DNA of 64,000 bases from Branchiostoma floridae (lineage: Eukaryota > Chordata > Leptocardii > Amphioxiformes > Branchiostomatidae). The stretch is taken from positions 25,438,217 to 25,502,216 of the forward strand of contig NC_049986.1 of NCBI RefSeq assembly GCF_000003815.2. Direction: 5' to 3'. The notes below the pieces were generated by a model that was not told the origin of the DNA, ran no database searches, and saw only the letters and a list, made by a program, of their open reading frames with translations. Positions 1 to 64,000 of the stretch are shown piece after piece (within the stretch, counting starts at the first letter, position 1; every line of letters starts with the position of its first letter). The position numbers and the translations under genes were made by a program.

Positions 1-1
1 T

Positions 2-1900
2 GGTGCCAAGTGCACAGTGTACACAGATAACAACCCACTGGCACACCTGGGCACAGCACAGCTCGGGGCAGTGGAACAGAGATGGGCGGCTAGGCTGGCG
101 AACTTCGACTTAGAGATAAAGTATCGGCCGGGGAAGGCAAATGTGAACGCTGACGTTCTCTCGCGGTTGCCAAGAGAAGTAGTCGCCGCTGTCTGTGAAA
201 ATTATGTTGTACCTCCTAGTGAACCCTTGTCCGTCAAGATATGTCAAGTCGTAGGTGCTAGTCCCTTTGATCCTATGCCGACCCTCCCAGGAAGCTCCCA
301 GCACGACCTGGCCCAACAACAAAGGGATGACCCGATAATTGATAGAGTCATACATTTTGTAAATAGAGGTAGGAAGCCAGATTGCAGGGAGCGTGCAGGG
401 GAGGACAGAGATGTAGTTAGAATCCTGGGCCAGTGGGAGAGATTGGAATTGAAGGAAGGTGTCCTGTATAGGCGGGCGGTGAATCATAAGACCGACCAGG
501 GTGTTAGACAATTAGTTCTCCCCGCTGCGCTAAGGAGAGAGGTATTCTCTCAGGTCCACTCACGGGCAGGGCATCTAGGGGTGCCACGTGTCTTAGATCT
601 TCTACGTCAGAGATTCTATTGGCCAGGTATGGAGGGCGACGTAAGTGCCTGGATTCAGTCCTGTGAGAGGTGTTGTTTGCGCAAGACGCGCCCTCCCAAT
701 AACAAGTCTCCCTTAGTTAGTATCTCAACAAAGGCACCTTTAGAGCTAGTGGCTGTAGATTATCTTAAGGTTGAGAAAGCCACGAGCGGCCATCAGTATA
801 TTCTAGTCATCACAGACCACTTCACCAAGTTCACGGTGGCTGTGCCAACCAAGGACCAGTTAGCAGTGACGACAGCTAAGGCTCTATGGTCTAAGTTCAT
901 AATGCCATATGGTTTCCCGAGGAGATTACATTCAGACCAGGGTGCGACTTTCTTGTCACAAACCATCCAGAGTCTTTGTGAGTTGTATGGGGCAGCACAA
1001 AGCCGGACAACTCCGTATCATCCGTCAGGAAATGGTCAGTGTGAGAGATTCAACAGAACGCTCTTAAATATGTTAGGCACCTTAACGTCAGAGCAGAAGC
1101 GCAGGTGGCCTGATTACCTTCCCGAACTCGTGCACTCGTACAATAATACCGCGCACTCGACAACAGGTTATTCACCGTATTACTTGCTGTTTGGTAGACA
1201 GGCGCGCCTTCCAATAGATCTGACTCTAGGTATAGATAGTGTAGAGGACTCCGAAACGGAAGAGGTGTCTCCTGATGAATGGGTGAATCAACACCACAAG
1301 AGGTATCAATATGCGTACGAGCTAGCGGCTAAGAATGCAGAAACTGCAAAGGCAGGGCAGAAGCGGTTGCATGACCGCACAGCTAAAACGGTCCCCTTGT
1401 TGCCAGGTGAAAGAGTTCTGGTGAGGAATAAGAAGATAAGGGGTCCGTGTAAACTTAAGGATCAGTGGGAGACAATTCCTCACATTGTAGAGTCTAAGCC
1501 GAACGCTGACCTCCCTGTATATGTTGTCACGCCAGAGAGGGGAGGGGGGCGAAGTAGAACTTTGCATAGGGACATGTTAACGCCTTGCATGTTTGATCCA
1601 CGCCCGAGAAACGCCAGGCGGCCACGTGCCGGACAAAGGGAAGTCGAGGGGCGTGATGAGGTAGAAGTAGAAGAAGCCATAGAGAGAAACAGTGAGGGGA
1701 GTGAGGAGGACGGGGAGCCGCCCATTGTTCTCGTGCAGCCCCCGGCAGCACCTCCTGTAGAGGAAGACGAAGCCAGGTATCCCGTTAGAGAAAACAGAGG
1801 GGTTCCGCCTGTTCGGTACGCTGACGTCTTCAAACAGCGTGCCAGCAATCTTTTCCAAAGTGCATATAGATCTCTTAGAAAGAATGATACAGCAAAATGA
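2..1900 (+). CDS. Ty3/gypsy retrotransposon pol, 3' part (RNase H end and integrase), truncated by window edge
   Basis: The frame is open from base 2, so the 5' part (protease, reverse transcriptase, most of RNase H) lies outside the window. Numbering from the GTG codon at 17, residues 1-52 are the end of RNase H (YTDNNPL, then NADVLSR). The integrase follows: an H2C2 zinc finger with H181, H186, C216 and C219, then the catalytic core with D248 (VAVDYL), D307 (HSDQG) and E343 (GQCERFN). This is the DD35E spacing of retroviral-type integrases. Residues about 455-525 resemble the GPY/F-like C-terminal module. An acidic tail (VEVEEAIERN region) ends at TGA 1898-1900. The integrase would insert element cDNA into host DNA. 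All catalytic residues seen are intact and there are no stops, so the copy is young or recently active. It is chromosomal transposon DNA; I see no envelope gene. Confidence 0.93.
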   Translation, partial: GAKCTVYTDNNPLAHLGTAQLGAVEQRWAARLANFDLEIKYRPGKANVNADVLSRLPREVVAAVCENYVVPPSEPLSVKICQVVGASPFDPMPTLPGSSQHDLAQQQRDDPIIDRVIHFVNRGRKPDCRERAGEDRDVVRILGQWERLELKEGVLYRRAVNHKTDQGVRQLVLPAALRREVFSQVHSRAGHLGVPRVLDLLRQRFYWPGMEGDVSAWIQSCERCCLRKTRPPNNKSPLVSISTKAPLELVAVDYLKVEKATSGHQYILVITDHFTKFTVAVPTKDQLAVTTAKALWSKFIMPYGFPRRLHSDQGATFLSQTIQSLCELYGAAQSRTTPYHPSGNGQCERFNRTLLNMLGTLTSEQKRRWPDYLPELVHSYNNTAHSTTGYSPYYLLFGRQARLPIDLTLGIDSVEDSETEEVSPDEWVNQHHKRYQYAYELAAKNAETAKAGQKRLHDRTAKTVPLLPGERVLVRNKKIRGPCKLKDQWETIPHIVESKPNADLPVYVVTPERGGGRSRTLHRDMLTPCMFDPRPRNARRPRAGQREVEGRDEVEVEEAIERNSEGSEEDGEPPIVLVQPPAAPPVEEDEARYPVRENRGVPPVRYADVFKQRASNLFQSAYRSLRKNDTAK

Positions 1901-3130
1901 GTTTTGAAGTAAAGTAAATGTATTTTCGGACTTTTGAAGTGGGCAGCCATCTTAGGGAGAATAGTTAGCCGGGGGGAGGCAAGTAGTGCGCCTTGCTTGG
2001 AAAGCCATACTTCGGCGTTGGGCTCCGGCCCTTCGGTAAGTCGCACTGCTCTTAGATTAGACAAGGTGATTGCCCCTTCCCAAATTGGTATCTTGTTAAG
2101 TTATATAGCGAATATATTTCAAGACAGTTGCGGTAGTATAATTAGTATTCATAGAGTTGAAGAAGTTCCTGGTCAAGGAGAGTTTATAGTCTGGTTTGTG
2201 TTGACGTCACAGCGGTCTTTTCGTGAGTGTCTCAGTGGAGTCGGTAGGAATATTTTGTGCGAGTATCTGATAGTTATGGCGGTCAGGCTAGGTGTGTGTG
2301 TTTGTGTGTTCTCTTCCCCTATTCCTGCACAGGTTCACGAAGGACGTCGACGTTTGGCTGGAGAGGTTAACTACCGCCAGGCCATCCGACCCTACTTGGA
2401 CGCCGTGTCGCAGTCGCCACCTTAACGGGGACTCCCGCAGCGTACACATCGTCGTCGGGAAACCTTCCACTGGAGGCCGGCGAGATGGAAAGCACCTGGG
2501 GAGAGACTGTGTGCAGACGTCTGTGCGCCTTGCAACAACACGGGAGGAGGGAGAGACACCGCGAAGAAACACCGACCTGGGAGGGACCGGACTGGTGGAA
2601 GCGGGTGGGAACTGGGAGAGAAGAGAGGAGAATATGAACACCACGACTGACTGAAGGGTGGAAAGCAACTCGAGATTTTGAACTCTGAATTATGATGAAC
2701 TCTGTGACCACGTTCCGTATTGTCAATGTATTATGTTTCTAGATTCTTGGTAGTATTTCTTTACCATTGTTTGACTATCAAGTTGTTTGATCAGGAGTTT
2801 AAATATGGAAGTGTTTTTTATCAGTATGCACATGTCTGCCTCGCCGGGGACGGCTCGATTAAAAATTCATGGGCGGGTGTAGGAAGGGCGAAATAGCCAA
2901 ATATTGTATTTCATTGTGTATTGTTTGCTACCATGTTGTTAGGACTAGAATTAGTTTGCTGGTTGTGTGTGTGCCACAACGCTGAGGTGTGAATCGCGAT
3001 TTGCATCATCTGGAAAGTAAGGCTTGTGTTATTCCCCAGATGTTAGCGTATTTAACACAGAACTCATAAGAACCATTAGCATGTCGTCCATGTGTTATTG
3101 TAATTCACACTGAAGCCATAGAACTCGTTA
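1901..3130 (+). mobile_element. 3' noncoding region and probable 3' LTR of the gypsy element
   Basis: About 75 bases after the pol stop there is a polypurine-like tract (ccggggggaggcaag, 1969-1983), the usual marker just before a 3' LTR; a TG start at about 1987 would fit. The sequence carries a perfect CRE-like TGACGTCA at 2202-2209, plausible as part of a U3 promoter. The 5' LTR lies outside the window, so the LTR end and the target-site duplication cannot be fixed. The right boundary given is only the limit before the next recognisable element. Confidence 0.45.
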
Positions 3131-3395
3131 GCAGGTAGACATTAGTTGTTCATCCTTTCATCTCTGAAACATCAAAAGGTTTCTTCACTGTTATGATATG
3201 TATGGTAAAGGTACTTCCTGGAGTGAACCCCAGACACTCGTCTCGCAGCCAAGTGTCAGAAAAAGATGAATAAATTCGAGGCTTGTTGCTCAGGAGTTCA
3301 GTTGAATTCATGGTACGTCCAGGTGAGGCTGTCTTGAGAGCAAAGCCTTTGTGTGAACAGAGAACGCCTCGTGTCCGTGTGGTCATTTCCCTCTA

Positions 3396-4136
3396 GTGTC
3401 GAACTCTTGTAGCAGATTCCCAAAAAGAACCGGGAGTTACCATCTTTACCCCACTTACACTTCTGCTTCGAAGACTTGGGACAGGATATGCACCGTACAA
3501 TCTTTGTACAAAGCTGCCATCTTAGCTCGCTCTCATACCCCTTCCGCTTGTCTTTTAGAGCGGGGTGTTGATTGGTCTCTTGTTTTTTCAACGGTGCATA
3601 ACACTCTCTTTGAAAATAAGTTAAAGGAGCTTTCTTGGAAGGTCGCACATGGGGCTCTCAAAACCAACCACTTGACTTGTTCGATTTGGCACAGAACTCC
3701 TTCCCCTCTTTGTCCGAGGAGAAACTGTAGAGCTACGGAGACCGTTACCCATGCCATCTGGTCTTGTGGCGAGGTGCTCCTGACCTGGACTTGGGTCGAA
3801 GGGTTCATTAGGCGATGGGTGGTCTCTAGTTTTCGTGTTTCTCGCGCGATCGCTCTCTATGGGGTTATGTCGTCTACCCTGAAGAAGTGTAAGAGAGATG
3901 TCTGTACCTACATTTTGGCCGTCGCTCGGTCTAAGATTTGGTGGTCCAGGTGTCAGGCTCTCTTTGACAATAATTTCGTATCTCACATTGAGCTGGTTTC
4001 TCTAATCAAGGAGGCTATTAGATTTAAACTCAAGATGGAGTTTGTTCGACTTGGTTCTGAAAGTTTCTTGGCTGAGTGGTGCCAATCTGTTAGATGGGCA
4101 AGTGTGCGGACGGGAGTTTTGGTTCTACGTTTTTAG
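3396..4136 (+). pseudogene. LINE (non-LTR retrotransposon) ORF2 C-terminal fragment
   Basis: A 246-codon open stretch resembles the C-terminal end of LINE reverse-transcriptase proteins. Its core is the zf-RVT-like pattern: W.VAHGAL.T, then CPR.NC, then ETVTHAIWSC and a Trp-rich segment (LLTWTWVEGF). No RT catalytic block (YADD-type) or endonuclease is present upstream, so this is a 5'-truncated copy, as is usual for LINEs. The ATG at 3396 is not a biological start; the true frame enters from a missing upstream part. AT-rich sequence follows to about 4440 and is probably the element's 3' region. Family (CR1, RTE or Jockey group) not resolved. Confidence 0.7.
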
Positions 4137-4545
4137 AGTCCTTGTCGTAGTAGTCTTTGTTTGGTGCTACAGTCTGTCTTTGTTATTGGTGGATTGTCTG
4201 TTAGATGTTCAGTGTGTGTGGTCAGTCCTTCACTATGGTGTTCTCCTTCTACTCTCTAGTCCTCTTTATAATTTCCAGTTTGCTTTGATGTGTCGTTTCT
4301 TGGCAGAAGGGTGGGCGGGTGCAAGTCTGCCTCGGGTGGAATGGCACATCCTTTTTCTTTGTTTCTATTCATGAGTTGTTTCTTCTTATATTATGATGGT
4401 TTTCAGTTTGGTCTCTGTCTGTATTACTAAAACTGTTTTGTATACCCAAAATAACAAAGGGACCTTATGTCAGCTATACACATGAGTACAGCAGTTTGGA
4501 CTGAGTTATGATAGGGCTTCCCCTGGGGTATAGTGTGTCACAACT
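4137..4545 (+). other. LINE 3' flank and unique AT-rich DNA
   Basis: T- and G-rich sequence following the LINE frame. No poly-A tail or clear end is visible and no gene is seen. Confidence 0.4.
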
Positions 4546-4912
4546 CAGGGCTCGAAATTTTGGATTAGGTGCACTGGTGCACCCAGCTCAAAAAATTGGG
4601 TTCACCAAAAAATTTTTGGGTGCACCAATTAAATTTCAGTAGAATGTCAGAAAAACCTAATAACAAAACTTTAATTCTTAAACGAGTACCATGACAGACA
4701 TTTTTATTATTTTTCTGACCCTTAGATGTCAAGAATATGATGCATACTAGGCTAAGAATACTTTCAAAATTGATATCTTATTCTTAACATAGTATTACAT
4801 AAACCCAAGAAAATATTTGGGTGCACCCTGTGCAGCCACAGAAAATAATTGGGTGCACAGCTTCAATTTTGGGTGCACCTGGGTGCACATGCACCCAGTA
4901 TTTCAAGCCATG
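4546..4912. mobile_element. Non-autonomous hAT-like MITE with 5-bp target duplication
   Basis: The left end reads CAGGGCTCGAAAT (4546-4558) and the right end ATTTCAAGCCATG (4900-4912), imperfect terminal inverted repeats. Both sides are directly flanked by CAACT (4541-4545 and 4913-4917), a 5-bp direct repeat expected from target-site duplication. CAGGG-type ends are typical of hAT elements; most hATs give 8-bp duplications, though 5-bp subgroups are known. The inside is full of GGGTGCACC motifs in both orientations near the ends. There is no coding capacity in 367 bp, so mobility would need a transposase elsewhere. Confidence 0.75.
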
Positions 4913-4917
4913 CAACT

Positions 4918-6743
4918 ATGACTGGATCAGGACAGGGTCGGATGTTTCCTGTGGAACTTGTCACAGTTCAAACGCCAGTGGGCAGCTGTATGAAAGGCAC
5001 AGAACTGATCTGTAGTTCCCTGCAGAAACAGCTGTTTCCTTCCCCTCCCTGCCCTGCCCTGTGTTAGTCAGCAACCACCTCAAACACTTCCCGAACACAA
5101 GAAATGTGCAAGACATGCTCCAAACCCCGTCCCTTAACCACAGACATCCTTACACAGTCTTGGAACTTAGTTTATCTGTTAGTCATGATTCATTCTGACA
5201 GATAGAAATAGTTCAAACTTCCAAGTGTCCGTCCAACATGTACAGCACACCCATAGGACTTCTGCAGGCATTGTAATAATGTGTACAGTCCTGTGGGGGC
5301 ACTGAATTTTTTCCTAAAAAGGCAGAATAGTTGGTGAAAAATCAGGTTAAGTATACAATCATTAATCAGTTAACTATGAGAGACTGAAAGTGTGCCCTAT
5401 GGAAGTCCTCCCAGTCTGGCTGCAAACCGGCTACTGCCAGTCGTTAGCGTTCCGGGAGCCGGTAATGAATCGTTAAGTCAGGTTTATTGACATGTGTGAA
5501 CAGAGACTGACCACCTTGCTGCAGCTGGACTCTGCTGGTTAAGCACCTAACACTAACCTTACACTGTACATTAACACTAACCTTACACTGTACACTAACA
5601 CTAACCTTACACTGTACATTAACACTTACACTGTACACTAACACTGAGCTGCGGGGGGAGACTGGCCATTCTGACATGTCTGTTACAGGCTCCTAAGTAC
5701 CAATAGAACATTTCACTGTTAACACTAGCACTCAGCAAGGGAAGCCAGGCCCTTCTGAGGTCTCTGTTATACACCGTGAGGACTCTTCAGCCTCTCTGGG
5801 ACAGCAAGTGCTAAGTACCAACCAAATATTGGTAAAGTTGTGAAGACAAAACAGAGACTTCAGGGGCATCATAACCTTGGACTTGTAGCCTCCTGAATTG
5901 GCATGCACCTATAAACACTGAGGACTCTTCAGCCTCTCTGGGACAGCAAGTGCTAAGTACCAACCAAATATTGGTATCATACTATGTTGTCGTAACTTGT
6001 ACAAAATGCAAGATGTCAAAACTGGAAGTTCTGTTGTACTTGTAGTACTGCAGAAAGCTAAGGGGTCAAAACTGTAATGAATCTATACACGCATGTTTGT
6101 CCTATGAAGACCCAAGCAGTCCATCTTGCATAACCGTGTTGACTCATAGTCACACACACAAATATGGGAACACTGGCAAGTGAGTGAGTATGGCAAAAAC
6201 ATACATTTTAACTATCAACCTTCTTGGCGTTAAACCGGAGAGTGAGTGAGTGTTGGCAAAGGTAGAAATGTTCACACTACACCGTACACAATGCACCATG
6301 TACATGCACGTTTGCACTAGCCCAGTGTCAAGTTGTGCCGTGTACTTGCAAATGTTCACACTATAATTAGTTTATAGGCCCGACTTTTCACACATATTTG
6401 AACATGAGCAAACCGGAAGCACTCCACATTCATACCAACATGAGGACAACTTGAATCTGAACATTCCTTATAATACTTGTACTGGATCCCTTAACACAAG
6501 TCTACTGGCATATACTGGAACAGTGCAGTCTCCCCTAGACACAAGTCTACCTGTACACAGCTAACTTACAAGGAGAAAGGGATACATGACAGTTATGTAA
6601 CAGCCTTGCGTAGCTGTAATATGAGACAAAGACTTTCCCTGCCATTAGAAAACAAAGTGTCAAGTCACATCCACCACAGGTTCCAGTGAGCCACCTTCTG
6701 GGAACCTGCCAACACTGCATCATCCCTTATCTTAGCTGTCATG
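4918..6743. other. Gene-free stretch with small direct repeats
   Basis: No credible gene. About 5549-5646 holds five or so copies of a 20-24-bp unit (acactaaccttacactgtac). A roughly 60-bp segment starting gaggactcttcagcctctct occurs twice, near 5777 and 5920, each ending in ccaaatattggta. Confidence 0.6.
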
Positions 6744-6946
6744 TACTATAAATGCAGAAATCTTCACGGTGGATTAATGTCCGCAGTTTTCGCGGTGACC
6801 ACTTCACCGCGAACTTAAAACCGCCGCAAACATTTTTCTATTATGGTATTAGACTGCAGTCTATGGTGTTACCGCGAAATTAAAACCACCGCAAAAATCT
6901 GCTACCTCGAAATTAAATCCCCGCAAACTTAGATGCATTTACAGTA
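6744..6946. mobile_element. Tc1/mariner-like MITE flanked by TA
   Basis: The left end TACTATAAATGCAG (6744) mirrors the right end ATGCATTTACAGTA (6933-6946). TA dinucleotides at both tips fit the TA target duplication of Tc1/mariner elements. The inside alternates 'ccgcgaa(c/a)ttaaaaccgc' and its complement, giving a nested palindromic structure. It is about 200 bp and non-coding. The superfamily assignment rests only on the TA flanks. Confidence 0.75.
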
Positions 6947-7620
6947 TCACATGTTTTCAGGCCTTACCACTGATGACATACATTGTAACCTGACACAACC
7001 TCTGGTGTTGCCACCGACGACGAAGACTTGACTTTGGGGTATATTTAGCATAGTATTAGTAACCTTTTAGTTTCCTTTCAAACTGATCTAACCTAGTGGA
7101 AGAGACATTGTACCCTGACCAACCCTCTTGTGTTCTAACTGACCCACCCTCTGGTGTTACGACTAGTGAGGTACCCTAACCCACCCCAGCTCCCAAACTA
7201 CCATCAGACCCTGACCCCACCGGCGCTCCCAAAAGTCCCTCCCTGCCAGTGCTCATCCTCTGGGCCGCCCTGATTGGTCAGGCCTGCTGTGCCCTGGTTG
7301 GCTGTTGCCGTGGGTTACCCTGTGATTGGCAGGTGGGCGGGGCAGGGGATAATGTGTCTCCTGCCCTTTGAGGTTGGTTGGGATTCAGGAGCAGAGCTTC
7401 AGTCAGGAAAGTGTTTCACACCAGCCACTAAAACAACAGGCACGGGAGGATGGGACAAGCACAACAGACCCACCTGGAAGTGCTGTGAACCTACTGGGGC
7501 AAGAACTAACATTCTACTGGGGCAAGAACTACCCTTCTTACGGGGTGGGAACTACCTTCTCTGGTGAGTAACTTCTTATCACCTCTCATCAAGGAGTAAA
7601 TCTTCTGGGAGCACTTAAGA
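6947..7620 (+). other. Gene-poor stretch with possible noncoding first exon
   Basis: After the promoter-like block at 7267-7345 the DNA contains three short copies of 'ctggggcaagaact' (7494-7530 region) and a consensus donor at 7564 (ctctg|gtgagtaac). This could be a 5' untranslated exon, but no coding exon that would follow it is recognisable in the window. Confidence 0.3.
7267..7345 (+). promoter_or_regulatory. Possible CCAAT/GC-box promoter
   Basis: Two ATTGG boxes (7273-7277, 7325-7329) with a weaker GTTGG (7297) lie in front of a GC box GGGCGGGGC at 7335-7343. Clustered inverted CCAAT boxes plus an Sp1-type site are typical of TATA-less animal promoters. No transcript evidence and no associated gene is visible. 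Confidence 0.3.
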
Positions 7621-7812
7621 AGTGATTAGAGTCCACCAGACAATGGGAGTTAGGCAATGGGAACGGATTAGAGTTGTGCAGACAATGTGAGTTAGGCTAC
7701 AGGAACAGGTCAGAGTTGTGCAGACAATGTGAGTTAGGCTACAGGAACAGGTCAGAGTTGTGCAGACAATGTGAGTTAGGCTATAAGAACAGGTCAGACT
7801 CATGCGGACAAT
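7621..7812. repeat. 42-bp minisatellite, about 4 copies
   Basis: The unit begins acaatgtgagttaggctaca and ends gagttgtgcag, with a period of 42 bp. The outer copies are diverged. Confidence 0.85.
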
Positions 7813-8839
7813 AGGCAGGGTTAGTTTCCTGGCTTAACATTCCTGTCATCAGCCGTGCACAGTGCTTGAGCCTCAATTACGGGCTCAAGTAAAAACTTGT
7901 GTGAGAACAGAACAAACAGTACGGAAGGTTTGCCTGGCACGACGGAAGGCCCCTTGACCAGTGGGCTGTGTGCTGGAGTTACGCCAAATATTTTACCACC
8001 TTCAATGACTTAACCAGGAGGCTGTCTGTAGCCGTGCCAGGGACTCTGTCGTGTCACTGAGCAGGTTTGTGTGGCAGTCGTTACTCTACAGTCGTTATCC
8101 TGCATCGTTAGTTCTGCATCGTTAGGGGTAATTGTGAACCATTATGTCAGCCATTCTGTTTGATTGTCGGTCATTAGCTTTAATTGTCGGCCTGTCATTT
8201 CTATTAGTCTGGTGTCCACAAACAAACACAAACAAACACAAACGCACCGCTCAGACACGAAGGGCGGTTTCTCTGTGGTCTGACTGTAACTTAGTGTAAG
8301 GTGCAGGAATTTGGGCTTACTCCAGCTTTAACTCTAGACTCTAGACTCCACAATACCTCACTAACTCTACAGCTAACCCCAGACTTAACAACATCGATCA
8401 GGCTGACTGCCGTGGTGTCAAGTCTCCGACAGGCTACATGTTTCTGCGCTTACAGAAGCTTTGACTCTAGACTGTACAATAGCTTAAGCTAACTTAGTCT
8501 GAACCACACACATTCAGACTGTCACACACTCAGCTGCATGGGGTTTAGCAACAGTCAGGATAAACTTACAAACTTACGCTGGCTGTAAAGTCTTAGACAG
8601 GAATCTCAGCTTTTAGAGTCTTTATCCCTAGAATCCAGAATAATAATCTCATGTCTTACCACACACATTCAGACTGTCACACACAGATTTAACAGCATCC
8701 ACCCTAAACCATTTGGCTGCAGGGGTTTAGTAACAAAACCACACAACTCAAGCTGACTGTACTGTAACTCTCAGGCAGGAATTCCAGCTTAGTTAATATA
8801 TAGAAGGTTTAACTCCAGACTCCACAGTAGTTATCTATC
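7813..8839. other. Gene-free stretch
   Basis: No gene is recognised. Short dispersed similarities (cagactgtcacacac; ctccagactccaca) recur two or three times between 8300 and 8830, suggesting an old, decayed tandem duplication of about 200 bp. Confidence 0.5.
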
Positions 8840-9062
8840 TCAGGCCCAAGTTACACAAGGCACTTTGAACGACGTACGTCGTTTGTCCTAGGACAGTGAC
8901 GTAGGGCAGTTTTCGTTTTACACACAACCCTGAGGCGCGCCGCAGCGCACGGCAGCGCGTCGTTTTCGCTTTTACACGGGGAAAAAAAGTGACGTAGGAC
9001 GAGCGCCGCGCGTCGAACGACGTACGTCTTTTGATTTTTTGCCTCGTGTAAATCGGGCCTCA
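8840..9062. mobile_element. CpG-rich terminal-inverted-repeat element (MITE)
   Basis: The left end T(C)AGGCCCAAGTTACACAAG matches, as reverse complement, the right end built on cctcgtgtaaatcgggcctca (20 of 23 positions agree). Just inside both ends sits the palindrome GACGTACGTC (8871-8880; 9020-9029). The interior is rich in GACG and GCGC, unlike the AT-rich flanks. No coding capacity and no clear target duplication, so the superfamily is open. Confidence 0.65.
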
Positions 9063-9264
9063 GTCTTCCCCACACCATCAGGCAGTCTCACACACAGGGC
9101 TTTAATAGGAGTCAGACCAAGCAGCACACAGGGCATTCCCCAGGCTTTGATGTAAACCCAAGTACAGATTCCCCCAGTATGACACTAGTCTGTCTCTACA
9201 TGAGACCTGTGCTGCTATAAGTGGGACACTATCTTCCAAAAGGCTTACAAAGGTAGATTTTAGT

Positions 9265-9735
9265 TTGTTGCTTGTTCCACTTATTAAACTCTCCTCTCTT
9301 TCTACATTGAACAAGCATTACAAGCAAGAAAATTACATTTCGACCATAAAGAGCCTTGACATTCGTAGGGCAATCACACAACTCAGAATTGGCTGTCACA
9401 AATTAAATATAGAAACTGGGAGATTAAAAAAAATCCCTATAGATCAGAGGGTTTGTTCATTCTGTCCAGAGCTAATTGAAGACGAATATCACTTTATGGT
9501 TGTATGTCCCAAATATTCTGATATACGAAATTCTCTGTACACAAGGCTGTCATCTTATACACAAGGGTTCATATCGATGGACCTGAAGTGCAAATTCAAA
9601 TACATCATGACATGTGACGATCCCTGCATGACAGATATAGGAATATATATCAAAGGTTTAGACATTAGAAATTCCTCCAATGATTGTAAAAAGCCTCCAA
9701 TAACTGTAAGATTACTAAGAAATTTATCCCAATAG
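9265..9735 (+). pseudogene. LINE ORF2 C-terminal fragment with 3' tail
   Basis: The frame encodes the typical end of an invertebrate LINE protein: RRAITQLRIGCHKLNIE, then a zinc-knuckle-like C..C...H....C (VCSFCP, EDEYHFMVVCPKY). No RT domain precedes it, so the copy is 5'-truncated. An AATAAA lies at 9803-9808, followed directly by a short (AT)n run, consistent with a LINE 3' end. It differs from the LINE at 3396, so two LINE families are present. Confidence 0.8.
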
Positions 9736-9954
9736 TTAGATAAGCGTTAAGTTATAGTGTTATGTAGATGCCATACTTTGTACCCCGTACAATTGTTGTG
9801 CAATAAAACTATATATATATTAATAACCATTATAAGATTGCTCTGTGTGTATACTTCTATATCATCATCATACTTCTATATATACCCTCGGACTAGACCT
9901 TGCCAGATAAAACTCAACGTTAGGAATTAGTACTGAATGGAGACAGGGAGCTTA

Positions 9955-10345
9955 GGCCTAGCAAAAAAAAAATGTTGTGTTTCCTGTTTCAGTCCTGAAA
10001 AAATTAGGGTCGGTAGGTAGGGATTATCTTCTTTTTTTTCTTTTAATTTTATTTTGGCTGGCCAAAACTCTAGTGATACATATTACAATACAGTCGAACA
10101 AAGTAAACTGAAGTGCATGAGGACACTTCTCTTTTAATGTCAAACTTTAATTTTGTGCACAATAGATACATTTATCCTTCATTAGATAGGACAAGCAGTG
10201 TTTTTGCTTCAATAGGAAGCAGGCTGAATAAAAATTCTAACTGGAAACTGTGACTCCTCTGCCCACCCCCAAAAAAAGTCTAGGGTCGGCAGGTTTTTCT
10301 AGGGTAGGTCGGGAAACAGGAAACACTACATTTTTTTCCTAGGCC
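9955..10345. mobile_element. PIF/Harbinger-like MITE with TTA target duplication
   Basis: The ends GGCCTAGCAAAAAA (9955) and TTTTTTTCCTAGGCC (to 10345) are inverted repeats that continue inward through TGTTGTGTTTCCTGTTTC and its partner GGAAACAGGAAACACTACA, about 35 bp in all. TTA flanks both sides (9952-9954, 10346-10348). GG(G/C)C-type ends with TTA/TAA duplications are the PIF/Harbinger signature. 391 bp, non-coding. Confidence 0.75.
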
Positions 10346-10395
10346 TTACCAGTGTTCCATGCTGCTGTTTGCAGGTTGGGTGCAGTTGACGTAAG

Positions 10396-10752
10396 GCATG
10401 TATATTTGGGGCAGGTGGAACAATAGACATGCCTACACACCATGTACATTTGGGGCAGGTGGAACAATAGACATGCCTACACACCATGTACATTTGGGGC
10501 AGGTGGAACAATAGACATGCCTACACACCATGTACATGTGGGGCAGGTGGAACAATAGACATGTCTACATACCATGTACATTTGGGGCAGGTGGAACAAT
10601 AGACATGCCGACACACCATGTACATGTGGGGCAGGTGGAACAATGGACATGCCTACACACCATGTACATTTGGGGCAGGTGGAACAATAGACATGCCTAC
10701 ACACCATGTACATTTGGGGCAGGTGGAACAATAGACATGCCTACACACCATA
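10396..10752. repeat. 44-bp minisatellite, about 8 copies
   Basis: The unit begins atgtacatttggggcaggtg and contains gaacaatagacatgcctac. Copies differ by single bases. Confidence 0.92.
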
Positions 10753-11957
10753 AATCACACATGCTCCAGGCAGGGGCAGGCAAGTGGACCTGTGGTGTAG
10801 GTTTGGTTCATTCAACCTTTGTTTTAACCTATGATGAGACACTGAAATCAGCCTGCAGGCCACTTTTCATCGAGGTCAGGAGGGGAGGGGGGTCGGGGGG
10901 TAGGGATCAGAGTATTAGAAAGACACAAGCTGACTGAATGAAGTCTGAATAAACACAGCTGAGATTAGTGTTGAGGTCAGACTAAAGGGACAGGCAGAGG
11001 GATGGGTGGGGACCCTGCATACCTGATGCACACTTTATAACGTCAGGGACAGGCAGAGGGATAGGTGGTTCGGCCTGCAGGACTCTACAGCCGTAGTACA
11101 GGTCAGATGTGGACAGATGTGCACACTTATGTCAGGGACCCTGCATACCTGATGCACACTAATGTCAGGGACAGGCGGAATCCTGCATTCCTGCCTCACA
11201 CTTTATAATGTCAGGGACATACAGGGAGTTTGTGATCACAGCTTTTATCCTAATCCCTGAGTGTTGATCCCAGTAAACCACTGAAGGCATCTCCTTACCA
11301 GCCTGAGGGATGATATGGACAAAGGCGAGGGGCATGTTTCACAGAGAACGTTTGTCTGTAACATTGTCTGAACATGTCCGCTGTAGTAGAGTAAATTGGT
11401 CCGACACATGCACAACATAACAGGAGAGGTATGAATGGCAGGTGTTTAACCCTAACCCTCCACATCTCTAACTGTTGTGGACTGTAAGGCTTGGGTGTTT
11501 AACCCTAACTCTCCACATCTCTAACTGTTGTAGACTTCAAACCTAGCTCTATTTCTGAAGATAACCCAGACAATGCTCCTAACGTGCATTTTACTACATA
11601 CTCATAACGCCACACACTGGAACACTTCAGACAAAAGTTTCCTCAGGAAGTTGCCTCCCCATAATATACCTGTAGTGATTACAGAGGACAGTTTAATTTG
11701 GTGTGCTGGCAGAGAGAAATGCAGGTCCTTCCTGCCAACCCTGTCATCAGAACCACTCAATAACACAGTAACAGCCGACAGCGTCGGGGAGCCCAGCAGC
11801 AGTATAATCAAATAATGTGTACTACAGTAGAACCTCTGACGTCCTGACCAGAGTAACCTGACATTGTTGGCATTCCTCAGGTCGGGGCTTCCCTGCTTTT
11901 AGCACTGCATATTGGTTCAGCACAAGGCAGGCTACATGTAGAATATCCTTTACAACT
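10753..11957. other. Gene-free stretch with short duplications
   Basis: 'cagggacaggcagaggg' and 'ccctgcatacctgatgcaca' recur two or three times at 10990-11220. 'gtgtttaaccctaac(c/t)ctccaca' occurs twice (11440-11530). No gene is recognised. Confidence 0.55.
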
Positions 11958-12134
11958 AGGATATAGGAGAATTCTTTTTTCACAACCAGCAGTTACTTAG
12001 TGTACATTGCTTATGTTTCGATGTCTCTCAGACACCTTCGTCACAGCTTCTAACTGGAGTTCTGCTTCTCACCGCTATATCATCGGCTACATATAGCGTA
12101 TAGCGGTTGTGTGAAAAGAATTGTCCTATATCCT
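11958..12134 (-). mobile_element. Decayed Penelope-like terminus with hammerhead-like core
   Basis: Two 30-bp arms (11958-11987 and 12105-12134; ggatatagga...cacaacc and its complement) form an imperfect inverted repeat. Between them the minus strand reads TGACGA, a 7-bp stem GGTGTCT/AGACATC, then GAAAC (12043 down to 12015), the layout of a type I hammerhead core. Core position 3 is G, not C, and the cleavage triplet and stem I are poor, so it is probably inactive. It resembles the better motif at 16039-16080. Confidence 0.5.
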
Positions 12135-12667
12135 ATATTCTACAAACTTGATGAAACTATTCTCGGATCCTTTACAACTGTTGTTCATAAATTAGGTATG
12201 TTCTTTAGAAGTGTTAGATATCAGCAATACATACATGTATAGTTCAACTGTCATGTTAGCACTGCATATTGGTTCAGCATATAGGAGTCTGGAGGCTCCT
12301 CCTTTGTAGCCACAAAGACTGCTCCGAAGAGGGAAGGGTGGATAGTTATAAAAAAACAAACTTATACCCCTCCTTCCCCCTAAGTACCCCTCCCCCTAAG
12401 TCCCCCCTCCCCCTAAGACCCCCCTCCCAAGCCCCCCCTCCCCATGTACCCCCTCCCCTGTCCTTTACACACTGTGTACTTTCTCCCTGCAGTGCTAACT
12501 CCTGTAGCTGTCAGCTGACAGGGTCACAACTATTCATCACAGAGACTACCGCTTCCTCTGCCGTCTCCTCGCACTGTCGGCTGACCTCTGACCTGACCTC
12601 TGACCCTTACTGACGTACATCTACCTCAGTACAAGGCCTCTTCACCATCGGGATCAAGGCCCTCACC
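12135..12667. other. Gene-free stretch with C-rich tract
   Basis: Contains a CCCCTCC-rich tract (12365-12460) in which 'cccctccccctaag' repeats. No gene is recognised. Confidence 0.5.
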
Positions 12668-13490
12668 TCACTCACTCACTCACTGTCTGGCTATCGTCTG
12701 TTGTGTACCACTCACTCACTCGCTCACTCACTCACTCACCGAGAGTCAGTCAGTCACTCACTCACTCACTCACTCACTCACTCACTCACTCACTCACTCA
12801 CTCACTCACTCACTCATTCACTCATTCACTCACTCACTCACTCACCGAGAGTCACTCACTCACTCACTCACTCACTCACTCACTCACTCACTCACTCACT
12901 CACTCACTCACTCACTCACTCTCGCTCACTCACTCACTCACTCACTCACTGTCTGGCTATCATCTGTTGTGTACCACTCACTCGCTCACTCACTCACTCA
13001 CTCGCTCACTCACTCACTCACTCACTCACTGTCTGGCTATCATCTGTTGTGTACCACTCACTCGCTCACTCACTCACTCACTCGCTCACTCACTCACTCA
13101 CTCACTCACTGTCTGGCTATCATCTGTTGTGTACCACTCACTCGCTCACTCACTCACTCACTCGCTCACTCACTCACTCACTCACTCACTGTCTGGCTAT
13201 CATCTGTTGTGTACCACTCACTCGCTCACTCACTCAGTCAGTCACTCACTCACTCACTCACTCACTCACTGTCTGGCTATCATCTGCTGTGTATCACTCA
13301 CTCGCTCACTCAATCACTCACTCGCTCACTCACTCACTCACTCACTGTCTGGCTATCATCTGTTGTGTACCTCTTACTCACTCGCTCACTCACTCATTCA
13401 CTCGCTCACTCGCTCATTCACTCACTCGCTCACTCGCTCACTCGCTCACTCGCTCACTGTCCTGCTATTGTCTGTCGCGTACCACTCACT
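12668..13490. repeat. (CTCA)n microsatellite with 60-bp higher-order repeat
   Basis: CTCA tetramers dominate. From about 12945 they are interrupted every 60 bp by 'gtctggctatcatctgttgt' followed by gtaccactcactcgctc. The same interruption also occurs once at the left edge (12682), so the array expanded from a single seed. Long open frames here (Ser-Leu-Thr-His repeats) are artefacts of the tetramer. Confidence 0.95.
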
Positions 13491-14520
13491 CTGAAACTCC
13501 TGAAATCAAAGTACCTCCAAAGTTCCTACGTAAGAATAGACTCCTCAAACAAAGGTTCCTGAACCATAACAATGGACTCCTTCAAACCAGGCTCCTTAAT
13601 GTGTATAAGAATAAACTCAGTCTTCGAAGCTCCTTGACCTTAGAAGATCAAGGCCCCCTCCTCTAGCAGAAAATTCACAAGGACTTCTAAAGAAAGGCTG
13701 CCCTGCCCTCAGCAAGAACTGACGCTCCTCTCAAGAACCCATCTTCTTTAAATTAAGTACCTCCTACATTAAGACCCTACCATTCCTGAGAATCCCCTCT
13801 CCCTATAAGAACTACTATGATGCACATGTAAGAACTAACCGGAGAGGTCCTTAGTGACCCTGTTCCTTAGTAACAGGGCTTAAGGTTGCTTCTGTTCCAA
13901 CATAAATAAACCTACAGCAGAAATTTCCCCAAGGTTTTCACAGCCCAGAGAAAATACACAAGCCTGCAGGGAGGCAAGGCATGGGTGCACTAGCTATAAA
14001 TTCACTCCCTCATATAAGGAAAAAAACAACATTCTACAGTTGAGTTTTCGAAATTAAGAGTTTGACTTTTCATTCAGTATCTTCAGTCGTAAAGATAAAG
14101 ATAAGACGTCTAATTTTATATGGGTTTACTGCAAAGGTTGGAAGGTCTCAACTTGAACACCTTGTCTCTTGGCAAGCATTTTGTTTTTAGTCAATATTAA
14201 TATTGATTGTTTGATGATTTATCTTAATACAAATGTATGATGTAAAGTCCTACATCAATTTAGACAGCTGCCTTCTATGCTCAATAAAACCAATCATTGA
14301 CTCATTCAATGATCTGGACTTGTATACAAGTTGTAGCTAACTGTTGAATAAGTTGAAAAGTCAGTCAGACTGGTTTCTAGATAGCACTAAGTAGCTAACT
14401 GTAAAGTTGCGAAGAAGTCAGAGTAGTTGCTATGCAGCCTATACATTGTACTTGTAGCCCCTTTGGCGCTCCTACCCTGCCCAGCATTGCTATAAATTTG
14501 CCATGTTCATAGACTGTTCT
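13491..14520. other. Gene-free stretch
   Basis: No gene, array or transposon end is recognised. It has an AT-rich middle (14130-14330). Confidence 0.4.
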
Positions 14521-14560
14521 ATAATGTATGGTATAGTATAGTGTAGTATAGTATAGTATA
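14521..14560. repeat. (TATAG)n microsatellite at the break point of the Penelope-like element
   Basis: About eight TATAG-like units directly abut the first recognisable codons of the RT at 14561. Confidence 0.85.
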
Positions 14561-15802
14561 GTCTGTTCGCTTTTCACTTGCATACCTCCTAAGGACGCAG
14601 TCTCGGTAGTCAAGGAAGCCCTGGAGGCTGACAACACACTAACAGACAGAACCAAGCTATCTCCAGACCAACTGTGCAAACTGCTAGACCTTTGCCTAGG
14701 GTATACGTATTTCTCTTTCAAAGGACAGTTCTACCAACAACTGCACGGCTGTGCTATGGGATCACCAGTGTCACCCATTGTTGTAAACCTCTACATGGAA
14801 AAGTTTGAAGTGAAGGCTATCAGTACTTTCAAGGACACTCCCCCACTCAACTGGTTCCGCTATGTAGATGACACTTATTGCAAGCTAAAACAGAGAGTAG
14901 CTGATGAGTTCTTTGACCACATCAACCAAGTAGATAAGAACATCAAGTTCACACAGGAGTCAAGTCATGACAACATGCTCCCATTCCTAGATACCAAAAC
15001 TATCATAGAGAAGGACGGCAGCCTTCAGTTCGAAGTGTACAGGAAACCGACGCACACTGACCAATATCTGGCCTTTGACTCTCACCACCCTTTGGAACAC
15101 AAACTGGCAGTGATTAAAACCTTGTATCACCGGGCAGACAGCATTGTTTCCTCTGGCAAAGCCAAAACAGAGGAACACAAACACCTCCGAAGTGCATTGA
15201 ACAAATGTGGCTACCAAAACTGGACCTTCAACAAAGCCCTCAAACCCTCGGACCACTCAAAGAAAACAACCAAGTGCAAACCATTGACCGACAGAAAGAA
15301 AGCCAACATTACCATCCCCTATGTCCAAGGAGTTTCGGAAAAACTCAGACGGATCTTCCAAAACTTCAACATCGCCACTAACTTCAAACCTCACTCAACC
15401 CTCCGACACAAACTGGTACATCCAAAAGACAAACCACAGAAAGGTACTAAGGCCAATGTAATCTACAGACTCAAATGCGAGGAACCCAACTGTAACAACA
15501 CATACATTGGTGAGACTAGTCGTCCACTAAAAGCAAGATACCAAGAACATTGCAAACCGAAGGCCAACGGCAACTCTTCTGCTATTTTCAACCACTTACA
15601 ACACAACCAAGGACATTCCTTCAACCTCCAATCTACCGACATCCTAGACCGCGAAGCCCGCTGGTTTGAACGGGGAGTTAGAGAGGCCATATATGAGAGA
15701 ATATACAATCCCACCCTCAACAGAAAAGGGGGGCTACGTATGGAACTTTCCGGCACTTGGGACATAGCACTCCCCCCCCCCCCCCGCCAACAAAACTTTT
15801 AG
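14561..15802 (+). CDS. Penelope-like element: reverse transcriptase (C-terminal part) plus GIY-YIG endonuclease, 5'-truncated
   Basis: The frame enters at about 14564 with SLFTCIPP, the sequence that follows the motif-A aspartate in Penelope-type RTs; that Asp and everything upstream are missing. From the ATG at 14756: MGSPVSPIVVNLYMEKFE is motif B, and FRYVDDTY (D38, D39) is the catalytic motif C. A linker follows, then a GIY-YIG nuclease at about 234-316: VIYRLKC, TYIGET, RYQEH and the closing REAIYERIYNPTLN. RT plus C-terminal GIY-YIG is diagnostic for endonuclease-bearing Penelope-like elements. The last codons cross a run of 13 C (PPPP), prone to slippage, so the exact C terminus is uncertain. 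The element can no longer copy itself because motif A is gone. Confidence 0.93.
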   Translation, partial: VCSLFTCIPPKDAVSVVKEALEADNTLTDRTKLSPDQLCKLLDLCLGYTYFSFKGQFYQQLHGCAMGSPVSPIVVNLYMEKFEVKAISTFKDTPPLNWFRYVDDTYCKLKQRVADEFFDHINQVDKNIKFTQESSHDNMLPFLDTKTIIEKDGSLQFEVYRKPTHTDQYLAFDSHHPLEHKLAVIKTLYHRADSIVSSGKAKTEEHKHLRSALNKCGYQNWTFNKALKPSDHSKKTTKCKPLTDRKKANITIPYVQGVSEKLRRIFQNFNIATNFKPHSTLRHKLVHPKDKPQKGTKANVIYRLKCEEPNCNNTYIGETSRPLKARYQEHCKPKANGNSSAIFNHLQHNQGHSFNLQSTDILDREARWFERGVREAIYERIYNPTLNRKGGLRMELSGTWDIALPPPPRQQNF

Positions 15803-15828
15803 CTCCTGTAACTAAAACAACAGGAGCT
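15801..15828 (+). other. Perfect 9-bp hairpin at the Penelope-like element stop codon
   Basis: AGCTCCTGT (15801-15809) pairs with ACAGGAGCT (15820-15828) over a 10-base loop, overlapping the TAG stop at 15800-15802. Role unknown; it could be an element RNA structure. Confidence 0.6.
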
Positions 15829-16128
15829 AATTGACTCATTTGCATTAACTGTGTCTTAGCCTTGATATCCTTTGAAATCCAAATTGTCTTCAGCTTGACT
15901 TTGGCTTAGCTTTGTTTTCTTTGGAATCCAAATTGTCTTCAGTCTGAATTGTCTTACAACCTTTCCTATTGGACATCTGAAATTGTCTTCATTAATAGTT
16001 AGAGTATAAAAGACCTGTTTCTTGCAGATCACTTCAGTGTCACTGACGAAGGAAAGTGGATTCTTTCCGAAACGTCTGACCGTTTCAAAACCATATCCAG
16101 TTGCTTGAGTAACTATTTTTGGCGTACT
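15829..16128 (+). mobile_element. 3' region of the Penelope-like element
   Basis: Contains two direct copies of 'atccaaattgtcttcag' (15877, 15927) and ends in the hammerhead motif and a conserved terminus (16087-16126) found again as an inverted pair at 39001-39086. That recurrence helps define the element's 3' boundary near 16126. Confidence 0.7.
16039..16080 (+). ncRNA. Type I hammerhead ribozyme motif of the Penelope-like element
   Basis: The parts are: stem I 5' strand GTCA (16039-16042); core CTGACGA (16043-16049); one extra A; stem II GGAAAG (16051-16056) with loop TGGATT and CTTTCC (16063-16068); core GAAA (16069-16072); minimal stem III C-G; cleavage triplet GTC (16074-16076); stem I 3' strand TGAC (16077-16080), complementary to GTCA. 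All conserved core bases are present. Very short stem III is characteristic of hammerheads described in Penelope-like elements, which are thought to act best as dimers. Predicted cleavage is after C16076. Activity is inferred, not shown. Confidence 0.8.
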
Positions 16129-16592
16129 GTAGTATATTGTTAAAGAAATTCATGTCCCTCTCAATGACAGGACCAAGTACCAAACAGGAGAGAGGAAAAA
16201 TGTGACTGATAAGAGAAAAACTGTCTGTATATATGCATACAGAATGTCAGTCTTTGTGACCTTGTGTGGTGACCTTGGTGGCAGCTTTCTCTCAGGTTAT
16301 AAGTTAGGAGTTCCGCTGTCTGCCATTGGCTGACACGAACCCTGACCTTCACACCCAGGGGAGGTCAGGGGTCAGCAATGTTTGTGTTTTAGGAACCAGA
16401 AATCCCCTAAGTGATAACTGAGAAACCAACACCAACTCTCACAGGGTGGGGGGTGTTGGGAGAAACCAACACCAACTCCCAGGGGGGTGTTGGGGAGGGG
16501 GGTGTTGCGGGTGTTGGGTCAGGCACTTTTTCTGGCACATTGTTCCTTCATAAAACATTTTAAATTTGAACCCCTTCCGCACCAAATGGTTA
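16129..16592. other. Gene-free stretch
   Basis: G-rich direct repeats of 'gggtgttggg(a)gaaacca' at 16440-16520. No gene is recognised. Confidence 0.45.
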
Positions 16593-16785
16593 TCATTCAT
16601 TCGTTCGTTCGTTCGTTCCTTCATCCATCCATCCCTCTCTGACTCCCTCCCTCCATCTATTCATTCATTCATTCATTCATTCATTCTATCATTCATTCAT
16701 TCCATCATTCATTCATCCATCCATCCATCCATCCATTCCTGCCTTCCCCTCCATCTATCCATTCATTCATTCATTCATTTAAACA
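16593..16785. repeat. (ATTC)n / (ATCC)n microsatellite
   Basis: Interrupted ttca and atcc tetramers across nearly 200 bp. Confidence 0.9.
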
Positions 16786-17324
16786 GAAAGAGAGCAAACA
16801 GGAAAGAGAAATGTGCGCCCCGCTGGTTTCACTGGAAGTTTGGAGACTTGTTAAGTTGGGCGGAATTTTCAATAAACGGCAAAACCCGACTGCAGGTTCT
16901 GCGCCAGACAAGTTTGTCTTGCAGTGCCCAAATGTGTTAACATGGCTGACCCCGGCTAACCCCTACTGCACTGCAGTAATTTGGAACAGGTCCCAAAACT
17001 GATGAATCTTCCAGCAGCGATCCCAGTTTATACTGTAGCAATGGTTAGTTCTAGTGCCCACAACAACAGTCACACCTTCACAAGTTACAGGTCCCAGATA
17101 AACAAGTTACAGGTCCCAGAATCACAAGTTCTAGCTCCAGGCTTGGCCACCTGTTCACACGTTCCAGTTTCACAAGTTCCAACACTACTGTAGTACAGTC
17201 ACAGGTTTAAAAGTTCAAGGTCCATGCTTGGGTACCTTCTTCTTTTTCTTCTTCTCCGTAAAAAAACTATGTGTCTGTTCACAAGTTGTAGTTCCACCCC
17301 GACCACACCAGGTTCTAAAGTTCC
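16786..17324. other. Gene-free stretch
   Basis: Decayed short repeats of 'cacaagttacaggtcccag' (17075-17200) lie next to the large array that follows. No gene is recognised. Confidence 0.45.
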
Positions 17325-18870
17325 AGGTCCAGGCTCTTGTCCCTGCTCTGACTCAGGTTCTGTGGGGTTCAGTGCAGACAGAAATGTGTGACCAGGCTTG
17401 TGTCCCTGCCCTGACACAGGTTCTGTGCAGACAGAAATGTGTGACCAGGCTTGTGTCCCTGCCCTGACACAGGTTCTGTGGGGTTCAGTGCTGACAGAAA
17501 TGTGTGACCAGGCTTGTGTCCCTGCTCTGACACAGGTTCTGTGGGGTTCAGTGCTGACAGAAATGTGTGACCAGGCTTGTGTCCCTGCCCTGACTCAGGT
17601 TCTGTGGGGTTCAGTGCTGACAGAAATGTGTGACCAGGCTTGTGTCCCTGCTCTGACACAGGTTCTGTGGGGTTCAGTGCTGACAGAAATGTGTGACCTG
17701 GCTTGTGTCCCTGCCCTGACTCAGGTTCTGTGTCTGACACAGTTTGGAGGTTCAGTGCTGACAGAAATGTGTGACCAGGCTTGTGTCCCTGCCCTGTCTC
17801 AGGTTCAGTGCTGACAGAAATGTGTGACCAGGCTTGTGTCCCTGCCCTGACACAGGTTCTGTGTCTGACACAGGTTCTGTGGGGTTCAGTGCAGACAGAA
17901 ATGTGTGACCAGGCTTGTGTCCCTGCCCTGACACAGGTTCTGTGGGGTTCAGTGCAGACAGAAATGTGTGACCAGGCTTGTGTCACTGCCCTGACACAGG
18001 TTCTGTGGGGTTCAGTGCTGACAGAAATGTGTGACCAGGCTTGTGTATCTGCTCTGACACAGGTTCTGTGGGGTTCAGTGCTGACAGAAATGTGTGACCA
18101 GGCTTGTGTATCTGCTCTGACACAGGTTCTGTGGGGTTCAGTGCTGACAGAAATGTGTGACCAGGCTTGTGTCCCTGCCCTGACTCAGGTTCAGTGCAGA
18201 CAGAAATGTGTGACCTTGCTTGTGTCCCTGCCCTGACTCAGGTTCAGTGCAGTTCAGTGCTGACAGAAATGTGTGACCAGGCTTGTGTCCCTGCCCTGAC
18301 TCAGGTTCAGTGCAGTTCAGTGCTGACAGAAATGTGTGACCAGGCTTGTGTCCCTGCCCTGACTCAGGTTCAGTGCTGACAGAAATGTGTGACCAGGCTT
18401 GTGTCCCTGCCCTGTCTCAGGTTCAGTGCTGACAGAAATGTGTGACCAGGCTTGTGTCCCTGCCCTGACACAGGTTCTGTGGGGTTCAGTGCAGACAGAA
18501 ATGTGTGACCAGGCTTGTGTCCCTGCCCTGACTCAGGTTCTGTGGGGTTCAGTGCTGACAGAAATGTGTGACCAGGCTTGTGTCCCTGCCCTGACACAGG
18601 TTCTGTGGGGTTCAGTGCTGACAGAAATGTGTGACCAGGCTTGTGTCCCTGCTCTGACACAGGTTCTGTGGGGTTCAGTGCTGACAGAAATGTGTGACCA
18701 GGCTTGTGTCCCTGCCCTGACTCAGGTTCTGTGTCTGACACAGTTTGGAGGTTCAGTGCTGACAGAAATGTGTGACCTGGCTTGTGTCCCTGCCCTGACA
18801 CAGGTTCTGTGTCTGACACAGTTTCTGTAGGGGTCCCTGTTGACAGAAATGTGTGATCTGGCTGACCCCA
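17325..18870. repeat. 63-bp minisatellite, about 24 copies
   Basis: The unit begins ggttctgtggggttcagtgc and continues through tgacagaaatgtgtgaccag. Some copies lack 'tctgtgggg' or carry an extra 'tctgtgtctgacaca'. Because 63 is a multiple of 3, long open frames run on both strands; I do not regard them as genes. Confidence 0.95.
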
Positions 18871-18961
18871 GGTTCACCTCTGCTAATGAGAACCAGCCAG
18901 CACAGAGCAAACCACACCATGATGCTGTAAATGTGGGTAATCATTACCCCAGCAGGCAGTA

Positions 18962-19805
18962 ATGTGCACAGGGGACTATACTGTGTGCTACTGTGCACCA
19001 GGGGACCATACTGTGTGCTACTGTGCACCAGGGGACCATACTGTGTGCTACTGTGCACCAGGGGACTATACTGTGTGCTACTGTGCACCAGGGGACTATA
19101 CTGTGTGCTGCTGTGCACCAGGGGACTATACTGTGTGCTGCTGTGCACCAGGGGACTATACTGTGTGCTGCTGTGCACCAGGGGACTATACTGTGTGCTA
19201 CTGTGCACCAGAGTGTGCTACTGTGCACCTGAGTGTGCTACTGTGCACCAGGGGACTCTACTGTGTGCTACTGTGCACCAGGGGTCTATACTGTGTGCTA
19301 CTGTGCACCAGGGGACTATACTGTGTGCTAATGTGCACCAGGGGACTATACTGTGTGCTACTGTGCACCAGGGGACTCTACTGTGTGCTACTGTGCACCA
19401 GGGGACTCTACTGTGTGCTACTGTGCACCAGGAGACTATACTGTGTGCTACTGTGCACCAGGGGACTCTACTGTGTGCTACTGTGCACCAGGGGACTATA
19501 CTGTGTGCTAATGTGCACCAGGGGACTATACTGTGTGCTACTGTGCACCAGGGGACTCTACTGTGTGCTACTGTGCACCAGGAGACTATACTGTGTGCTA
19601 CTGTGCACCAGGGGACTCTACTGTGTGCTACTGTGCACCAGGGGACTATACTGTGTGCTACTGTGCACCAGGGGACTATACTGTGTGCTACTGTGCACCA
19701 GGGGACTCTACTGTGTGCTACTGTGCACCAGGAGACTCTACTGTGTGCTACTGTGCACCAGGGGACTATACTGTGTGCTACTGTGCACCAGGGGTCTATA
19801 TAACT
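18962..19805. repeat. 30-bp minisatellite, about 28 copies
   Basis: The unit is ctgtgcaccaggggactata plus ctgtgtgcta, nearly perfect and in exact 30-bp register, with A/C and A/G variants in blocks that show higher-order duplication. Diverged copies continue to about 19985. Open frames here are a by-product of the 3n period. Confidence 0.96.
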
Positions 19806-20307
19806 GAACTTGTGCTACTATGCACCAGGGGTCTATATTATTAACCAAACATGTGTTACAGTAACTGCATTTCCATAGACCAGTGGGCCTGGATCTACTA
19901 CTGGGCACCAGGGAACTATATAACCAAACTTGTGCTACTGCATTTCTGTAGACCAGGGTCCTTGGTATGGTTCTGTGCACCAGGGTGATCCTTGCAAGTC
20001 TCACGTAGGTAAGTTGAAAGTTGATATGCATGTAGGTATATGTATATCTATATATTATATCAGTAAGAATGAACCCGATATTCCATCATGTCCCAATCCA
20101 GGCAGAAACACACTCGAGACCTCCGACTCACAATCACCCGCAGATCAAATATTAATACAGTCTAGACGAGCTGGTCGTCTGTTCGCCCCGTGAATTATTA
20201 AACCTCCCGCCGACTCAGGCGCGATGACAAATGTGGCGGGCTGCGAACCCCCGACCAGAAGTTCTTCCAATCTGTGGGCTGCAAACCCAGACCTCCCCGA
20301 GCTGCCG
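19806..20307. other. Gene-free stretch
   Basis: Degenerate copies of the preceding array up to about 19985, then unique sequence. No gene is recognised. Confidence 0.45.
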
Positions 20308-20815
20308 TCACGAGCCTCTGTCATGTCATTCCGTTATGTGCGGCTGCAACACGAGCCTCTGTCATTCCGTTATGTGCAGCTGCAACACGAGCCTCTGTCA
20401 TTCCGTTATGTGCGGCTGCATCACGAGCCCCTGTCATTCCGTTATGTGCGGCTGCATCACGAGCCCCTGTCATTCCGTTATGTGCGGCTGCATCACGAGC
20501 CCCTGTCATTCCGTTATGTGCGGCTGCATCACGAGCCTCTGTCATTCCGTTATGTGCAGCTGCATCACGAGCCCCTGTCATTCCGTTATGTGCGGCTGCA
20601 TCACGAGCCCCTGTCATTCCGTTATGTGCGGCTGCATCACGAGCCCCTGTCATTCCGTTATGTGCGGCTGCATCACGAGCCTCTGTCATTCCGTTATGTG
20701 CGGCTGCATCACGAGCCCCTGTCATTCCGTTATGTGCGGCTGCATCACGAGCCTCTGTCATTCCGTTATGTGCGGCTGCATCACGAGCCTCTGTCATTCC
20801 GTTATGTGACTTGCA
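20308..20815. repeat. 36-bp minisatellite, about 14 copies
   Basis: The unit begins gagcctctgtcattccgtta and ends tgtgcggctgcatcac. Copies vary at c/t and g/a positions only. All frames stay open for the same 3n reason as other arrays here. Confidence 0.95.
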
Positions 20816-21165
20816 TTGATGAATTTCATGTGCAGTACCACATGCAGGGAGAATAGCTTTAAATTATAACAGAAATGCCAAGCTACTTGTGGATCCAACT
20901 AAAGTCAAAGTCAAAGCTCCAAGCTACATGTATGGTTACCTAGGCTGGCAGTGACGTGTCTTGTAGAACAATCTGATATAGCTCCTATCTGTTACTACAT
21001 AGTTAATATATCAGTAGAGAGATAGTTTCCTGGTATACCAAGATGCTATCGCTTGTCCCAATGTATCATGATAATAATTATATACAGGACTTCCCCCCTA
21101 CTCTATACTGTTAGTACTGCCTGACATCACCCCCCCCCCCTGAGTCTGTTCTTAACCAGTTGTAG
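20816..21165. other. Gene-free stretch
   Basis: No recognisable gene; a C10 run lies at about 21130. Confidence 0.4.
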
Positions 21166-22345
21166 ATATAGAGTTGTATTTGGTACTAATGGGTACTGTA
21201 CTAGTAGTACTACAGTCCCTATGCTAGATAGAGTTGTATTTGGCACTAATGGGTACTGTTCTAGTAGTACCTGTCCCTATGCTAGATACTGTTGTATTTG
21301 GCACTGACGGTACTGTACTAGTAGTACTACTGTCCCTATGCTAGATAGAGTTGTATTTGGCACTAATGGGTGCTGTACTAGTAGTACTACTGTCCCTATG
21401 CTAGATACTGTTGTATTTGGCACTGACGGTACTGTACTAGTAGTACTACTGTCCCTATGCTAGATAGAGTTGTATTTGGCACTGACGGTACTGTACTAGT
21501 AGCACTACTGTCCCTATGCTAGATAGAGTTGTATTTGGCACTGACGGTACTGTACTAGTAGTACTACTGTCCCTATGCTAGATAGAGTTGTATTTGGCAC
21601 TAATGGGTGCTGTACTAGTAGTACTACTGTCCCTATGCTAGATAGAGTTGTATTTGGCACTGACGGTACTGTACTAGTAGTACTACTGTCCCTATGCTAG
21701 ATAGAGTTGTATTTGGCACTGACGGTTACTGTACTAGTAGCACTACTGTCCCTATGCTAGATTGAGTTGTATTTGGCACTAATGGGTGCTGTACTAGTAG
21801 TACTACTGTCCCTATGCTAGATAGAGTTGTATTTGGCACTGACGGTTACTGTACTAGTAGCACTACTGTCCCTATGCTAGATTGAGTTGTATTTGGCACT
21901 GACGGTACTGTACTAGTAGTACTACTGTCCCTATGCTAGATAGAGTTGTATTTGGCACTAATGGGTGCTGTACTAGTAGTACTACTGTCCCTATGCTAGA
22001 TAGAGTTGTATTTGGCACTGACGGTACTGTACTAGTAGTACTACTGTCCCTATGCTAGATAGAGTTGTATTTGGCACTGACGGTACTGTACTAGTAGTAC
22101 TACTGTCCCTATGCTAGATAGAGTTGTATTTGGCACTGACGGTACTGTACTAGTAGTACTACTGTCCCTATGCTAGATAGAGTTGTATTTGGCACTAATG
22201 GGTGCTGTACTAGTAGTACTACTGTCCCTATGCTAGATAGAGTTGTATTTGGCACTGACGGTACTGTACTAGTAGTACTACTGTCCCTATGCTAGATTGA
22301 GTTGTATTTGGCACTGATGAGTACTGTACTAGTAGTACTACTGTC
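21166..22345. repeat. 59-bp minisatellite, about 20 copies
   Basis: The unit begins agatagagttgtatttggca and contains the palindrome gtactagtagtac. Two variants alternate (actgacggtactg and actaatgggtgctg), suggesting expansion of multi-unit blocks. Confidence 0.95.
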
Positions 22346-23580
22346 CCCATGCAGGTATGACAGGAAGTAATCAGGCACACGGAGGCGTCGCCCTGCCCGG
22401 GCCGCCCTCAGCGCCCCTAAACTATTTCCTCTGCCGCTCAGGGAGCCGCTCAGGGAGCTGCTGTAAACTGTTTCCAAATGTCAGGGTGACACGAGGTCGG
22501 CTGGGCTGTCTGAGCGAGATTTCCCGGCTGTGCACTTACTGTGCAGCATCTACATCATATAGTCTTACAGTAAACAGTGATCGATGAAGGTTACACAGGC
22601 AGGTGGTACATTACATCACACGTCAGGGCCGTTCCAGCTGTGTCGCTCACCCAACATGCATGCTACCGGAAAGGGTCGCAGTCCTTAGGACAGGACATTA
22701 AGCCGTGGTCCACTGTTCATTGTGCTTGTCGAGAAGACCTAGGGGAATTTCCCCAGTACAATGAACCTGTAAATACTGTACATAGCGTCTGTCCTCTCTG
22801 TCACGACCAGTGGAAGACTAGCTCTTCAGTGAGCTAAAACTGGATCGAGATCTCTTTCCTTTTTGCACTTATTGTGCAGCTTCTACTCCCGTACTTACAG
22901 TACACAATGGTCGAAGATCTAGCTGCAAACTACTGCTGTGTATTTTTACTCCAGCTAGCTTGGTCCTGTCCTGTGCAGTTAGAACAAGCTGGGAGCTAGA
23001 GGCCACAAATGTAGCTACATGTTGTAGTTGTGGGTCCTGTCCTATGATAAATGCTGCTATACAAATGTAGCTACATGTTGTAGTTGTGGGCTCTGTCCTA
23101 TATGATAAATGCTGCTATACAAATGTAGCTACTGTATTTCCTGTCCAGCATTTTCCAGATGCCTCACCCCGACACTCACACATTCCGAACACTGTCACCC
23201 TATTCACTCCCTAGCAACCAGCTGGCCACGCCTGGAGACACACACGTCATGTCAAACACTCCCTGCTGAAGACTGTGGCTCCCTAGCAACCTAGTGCCAC
23301 GCCTAGCGACGGCCTTGCCTATGACGTGTTCAGGGGTCTAATTCTGTCCGCTGTGTTTGAGCTGGGCTGTGGGACACTCTCTGGAATATATACCTACATT
23401 TAAGTTTCTAACTACAGGCATCATTGCAGCCTGAATGGTCAAGTACAACCACATCGCATTTAGTGAAGCTGCTTTTCCAACTGACAGGTGACTGGCTGTA
23501 CAGGACTGTCCTGTCACACTTTGGACAGCGAGTTAATGAGTTGATAAGTTAGAGAGTTAGCTAACCCTTCCTGTGTTTCA
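22346..23580. other. Mostly unique DNA with a GC-rich patch
   Basis: 22370-22460 is GC-rich and preceded by a splice-acceptor-like 'ccccatgcag' at 22346-22355, so it could be an exon, but neither strand gives a recognisable protein. Around 23005-23130 a segment containing 'caaatgtagctacatgttgt' recurs two to three times. Confidence 0.4.
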
Positions 23581-24531
23581 GAACTGCAGAAGCCGTGACA
23601 AAACCATGGACCTGTCCACTGCGACCTGCTGCTGTTATAACTGTAATCTAGTGAGTTATCTAGTGAGTTAATGAGTTATTAATTGAGTTAGTAAGTTAGC
23701 TAACCTTGCCTGTGTTTTGCAGAAGCCGTGACATGACCATGGACCTGTCCACTGGGACCTGCTGCTGTTATAACTGTTATCTAGTGAGTTGTGTTAGTGT
23801 GTTAGTGAGTTAGCGAGTTAGCTAACCCTTCCTGTGTTTTGCAGAAGGCTTGACATAACCATGGACTTGTCCACTGTGGCCTGCTGCTGTTATAACGGTT
23901 ATCTAGTTTTGTTAGTAAGTTAGTGAGTTAGCTAACCCTGCCTGTGTTTCAGACATGACCATGGACCTGTCCACTGGGACCTGCTGCTGTTATAACTGTT
24001 ATCTAGTGAGTTGTCTTAGTGTGTTAGTGAGTTAGCGTGCTAAGTAACCCTGCCTGCCTGTGTTTCAGACTGCAGACAGGATGGACCTGTCCACTGCAAC
24101 CTGCTGCTGTTATAACTGTTATCTAGTGAGTTGTGTTAGTGAGTTAACGAGATAGCGAGTTAGCTAACCCTGCCTGCCTGTGTTTCAGACTGCAGACAGA
24201 ATGGACCTGTCCACTGCAACCTGCTGCTGTTATAACTGTTATCTAGTTAGTAAGTTAGTGAGTTAGCTAACCTTGCCTGCCTGTGTTTCAGACTGCAGAC
24301 AGGATGGACCTGTCCACTGTGGCCTGCTGCTGTTATAACTGTTATCTAGTGAGTTGTGTTAGTAAGTTAGTGAGTTAGTGAGTTAGCTAACGCTGCCTGC
24401 CTGTGTTTCAGACTGCAGACAGGATGGACCTGTCCACTGCGACCTGCTGCTGTTATAACTGTTATCTAGTGAGTTGTGTTAGTAAGTTAGTGAGTTAGCT
24501 ACTCCTGCCTGTGTTTCAGACTGCAGACAGG
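23581..24531 (+). repeat. Exon-border minisatellite: eight extra copies of the start of the fibrinogen-domain gene
   Basis: A unit of roughly 100-130 bp contains a splice acceptor (cctgtgtttcag), then ctgcagacaggATGGACCTG and a few further codons, then an intron-like spacer (gagttagtgagttagcta). ATGs at the equivalent position occur at 23606 and seven times more before the true start at 24532. The copies agree with the real exon through STVAC or STATC, then switch to tgctgttataactgttat. Confidence 0.9.
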
Positions 24532-27500
24532 ATGGACCTGTCCACTGTGGCCTGCGCTCTGCTGCTGATAATCATCCTACCGAGCGAAGCGACGCTCCAA
24601 CGCGGCGGTGTGCGCCGGTACATGTCCACACGGCCGCTCGACAACCAGCAGTGCGCCTACACGTTTGTGGTGCCCCAAGCCGAGGGGGGGTGTCCGTACC
24701 AGCAGGACCCCCCCTCACAAGACTTCACTAACGACATTCAGCAGCTGAGAGAACAGGTTTGTTGTTTGTTTGTTTGTTTGTGTACACATTTGTGGTGCCC
24801 TAGGCCAAGGTTGGGGGAATGTTTGTTTGCTTGTTAAGCATAACAGGTGCACCAGCTTCAGGCACTTTGTGCTAACGGTAAGTTCAAGCTGCATTGTAAG
24901 GTTCACACCGAAAGGTTCTTTTGAGTTGTGGCTTCCATCAAAAACAGGACCTCCATTCAATGTCCTACTATAAACAGGGCATCCCTAATGAAACCTAGGC
25001 GCTGATTTTCTCCAAATGACTAAAGAAGGGCACAACGAGGCAACCTAAGAATTTGTACCTTTAGATTCAAAACAGCTAACCACAGACTCGCCTTGTCCCC
25101 TGTGCAGGTTTCGCAGCAGGGGAAGATCATCAACGGCATGGCGTCCTCGATCCGTGCCAGTAAGGGCGTGGCCAGTGCGGTCCAGGCATTGGAGAACGGA
25201 AAGCGGGTGGTGGAGGACCGGCTGACGTACCTGCAGATGCAGATGCTGAAGGATGAGGCCAACAGGAACGCTCACCGCGCAGAGATGGCCACACTGGAGA
25301 AAACCATCATGAACCAAACTCTGCAGTATGTGCAGCTGTACCACATGTACCAGGAGCTCATGGCAGCCTACAACAAGGTAACATAACCAGCTAACCAGCT
25401 AACTAACTAGCTAACCAACCAGCTAACTAACCAGCTAACTAAGCCTAACCAAACTCTGCAGTATGTGCAGCTGTACCACATGTACCAGGAGCTCATGGCA
25501 GCCTACAACAAGGTAACATAACCAGCTAACTAGCTAGCTAACTAGCTAACCAACCAGATAACCAACCCTAACCAGACCCTGCAGTATGTGCAGCTGTACC
25601 ACATGTACCAGGAGCTCATGGTTGTACTAGATAGTTACTATTTAGTAGATATACAGTAGATTTTTCAGTAGGTGTTCAGTACTACACAGTACATTTTCAG
25701 TTATTTACTGAAGGATTGCCAAGTGTGAGACTTTCCTTCCCCCCCTGCAGGTAAACACTGCCATGGAGAACCAGACAGCGACGATCGAGGCGCTCATGAA
25801 GACGGTTGTTATACGGTTGTAAGATGGTTGTAAGATGGTTGTAAGACGGTTGTAAGATGGTTGTAAGACGGTTGTGAGACTGTTCCTTCCCCCCTGCAGG
25901 TAAACACTGCCATGGAGAACCAAACAGCGACGATCGAGGCGCTCATGAAGACAGTTGGGGGACTGGCGCGCGACCGGGAGGACCTGACACGGCAGGTGGC
26001 GCGCCTGAAAAAGACCGGCCGTCACGGTTCGGACAGACACGGCGGGTCGCGGAGCACGCAGACACGGCAGGCGCAGGTCGCCTCCGAGGCCGTGGTCAGG
26101 ATCGGAGACATCGAGGACATCGATGATGGCGTGGGGTCAAGGGTCAGCCAAGTGACACAGCCACAGCCTCAGCCGAGACCGCAGCCGAAGCCTCAGCCGA
26201 AGCTGCCAAAAGGTGAGCAGAGACTTGTCTAGGTGGGAAGGGGGGTCTGCCCTACTTATGGGGAGGGGGGCAGGTTGGAACTCTGTCCTAACAGGGCAGA
26301 TCTTGACTGACCTTGAGACTTGTCTAGGTGGGGAGGGGGGCAGGAACCCTGTCCTAACAGGGCCGACCTTGCCTGACCTTAGGACTTGTCTAGGTGGGGA
26401 GGGGGGCAGGAATTCTGTCCTAACAGTAACAGGGCTAACCTTGTCTGACCTTGGGACTTGTCTAGGTGGGGAGGTGGGCAGGATGGAACTCCTAACAGGG
26501 CTGACCTTGCCTGACCTTGGGACTTGTCTAGGTGGGGAGGTGGGCAGGATGGAACTCCTAACAGGGCTGACCTTGCCTGACCTTGGGACTTGTCTAGGTG
26601 GGGAGGGGGGCAGAAACCCTGTCCTAACAGGGCTGACCTTGCCTGACCTTGGGACTTGTCTAGGTGGGGGGTCTGCGGTACTTACCAGGAGGGGGTATTT
26701 AGTATAACCAGCACAGCTGCTGTTGGTGTAATGATGAGGAAAGCTGTGGTTACTGGCCACTGGACTGTAATTATAAGGTACAATGTACAATTAGGACAAA
26801 CACCAGACCACACAAACCTCAAAAAAACACAAAAAGTAAAAAGCAACTGATTGAAAAGAGCCCTCACTCAGATGTACAATGCTGTACTAAAGATGGCCAA
26901 TTCGAATCCAGGGGTTCCTAGCCTGGTACCACATGCCCAGTCATGATCACATGACAAGGATCCAGAATCTTCTTGAAGGTTGGTTCTGGTTACAGTTACA
27001 CTGTGCACAGGGTTGGTTCTGGTTACACTTACACTGTGCACAGGGTTGGTTCTGGTTACAGTTACACTGTGCACAGGGTTGGTTCTGGTTACAGTTACAC
27101 TGTGCACAGGGTTGGTTCTGGTTACAGTTACACTGTGCACAGGGTTGGTTCTGGTTACACTTACACTGTGCACAGGGTTGGTTCTGGTTACAGACTTACA
27201 CTGAGCACAGGGTTGGTTCTGGTTACAGTTACACTGTGCACAGGGTTGGTTCTGGTTACAGTTACACTGTGCACAGGGTTGGTTCTGGTTACACTTACAC
27301 TGTGCACAGGGTTGGTTCTGGTTACAGACTTACACTGAGCACAGGGTTGGTTCTGGTTACAGTTACACTGTGCACAGGGTTGGTTCTGGTTACACTTACA
27401 CTGTGCACAGGGTTGGTTCTGGTTACACTTACACTGTGCACAGGGTTGGTTCTGGTTACACTTACACTGTGCACAGGGTTGGTTCTGGTTACACTTACAC

Positions 27501-30027
27501 TGTGCACAGGGTTGGTTCTGGTTACAGTTACACTGTGCACAGGGTTGGTTCTGGTTACAGTTACACTGTGCACAGGGTTGGTTCTGGTTACAGTTACACT
27601 GTGCACAGGGTTGGTTCTGGTTACACTTACACTGTGCACAGGGTTGGTTCTGGTTACACTTACACTGTGCACAGGGTTGGTTCTGGTTGTTACACTGTGC
27701 ACAGGGTTGGTTCTGGTTACAGTTACACTGTGCACAGGGTTGGTTCTGGTTACAGTTACACTGTGCACAGGGTTGGTTCTGGTTACAGTTACACTGTGCA
27801 CAGGGTTGGTTCTGGTTACACTTACACTGTGCACAGGGTTGGTTCTGGTTACACTTACACTGTGCTAGCTCGAAAGGCTAGCCAATAACAACTGGCAGAA
27901 ACAGGCCTGTGACCAGCAGACTGGAAAACACCCCTAAATCCAACCAGTGGAGACTGGTAACAAAGCCAGGAGGAGTTATAGTGGGGGACTTTAAGTGTAT
28001 ACAGAGGCAAGGCTTTTCCTGCAGTGCATACTGGAATGCATGACTATGATGTGCAGGCAAAGTGAATGAACCATAAACAGCAGTTTTATACCTGCATGAA
28101 GTGTTCTGTAATGTTGCATGTTGTGTTTGTGTTTGGTAAAAATGCACGGGTGAATTTTCCTTGTTTTCTATGTAATGGTTGCTATGGTAACTTTTCTGTT
28201 TTCGATGTATTTACCTTTTCCTTTCTCTTGCCAAGTCTAGGAAACTACACTTGGAATGATACACTCCGTAAGCACTTTTACTTTCATTTCTTCCTCATCT
28301 CAAGTTAAACTGTTGTTTTGCTTCCTTTCTATTCCTTAACTTCCCCACCATCAATTCTTTCCCCCGTTTTTCTCAGTAAGTCTTTTATAAATTTGTCCTT
28401 CTTGTTCTTAAGTGTTGAATATGCATGACTTCACAGGGATAGTAAAACCCAGTAAAGTGTAAAGTCATACTCGGCCCAGGTGAAACCCAGTGTAAAATCA
28501 TGCCCGACCCATGTAAAACCCAGTGTAAAATCATGCTCGACCCATGTAAAACCCAGTGTAAAATCATGCCAAACCCACGTAAAACCCAGTGTAAAATCAT
28601 GCCCGACCCATGTAAAACCCACGTCCCCCAAACAGTCCAGGTAAGAACAGACCCATGGGAAGGAAGCAGAATGAATACTACAAGCTTCAATAACCTAAAG
28701 TTTGTAGTTGTTACATATTTGTTTACACTGTTTATTACCAGTAACAATTATGTTAAGATTTTTAAAGGCATTACATGACTTGCCATACTATCAAAGGAAG
28801 ATAACAGTAACTCATCAGTAAGTAATCTGTAAATCATAAGTAACTCATTAGTAAATCATCAGTAACTAAGCAACTCATCTGTAACTCATTAGTAAATCAT
28901 CAGTAAGTAACTAATATGTAACTCATCAGTAAACCATCAGTAACTAATTCCCCAGGTAACATCAAGAACCTCCCAAGTAGCAATAATTCATAGTTACATG
29001 TATCTGTATCTGTATAATATATTGTGTAATGATATACATTGTAGGTACATATAGTGTCTAATCCTGACCCGTACCATTTCACTGCCTCAGCCAACAACAG
29101 TATCTTCCCAGGTCCCACAGCTAACAGCATGTGCCAGACTACATGTATGTACTATGGTCTATTGATAACACAGGGTAGATCTTAGGTACTGTATCTGAGG
29201 CATTTAGTGTTGTTTGGCATTAATCATGATGATTGTTTACCTGGATATCTAACCTTCAGCATGTACTACCATCCCCCTGGTCCTTGTGTACAATCATGTG
29301 CTCCACGTACACATGTAGTGTCTGCAGATTATAATGCTCTGTTTTGTCCCCCCCAGCCAAACCGCGGCACTGTGCGGATATCCAACGTGCAGGGAAGGCT
29401 ACCAGCGGTGTGTATCGGATCTACCTGCCCGATCACCATGACAACCCCGTTCCCGTGTACTGCGATATGGACACCGACCCCGGCGGTTGGACCGTCATCC
29501 AGAAGCGCGCCAACGGGACCGTGAACTTCTTCCGCAACTGGGCTGCGTACAAGTCCGGGTTTGGGGACCCGCGGGGGGACTTCTGGCTGGGTCTGGACAA
29601 CATGCACCTGCTGACGGGGAGGGGGGGCTACAAGCTGCAGATCAGCCTGGAGGACTGGAACGGCATCAAGGCCTACGCGGAGTACAACAGCTTCAAGGTC
29701 GACAGCGAGGACAACAAGTACCGCCTGCGCCTGGGGAAGTACCATGGCAACAGTGGCGACGCCCTCACCTGGCACAACAACATGGCCTTCACCACCAAGG
29801 ACAGCGACAACGACCCATTCATCGGGAACTGCGCCGGGTACCAGCGCGGCGGATGGTGGTACAACGCCTGCGCTCACTCCAACCTGAACGGCATCTACTA
29901 CCCGGGGGGGTACTACAGCAGCCGGTACCAGGACGCTGTGTACTGGGCAGAGTGGCGTGGCGGCAGCTACTCACTCAAAACTGTCATGATGAAGGTCCGG
30001 CCAACGGGCAACCAGGCGCTAACATAG
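24532..30027 (+). CDS. Secreted angiopoietin-like fibrinogen-domain protein (FREP), spliced gene
   Basis: Model: exons 24532-24756, 25108-25377, 25900-26212 and 29357-30027, all with GT/AG borders and matching phases (0, 0, 1), giving 492 residues. The protein has a signal peptide (MDLSTVACALLLIIILPSEA), a long coiled coil across exons 1-3 (LREQVSQQGK to RQVARLKK), a Pro/Gln/Lys linker (PQPQPRPQPKPQPK), and a complete C-terminal fibrinogen domain from CADIQRAG to the stop. That domain has four Cys (two disulfides expected), the calcium-site loop DSDNDPF and the NCA...GGWWYNAC core. Signal, coiled coil and fibrinogen domain make up the angiopoietin/ANGPTL layout; such proteins are secreted oligomers acting in signalling or as lectins. 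The start follows a good acceptor 15 bases upstream, so a 5' noncoding exon probably exists. A 27-base extra exon (28241-28267) may belong to it. Confidence 0.88.
24757..25107 (+). other. Intron 1 of the fibrinogen-domain gene
   Basis: Begins gtttgttgtttg and ends ccctgtgcag. It contains a degenerate echo of exon 1 (acatttgtggtgccctaggcc at 24785 against acgtttgtggtgccccaagcc in the exon). Confidence 0.7.
25378..25640 (+). repeat. Exon-border repeat: exon 2 3' edge duplicated twice in intron 2
   Basis: The last 51 bases of exon 2 (17 codons, YVQLYHMYQELMAAYNK) with their donor recur at 25462-25512. That copy is preceded by ctctgcag and followed by gtaaca, and its length keeps phase 0. A second copy near 25580-25620 is cut short (gagctcatggttgtactag). 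Units are separated by 'accagctaactaactagc' repeats. Confidence 0.88.
25741..25899 (+). repeat. Exon-border repeat: exon 3 5' edge duplicated
   Basis: The acceptor cccccctgcag and the first 18 codons of exon 3 appear at 25751 and again at the true exon (25900), separated by a short array of 'ggttgtaagatggttgtaag' in between. The first copy reads into a stop (TAA at about 25820), so only the second can serve. Confidence 0.85.
26220..26690 (+). repeat. 65-70-bp minisatellite starting at the exon 3 donor, about 7 copies
   Basis: The unit contains gacttgtctaggtggggagg and ctaacagggctgacc. The array starts within 10 bases of the exon 3 donor (gtgagc at 26213). Confidence 0.88.
26975..27865 (+). 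repeat. 33-bp minisatellite, about 27 copies, in intron 3
   Basis: The unit is gttggttctggttacactta plus cactgtgcacagg, with c/g variants at one site (acacttac or acagttac). The 3n period leaves several frames open. Confidence 0.96.
28241..28267 (+). CDS. Candidate 27-base microexon of the fibrinogen-domain gene
   Basis: A pyrimidine-rich tract ending ccaagtctag is followed by 27 bases and then the donor gtaagc. Length 27 and entry phase 1 keep the frame between exon 3 and the fibrinogen exon, inserting GNYTWNDTLP-type residues with an N-glycosylation site (NYT). No independent support, so this may be chance. Confidence 0.3.
28440..28635 (+). repeat. 33-bp minisatellite, about 6 copies, in intron 3
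   Basis: The unit contains cagtgtaaaatcatgcccga and cccatgtaaaacc. Confidence 0.9.
28790..28950 (+). repeat. Short degenerate repeat (aactcatcagtaa)n in intron 3
   Basis: Eight or more copies of 12-20-bp units built on 'aactcatcagtaaatcat'. Confidence 0.8.
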
Positions 30028-31060
30028 CACAACTACAGGACAACAGTAGCACAACTATAGTACAGTAACAGCACACAGCTACTCACTCAAAACTGTCATG
30101 ATGAAGGTCAGGCCTACTAAGGTAACCAGGTTCTAACATAGCACAACTATAGGACAATAATAGCACGGCTACAGGACAGTAACAGCATAACTACAGCATC
30201 ATAACAGGACAGTAACAACACACAGCTACTCATTCAAAACTGTTATGATGAAGGTCCGGCCAACCGGAAACCAGGCTTTAACATAGCACAACTATAGGAC
30301 AACAATAGCACAACTTTAGGACAGTAACAGCACACAGCTACTCACTCAAAACTGTCATGATGAAGGTCCGGCCAACCGGAAACAAGGCATTAACATAGCA
30401 CAGCTAAAGGACAACAGTAGCACAACTTTAGGACAGTAACAGAATAACTACAGCATCATAACAGGACAGTAACAACACAGCTACTCACTCAAAACTGTCA
30501 TGATGAAGGTCCGGCCGACGGGTAACCAGGCTTTAACATAGCACAACTACAGGACAACAACTATAGCATGACAACAGGACAGTAACAGCACACAGCTACT
30601 CACTCAAAACTGTCATGATGAAGGTCCGGCCGACCGGAAACCAGGCTCTAACATAGCACAACTATAGGACAGTAATAGCACAACTGTAGCATTGTAACAG
30701 CATCAAAACAGGACAGTAACCACACAGCTACTCACTCAAAACTGTCATGATGAAGGTCCGGCCGACCGGAAACCAGGCTCTAACATAGCACAACTATAGG
30801 ACAGTAATAGCACAACTGTAGCATTGTAACAGCATCAAAACAGGACAGTAACCACACAGCTACTCACTCAAAACTGTCATGATGAAGGTCAGGCCGACGG
30901 GTCACCAGGCTCTAACATAGCACAACTATAGGACAACAGTAGCACAACTTTAGGACAGTAACAGCATCATAACAGGACAGTAACAAGACACAGCTACTCA
31001 CTCAAAACTGTCATGATGAAGGTCCGGCCTACTGGTAACCAGGTTCTAACATAGCTATAG
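30028..31060 (+). repeat. Exon-border repeat: eight extra copies of the last codons and stop of the fibrinogen exon
   Basis: Units of roughly 110-145 bp each begin cacagctactcactcaaaac and encode YSLKTVMMKVRPTGNQALT followed by TAG, then a noncoding spacer (cacaactataggacagtaac). Seven of the eight keep the frame to the same stop; the first copy (about 30080) has a 2-base insertion. Most base differences are at third codon positions. Confidence 0.92.
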
Positions 31061-31610
31061 GAAAGTTACAGGACCGAAAACAGGCTCTAACATGATAGCA
31101 TAACTATAGGACAATAATGTCACAACTACAAGACAATAACAGAATAACTAAAGGTCAATAATAGCACAACTACAGGACAGAAACGAGGCTCTAAGATAGC
31201 ACAACTATACAGGACAATAATAGCACAACTATAGGACAATAATAGCACAACTATAGGACAATAATAGCACAACTACAGGACAGAAACAAGGCTCTAAGAT
31301 AGCACAACAATACAGGACAATAATAGCACAACTATAGGACAATAATAGCACAACTACAGGACAGAAACAAGGCTCTAAGATAGCACAACAATACAGGACA
31401 ATAATAGCACAACTATAGGACAATAATAGCACAACTACAGGACAGAAACGAGGCTCTAAGATAGCACAACAATACAGAACAATATAAGCACAACAACAGC
31501 ACAAAAAATGGCTTTAACATAGCACAACTACAAAACAGTAACAGCACAACTACAGAGCAATAACAGGACAACAACAGCACAATAACAGGACAATGACAGC
31601 ACACAAAAGC
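31061..31610 (+). repeat. Spacer-derived array downstream of the fibrinogen gene
   Basis: The noncoding spacer of the preceding array expanded on its own: 'ggacaataatagcacaacta' and 'cagaaac(a/g)aggctctaaga' repeat in a compound unit of about 90 bp, three to four copies. Confidence 0.88.
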
Positions 31611-32060
31611 ACTAACTTACTAGTACTCTACATATTACTATAAGCAACCAGCAAAATAACAGACAGTACAGCAGGCAAACAATATAACTCAGCATACTAT
31701 GGAAGGAAGGAGAGTTACATCACTTCAGGACATGATAGTAAACCTATGGACTGTACAAGCAGACATGAGGGGGGAGGGGGGCATGTTCTCCAGAGGAAGG
31801 GAAAGTTACTATCAGCTGTGGTGTTGGATTCCATCATTGTGTAGTGATCCACTTATATACAAAGATACCTAGATATGTAGGCTTGTGATCTGTTGGTACC
31901 TAGTAGATATGTACTAGATTTTTGATCTGTAGATAGGTAGATATACCGCTTATATATATATATATCTGTCAAAGGCTACCTGGGAAAGTTTTGTGGACTA
32001 ATAACATGTACAACATGTATGTAACAATGTTGCAAAATTTGATGTGAAGGGAACCTTCAG
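31611..32060. other. Unique AT-rich stretch
   Basis: No gene seen; a short (TA)n lies at 31950-31965. Confidence 0.4.
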
Positions 32061-32470
32061 GCATTTCTATAGCAACCTACCATTGGTCATGTCAGTTTCC
32101 ATAGCAACCTACCACTGGCCATGTCAGTTTCCATAGCAACCTACCACAGGTCATGTCAGTTTCCATAGCAACCTACCACAGGTCATGTCAGTTTCCATAG
32201 CAACCTACCACTTGTCATGTCAGTTTCCATAGCAACCTACCACAGGTCATGTCAGTTTCCATAGCAACCTACCACAGGTCATGTCCGTTTCCATAGCAAC
32301 ATACCACTGGTCATGTCAGTTTCCATAGCAACCTACCACTGGTAATGTCAGTTTCTATAGCAACCTACCACAGGTCATGTCAGTTTCCATAGCAACCTAC
32401 CACTGGCCATGTCAGTTTCCATAGCAACATACCACTGGTCATGTCAGTTTCTATAGCAACCTGATTACCA
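32061..32470. repeat. 32-bp minisatellite, about 12 copies, each with an X-box-like site
   Basis: The unit is gtcagtttccatagcaacct plus accacaggtcat. Each copy contains GTTTCCATAGCAAC, close to the RFX-factor X-box consensus (GTNRCC, 0-3 bases, RGYAAC). Confidence 0.9.
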
Positions 32471-34800
32471 GATATGTTGGTTTCCATGGTTATAAGTTGT
32501 CATTATGATTATAATCTAATAGTACTGCTGGTTGCCATGGTAACCTTCCTTCTTATGAAAGTGGAAGAAACTTGCCATACTTTGTTATTTTGTAAATATT
32601 TTGTTGTTAATTAAATATATTAATGTCAGAGGACCTGAAGATTTGATGTGCTTGATTATGTTATCATTTCATTCAGCCATTAAAATCAACTTATATAGAA
32701 GCCTGCTGAGCTGCATAGTTACATAAATGTAAGTGTTACCAGCTATGAAAACTGGCTCATGTCGGGAAATTCAACCTGTATCTCATGTAGAAATGTTAGT
32801 CTTGGTGACACGGTGGTGTCTGTAACCAGCCTGGTAGACATGTAAGTCAGTTAGTACGTGTGGTGTCTGTAAGCGAGGGGCTGCCAGCCTGGTAGACATG
32901 TATGCAAGCGAGTTAGTACGTGTGGTGTCTGTAACCAGCCTGATATAGACATGTATGCAAGCCAGTTAGTACGTGTGGTGTCTCTGAGAAAATCTGCCGA
33001 CTTTGTGATGTATATTGGTGCTTAAGTCTCTTCCATGGACCTGATGCAGTAACCATGGTAACAGCATAGCAAATGTCTCTTCTCAAACGTACTGGAATAA
33101 AGAGCTGAGTGTTGCACAGCCAGACTGCGTCTGTGGTTCGTACAACTTTGGCACTAAATAGGAAACCATGATTATTTCCATGAAGTGCACACACCTTTAC
33201 TACACTCTCTCAGCCCCTTCTGTACTACTGACTAAAACAGCATCAGTCTGAGTTTCTGCATTATCTAATTCCACCGGTCCTGAGGACTGGACTGGGCCAG
33301 CTTCTTACATGGAGCGAGGGATGTGTGCTGTTTCTCCTGCCAGTTTTGTCTTCCAAACCAGAGGCTTTTTCACAGGTGAGCTCACAAGAGACAGAAGAGA
33401 TCATGAGATGTCTGTTCTCACAGGAAGCGGCTTGCCTGCTTACAAAACAACAAACACCACAAACCTGGGGATAAACAAAACAACAAACACCACAAACCTG
33501 GGGACAGATGCACCAAATGTCTACACCACCATTACTAACCACTGGGCTTCAGATGTCAACTCCACTGTCAACACTAACACCGTACTAACGACACACCAAA
33601 CACGGCCGCGCTGACAACTCAGACTGTACACCGTACTAACGACACACCAAACATGGCGGTGCTGACAACTCAGACTGTCTGCAGTTTAATCAGCTCTGTC
33701 GGGGGGAAACCAACTGTCGTTACCGTAATGGCGCAACACGAGAAGAGCAGCAGGAAATGTGGTTTGTTTTCTTCATGTCGACACAACATCACGTCCACAA
33801 ACACACGGCGAACATGGCAGCCTGACAGGAAAACGGGCCTGTCACAGCCTGAATAAAACAAAACCTGATGCATACACTTCCATAACCAAAGCTGGCTACA
33901 TCACTCTTACACTGTCAAGCACAAAAACTGCATAATTCAAGATCCAAAAGTCTCTAGAGTTGTAAGGCTTCTTGAGACCTTCCTATACTGTTTTGCATGG
34001 GATCAACTTGTAAAAGTTTTGCCCTTTACATTGTGCAAAAATTCGAATAAAACGATGAAACAAGACTCCTCCTGTCCCACAGACACACATAAGGTTCTGC
34101 CCGTCACAGTGTGAACAATTCTAATAAAACGATAAAACAACCCCCCTCCCCCTCAGGCACACACAAAGCTATCCTAGTCTTAATGGTTTGTTTGACCTTG
34201 ACGACTCCCAAGGTTTTGTCCACACCATAAAATGGCGTCCCTGACAAGGACGTGTGAAGGTCAACCCTACAGCTGCAGGATGTGTAAATGACCTTCCTGT
34301 CTGGCTGATGGCAGAGAGGATCAGCATGAGGGTACAGGAACAAGCTGGGGGGAGAAGTAGGGCAGGGGGGTTGCTGTCCTTGGGGATGGGGGTCGGTGAT
34401 TGGGAGGGGGGGGGGACTTACATGTGCACTAGATGACAACAACAAGCCAGAATACACCTGCATTCTGGGATTGTTAGTAGAGTATGGAATTGTACATAGC
34501 CACAACGACCTCTGTACAGTTTGGGACCTGAGCCTGCTTTACAGTACGTAACAGTCTAAATTCAAACTATACCAATCTTACCGGCTTAGATTGTTCTCAA
34601 TAAAAGTTGACTACCTACCAAGCCATGGTTTATTACATAAAATGTATTCAACATGTTCAATGGCTTCTGGTATATCAATAACACCTGTGCCAAGACACTG
34701 GATATGTAACCAACAAATGGGAAACATGGGAGTTGGTTTGTAATATTGTTTGTACTGATACCAGATAAGGGATACGCAAGGTTGTTTTTTTTCGCAGCCT
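32471..34800. other. Gene-free stretch with small duplications
   Basis: 'gttagtacgtgtggtgtctg' units recur four times at 32805-32985; 'caccacaaacctgggga' repeats near 33450-33505; 'actaacgacacaccaaaca' repeats near 33585 and 33635; 'cgaataaaacgat' and 'ctaataaaacgat' lie near 34045 and 34113. Perfect X-box palindromes occur at 32531-32544 and 33049-33062. I looked here on the minus strand for further RALGPS exons and recognised none. Confidence 0.5.
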
Positions 34801-34891
34801 GATGTTTGTTTGTTTGTTTGTTTGTTTGTTTGTACGTAGGGGATGGAGGGCAGCTTGATGTTTGTTTGTTTGTTTGTTTGTTTGTTTGTTT
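34801..34891. repeat. (GTTT)n microsatellite
   Basis: Two runs of tttg/gttt tetramers separated by 'gtacgtaggggatgga' run up to the donor of RALGPS exon 7. Confidence 0.9.
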
Positions 34892-34897
34892 ACTTAC

Positions 34898-36767
34898 CCA
34901 GGTAAGGGATGCAGGGCAGCCGAATGTCCTCCATGTAATCTCTCAGCCTCTGTCTGTTCTCATCTTCTGTGAGCACCTCGGCTAACCGCTCGAACACAGC
35001 CTTGTCTCTCCTGGACAGGAGCTGGAACACAGGGGGGGTCATCAGCACAGGGGGGGCATCAGCACAGGGGGGTCATCAGCACAGGGGGTACTATACAGGG
35101 GGGTTAAAACCTCGGCTAACCGCTCAAACACAGCCTCGTCTCTCCTGGACAGGAGCTGTAACACAGGGGGGGCATCAGCACAGGGGGGCATCAGCACAGG
35201 GGGGCATCAGCACAGGGGGTATCAGCACGTGGTACTGTGCAGGGGGGTATAACCTCGGCTAACCGCTCAAACACAGCCTTGTCTCTCCAGGACAACACAA
35301 AACATCTCTACAGTTCTGCCTAACCAGCATCCCTACATTCTGCCTAACTCTGTGATCTGCAGCGCCCCCTAGCAGCCTGTGCACTTATTGCCCAAGTCTT
35401 GGTGGTTTGGAAGATGGGAGCACTGAGGGGCATGCTGTACAGGGGTACTGTAGGGGGTACTGTAGGGGGGTATTGTAGGGGGTACTGTAGGGGGGTATTG
35501 TAGGGGTACTGTAGGGGGGTACTATAGTATAGGGGGTACTGTGGGTATACTACAAGGGGGTATTGTAGTGGGGTACTGTAGTGGGGTACTGTAGGGGTAC
35601 TATAGGGGGTACTGTACTTACTGCCCAGGTCTTGGTGAGTCGGAAGATGGGAGCGCTCCGAAGGCCGGACACCACCGACATCGTGGAGTGGATGTTGTTC
35701 AACTCAAACAGTTTCTGGGAAGAACACAGAAGTGGGCTTAGATAACATCTGAACCAAGAACTTCTCTCATGTTAGGAATATGAGATATATTATGTGATTT
35801 TGATTTTTACTGAATAAAATGTATAGATACCAACATGAAAACATTGTTCTCGTGAGAACAGTTTTACCTTGGCTATCTTTATAAAGTGGTGAGAGTTGTG
35901 AGAACAGTTTTACCTTGGCTATCTTTATAAAGTGGTGAGAGTTGTGAGTACAGATTTACCTTGGCTATCTTGATAAAGTGGCTGAGTGTGGTAAGTACAG
36001 TTTTACCTTGGCTATCTTGATAAAGTGGTGAGAGTTGTGAGTACAGATTTACCTTGGCTATCTTTATAAAGTGGCTGAGAGTCTCTCCGCGGATCTTCAG
36101 GGTCTGCGCTGTCAGGATTTCCCGCACCACCCAAAAACTCACCTGTGCAGAGAAGGTCAGGCAAGGTCAGGTCAGGTCAGGCAAGGTCAGGTCAGCCAAG
36201 GTCAGGTCAAGCAAGGTCAGGTCAGGTCAGGTCAGGCAAGGTCAGGTCAGGCAAGGTCAGGTCAAGCAAGNNNNNNNNNNNNNNNNNNNNNNNNNNNNNN
36301 NNNNNNNNNNNNNNNNNNNNNNNNNNNNNNNNNNNNNNNNNNNNNNNNNNNNNNNNNNNNNNNNNNNNNNNNNNNNNNNNNNNNNNNNNNNNNNNNNNNN
36401 NNNNNNNNNNNNNNNNNNNNNNNNNNNNNNNNNNNNNNNNNNNNNNNNNNGTCAGGTTAGGCAAGGTCAGGTCAGGCAAAGCAAGTTTAGGTCAGGCAAG
36501 GTCAGGTAAGACAAGGTCAAACCAAGCAAGATCAGGTCAAGCAAGGTCAGGTCAGGCAAGGTCAGTTGTAAAATAGGTCAATCAAGTTGCAAGAGGTTTT
36601 CTGGTTAGTTCACGTACATTTCATGGATGACTCATTGTACTCATTAATAACAGGAACAAACTACTCAAATGGAACCGATCAGTGCCCTTGTCCAAAATCA
36701 TAAAATAAGTACCTGCCAAAAATGAGGAAATACCCTGAAGTTTAAACAACTTTACACTCTATTAAAA

Positions 36768-36863
<96 letters not shown>

Positions 36864-37801
36864 TTTAATATCATGCTCATGTTTATGACATTGGAAAGTG
36901 ACACTTACATGGTTAAATCTCCTGGTCATATTTACAACATTGGGGCAGTGCCGAACTTTCTCCTTAGTATTCCACGCACAGCTAAGTAGTTCCTGAAACA
37001 ACAAACAGCAAATAGTAAACAACAAGAAAAATGTGGTCTCAACCTGACTCAGTTGAAAAAGTTGAGGAAATCTCAGAGGAGGCCGACTAGAGAGATTGAG
37101 TAGCTCACCTCGGGACTTATGGCTTTGAAGACTGGCAAATCCAGCAGCGAGATCTGGGACTGAAAAATGGAAAACAGCAATAACATAATCATGGTGACAA
37201 CTGACGATGGTAACCATGGTGACGACAATGGTAACCATGGTGATGTTGGACTGACAATGGTAACCATGGTGATGGTAAACAAGGAAAATTCCAGCACCTC
37301 CTATTCACTAACACACCCCCACTGACAAACACCCCCCTAAAATCAGCCCCCCCCCTAAAATAAGCCCGCCGTACTCACAGCGAACTCCTCAGGCGAGACT
37401 TTGAGCGCGTCGAACACGACGGCATCGTAGCTCTTCAGTCTCGGGAGGGTCCAGCGCGTCCCGGAGTCTCGCTGACTCAGCGAGTCTGCACTGTGGCTGC
37501 TCTGTAAACACAAACAATAAACACAAACATTCTACACTGTGTTTTTTCTGTAAATAAGAAAAATAAGCAATAAACAAAACTGGCAGTTTTGTACACACAA
37601 ACAATAAACATTCCAAGGAACCTGAAGTTTTTTAATGGTATTGAAGATGCTTACATGTACGTCTGACACCTTGAGGTAACGTTCGGGCGATGACCTCCCA
37701 TGGTCGGGGTCGTCGCTATGGTAACCATTGGCGAGCCTGTCCGGCGGCGAGTCAGGCGAGTCATCGTAGTGGAGCGGCAGGTGCGGCAGCTGGCAGTCCA
37801 T
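34898..37801 (-). CDS. RALGPS: RALGPS-type Ral guanine-nucleotide exchange factor, N-terminal seven exons
   Basis: Exons on the minus strand: 37655-37801 (ATG), 37379-37501, 37109-37159, 36909-36992, 36053-36142, 35622-35714 and 34898-35021. All have GT/AG borders and the phase stays 0 until exon 7, which ends in phase 1. The chain reads [96 protein letters not shown] and LPCIPYLG, in the order of a CDC25-type RasGEF domain and closest, from memory of the family, to RALGPS1/2. Those proteins load Ral GTPases with GTP at membranes. The rest of the GEF domain (after IPYLG), the PxxP motif and the PH domain are not found to the left, so the model is partial. Exon 7 is preceded, and exon 5 followed, by arrays of their own border copies. 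Confidence 0.88.
35022..35300 (-). repeat. Exon-border repeat: exon 7 5' edge of RALGPS duplicated twice
   Basis: The start of exon 7 (plus strand cggctaaccgctc(g/a)aacaca through tctcctggacaggagctg) recurs at about 35108-35165 and 35250-35295. The copies are separated by G-rich 'cagcacaggggggcatcag' spacers. The first copy retains the acceptor; the second lacks it. Confidence 0.85.
35440..35615. repeat. G-rich (gtactgtaggggg)n array
   Basis: About a dozen 12-15-bp units next to the exon 6 donor. Confidence 0.88.
35855..36075 (-). repeat. Exon-border repeat: exon 5 3' edge of RALGPS, about four extra copies
   Basis: On the plus strand 'accttggctatctttataaa' (donor plus the last codons FIKIAK) recurs near 35867, 35911, 35957 and 36005 before the real one at 36051. 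Units are about 45-50 bp, separated by gtggtgagagttgtgag. Confidence 0.9.
36155..36575. repeat. (GTCAG / GCAAG)n pentamer array with assembly gap
   Basis: Pentamers gtcag and gcaag run through intron 4 on both sides of the N run. Confidence 0.93.
36271..36450. other. Assembly gap (180 N)
   Basis: Unsequenced, inside the pentamer array; true length uncertain. Confidence 0.99.
36772..36861. repeat. (AT)n microsatellite
   Basis: About 90 bp of near-pure AT dinucleotides in a RALGPS intron. Confidence 0.97.
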
Positions 37802-38060
37802 GGTGCTTCCTGGGAACTCACTAACTAACTAACAAACATCCATCTCTGACGTCCCTCTGGCCCTGAAACACACAAGCATCATCATCATCACTGGTACTGA
37901 GGGAACTTACTAACTAACTAACAAACATCTCTGTCGTCCCTCTGGCCCTGAAACACACAAGAATCATCATCATCACTGGTACTGAGGGAACTAACTAACT
38001 AACTAACTAACATACCTGGCCCTCTAGCACACGAGAAGATCATCATCATCACCACTCAGT
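37802..38060 (-). repeat. Exon-border-like repeat upstream of the RALGPS start codon, three copies
   Basis: Units of about 85-110 bp containing 'gggaactcactaactaacta' and 'ccctctggccctgaaacaca' followed by (atc)n. On the minus strand the copy next to the ATG ends gttcccag|gaagcaccATG, an acceptor context, so the first coding exon probably follows an intron. The repeats carry versions of that acceptor. Confidence 0.7.
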
Positions 38061-39000
38061 GCAGTGCAGTCTGGCATTGTCTGTTATCTGCTGCTATCCA
38101 CTGAGCCCCTCCCACTTGCAGCAAGGTCCCTCTCAACTGTTCTTTTCCAAGGAAACATCCCTTATATATAAATTTCTCTTTAACTTTAAGTCATGTTTAG
38201 GGACTTTAGATAGTTACAGAGAATGTCTGATCTATTCCTATTCCACCATCATCCCTGCTGGCAACCAGGGAGAAATAGCAACACTGGTGAGCTGCAGGCA
38301 CAACTACACAACTATACATGGTACCGGTACATGGCAGAATCACAGGAACAGGAACCTTAGTAAACTTCTCAGTTGTACCTCACTGTTACAGGCAAGGAAA
38401 GCAGAACTGGGTATAGACCTGATCATACATGGGGAGACAGGTTAGGGTTGTACTGCAGCTTTACAAGTTAAATTACAACCCATAACAGTAACAGCACATG
38501 GTCAGATATTTACTGTAATAATTTGCATCTCTGCAAAGCTGTGTAAGGTTGAAGAGCGCTCAGTGGGCCAGGTGAGAGGTGCAGGTGGTGAAATAAACAA
38601 GAACACATGCCATATTACTATTCATCTCATTACTATTACTTCTATAGAACTTCTTAATTTGCAAGTTCTAATTTGTCCGAGGGCTAATTGCAACATGAAA
38701 CATACAGTATATGGAAAATAATAGTATCCGATGTGAATGGTGGACCCAAAAAAGGAAATTTCAAGCAAATCAACTCTGTGAAGTGTTTAGTAACAGTTTA
38801 CAAACATCGCTTTACTTCTCAGTTTCAGCTCAATCTCTCTGAATTAGTCTAATCCCCAGGCAGATCTACCGGTGGCACAAGGAGTTCAGCTGGCAAAGGC
38901 GTGTTCTGAAACACCGGGGCTCAGTCAGAAAACTCCTTGGACTAGATTAGACCTCTCCACAAAGTTAGAATTCCTGATTAATTATCTTTATCATATTGAA
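38061..39000. other. Unique stretch
   Basis: No gene or repeat is recognised. Probably upstream or intronic DNA of RALGPS. Confidence 0.4.
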
Positions 39001-39086
39001 ATACGCCAAAAAGTAGTTACTCAAGCAACTGGATATGGTTTTGAAAAACCATATCCAGTTGCTTGAGTAACTACTTTTTGGCGTAT
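39001..39086. mobile_element. Perfect 42-bp palindrome of two Penelope-like termini
   Basis: Arms 39001-39042 and 39045-39086 are exact reverse complements around a 2-base spacer. Each arm matches the end of the Penelope-like element at 16087-16126 (aaaaccatatccagttgctt, gagtaacta, tttttggcgta) with about one base changed. No element body lies between or beside them. Confidence 0.9.
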
Positions 39087-39329
39087 CTTATTACCTGGAT
39101 GTCTAACCTACATCGACGCATATTGAAATAGTTTGAATTTGAGGCAAATGTGACATACGGATTACGGAGTCCTCTACCACTCAACATGTTACTTTCTGCA
39201 AAGTAAATATGACAATAATTTGCCTCAGGGTTTTATAGGAGTCAGTGTGCCTCACCTCGCCTCCCTTCAGTTTTGTGTGTTGCTGTTTCTCTGTGTTGGT
39301 TTCCTGTGCACACCACAGTTGTAGTCCAT
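39087..39329. other. Unique stretch
   Basis: Nothing recognised. Confidence 0.4.
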
Positions 39330-39790
39330 TCAAGTGGGGAGGGGGTTAGGGGGAGGGGTTAGGGATTAGGGGGGTAGTGTTGAGGATATCTTGGTGTACC
39401 TTACAGGTACCTCCTTGCCGTAAATCGTGACGTTCTCATCAGATGTGCTGTTTACCTGTGACAGGTGTAGTCCGTTCCCTTCAGGTAGGGAGGGGGGATA
39501 GGGAGGGGGTAGGGAGGAGGGTAGGGAGGGGGGGTAGGGAGGGGGTTAGGAGGAGGGGGTTAGGAGGAGAGGGTTAGGGGCAGAGGCTGGTGTTCAGGAT
39601 AATTTACTCAGTGTGCCTTGCCCCAGTTGCTGAGAAAGTTACAATCGTCTGTCCCCTTCAGGTGGGGAGGGGGGCGGGGAGTGGCTAGGTGTGCCTTACC
39701 TCCTTCCCGTGTGTCGTCGTTCTGCGGTGCTGTTTTCCTGAGAAAGTTGTGGTCCGTTCCCTTCAGGTGGGGAGGGGGGCAGGATTCACA
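39330..39790. repeat. G-rich repeats
   Basis: 'gggagggggttaggggga'-type runs and three larger copies of a segment with 'gtccgttcccttcaggt' plus ggggagggggg (39470, 39650, 39750). Confidence 0.8.
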
Positions 39791-39839
39791 CCTCAGCACA
39801 GGCCGAGCCTGACGCGACGTCCTGTCATTGTTCCCGCCG

Positions 39840-40140
39840 GCTTAAACACACAATTACGTCACACCTCCTACATTACGGACACGTGCGTGCGTGCAACACT
39901 TAAGACACGCCCTCCTGCACGTCTTGAGGCCCTCTCCGAGCGAAGACGCAGCTCTAAAGTTTGCTAGAGAACAGATAACCCGGCTAAACCTGACATCAGC
40001 ACGGCCGCCTGACCAAAACATCAACACCACACTTTCCGTGACGTCACCACCTCCTGTGCACACGTCCCGTTCCATATCGGAGGGAATCAGTCATGGCAGA
40101 GGAGATGGCGACATCATGACATTGCAGTGACGTCTTCTCT
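39840..40140 (-). promoter_or_regulatory. CRE-bearing, CpG-rich block, possible RALGPS promoter
   Basis: A perfect CRE TGACGTCA at 40039-40046, a TTACGTCA half-type site at 39855-39862 and GTGACGTC at about 40127 lie in locally CpG-rich DNA about 2 kb upstream of the RALGPS start codon. A 5' noncoding exon here would fit the acceptor found before the ATG. Inference only. Confidence 0.3.
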
Positions 40141-41335
40141 AAATCAGGCTGTCTTTTGGGCGCTTTTCTTTTTCTATATGTCAGTGCCCAGAGTATATGA
40201 GAGATATTAATAAATGACGAGGAAGAATACAGGGCCAAGATTGCAGCGCCAAGTGATGGTTCACAGATTGGTATTTCAACGTCCCTCGGCCTGAGGTCCA
40301 AGGAATCCATGTTATTTCGACTTTTAAACATCTCCAGTTTGGTACATGGTCATGCCTGCTGATGTTTTTGTCAGAGAAACGATGTATGACTTGATAGAGC
40401 CTCCTTGGTCTGACACGTGAGAATAAATTCACAATAACAGAGTCAATAAATTGCCAGTGGTTTCAGGTGCTCTTGGTAAGTTACAGGCATGTAAGTTACG
40501 CGTGTAAAGGGTTGGTAAACACCATTCAGCCAGCAAAAACTCAAAACTGCTTATTTCCCTGCACCCCCTTTCCCTGAAAGACAGCATTGACTGTTTCCTG
40601 CAGTGAATCGTGTGGAGTAAATTACCACCCGAAAATCCCAAATGACCAGGAGTCTCGCGAATTCTCGCTCTCCGCATTGCGAGAAAAGGCGAGATTTCCC
40701 GGAGGATCCGAGACTCGCCTTTGCTTCATCACCGCTCAGGACACGGCCCTGAACCTGCTGTTCATCTGTGATTTCTGCGGCATCTACCGGGCAGAGGCGC
40801 ACAGAACAGGTACGGCTCTTCTCCCCTCCCCCCGGGCTGCTCCCCACGGGGTGGGGACGTGTGTCCGCGCGCCCTGTGTGAGTGCGGGCGGGCTGTGTAG
40901 TTAGGCCGTGCGGCCGACATGTCTGCTGCTGCCCGTTCATTCATTCTGGTCGCGTACAGTGATGCGGCGGGGCAGATGGCCCATACAGCCGCCAGATTCT
41001 CCCAGATTAGTGCAAACCGTGTTTTCCCCACCCGATCCGGCCCTCCCAAATTTCCTCCTGACGACATAGCGGCTCGTCTGCCAATAATCATCATTATTGA
41101 TCTTCTGTATCAGACGCATCCGCAGCTCCACTTTCACTGGTATTAATTTTTAATAGGCCGCGGAAAAGGGAAATATTATCGCTGAGCTTGTTCGCAGGCC
41201 GTGCCAGAGTGCGTACGAGCCTTTGTGCCGGACTGCGCCAGGCCGGCGGGTTGGTGATTCCGCCATGCAGGTGGCTGTATGGGATCCCAGTGGGGCAGCA
41301 GCATGCAAATCACATCACTGCCGCAATTACTGCAC
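40141..41335. other. Unique stretch with a CpG-rich patch
   Basis: 40640-41060 is GC/CpG-rich, but no protein is recognisable on either strand; it could hold a first exon or promoter. Confidence 0.35.
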
Positions 41336-41339
41336 AGAT

Positions 41340-42745
41340 CAATGGATCACGCTTAACAACATGTCTGTGCTGTGGACATGTCAGATCCATGGACCACACG
41401 TAACAACATGTCTGTGCTGTGGACATGTCAGATCCATGGACCACACTAAACAACATGTCTGCTGTGGACATGTCAGATCCATGGATCCCACTAAACAACA
41501 TGTCTGTGCTGTGGACATGTCAGATCCATGGACCACACTAAACAACATGTCTGTGCTGTGGACATGTCAGATCCATGGATCACACTAAACAACATGTCTG
41601 TGCTGTGGACATGTCAGATCCATGAACCACACTAAACAACATGTCTGCTGTGGACATGTCAGATCCATGGACCACACTAAACAACATGTCTGCTGTGGAC
41701 ATGTCTGATCCATGGACCACACTAAACAACATGTCTGTGCTGTGGACATGTCAGATCCATGGACCACACTAAACAACATGTCTGTGCTGTGGACATGTCA
41801 GATCCATGGACCACACTAAACAACATGTCTGTGCTGTGGACATGTCAGATCCATGGACCACACTAAACAACATGTCTGTGCTGTGGACATGCCAGATCCA
41901 TGGACCACGCTAAACAACATGTCTGTGCTGTGGACATGTCAGATCCATGGACCACACTAAACAACATGTCTGCTGTGGACATGTCAGATCCATGGACCAC
42001 ACTAAACAACATGTCTGTGCTGTGGACATGTCAGATCCATGGATCACGCTAAACAACATGTCTGTGCTGTGGACATGTCAGATCCATGGAGCACACTAAA
42101 CAACGTGTCTGCTGTGGACATGTCAGATCCATGGATCACGCTAAACAACATGTCTGTGCTGTGGACATGTCAGATCCATGGATCACGCTAAACAACATGT
42201 CTGTGCTGTGGACATGTCAGATCCATGGACCACACTAAACAACATGTCTGTGCTGTGGACATGTCAGATCCATGGATCACGCTAAACAACATGTCTGTGC
42301 TGTGGACATGTCAGATCCATGGATCACGCTAAACAACATGTCTGTGCTGTGGACATGTCAGATCCATGGAGCACACTAAACAACGTGTCTGCTGTGGACA
42401 TGTCAGATCCATGGACCACACTAAACAACATGTCTGTGCTGTGAACATGTCAGATCCATGGAGCACACTAAACGGCATGTCTGCTGTGGATATGTCAGAT
42501 CCATGGATCACACTAAACAACATGTCTGTGCTGTGGACATGTCAGATCCATGGAGCACACTAAACAACATGTCTGTGCTGTGGACATGTCTGATCCATGG
42601 AGCACACTACTAGTAAACAACATGTCTGCTGTGGACATGTCAGATCCATGGACCATGTGTACGTAACAACATGTCTGCTGTGGACATGTCAGATCCATGG
42701 ACCACACTACTAGTAAACAACATGTCTTATTTTCGGAACATGTCT
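41340..42745. repeat. 44/47-bp minisatellite, about 30 copies
   Basis: The unit begins caacatgtctgtgctgtgga and continues catgtcagatccatgga. A variant lacks three bases (gtctgctgtgg). Note the nested palindromes acatgt and atccatggat. Confidence 0.96.
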
Positions 42746-43170
42746 CTGCTGTAGACATATCAGACTCACAGGTGTGTATGTCAATATCTGTGCTGTAGAC
42801 ATATCGGAGGTGTGTTTCCCAGTCCATCTTGTACGTCTGTGCTGTAGACATGTCAGAGGTGTGTTTCCCAGTCTGTGCTGTAGACATGTCAGAGGTGTGT
42901 TTCCCAGTCCATCATGTACGTCTGTGCTGTAGACATGTCAGAGGTGTGTTTCCCAGTCTGTGCTGTAGACATGTCAGAGGTGTGTTTCCCAGTCCATCAT
43001 GTACGTCTGTGCTGTAGACATGTCAGAGGTGTGTTTCCCAGTCCATCATGTATAGTGTGCACTAGAGGTGTGTTTCCCTGTCCACCATGTATGTGCAGTA
43101 GAGGTGTGTTTCCCAGTCCATCATGTATAGTGTGCACTAGAGGTGTGTTTCCCAGTCCATCATGTAACAT
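42746..43170. repeat. Second-generation array (gtctgtgctgtagacatgtc), about 8 copies
   Basis: It shares 'tgctgt(g/a)gacatgtcaga' with the preceding array but continues into ggtgtgtttcccagtccatc, so a hybrid unit expanded anew. Confidence 0.88.
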
Positions 43171-44035
43171 CTATTATCATAATACCGTCACGTTTACGAC
43201 GATTTCTCTAGCCTGATTTGACAAATTGTCAACGCATCATTTTCTCCAGTTACATGTTGCTGTTATAGCTTACCCTTGCCACTTCTTCTGTGTAACTTTT
43301 CTGTCACTCTTGTCCTGCTAAAAGTGTAATATTTTAATCGTAACACACCGCGGAATTACACGGAGAACGGGCGCGTGGTTGGGAGGGGGTTAAAAATACC
43401 GGCAGGAAGAGACAAGGCACAATTAACTGTCGCTATGTACCTTAATACATCCTCTGATGTTCCTTCCTTTTCTGTTAGTAAATGCATAAAACATATGAGC
43501 ATACTAAATGTCATGAGAAAATGGACGTATACTGTCAAAAATTTTCATTTAACTTTTGTCCGTCACAACCGCTATGACGTACACTTTACTGCTAGCGTAG
43601 ATATAAAAATGGCGGAAAATGGCTGCGTACGTTCAATTTTGCCCATTCAGCCGTAGATCCGGGCTATTATGCAACGGTTCTTCACACTTTAACACGAGTT
43701 GTAGGTCACCAATTCAAGATTGTTGTTGAATCATGTTCGTCTTGTGCCGTGAGCATGTGTAAATATGATCTACAAATCTGGCAATGAATGTGACAGTGTG
43801 TTCGTCCCACGACGAGCTGCCTGTCCCGAAAAAGATCCTGAAAACTTTTGGCCTTGTTGTCTTCGAATGCATTGTTATCGATGCTTTGTAAATGATGTAT
43901 TGGACACCCAGATGTCTGAAGTGTGCATACCTCAGAAATAACTATTGTTGCATGTGTAGATCTCTTTAAATTCCATTATTTTTAATCTGCCGGTATAAGT
44001 CTTAATGCCGGTATTATGCCAATGCATGTTATAGT
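43171..44035. other. Unique stretch
   Basis: No gene or repeat recognised. Confidence 0.4.
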
Positions 44036-44039
44036 GTGC

Positions 44040-44560
44040 AAATTACACTCGCACACATACTATACAGGGATGGTTGCAACCTTCCCTGTATATTACTAGT
44101 ATGTGTGCGGTGTAGTTTGCAACCGTCCCTACAGTACAGTATGTGTACGAGTGTAATTTGCAACCATCCCTGTATAGTATGTGTACGAGTGTAATTTGCA
44201 ACCATCCCTGTATAGTATGTGTGCGAGTGTAATTTGCAACCATCCCTGTATAGTATATGTACGAGTATAATTTGCAACCATCCCTGTATAGTATGTGAAA
44301 GAGTGTAATTTTCTACCATCCCTGTATAGTATGTGTACGAGTGTAATTTGCAACCATCCCTGTATAGTATGTGTGCGAGTGTAATTTGCAACCATCCCCG
44401 TATAGTATGTGTACTAGTGTAATTTGCAACCATCCCTGTATAGTATGTGTACGAGTATAATTTGAAACCATCCATGTATAGTATGTGTACGAGTATAATT
44501 TGAAACCATCCCTGTATAGTATGTGTAAGAGTGTAATTTGAAACCTTCCCTGTCCGTCAT
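44040..44560. repeat. 38-bp minisatellite, about 13 copies
   Basis: The unit begins gtatgtgtacgagtgtaatt and continues tgcaaccatccctgtata. Confidence 0.95.
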
Positions 44561-44675
44561 GTATAAAATCACGCTCCCTGTTTGCTCACTAAATCCATCA
44601 TCCCAATGCAATATTCCAAATATGTCGTTGTGAGTAGATTAGCGCTGGCCCAATATTTAGTCAGGCGTTGTTGTA

Positions 44676-45060
44676 AGCTGCTTGTCAGTCTGGCTCCAAA
44701 TCAGCTTCTGTATGACATCACCCCTGAGGGTCTGCATGGGGGAGTCCAGAACTGCTGCTTCAGCCTGGCTCCAAATCATCTTCTGTATGACATCACCCCT
44801 GAGGGTCTGCATGGGGGAGTCCAGAACTGCTGCTTCAGCCTGGCTCCAAATCAGCTTCTGTATGACATCACCCCTGAGGGTCTGCATGGGGGAGTCCAGA
44901 ACTGCTGCTTCAGCCTGGCTCCAAATCAGCTTCTGTATGACATCACACCTGAGGGTCTGTATGGGGGAGTCCACAACAGCCTGTCTTGCTTCAAATGCTC
45001 TTAAGTATGACATCAACTCTGAGGGTCTGCATGGGAGAGTCCAGAACTGCTGGTCCTCGG
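44676..45060. repeat. 75-bp minisatellite carrying a MITE-like terminus, about 5 copies
   Basis: The gaggg of successive units starts at 44726, 44801 and 44876, giving an exact 75-bp period. Each unit contains gagggtctgcatgggggagt, nearly the same as the 5' end of the MITE at 57656. Confidence 0.9.
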
Positions 45061-45514
45061 ATCTGAATGATTGCGCAGCTGTGAGCATCCAGCATGTAAG
45101 GTGTGAAACTGCCGCTTGAGCCCCACTATTGCCTCCACCTTCCGGAGCACACTGTAAGTCTGGAAACTTTTGCTGTGGTTTTATGGTCACGGTGACCTCT
45201 CCACTGCAGTGATGTCACCGCGAGTATAAACCTTTGTGTGGCTGCTGCAGTTCTGCCTGCAGGAACCTACAGGACCCGACAGTGGTCATTAAGGCAGTCA
45301 TCCATCACTTTCTGCCTGCTGCTGTTGGGTTCCTGAATCACAGCCCAGCTGTCAATCACAGCTGTCAATCACAGCCCAGCTGTCAATCATAGCCCAGCTG
45401 TCAATCACAGCACAGCTGTCACTCAGGGCAGGAAGTAGGTCTGAGAGCTAATCCAGATTTAAGGGGGGGGGGGGTCAGATGCAGTCTACCTGCTCAGCAC
45501 CACAGAGGGCGTCT
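45061..45514. other. Unique stretch with short repeats
   Basis: 'cagcccagctgtcaatca' recurs four times at 45345-45425. No gene is recognised. Confidence 0.5.
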
Positions 45515-45635
45515 CTCCAAGCAGAGGTTTGTTGTGATGCTGTTATAAGCTTCTGTTCAACATCCAGCCTTTTATGACAGTCTGCCAGTACCAGGCCAGC
45601 TGTGAGAAAACAGGACAACCCACCTCTGCTTGGAG
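45515..45635. mobile_element. Small MITE, CTCCAAGCAGAGG family, copy A
   Basis: Ends CTCCAAGCAGAGGTT and ACCTCTGCTTGGAG are perfect inverted repeats over 13-14 bp. 121 bp, non-coding. Same ends as 47627-47750. Confidence 0.75.
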
Positions 45636-45706
45636 TTCTATCTTAACTGAACTTGATTAATGTTGGGCACATAGCTATGTCCATCCCTTCAAATCTAGAC
45701 TATAGT

Positions 45707-45926
45707 GAGGGTCTGCAATTGTCTGCACCTCTGGGGGCACCTCTGATAAAGCTGAATTCAGACGAATCCCCTAAAAAAATGACACACTCAAAATATAAGG
45801 GATGGCTGCTGAATTACATGGTGGCCTTGCTACGAATTACGGAAATGAAATGGCTTTGCCAAAAATAACAGGAAATCAACTTGGCTGCCTATTGCCTCTC
45901 AGAAATTAAGGGATATTCAGGCCCTC
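45707..45926. mobile_element. MITE, GAGGGTCTGCA family, copy A
   Basis: Left end GAGGGTCTGCAATT, right end ATTCAGGCCCTC; inside are 'aagggatggctg' and 'ctacgaattacggaaatgaa', shared with the copy at 57656-57960. 220 bp, non-coding; target duplication not clear. Confidence 0.65.
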
Positions 45927-46429
45927 CATATGATATACATGTGAGTAACTGACACTAACACAGCCACATAGCCAGGCTTCAGCCTTGTGCCACTATGTAG
46001 CTGTATTTGACACCAAACTCTCCCGTAACACCAGGGATAGGATATCAGGGTAATATCATAGCTCTACGGTCCAAAAGTAGGCTGACAGCTCATTTGCCAT
46101 GTATAACTGACACTCAGTCATACAGTCAGGACTGCAAACAGGATTCATTTATAGTTTATACATGTTATACATTTACGTGGCTGCCTGTGACACAGAAGAT
46201 TTTTTATTATTATTAGAGGCTTTGGAATCAAGAACATGTTATGGCAGTGTTGTGCCCCCTCCATGGTGCAGAGGAATGGTATGGCCCATAGTGATGACAC
46301 CATACCCCAGGGGGTCGTGCCATTCTCCCAGGGGGGTGTCCTGCCCTATAAGGGGAAGTGATATCAGCAGGCCAGCAGGCGGTGACAGATGGGTTAGGCT
46401 CCTGCTGGGCAGCCGGAAACTTAAACATT
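45927..46429. other. Unique stretch
   Basis: No gene recognised. Confidence 0.4.
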
Positions 46430-47460
46430 TATCACACATTTCTCACTTATGTCTCACACATATCTTACAGATCATACTGACTATAAGAAAACAGGAAACA
46501 TTTCTCACACATTTCTCACTTATGTCTCACACATTTCTCACTTATGTCTCACACATTTCTCACTTATGTGTCACACATTTCTCACACATCAAACTGGCCT
46601 ATAATAAAACAGGAAACATCACACATTTTTCACTTATGTCACAGTCACATCAAACAGGAAACATTTCTCACACATTTATCACACACGTCTCGCACATGTC
46701 TCACACACGTCTCGCACATGTCTCGTACAATTCTCACACATTTATCACTTATGTCTCACACATTTATCACTTATGTCTCACACATTTATCACTTATGTCT
46801 CACACATTTATCACACATCATACTGACTATTATAAAACAGGAAACATTTTTCACACATTTCTCACACGTCTCACACATGTCTCGTACAATTCTCACACAT
46901 TTATCACTTGTGTCTCACACATTTATCACTTATGTCTCACACATATCTCACACATCATACTGACTATTATAAAACAGGAAACATTTTTCACACATTTCTC
47001 ACACACGTCTCACACATTTCTCATACAATTTATACTGACTATAAGAAAACAGGAAACATGTATCTCACATTTCTTACTTATGTGTCACACATATCTTACA
47101 GATCAAACTGACTATAATAAAACAGGTAACATGTCCCTCACATTTCTCACACACGTCTCACACATATCTCACACATCAAACTGACTATAAGAAAACAGGA
47201 AACATGTCTCACACATTTCTTGCAATGTATTTCTCACACCTTTTGTACACACCATACTGGTCTATATGATAAATTTTTACACATTAAACATGGTCTATAA
47301 ATAAGTATAATAAAACATGAGAAATCATTTCATACACATCAAACCGGTCTGTAATAAAACATGAGGAAACATAATTCCTACACACCAAACTCAGCAGGTC
47401 TAGAATAAAACGGGAAACATCTCTCACACATCAAGCTGGTCTGTAATAAAACATCGATTT
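46430..47460. repeat. Compound array of 'tctcacacatttctcactta' and 'actataataaaacaggaaac' units
   Basis: Two unit types alternate: 21-22-bp cacacattt(c/a)tcacttatgt runs, and spacer blocks with catcatactgactat(t/a)ataa plus aacaggaaacat. Confidence 0.9.
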
Positions 47461-47626
47461 TTGTATGTGTTTCTTTTCTTTCTTTTTTTTTAGATTTGAG
47501 TGTGCACAACCACTTGTGTTATTGTAGAGCTGTGACCCCACAGATACATGATTACAGTAGCACACTCAGGGAATACTTCAGCTGGTTTATTACGGAGCTT
47601 TGACTCTACTCATACATTACAGTACT

Positions 47627-47750
47627 CTCCAAGCAGAGGTTAGGCTGTTTTTGATGATTGTTTAGTCGTTTTTATCAGGCTTTCTATTTTGTATTGTATC
47701 TAGTATTGTCAAAAGCTAACAGGCCCGGAGCCTTAAACCTCTGCTTGGAG
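47627..47750. mobile_element. Small MITE, CTCCAAGCAGAGG family, copy B
   Basis: Same inverted ends as copy A, flanked by ACT on both sides (47624-47626, 47751-47753), a possible 3-bp target duplication. The interior differs from copy A, so only the ends are conserved. Confidence 0.75.
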
Positions 47751-47779
47751 ACTAACATTACAGCAGCACACAGGGAATA

Positions 47780-48150
47780 CTTCAGCTGGTTTATTATGGA
47801 ACGGTGACCCTACAGATTACTGTACCATAGCACACAGGGAATATCATGGAACGGTGACCCTACAGATTCTATAGCACACAGGGAATATCATGGAAAGGTG
47901 ACCCTACAGATTACTGTAGCACATAGGGAATATCATGGAACGGTGACCCTACAGATACTGTAGCACACAGGGAATATCATGGAACGGTGACCCTACAGAT
48001 TCTATAGCACACAGGGAATATCATGGAACGGTGACCCTACAGATTCTATAGCACATAGGGAATATCATGGAACGGTGACCATACAGATACTGTAGCACAT
48101 AGGAAAATGATTATGGAGCGCTCTACAGGTACATTAAAGTAGCGCACAGG
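47780..48150. repeat. 44-bp minisatellite, about 7 copies
   Basis: The unit contains gcacacagggaatatcatgg and aacggtgaccctacagat. The copies just outside it (47520-47600) are older. Confidence 0.92.
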
Positions 48151-49117
48151 GAATACTCAATCCTTGATCTAAGCCACAGGTGGAGCACTTCACGCTACAT
48201 TCACTGCAACTCTTCCTTCTCACAACAACGCTCGCTCGCAAATCAAGTGGAATCTGGCTCATTATGGGTGCTGACTGACGTCAGTGCTAATTGCTGATTC
48301 CATAACGAGGGTCCAATTTTGGTTCATCAAGCCAGAGAGTGAGTGAGGGCGGCGCAGATTGCAGTCTTCTAACCTGTAATTTTAGTTTTGCTGCAACTTG
48401 CCGAAGACAGGTGGTTACTTTGCTCTGTCCACAACCTGCTGAATTCCATGGGTGAAAATGCTGCCTGTGGCAACCTTCTCAACTAACTTTTTGGCACATC
48501 CAACCCCCCCTCCCATTAGTTTCGCTGCAACTTGCCGAAGATAGGTCACCATGCTTTTTTTGCTCTGTCTTCAACCTGCTGGATTCCATGGGTGAAAAGG
48601 CTGCCTGTGGCAACCTTCTCAACTATATACTTAACTTTTTGGCACCCCCAACCCCACATTAGTATAAACTCCATGGATGACTCCACAGTCAAAATCTCTA
48701 CAGTGTGTGAGATTAGATGCCAGGGTGGGATCAGCGGATATCGGAGTGTGCTGGGTGGGCAGACCTACAAGACCAGTTGCTGACTGCTCAGTATAAATGA
48801 TGATGTCTGTAGCTTTACATCCCTTCTGTTTGAGAATAACCGGGCGTGTCAACCATGGGCCTGCCGCCGCAGCCTTACCCCAGTGACAAGAAGGTTCCAG
48901 AAAGTCCATTCTTCCCTGTTATTGAAGACTATTAAAACATGCTCTAGATGGGTTAGAGTTGGAGTTAAATTGTCATTATTGTCCATTCTTCCCTGTTACA
49001 CTGACTATTAGCTATATTATAAAGCTACATGCTGCAGTTGGGGTAGAGTTGGAGTTAAATACTATCTCTGTTATTCTGTTCCAGACATAGCTACATGCTG
49101 TACACCCCCCTGCTATA
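48151..49117. other. Duplicated segment and BTB gene 5' flank
   Basis: A segment of roughly 110 bp beginning gctgcaacttgccgaagaca recurs at 48388 and 48522. Around 48915-49080 'ggttagagttggagttaaa' also recurs. An acceptor (ttctgttccag, 49074-49084) lies just before the BTB start codon, so an upstream noncoding exon is likely. Confidence 0.55.
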
Positions 49118-51954
49118 ATGGCGTGTTCGGCCTCGCCTGGCGGAGTGGCCGAGATGAGCGAGGCGTTTCGCGAGCGTTCCCGTAAAGAACGAGAGAAGCT
49201 GCGGACCAGCCTGGCGGAGCAGCTGGCCTGGGACATGATGAGGTCAGAACCTGCAAACTTTGTTATAGGGTAAACATGTAAACATCAACATGTAAACATC
49301 AACATGTAAACATCAACATGTAAACATCAACATGTAAACATCAACATGTAAACATAAACATGGAAACATAAACATTGAAACATAAACATGTAAACATCAA
49401 CATGTAAACATCAACATGTAAACATAAACATGGAAACATAAACGTGGAAACATCAACATGTAAACATAAACATTGAAACATAAACATGTAAACATCAACA
49501 TGTAAACATCAACATGTAAACATCAACATGTAAACATAAACATGGAAACATAAACATGGAAACAAAAACATGGAAACACAAACATGCAAACACAAACATG
49601 TCAACACAAACATGTCAACATAAACATGTAAACACAAACATGTAAACATAAACATGTAAACACAAACACGGAAACATGTAAACATAAACTTGGAAACATA
49701 AACATGGAAATACAAACATGGAAACACAACATGAAAACACAAACATGGAAACACAAACATGGAAACACAAATGTAAACATAAACATGTAAACACATAATG
49801 TAAACATAAACATGGAAACACAAACATGGAAACATAAGCATGGAAACACAAACATGGAAACACAAACATGGAAACACAAAAATGGGAACACAATAACATG
49901 CAAACACAATCATTTTTTTGTAAACACAAACATGGAAACAAAATATGTACCCGGGTCACCCCTTGAATTGTAATGTTGTTGATCCCCCGAAGTGTAATGT
50001 TTTTGTTATCTCCCCCCCCCCCTGAAGTGTAATGTTGTCCCCCCTAAAGTGTAATGTTGTCCCCCCTGAAGTGTAATATTGCCCACCCTGAAGTGTAATG
50101 TTTAATGTTGTTCCCCCTGCAGACTTTACGAGGAGGCGCAGACAGTGGATACCCAGTTCCTGGTGTCGGGTGTCCAGTTTCCCGCGCACCGCGCCGTCCT
50201 GCGCGCCCGGCTGCCCCAGCTCAGTGACAAGTTCCTGCCGTGCCACGCCCCCGGCACCGTTGCCATGGTTCCCGTCTTCAAACATGTCAAACACGACGAG
50301 TTCAAGGATCTGCTGCTGTAAGTACTTTCTATTATGATCTGGGTGGGGTGGGGTGGGGTGTCGGGAGAAGCTGCAGTAGTGGATAGACCTGTAGCCTCTA
50401 ACCTTTGCCCTTTGTCCCACAGCTCGGTGTACACCGGGGAGGATCTGAGTTTGTGTCGGGAGAAGCTGCAGAAGTGGATAGACCTGTAACCTCTGACCTT
50501 TGCCCTTTGTCCCACAGCTCGGTGTACGCCGGGGAGGATCTGAGTTTGTGTCGGGAGAAGCTGCAGTAGTGGATAGACCTGTAACCTCTAACCTTTGCCC
50601 TTTGTCCCACAGCTCGTTGTACACCGCGGAGGATCTGAGTTCGTGTCGGGAGAAGCTGCAGAAGTGGATAGACTTGTAACCTCTGACCTTTGCTCTTTGT
50701 CCCACAGCTCGGTGTACACCGGGGAGGATCTGAGTTCGTGTCGGGAGAAGCTGCAGAAGTGGATAGACTTGTAACCTCTGACCTTTGCTCTTTGTCCCAC
50801 AGCTCGGTGTACACTGGGGAGGATCTCGGCGCGTGTCGGGAGAAGCTGCAGAAGTGGATAGACTTATAACCTCTGACCTTTGTCCCACAGCTCGGTGTAC
50901 ACCGGGGAGGATCGAGTTTGTGTCGGGAGAAGCTGCAGAAGTGGATAGACTTGTAACCTCTGACCTTTGTCCCACAGCTCAGTGTACACCGGGGAGGATC
51001 TGAGTTTGTGTCGGGAGAAGATGCAGAAGTGGATAGACTTGTAACCTCTGACCTTTGCCCTTTGTCCCACAGCTCGGTGTACACCGGGGAGGATCTGAGT
51101 TTGTGTTGGGAGAAGCTGCAGAAGTTGATAGACTTGTAACCTCTGACCTTTGCCCTTTGTCCCACAGCTCGGTGTACACCGGGGAGGATCTGAGTTTGTG
51201 TCGGGAGAAGCTGCAGAAGTGGATAGACTTGTAACCTCTGACCTTTGCCCTTTGTCCCACAGCTCGGTGTACGCCGGGGAGGATCTGAGTTTGTGTCGGG
51301 AGAAGCTGCAGTAGTGGATAGACCTGTAACCTCTAACCTTTGCCCTTTGTCCCACAGCTCGTTGTACACCGCGGAGGATCTGAGTTCGTGTCGGGAGAAG
51401 CTGCAGAAGTGGATAGACTTGTAACCTCTGACCTTTGCTCTTTGTCCCACAGCTCGGTGTACACCGGGGAGGATCTGAGCCCATGTCGGGAGAAGCTGCA
51501 GAAGTGGATAGACCTGTACGGCAGTGGCGACACCCTCCGAGAGGCGAGTCTGAGCGTTATATCCGAGATAGACGAGGAGATCGGCGTGGAGTCCGTTGCA
51601 GACATTCCTGACGAGAACGCTAACCCCGCCGACGCCCGGCAACCAGCTGACGCCCGGCAACTGGACGGTAGTGACTCCGGCATCTCTCCGGAGGGGAGTG
51701 CTGCAGTGCATGCTGGGACTGTGCAGGGGAAGGATTCTGGGATTGTTCCTCCCGTCAACGGTAACCTTGCCGACCACAGCGAGAGCCAATCAGATCTGGA
51801 CGATGATGATGACTCCTCCTCCACAGCTACTTACTCCAGCGAGGACTCTTCTGAGTCTGGGAGCTACAATGTGGAGGATGGGGGCCACTCGGACCTTTCG
51901 CTGGACAGTCTGGGGGGCAAGAAGCACGATGTGGCGGGGAGCACTATCCTGGAG
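49118..51954 (+). CDS. BTB/POZ-domain protein, BTBD8-like, N-terminal three exons
   Basis: Exons 49118-49242 (ATG), 50123-50317 and 51453-51954, joined in phases 2, 2 and 0. Exon 1 gives a charged helix (EAFRERSRKEREKLRTSLAE). Exon 2 carries the BTB fold core: DTQFLVSGVQFPAHRAVLRA, RLPQLSDKFL, then HDEFKDLLL continuing as SVYTGEDLSP in exon 3. Exon 3 then runs into a low-complexity acidic and Ser-rich linker (DDDDDSSSTATYSSEDSSES). BTB domains dimerise and scaffold, often bridging to ubiquitin ligases. The order helix, BTB, long linker resembles BTBD8, but I rate that only moderately likely. The donor at 51955 (gtacgt) shows that the gene continues, past a gap. Intron 2 is filled with copies of the exon 3 start. 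Confidence 0.8.
49255..49945 (+). repeat. (acatgtaaacatca)n array in intron 1 of the BTB gene
   Basis: Units of about 12-14 bp, 50 or so copies, with a drift from catcaacatgtaaa to cacaaacatggaaa along the array. Confidence 0.93.
49960..50112 (+). repeat. (cctgaagtgtaatgttgtcc)n array before BTB exon 2
   Basis: Six to seven units of about 20-35 bp ending just before the polypyrimidine tract of the exon 2 acceptor. Confidence 0.88.
50318..51452 (+). repeat. Exon-border minisatellite: eleven decoy copies of the BTB exon 3 acceptor
   Basis: A 95-bp unit: cctttgccctttgtcccacag, then ctcggtgtacaccggggagg and on to 'gtggatagacctg', then TAA. Acceptors occur at about 50422, 50517, 50612, 50708, 50803, 50891, 50979, 51073, 51168, 51263 and 51358; the twelfth (51452) is the real one. 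In every decoy the codon after IDL is a stop, whereas the real exon reads on as IDLYGSGD. Confidence 0.95.
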
Positions 51955-52455
51955 GTACGTACATAAACAAACAAACAAACACCAGGTACACGCACATGTA
52001 CGGGGGCCACTCGGACCCTGCACTGGACAGTCTGGGGGGCAAGAAGCACGATGTGGCCGGGAGCACTATTCTGGAGGTACGGACATAAACAAACAAACAA
52101 ACAAACACCAGGTACACACACATGTACGGGGGCCACTCGGACCCTTCGCTAGACAGTCTGGGGGGCAAGAAGCACGATGTGGCGGGGAGCACTATCCTGG
52201 AGGTAGGTACCTAAACAAACAAACAAACAAACACTAGGTACACACACAGGTACGGGGGCCACTCGGACCTTTCGCTAGACAGCTTGGGGGGCAAGAAGCA
52301 TGATGTGGCCGGGAGCACTATCCTGGAGGTACGTACATAAACAAACAACAAACAAACACCAAGTACCCGCACCATGTTCGGGGGTCACTCGGACCCTTCA
52401 CTGGACTGTCTGTGGGTAAGAAAGCACTATGTTGCCGGGAGCACCATCCTGGAGG
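51955..52455 (+). repeat. Exon-border minisatellite: four copies of the BTB exon 3 donor edge
   Basis: Units of about 115-120 bp with gggggccactcggacc, gggggcaagaagcacgatgt, agcactatcctggag and the donor gtacgtacataa plus (caaa)n. The last copy runs into the gap. Confidence 0.93.
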
Positions 52456-52555
52456 NNNNNNNNNNNNNNNNNNNNNNNNNNNNNNNNNNNNNNNNNNNNN
52501 NNNNNNNNNNNNNNNNNNNNNNNNNNNNNNNNNNNNNNNNNNNNNNNNNNNNNNN
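52456..52555. other. Assembly gap (100 N)
   Basis: Exactly 100 N, the conventional size for an unknown gap. The rest of the BTB gene is not found to the right before the next gene, so it may be partly missing here. Confidence 0.99.
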
Positions 52556-52659
52556 CTAAGGTTACCTGGTGGTTGAGGTTCTTAACTTCGAATCTAAATG
52601 TTTTGGGGAGGAAAAAAATCATTTTCTACGACTGCTTTGTTCGCAAACTAAAGTTTAGC

Positions 52660-52910
52660 CTATAACGAAAAAGGTGTGGTATAGTCTGAAACTAAAGTGT
52701 AGCCTATAACGAAAAAGGTGTGGTATAGTCTGAAAATTAAGTGTAGCCTATAACGAAAAAAGGTGTTGTATAGTCTGAAACTTAAGTGTAGCCTATAACG
52801 AAAAAGGTGTGGTATAGTCTGAAACTAAAGTGTAGCCTATAACGAAAAAGGTGTGGTATAGTCTGAAACTAAAGTGTAGCCTATGACGAAAAACGTGTAG
52901 TTTAGTCTTA
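52660..52910. repeat. 44-bp minisatellite, about 6 copies
   Basis: The unit begins gtgtagcctataacgaaaaa and continues ggtgtggtatagtctgaaac. Confidence 0.93.
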
Positions 52911-53334
52911 CTTTAAGCTTAGTTTCAACTGACATGAAACAGACAATAAAGGTCAGAAACAAACAATCGATTGAGTCATGAAAGCATGTGCTTTTGTAGA
53001 TTTGGCAAGCTAAGGTTTTCCTTCGTTATGAAAGACACTAGTACTGTTTCCAATAGTCCCTCTTCAGTCCGTTTGAGAGGGAAAATCGGTCACAATTTGG
53101 GGAACCTTTGAAGGCCTAAGAGCTCGCAGTTCTGTTTTCAGTACCCTCAGGCAGACAGGTATGGAATATGCACGTCTCGTTATCATTACGTGATGTCATC
53201 ACCAAAAGGTCGAAATGTCAACTCTCAACTACCGGTTTGTTACGGAGAGGACGTTGACTTACTAGGCTGGATATGGCTATCTCTCCGGGCTATAGCTAAA
53301 GTAGATCCGTCAAGACGAGCCAAAAACATTCAAC
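52911..53334 (+). other. 5' flank of the receptor kinase gene
   Basis: Contains a CRE-like TGATGTCA at 53191-53198 and an upstream ATG (53190) whose frame overlaps the kinase start in another frame and ends at 53504, so it could dampen translation. No TATA box is obvious. Confidence 0.45.
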
Positions 53335-56157
53335 ATGGACAACGACACAGTTTTTTTCGTACTGCTGACTTGCCTGGTCGCCTCCGACAGTGTCCAGGGA
53401 ACGCTGCAGTTGTCAGCGAACGTCCCAGAAAACGCTCACGCGGGGGAAACCGTCACCAGCGTTCGGCCGGCCATGGAAGAAGGTCGGGAGGAAGTAAGAT
53501 GTGAAATTGTCGCCGGAGACAAGAACAGACGCTTTCGTGTGACCGACTGCGTGATCCAAGTGGCGCGTCCGTTGGATTACGGCGTCGACCCGAGCTATAA
53601 CCTCACGGTAAACGTCACCGGGTCTTCCGGAAACCCCGAGCAGCTGTATGTTGATGTACAAGTCCAAGACGTGGAGGGATACCCGCCTGTTTACAACGAC
53701 ACGTGCGAAATGCCAGTGTGGACAGAAAAGGGGAAGTCAGACAATTTTTTGTTCGATACGAAATGGACAGCACAGCTGATGACAATGGATATTGGAGAAG
53801 TGTCCATTTCAAAGTACATCAATCACGTTTATAGTAAGGCACCGGTTCCGTTTAGCAAGCAGATGTATGGATACACCGATAACAGTAACTGTTCTGTACA
53901 GTTTGTATGGGAACCCTGGCATGCGTATGACACCAGATTCACTCAGTCATTTTGGGATGCCCAATTGCGTTGCGTGCATTGTTTTAATTCGGTAGATGAG
54001 GAATCTGTCCTCAAATTTGAGCTGCTGCACAGTTATACAGGGTTTGCTCGCATGTGTTATTTAGGGCCTATTCCTCGTACTGATAGATTCTTTATATTGG
54101 CCGGTTCGTTCACACTGTCGTCAATAAAATTGAATCATTTCATGTGCAATCTACCAGACGAAACGTTTGTGGATTTCATAGTAAATGGCAAACGACGCGA
54201 AGTAATCCCTTTGCTTTTCGAATTTGATGTCGAGCCAGTCGGATGTCCCCCTAACAAGTACGGTGTGTTGTGTGACCAGAACTGCACCTGTGAGAACGGT
54301 GCCCGCTGCCATGGGCTGAACGGGGCCTGCAAGTGTCAGCCTGGATGGCAGGGTGTCGTCTGCGACATACCTCACAGTACAGTGGTCATCATCGCGACCA
54401 CTAGCGACTCGCGACAGATTTACATCTCCGGTTCTGTAACGCTGCACTGCAGGGTTTTCCATCTGGCTGCTGACAGGATGATGTGGACATTTCCTAATAA
54501 AACGGAAAAGTGGCTGCAGGGCGCTCAGGAAGATCGTGTAAGGATCCACAACATACAGTCCGAACACAACGGTACCTACACCTGTACTGTGTTAACGGGA
54601 GATGGGGCGGTCGTTAACGCAAGTTATGAGCTTCAGGCCGTCGCTTGTCCTCCCGGAAAAACGGGTGAATCGTGCGAAGAGGAGTGCGTCTGTAGCCATG
54701 GTGGCAGCTGTGACCGGTGGGCCGGCTGTGTGTGTCCGCCGGGATGGACAGGAACCACGTGTCAGACCTCCTGCCCAGTTGGCAGCTACGGACAGGGTTG
54801 CAGCAGGCGGTGTCGGTGTCAGCATGACGCCACCTGCTCCCCTACCGACGGCCGGTGTAACTGCACGGAGGGCTGGTTCGGCAGTAACTGCAGCAGGCCC
54901 TGTCCCGCAGGTCTGTACGGAAGGAAATGTCGGCATGCTTGTGCCTGTAAGAACAGCGCCACGTGCCACAACGTGGACGGGACCTGCACCTGCGTGTCAC
55001 CCTGGACTGGTAAGAGGTGTGATGTCACCGAACACCCCGAAACAGACTCGAACACGTTCCCGTTGTCTCTCCAGATTGTCATACTGATGGTACTGACTCT
55101 CCTTGTTGCTGCAATAGTAGTGTTAATTCTCTACAAACGAAAGAAGGCTACACAGGCGGCAAACGAAGACCGTCTAGAGGAAGCCACAGCTCTACTGGAG
55201 CTGAGAAACATGGAAGACGACCTTGCACAGAGTTTGCAGCCCGGCTGGCTCAACCGATGGGAGAGGAACGCCGATGATCTGACTCTGGACGAACTGGTCG
55301 GGCTGGGCGCGTTCGCACAGATCAGGAGAGGACGGCTTCGCACGGCTGGCGCTGACGTCACGGTGGCGGTCAAGTCCGTCCGCATAGAGGACAGGCGGTG
55401 CTACCGAGCCTTCTGCCGGGAAGTCGCCGCGCTGATAGCCGTGCACGAAAACGGTGAGGAACAAAATACCGGATATCCAAACATCGTCAAGCTCTTTGGG
55501 GTTGTCACGACGTCCACACCGAAGTGTATTCTCCTGGAATTTGCTGCCAAAGGCGAACTTTTGCTCATTCTGAAACAACAACCTCGGCTGAATGGTTCTC
55601 TTGGCAGGTTTGCCCGCTATGCCGTCCAGATATCCCGTGCCCTGGAGGAGCTCCGACGTCTGCGTATCGCTCACGGTGACGTGGCCGCCCGAAACGTCCT
55701 GGTCAGCGGCGATGACGTCGCCAAACTTGCTGACTTCGGTCTAGCTCATGACGTCTACGCCGAGACTACCTACGTGTCCTCAGGCAATGACGACGTCGAC
55801 GAACTTCTGCCCCTGAAGTGGATGGCTCTGGAGTCGCTGGAGTCTCGCGAGTTCACGTGCGAGAGCGACACGTGGTCGTTCGGCGTGCTGCTGTGGGAGA
55901 TCGCCGCCTTCGGGGAGGAGCCCAGCTACCAGCGCCAGCGCCAACTGAGTTGTCCCAAGTTGGTGGGGCTCCTGAGGCAGGGGCTCCGTCTGGACAGGCC
56001 GCCCGGATGTCCGGACAAGCTGTATGACGTCATGAAGTCGTGTTGGCGGGAGGAGCCGTCGGCAAGACCAGAGCCGGCAGAACTGGAGCAGAGGCTGACG
56101 GAATGTGGCCAAGAGATGGACGCACTTCTGGTTGTGGAGAAGGAAACTTCTGTATAG
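53335..56157 (+). CDS. Intronless receptor tyrosine kinase with cadherin-like, EGF, Ig and EGF domains
   Basis: 940 codons in a single exon. Residues 1-22 are a signal peptide. About 25-121 is cadherin-like (VPENAHAGETVTSV, LDYGVDPSYNLTVNV, VQDVEGYPPVYN). 122-300 is not recognised. 304-344 is EGF-like, 350-437 an Ig domain (LHCRVF, MMWTF, NGTYTC), and three EGF-like repeats span 438-562. The transmembrane helix is about 578-600, followed by a KRKK stop. The kinase covers about 650-925: loop GLGAFAQ (656-662), VAVK with K680, HGDVAARN (D782), DFG (800-802), PLKWMALESL and WSFGVLLWEI. All catalytic residues are present, but HRD is HGD and the glycine loop lacks its third Gly. The EGF/Ig/kinase layout is reminiscent of Tie receptors, but the cadherin-like N terminus and lack of FN3 differ. 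The start has A at -3 and directly precedes the signal peptide. Confidence 0.93.
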   Translation: MDNDTVFFVLLTCLVASDSVQGTLQLSANVPENAHAGETVTSVRPAMEEGREEVRCEIVAGDKNRRFRVTDCVIQVARPLDYGVDPSYNLTVNVTGSSGNPEQLYVDVQVQDVEGYPPVYNDTCEMPVWTEKGKSDNFLFDTKWTAQLMTMDIGEVSISKYINHVYSKAPVPFSKQMYGYTDNSNCSVQFVWEPWHAYDTRFTQSFWDAQLRCVHCFNSVDEESVLKFELLHSYTGFARMCYLGPIPRTDRFFILAGSFTLSSIKLNHFMCNLPDETFVDFIVNGKRREVIPLLFEFDVEPVGCPPNKYGVLCDQNCTCENGARCHGLNGACKCQPGWQGVVCDIPHSTVVIIATTSDSRQIYISGSVTLHCRVFHLAADRMMWTFPNKTEKWLQGAQEDRVRIHNIQSEHNGTYTCTVLTGDGAVVNASYELQAVACPPGKTGESCEEECVCSHGGSCDRWAGCVCPPGWTGTTCQTSCPVGSYGQGCSRRCRCQHDATCSPTDGRCNCTEGWFGSNCSRPCPAGLYGRKCRHACACKNSATCHNVDGTCTCVSPWTGKRCDVTEHPETDSNTFPLSLQIVILMVLTLLVAAIVVLILYKRKKATQAANEDRLEEATALLELRNMEDDLAQSLQPGWLNRWERNADDLTLDELVGLGAFAQIRRGRLRTAGADVTVAVKSVRIEDRRCYRAFCREVAALIAVHENGEEQNTGYPNIVKLFGVVTTSTPKCILLEFAAKGELLLILKQQPRLNGSLGRFARYAVQISRALEELRRLRIAHGDVAARNVLVSGDDVAKLADFGLAHDVYAETTYVSSGNDDVDELLPLKWMALESLESREFTCESDTWSFGVLLWEIAAFGEEPSYQRQRQLSCPKLVGLLRQGLRLDRPPGCPDKLYDVMKSCWREEPSARPEPAELEQRLTECGQEMDALLVVEKETSV

Positions 56158-56303
56158 CTGAGGGAGATATGTCGCTATATAATGTTACAATTGATATAAG
56201 AACTTCAGAAATGTTTTCCCGTCTATGAAATGGACAGACTTACTGCTAGGGTTTTTTTTGTGCCTTGTGTCGTGCTTGAAGTCGGGTATTGTTATGTGAT
56301 TGT

Positions 56304-56309
56304 AATAAA
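56304..56309 (+). terminator. Polyadenylation signal of the kinase gene
   Basis: AATAAA about 150 bases after the stop, followed by a T/G-rich stretch (gtgttctgttcgttgt). Confidence 0.7.
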
Positions 56310-57655
56310 GAGCTTACATGTGTTCTGTTCGTTGTACTGTACTAATGTCCACAAGCATTTCATGATAAGCAATAGACTACGTTGGCCTTGGCAAGAAGTT
56401 GAAAAGTCTAATTGACTATGACACGTACTTTGAACATGGCTACAATTCGTAAACTGTAGCCATGCATTCGCTAAATACAAAAGTTGCCTTCTGTGAGGGA
56501 CAACCACCACGCAACTAAAAGTCAAGACCCGAAACTCTACAAGCATTCCTTCTAGGAAGTACATAGATGTACCTTTGACAAGAAGTTGAATAAGAATTCT
56601 ATTTAACTTTCACACGTAGAGTTCTTTGAACATGGCAAAAATTCCATTCGGAACGCCCAAAGTGTCCTACATTTTAGGACAATCACGTGACAATCAAACA
56701 AGAACACATGTTGCAACGATGCGTTTAATAGATATTCTAATCATCTATATACCAGGTACAAATTCCAAGCGAAAGAAATAACAGTTCAGCACTTAGTGTT
56801 ATCAAGTTGGGCGAATTTATTACATTTTCAAAGCTTGAAAGCTTGTTTACGGATTGTCCCAGGGAATAAATATATATCTCTCTGAAAATCTTACAATTTT
56901 GAAAAAAAAGCCTAAATGTCAGTTTATTCTGGGATATTGTTTTATTTTGACGATACGTTCAAATGTGTTGCATTGATTATGCCGTATAGTATGCTGACTT
57001 CCGTGTTTTATGAAATGCAAAATTTGGATTAAATGACCAGAAAACTTGACTTGACCGATACTATGGCACCAAGTTGAGAGTTTTGATCTAAAGGACAACT
57101 ATTTTGAGGGGTTGTGGAACAAGTACTTAGCCTGGGTCAAGGGAATCAAGGGAAATTACATAAAGTCATACATTATATCATAATGGATTGAAAACAAATC
57201 AAGTTTGATGCACTAAATGCACTACGACAACAGGTAGTTACCAGAATGCCGAAAGGTGACCCACAAAACTTCCGTACAGACTAAAGACTATAGACATTAC
57301 ACAAATCACGTAGACATCAGATTTTAAAAACTGCACTACGTCTCAAGGTACCCGAAAGATGAATTGTTATTGTTATTGTGGTGGCTTCCTAAAGGTGATG
57401 ATTTTTTTTTCAGCTTGAACTATTTAGGCTTTACTTTCTAACCCATACATGTTCACGCTATTCCGATTGCGAAGTCACGGAGTTCACCAATCGTACTAAG
57501 TTCTCGTCACGATCGCCGTGTGTCGGAATGGTGTGGCCGTGTCGTCAAGTACTAGTATACAGCAATCACTGTGGCTTATTCGGGTTAGCAACAACAGGTG
57601 GGAGTGGAACTTCTTAACTCTAGATCCAGAAGCACCTTCACTTGTCGCCATATTA
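56310..57655. other. Gene-free stretch
   Basis: Two diverged copies of a segment of about 100-190 bp (aagaagttgaa... ctttgaacatggc; 56393 and 56579). No gene is recognised. Confidence 0.5.
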
Positions 57656-57960
57656 GAGGGTCTGCATGGGGAGGTCCTGACAACGCTTTACGCTAAATTC
57701 GGGATGGCTGACAGGACAGGAAAGACGGAAGTCACTTGTGAACAGTCTTACCGCCCCTACGGCTTCCTGAGCTACGGGACTGATGGATGGATGGATGGAT
57801 GGATGGATGGATGACTACGCTTTACGTTGAATTAAAGAAGGCTACCGAATGCTTCACGCATCATCCCACTACGAATTACGTAAAATAAGATAGCTTCATT
57901 ACGAATTACGGGAAATCAAACAGGTCTCCCTACGCCTTACGGAAAAGAGCATGCAGACCC
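57656..57960. mobile_element. MITE, GAGGGTCTGCA family, copy B, with 6-bp target duplication
   Basis: Ends GAGGGTCTGCATG and CATGCAGACCCTC are perfect 13-bp inverted repeats. ATATTA flanks both sides (57650-57655, 57961-57966). The interior has 'acgctttacg(c/t)t(a/g)aat' twice, 'ctacgaattacg' and a (GATG)n run at 57781-57812. 305 bp, non-coding. Confidence 0.85.
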
Positions 57961-58172
57961 TCATATTACACGCGCACATTTCTACCGATTAGCGTTAACG
58001 ATCGACCTGTCGTCCTTAGGAACAATGATTGGATAGACACAAGTCACATCTGTTTGTCACTTTCGGCCTGCTTCCTTCTTGTAAAGAAGCCGCTTAACTT
58101 GTTCAACCCACTTTTCGTTTATCGTGAAATCCGACCCGAGAACTGTCCCAACAAGGGTTCTCTTTCTCTCTC
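57961..58172. other. Unique stretch up to gap
   Basis: Nothing recognised. Confidence 0.4.
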
Positions 58173-59155
58173 NNNNNNNNNNNNNNNNNNNNNNNNNNNN
58201 NNNNNNNNNNNNNNNNNNNNNNNNNNNNNNNNNNNNNNNNNNNNNNNNNNNNNNNNNNNNNNNNNNNNNNNNNNNNNNNNNNNNNNNNNNNNNNNNNNNN
58301 NNNNNNNNNNNNNNNNNNNNNNNNNNNNNNNNNNNNNNNNNNNNNNNNNNNNNNNNNNNNNNNNNNNNNNNNNNNNNNNNNNNNNNNNNNNNNNNNNNNN
58401 NNNNNNNNNNNNNNNNNNNNNNNNNNNNNNNNNNNNNNNNNNNNNNNNNNNNNNNNNNNNNNNNNNNNNNNNNNNNNNNNNNNNNNNNNNNNNNNNNNNN
58501 NNNNNNNNNNNNNNNNNNNNNNNNNNNNNNNNNNNNNNNNNNNNNNNNNNNNNNNNNNNNNNNNNNNNNNNNNNNNNNNNNNNNNNNNNNNNNNNNNNNN
58601 NNNNNNNNNNNNNNNNNNNNNNNNNNNNNNNNNNNNNNNNNNNNNNNNNNNNNNNNNNNNNNNNNNNNNNNNNNNNNNNNNNNNNNNNNNNNNNNNNNNN
58701 NNNNNNNNNNNNNNNNNNNNNNNNNNNNNNNNNNNNNNNNNNNNNNNNNNNNNNNNNNNNNNNNNNNNNNNNNNNNNNNNNNNNNNNNNNNNNNNNNNNN
58801 NNNNNNNNNNNNNNNNNNNNNNNNNNNNNNNNNNNNNNNNNNNNNNNNNNNNNNNNNNNNNNNNNNNNNNNNNNNNNNNNNNNNNNNNNNNNNNNNNNNN
58901 NNNNNNNNNNNNNNNNNNNNNNNNNNNNNNNNNNNNNNNNNNNNNNNNNNNNNNNNNNNNNNNNNNNNNNNNNNNNNNNNNNNNNNNNNNNNNNNNNNNN
59001 NNNNNNNNNNNNNNNNNNNNNNNNNNNNNNNNNNNNNNNNNNNNNNNNNNNNNNNNNNNNNNNNNNNNNNNNNNNNNNNNNNNNNNNNNNNNNNNNNNNN
59101 NNNNNNNNNNNNNNNNNNNNNNNNNNNNNNNNNNNNNNNNNNNNNNNNNNNNNNN
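58173..59155. other. Assembly gap (983 N)
   Basis: Unsequenced; may hide a 5' exon of the sulfotransferase locus. Confidence 0.99.
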
Positions 59156-59816
59156 GGATGGCCTCCAGTCACAGAGGAATAAGCTAAGACACTTTTTTTT
59201 ACATAGGCAGAGGATTTTGAGTTGTCTAGCGCTAGCAGGTATCTTGTCTTTTTGGGTCAGCTGCGTGGAGGGTAACCTCCAGCATGTCGTCTGTACTCCT
59301 CTGATGCACGTTCTTTTTTCTTCGCCGTAGCTGTTTTTATTATGGATGTTGCTCGTTCCAAAAATGTATAAGCATAAAGAGTTTGATATAATATAAAAGG
59401 AAATCACACACACTTTCTATTGATATATAACACATTAAAATCGATGCAGAAACAACGGAAATATGATCAGCCAAACTTTTCGTGCCGAGTTTAGTAACTG
59501 AGAAAGAAGAGATAAACATTAGATAGACAAACATTATGCAAATAAAGGCCTAATTGGTTTAATCAATAAGAAAATGCTATAATAATTGTCCCCTGCCAAT
59601 GAAGGGAATTTCTTACTTTTCTGATCCGACCTATTGGGGCTGTATCATGAAAATATGAAATAAACTGCTCAATACGGCGTGTAACAGCACAAACACACAG
59701 TATGAGTTGGTACTAAAATTCAAGTGAATTATCCAAGCAACAATTTGGTAGCTAGGCTAGGGAGAACCCCCTCTTTTTTTAGCTTTTACTGTATTCAGTA
59801 CACGTGTGTATTTCAG
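59156..59816. other. AT-rich stretch with one copy of a dispersed repeat
   Basis: 59260-59350 (hairpin ggagggtaacctcc, then gatgcacgtt and ctgtttttattat) shares its ordered blocks with 60344-60530. Confidence 0.5.
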
Positions 59817-60343
59817 GTATGCCGGCAACAGTGTTCTGGACCTACAAGGGAACAAACTTTCCTTCCATTGCTAGCAAGGAGGCGTTAGAGGCCTTACCAG
59901 ACTTTGAGATCTGCGATGACGACATTGCTGTTGTGAGCTTCCCTATAAGACAGGTGAGTAAAGGCACGCCTGTTGATAAGATTCATTATGTTACCTTCAC
60001 AGAAGGGAACATGTCTGTTTTTTGGCTTTGCTTCTTCTTCTTCGCCGCGCAAATAAGGTCAACGACCTGGACCAGACGGCTGTCACCATGGTAACCGGTA
60101 AAGTAGCAGGCACCATGTGGTGTTCGGTTACATAATGTAGCAAATGTCAGATCTAGAGGGGCTTGGGTCACTACATTTGGAAATGTGTTCAAATAAGAAT
60201 GAACAAAACAGTTGCCAGTGTTAGACTACAACATGTGAAGGTAACATTCTGTATTTGCTTGCAAATATTACCTTTCTAGTTAGACATATTTTCATGGCCT
60301 TTATCACAGGAATGCACATGTTATATATAATCACTCTGTGACC

Positions 60344-60530
60344 GGAGGGTAACCTCCGACTAGAGTATTGTTTTTGTCCGATGTGATGAATATTCACATC
60401 TGTATCTCTATGTTCCCTTTGCCGCATTCATATGTAGTTTACCATGTCTGCACGCAGTTGCGCGTTGATGCACGTTGTTGTGTTTTTTCTCGCATGCATT
60501 AGCTATAGCTGTTTTTATTATCGTTGTAAT
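60344..60530. repeat. Second copy of the dispersed ggagggtaacctcc repeat
   Basis: Hairpin ggagggtaacctcc at 60344-60357, then gttgatgcacgttgttgtg and agctgtttttattat in the same order as at 59267-59345. Possibly two ends or copies of one unrecognised transposon. Confidence 0.45.
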
Positions 60531-60719
60531 AACTTCAGAAATCACCTCTATATTCCTGGTATTATGGGACAGGCCATGTGGTTTATGGGTTTGGTAATTA
60601 GCTTATTAAGTTTACTTCGATCTCCAATTAGAATTTACAATGATTATCATAAACTCGATTATATAAACTCTATAGACTTGCTCCCGACCACGCACAGGGG
60701 TTTTACGCAAAATCAGGGT

Positions 60720-60770
60720 TGAGGGTCTGCATAGGGTCCAGACATCGCTTAATTCAGAACTACTTTGCTA
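60720..60770. mobile_element. Solo left end of the GAGGGTCTGCA MITE family
   Basis: gagggtctgcatagggtcc at 60721-60739 matches the 57656 and 45707 ends; no matching right end precedes the array. Confidence 0.45.
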
Positions 60771-60825
60771 CTTTAATCTACAGTCGACTGGCACGGATAA
60801 CGTTTAAAGAGCCGTAGATGTATTC

Positions 60826-62020
60826 TCGCCAACTCTCAACTACAGATGACTTTGCTCATCTTCAACTCCCGACCTCAGATGACTTTGCTCATCACCAACT
60901 CCCGACCTCAGATGACTTTGTTCATCACAAACTCCTGACCTCAGATGACTTTGCTCATCACCAACTCCCTACCTCAAATGACTTTGCTCATCACCAACTC
61001 CCGACCTCAGATAACTTTGCTCATCACCAACTCCCGACCTCAGATGACTTTGCTCATCACTAACTCCCGACCTCAGATGACTTTGCTCATCACCAACTCC
61101 CGACCTCAGATGACTTTGCTCATCACAAACTCCCGACCTCAGATGACTTTGCTCATCACCAACTCCCGACCTCAGATGACTTTGCTCATCACCAACTCCC
61201 GACCTCAGATGACATTGCTCATCACCAACTCCTGACCTCAGATGACTTTGCTCATCACCGACTCCCGACCTCAGATGACTTTGCTCATCACCAACTCCCG
61301 ACCTCAGATGACATTGCTCATCACCAACTCCTGACCTCAGATGACTTTGCTCATCAACAACTCCCGACCTCAGATGACTTTGCTCATCACCAACTCCCGA
61401 CCTCAGATGACTTTGCTCATCACAAACTCCCGACCTCAGATGACTTTGCTCATCACCAACTCCCGACCTCAGATGACTTTGCTCATCACAAACTCCTGAC
61501 CTCAGATGACTTTGCTCATCACCAACTCCCGACCTCAGATGACTTTGCTCATCACAAACTCCTGACCTCAGATGACTTTGCTCATCACAAACTCCTGACC
61601 TCAGATGACGTGGCTCATCACAAACTCCTGACCTCAGATGACTTTGCTCATCACAAACTCCTGACCTCAGATGACTTTGCTCATCACAAACTCCTGACCT
61701 CAGATGACTTTGCTCATCACAAACTCCCGACCTCAGATGACTTTGCTCATCACCAACTCCCGACCTCAGATGACTTTGCTCATCACAAACTCCTGACCTC
61801 AGGTGACTTTGCTCATCACCAACTCCCGACCTCAGATGACTTTGCTCATCACAAACTCCTGACCTCAGATGACGTGGCTCATCACAAACTCCTGACCTCA
61901 GATGACTTTGCTCATCACCGACTCCCGACCTCAGATGACTCTGCTCATCACCAACTCCCGACCTCAGATGACATTGCTCATCACCAACTCCTGACCTCAG
62001 ATGCTTTGCTCATCAACAAC
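60826..62020. repeat. 33-bp minisatellite, about 36 copies, running into a gap
   Basis: The unit begins gacctcagatgactttgctc and continues atcaccaactccc. Multi-unit blocks (for example with gacgtggctc) recur, indicating higher-order expansion. The 3n period keeps frames open; no gene is implied. Confidence 0.96.
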
Positions 62021-62597
62021 NNNNNNNNNNNNNNNNNNNNNNNNNNNNNNNNNNNNNNNNNNNNNNNNNNNNNNNNNNNNNNNNNNNNNNNNNNNNNNNN
62101 NNNNNNNNNNNNNNNNNNNNNNNNNNNNNNNNNNNNNNNNNNNNNNNNNNNNNNNNNNNNNNNNNNNNNNNNNNNNNNNNNNNNNNNNNNNNNNNNNNNN
62201 NNNNNNNNNNNNNNNNNNNNNNNNNNNNNNNNNNNNNNNNNNNNNNNNNNNNNNNNNNNNNNNNNNNNNNNNNNNNNNNNNNNNNNNNNNNNNNNNNNNN
62301 NNNNNNNNNNNNNNNNNNNNNNNNNNNNNNNNNNNNNNNNNNNNNNNNNNNNNNNNNNNNNNNNNNNNNNNNNNNNNNNNNNNNNNNNNNNNNNNNNNNN
62401 NNNNNNNNNNNNNNNNNNNNNNNNNNNNNNNNNNNNNNNNNNNNNNNNNNNNNNNNNNNNNNNNNNNNNNNNNNNNNNNNNNNNNNNNNNNNNNNNNNNN
62501 NNNNNNNNNNNNNNNNNNNNNNNNNNNNNNNNNNNNNNNNNNNNNNNNNNNNNNNNNNNNNNNNNNNNNNNNNNNNNNNNNNNNNNNNNNNNNNNNN
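62021..62597. other. Assembly gap (577 N)
   Basis: The gap interrupts the 33-bp array. Confidence 0.99.
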
Positions 62598-63825
62598 GTA
62601 GAGGAAGCCTGTGAGGATGCCATGGTCGACTATGTGTGGCTGGGGTTTCACTCCTGCACACGTGACATGAGTTAACGTTACAGTAACATTATAAACATGT
62701 ACATCGGCTACTAGAATGTGGTTAATGTGAAGAAATACATCACTTTTTTCAAGGGTCGAACTGGCTTGTTGCGATCATCGCTAAGCTGCTGAGATCGGCT
62801 GGTAAGACGGAGGAGTCGGTGAGCAGTTTGATGCCAGCACCGATAGAACTGAGTCTGAAACCGAACGAGCCGCCCGGTTACGTCACACTCGCTGCCAAGT
62901 CCTCCCCTCGCATCTTAAAGACCCTCCTCCCGATCCGCTTCGCGCCGCGAGGGATATCCAAGCCGCAGAACAAGGTAGAGTGATGATATTTGATATCAAC
63001 AGTTTTTCTTAATTTATTTTGGTAATGCCATAGCCCTAACCATCACATGTTTTAGCGATCCTTTCCTGCCCTTCTTCCTATATTCAGTCCCAGCTACCCC
63101 CCTCCCACAAGGATACGTTATTCCCTGCGGACGGCTGAGTAGTCGCCATAGACTACTTGCCATGGACCACCATTGGACGCAGTGCAATACATGAACAAGA
63201 ACGTTCAAACCTTACCTCTTTTTTCCGGCTAGGTTAAAGGCAAATCAAAGAAAGGCATTTGTATCGTCTGTGAAAGTGTGCAGTATGCACTTCGTATGTT
63301 ATATATTGTGCAAGAAATACAGTTGGGTGGGAAAAACCTCTGGGTCTATTCTCAAGCTGCTGATAGTTGTAACCGTTACATGAAATAGTGCAATATGCAA
63401 TTAGTGCAATATTAGTTTTGCCATCTTCTTGTGCAATATGTTTAAAGAATTTTAAAACAGTCTGTATCTCAGCAGTCCGACGCACACGATTGTTTTTTTT
63501 TTATTATGTCTTACCTTGCACCCTCTGAACGTCGTAAGTCCAGAAAAAGGGTTGACCTCGGTATTTTAATCTTTCATCTTGTATTTGTATGTCTAAAGCT
63601 CAATAAAGATGATTTTGATTCTCTCTCGACCAATAGGCTGCTCAATGCTTAACGCTTATACCATGCTCTCGTTCCCATGGTAGGTTAAAGTGCTGGTGAT
63701 GATGAGAAACCCGAAGGACTCCGCGGTGTCATATTACCACTTCAGCAGGAAACTCGGTCCGCTGCTGGGAGTGGGAGAACCTCCGGCCTGGGAGGAGTAC
63801 GCTCGGGCTTTTGTGGGCGGACAAA

Positions 63826-64000
63826 GTTAGTAATAAATAAAGAAAGAAAGAAACGAATAACCTGTATCAAAGTTATAGAGTTTATGTCATACCTGGTCCG
63901 CGATAACGTTAAACCGGTGATCTAGACCGGGTAAAATATTGGGTTATCACACGGGCTTGTACTGTTATCACACGAGCTTCCATGAAATCATTCGGACGCA
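63826..64000. other. Start of the next sulfotransferase intron
   Basis: Begins with donor gttagt after exon 3 and contains 'aataaagaaagaaagaaac'. No further exon before the window end. Confidence 0.5.

Follow-up and report, generated by a model that had tools for sequence, protein, structure and literature searches.

Mirage-like minisatellites at exon borders of three adjacent genes of the amphioxus Branchiostoma floridae

Minisatellites built from exon-intron boundaries, named 'mirages', have been reported in the Adh3, globin, TnC and PGBD5 genes of amphioxus together with a model of intron gain, according to two papers (PMC3087553, PMC3902484). The original prediction for the present locus mentioned such arrays at an amphioxus Adh locus, and the phenomenon is indeed published. 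The Adh3 mirage has units of 10-72 bp (Canestro et al. 2002, NAR 30:2871, as given in citing passages), and the mirages of the globin genes BflGb6 and BflGb9 have units of 150-160 bp, those of BflGb6 being 81-100% alike (PMC3087553). The same sources describe the published mirages as variable in length and splicing as undisturbed (PMC3087553, PMC3902484), the latter being reported from transcripts for mirages other than those treated here. Published mirages resemble the present arrays in being tandem copies of exon-intron boundaries, with 5' and 3' boundaries alike, and in that many, although not all, of their copies retain AG or GT, as do 65 of 68 decoys in our material. The present arrays differ in occupying many borders in three adjacent genes, in including an exon with the start codon, and in including a stop-codon edge without a splice site.

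A second related system is intron gain by tandem genomic duplication, the Rogers model cited in PMC3087553, which has been described for the potato RdRp gene (PMC4974935). Both Rogers-type gain and the present arrays involve a local tandem duplication in which exon sequence is copied together with splice signals. In the Rogers model the duplication reportedly creates a new intron, whereas the surplus copies found here have been absorbed by existing introns or a 3' flank. Growth, nested units and similar copies are common ground with ordinary minisatellites, unlike which the present units hold coding sequence plus a splice site or stop codon. No genome-wide count of mirages is announced in the titles or abstract openings of the open-licence PMC papers found by search, although one may exist elsewhere. 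The present analysis adds further members and a variant at a stop codon, and it estimates at the unit level how prevalent mirages are and by how much they exceed expectation.

The window, as the whole stretch of 64,000 nt analysed here is called, belongs to a contig of 25.58 Mb, whose end is 74-138 kb away. Tandem Repeats Finder (TRF) reports 148 rows of tandem arrays in it, and arrays with units of at least 20 bp take up 29.6% of its length. This minisatellite density is exceptional, reaching 46-60% per 4-kb bin between 16 and 32 kb. A subtelomeric origin of the density was not supported by contig-end samples: the 20 samples of 2 kb taken 100 kb from contig ends have mean array coverages of 0.085 and 0.068 and a median of 0 in both cases, and nine C8 stretches gave 0.345, 0, 0.058, all N, 0, 0, 0, 0.055 and 0, the last two of which, some 15 and 28 kb beyond the window, show a fall of coverage to 5.5% and 0%. 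Contig ends in general showed no clear array enrichment in this small sample.

Three genes were modelled by hand with 13 exons, namely a fibrinogen-domain gene, RALGPS and a BTB gene, and their products carry the Pfam domains Fibrinogen_C, RasGEF and BTB, respectively; among PDB entries, RalGPS1 matches the RasGEF protein best. When joined, the 13 exons keep the frame and contain no internal stop, and AG or GT is present at 25 of 25 splice borders, the 26th edge being the stop of the fibrinogen gene. The RALGPS model (34898-37809) ends at position 152 of the 181 positions of RasGEF, and a human C-terminal sequence used as a probe revealed no convincing further exon within the window. Elsewhere in the window, an intronless open frame of 941 residues (53332-56154) encodes a tyrosine kinase domain together with weaker cadherin, EGF and Ig matches below the cut-off, and is free of TRF arrays. 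Another open frame (14552-15802) is reverse-transcriptase-like with a GIY-YIG-like end, and we take it to resemble a Penelope-type element.

Border duplications were identified by a uniform self-comparison, in which a hit is a copy 20-1000 bp off that spans 10 bp on each side of a border. A tandem duplication including the splice site was found at 8 of the 25 mapped borders of the three genes, evenly split into four donors and four acceptors, with 1 to 10 additional copies per matched border (10 within 1 kb at the start of BTB exon 3). Divergence from the true border is 3-27% for most copies. The original prediction had named eight places, seven of which are exon-intron borders, and all seven were recovered by the self-comparison; the eighth, given as the terminal exon of the fibrinogen gene, is a real array but spans the stop codon and the adjoining 3' flank and holds no splice site. 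Absent from that list were the RALGPS exon 7 donor, which is duplicated, and the RALGPS exon 6 donor, which has a worn copy and no match in the strict self-comparison. The arrays are as follows.

23581..24561, + strand: fibrinogen gene, exon 1 start, about nine units in steps of 103-141 bp
25312..25621, + strand: fibrinogen gene, exon 2 end, 2.4 copies of a 135-bp unit
25725..25955, + strand: fibrinogen gene, exon 3 start, two copies 149 bp apart
29964..31055, + strand: fibrinogen gene, stop codon, nine copies in steps of 112-147 bp
34760..34932, - strand: RALGPS exon 7 end and donor, one clear extra copy and one worn (by eye)
34975..35221, - strand: RALGPS exon 7 start and acceptor, 134-bp unit with a nested 16-bp repeat
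35381..35645, - strand: RALGPS exon 6 end, single worn copy in the downstream intron, at 233 bp
35852..36082, - strand: RALGPS exon 5 end and donor, 46-bp unit, five copies by TRF
50358..51518, + strand: BTB exon 3 start, about 12 copies of a 95-bp unit
51880..52455, + strand: BTB exon 3 end, 4.6 copies of a 122-126-bp unit

For the fibrinogen-domain gene, the exon 1 unit comprises the end of an intron, the acceptor AG, the start codon ATG and the first codons, and the true start (24520) lies in the final copy of the array, with eight further copies. The exon 2 unit consists of 66 coding bases of the exon end, the donor and the intron start; the true donor follows 25377, there is one further copy, and a 12-bp repeat is nested in the intron part. 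At exon 3 the unit holds the acceptor and about 57 exon bases, with the true start at 25900 and the decoy start at 25751, and an 11-bp array has grown out of the exon tail of the decoy. At 25799-25884 and 31095-31612, exon and stop-codon fragments in decoy position appear to have been expanded into 11-bp and 22-bp arrays. The stop-codon unit joins about 60 last coding bases, TAG and the 3' flank, so that its true copy marks a coding/3' flank edge at which no splice site is present.

In RALGPS, the true exon 7 start is at 35021 with one further acceptor copy, AAAC microsatellites lie between the exon 7 donor copies, the true end of exon 5 is at 36053 with three further copies in the self-comparison, and the GT of the exon 6 donor is missing from its worn copy. 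An 85-bp array with TTTCAG directly upstream of the first RALGPS coding exon (37820-38013) is possibly the mirage of an untranslated exon and was left uncounted. In the BTB gene, the unit at the start of exon 3 (true start 51453) includes the intron end, the acceptor and roughly the first 66 exon bases, and the unit at its end includes the last 75 exon bases, the donor and the intron start, with three further copies; this donor array abuts a 100-N assembly gap. The exon 3 anchor, from the only gene array tried, maps to one place in the assembly, where no second haplotype of this exon was found.

These arrays are best explained as mirage minisatellites, that is, as local tandem duplications that crossed an edge, were tolerated as their extra copies stay non-coding, and then expanded; we assign this reading a probability of about 0.7. 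The breakpoints of a short tandem duplication would have fallen on either side of the edge, one within the exon and one within the adjoining intron or 3' flank. It would be tolerated, as the copy beside the exon body retains the coding sequence and the surplus copies would be non-coding, being presumably spliced out or placed behind the stop codon; at splice borders such tolerance should require that the site beside the exon body is used. Duplications inside coding sequence would mostly be purged by selection, leaving those at coding/non-coding edges to survive, and their placement may have been random or mildly biased towards exons. The array would subsequently grow and turn over as a minisatellite. 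Nested sub-arrays within units are visible in the sequence. Exons join in frame without any decoy, so that the decoys are unnecessary for coding, and the stop-codon array, which has the same build and no splice site, is predicted by a model in which any coding/non-coding edge will serve.

The raw coverage by local duplicates in the window amounts to 49.5% of non-exon positions versus 32% (8/25) of borders. As each array would derive from one ancestral unit, which has to include the true border for that border to count as covered, a unit-level expectation is fairer, for which each position was weighted by 1/copy number and corrected to unduplicated length. This expectation is 3.72 of 25 borders, or 2.59 with the border arrays left out of the control, so that the eight observed represent 2.2-3.1 times chance (Poisson P 0.036 or 0.005) in a region picked for its striking look.

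Because the window was chosen as striking, a second set was taken that was chosen by gene family, namely 20 myosin loci. These were picked by hand from the 142 myosin rows that a Pfam scan of this genome gave, at a time when no repeat analysis of the loci had been run. The borders were placed at computed rather than annotated splice sites, and many exons remained unmapped and were counted as intron. C18:12465721, C15:7022571 and C5:18183801 were left out for internal stops, with other stop-bearing rows kept, and locus L021 has no borders because stop-bearing rows were excluded. The 165 exons yielded 253 borders once splice scores of -1 or lower had been removed; subtracting two borders of L022, a paralogue of L015 that was dropped, and two of an L027 decoy taken as an exon leaves 249 borders supplied by 18 loci. 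Before cleaning, 14 matches were counted at the 253 borders versus 3.1 expected. Cleaning was a visual check that removed the paralogous locus, two doubtful matches (L018 and L028, where the border is wrong or doubtful) and repeat counts of a homologous mirage (L013 and L027, counted once), leaving 8 independent mirages at 249 borders versus 3.07 or 2.50 expected at the unit level (Poisson P 0.014 and 0.0043, respectively). Half of these eight come from L015, without which the excess is not significant. Without both L015 and L022, the 8 matches versus 2.34 expected shrink to 4 once L018 and L028 are dropped and the L013/L027 pair is counted once, and 4 versus 2.3 is not significant. A bootstrap over loci places the sample ratio at 1.7-7.6, without L022 and with the doubtful matches still in. 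In a separate table of 144 borders, which includes L022 as well as L029, a locus fetched for its visible decoys and not part of the 253/249-border sample, raw coverage is 7.6% (11/144) of borders versus 5.5% of introns, and the matches comprise six donors and five acceptors.

The original prediction held that chance would not place arrays on exon edges, and named overlap no higher than expected from array coverage as its refutation. Compared in this way, window and sample give no clear border excess; at the unit level, a mild 2-3-fold excess in both data sets, with statistics that are modest and clustered, gives non-chance placement partial support. Mirages also occur elsewhere in this genome, in myosin and kinesin genes, and to that extent the prediction is supported. 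In L015, a 50-bp unit containing the start of a myosin exon, which presumably encodes the P-loop, occurs about 20 times in 1 kb; in L026, four decoy donors lie downstream of a donor whose score they match; and on C2, two decoys precede the start of a kinesin exon. L013 and L027, about 28 kb apart, have a worn and a fresh version of one mirage in common, which points to inheritance via gene duplication or to conversion. A reading of L027 as tandem whole exons was rejected in favour of a three-copy mirage. Three family searches were also scanned for adjacent matches to one profile stretch, which detects long exon parts only, the L015 and L027 decoys having escaped; the kinesin case was the sole clear mirage. 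The same scan yielded two dynein heavy chain matches to one profile segment, 600 bp apart (C13:6317960-6318689), which are possibly a duplicated exon.

Plain tolerance predicts no excess, yet 8 borders were found versus 2.6-3.7 expected in the window and 8 versus 2.5-3.1 in the sample, and this counts against the best explanation as it stands. Two alternatives concern the cause of the excess and are compatible with the mirage reading. According to the first, which appears somewhat unlikely, edges have no special association with arrays: dense arrays overlap borders, and the excess stems from the choice of a striking window and from clustering in a few genes. The array coverage of the window is indeed far above the 3.4% or less of 17 of the 20 myosin loci (5.7, 11.6 and 35.4% in the others), the raw coverage of its borders is not above that of introns, and L015 alone supplies four of the eight independent matches in the sample. 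The unit-level P values of both data sets and the bootstrap ratio argue against this view.

The second alternative, which we consider unlikely, is that a process linked to exon edges, such as breakage coupled to transcription or splicing, or a feature of exon chromatin, raises the duplication rate there. It would account for the unit-level excess in window and independent sample alike. Copies of at least 90% identity also exceed expectation, with 4 versus 0.79 in the window and 6/144 versus 1.09 in the sample (weighted by present length; the paralogue L022 and the hand-picked L029 account for two of the six). On this ground, slower decay of copies derived from exons was rejected as the sole cause of the excess. 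GC content offers no explanation in the sample, where array rates are flat (0.013-0.017 over GC classes); in the window they climb from 0.061 below 30% GC to 0.124 above 60%. Weighted array rates in the window are 0.11-0.15 within 300 bp of a border and 0.07 beyond 1200 bp, whereas in the sample rates near borders (0.015-0.021 within 150 bp) resemble those far off (0.018) and raw coverage stays at 0.04-0.06 whatever the distance. The clustering of the excess in L015 and L022 likewise speaks against such a process, and a splice-specific step is opposed by the symmetry of donors and acceptors and by the stop-codon array.

The proposal that splice-site motifs seed the arrays is, for its part, not supported. 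Good splice-like GT and AG in sample introns have array rates of 0.020 and 0.026 versus 0.015 (78 and 62 positions), and a looser cut-off gives 0.012 and 0.017 (267 and 462 positions), without clear enrichment in either case; donors and acceptors are at parity, and the stop-codon array has no splice site. The nine good GT motifs in the window have a rate of 0.199 versus 0.088, although they may include decoys themselves. The window trends in GC, distance below 300 bp and GT motifs could be an edge effect or a trace of the decoys. By eye, TTTG/AAAC microsatellites occur at or near several mirage donors (L015 1674, L022 3001, window 34898 and 51954) and possibly represent one breakpoint of the unit.

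It is highly improbable that the decoys are maintained by selection, for instance for the regulation of splicing. Among the 70 decoys listed, two lie at discarded borders; the other 68, which include those of L022, L029 and the RALGPS exon 6 copy, come from the window and the fetched loci, and the intact AG or GT in 65 of them would fit such a role, with scores mostly like the true site and very low in two. However, copies in the largest arrays are 90-97% alike and may be too young for decay, offsets modulo 3 of all 70 (19, 20 and 31 for 0, 1 and 2) show no frame preference and hence no sign of decoys kept for in-frame use, and a typical BTB exon 3 decoy, read from its acceptor by eye, runs into TAA. 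An assembly artefact is scarcely credible either, even though gaps (36271-36450, 52456-52555 and 62021-62597) adjoin or break some arrays, as most copies are nested and diverged from the true border to the extent given above, arrays recur in unrelated loci (some L026 copies being identical), the BTB exon 3 anchor has a single place, and the PGBD5 repeats were confirmed by re-examined reads according to PMC3902484.

Returning to mirages as tolerated and expanding edge duplications, they have so far been reported for a handful of genes in the papers found, and the 8 of 249 family-chosen borders suggest that mirages are frequent here and mildly over-represented at the edges of exons. The genome is thus a natural system in which to study how the splicing machinery passes over near-perfect decoy sites, and in which to test the proposal that tandem duplication at exon edges gives rise to new introns. 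It is doubtful that coding edges, meaning both kinds of splice border and the stop codon, are preferred genome-wide for new tandem duplication at 2-3 times the intron rate. If they were, about 3% of exon borders (8/249 sampled) would carry mirages, amounting to thousands per genome, and these would form a standing stock of decoy splice sites as raw material for new introns and exons.
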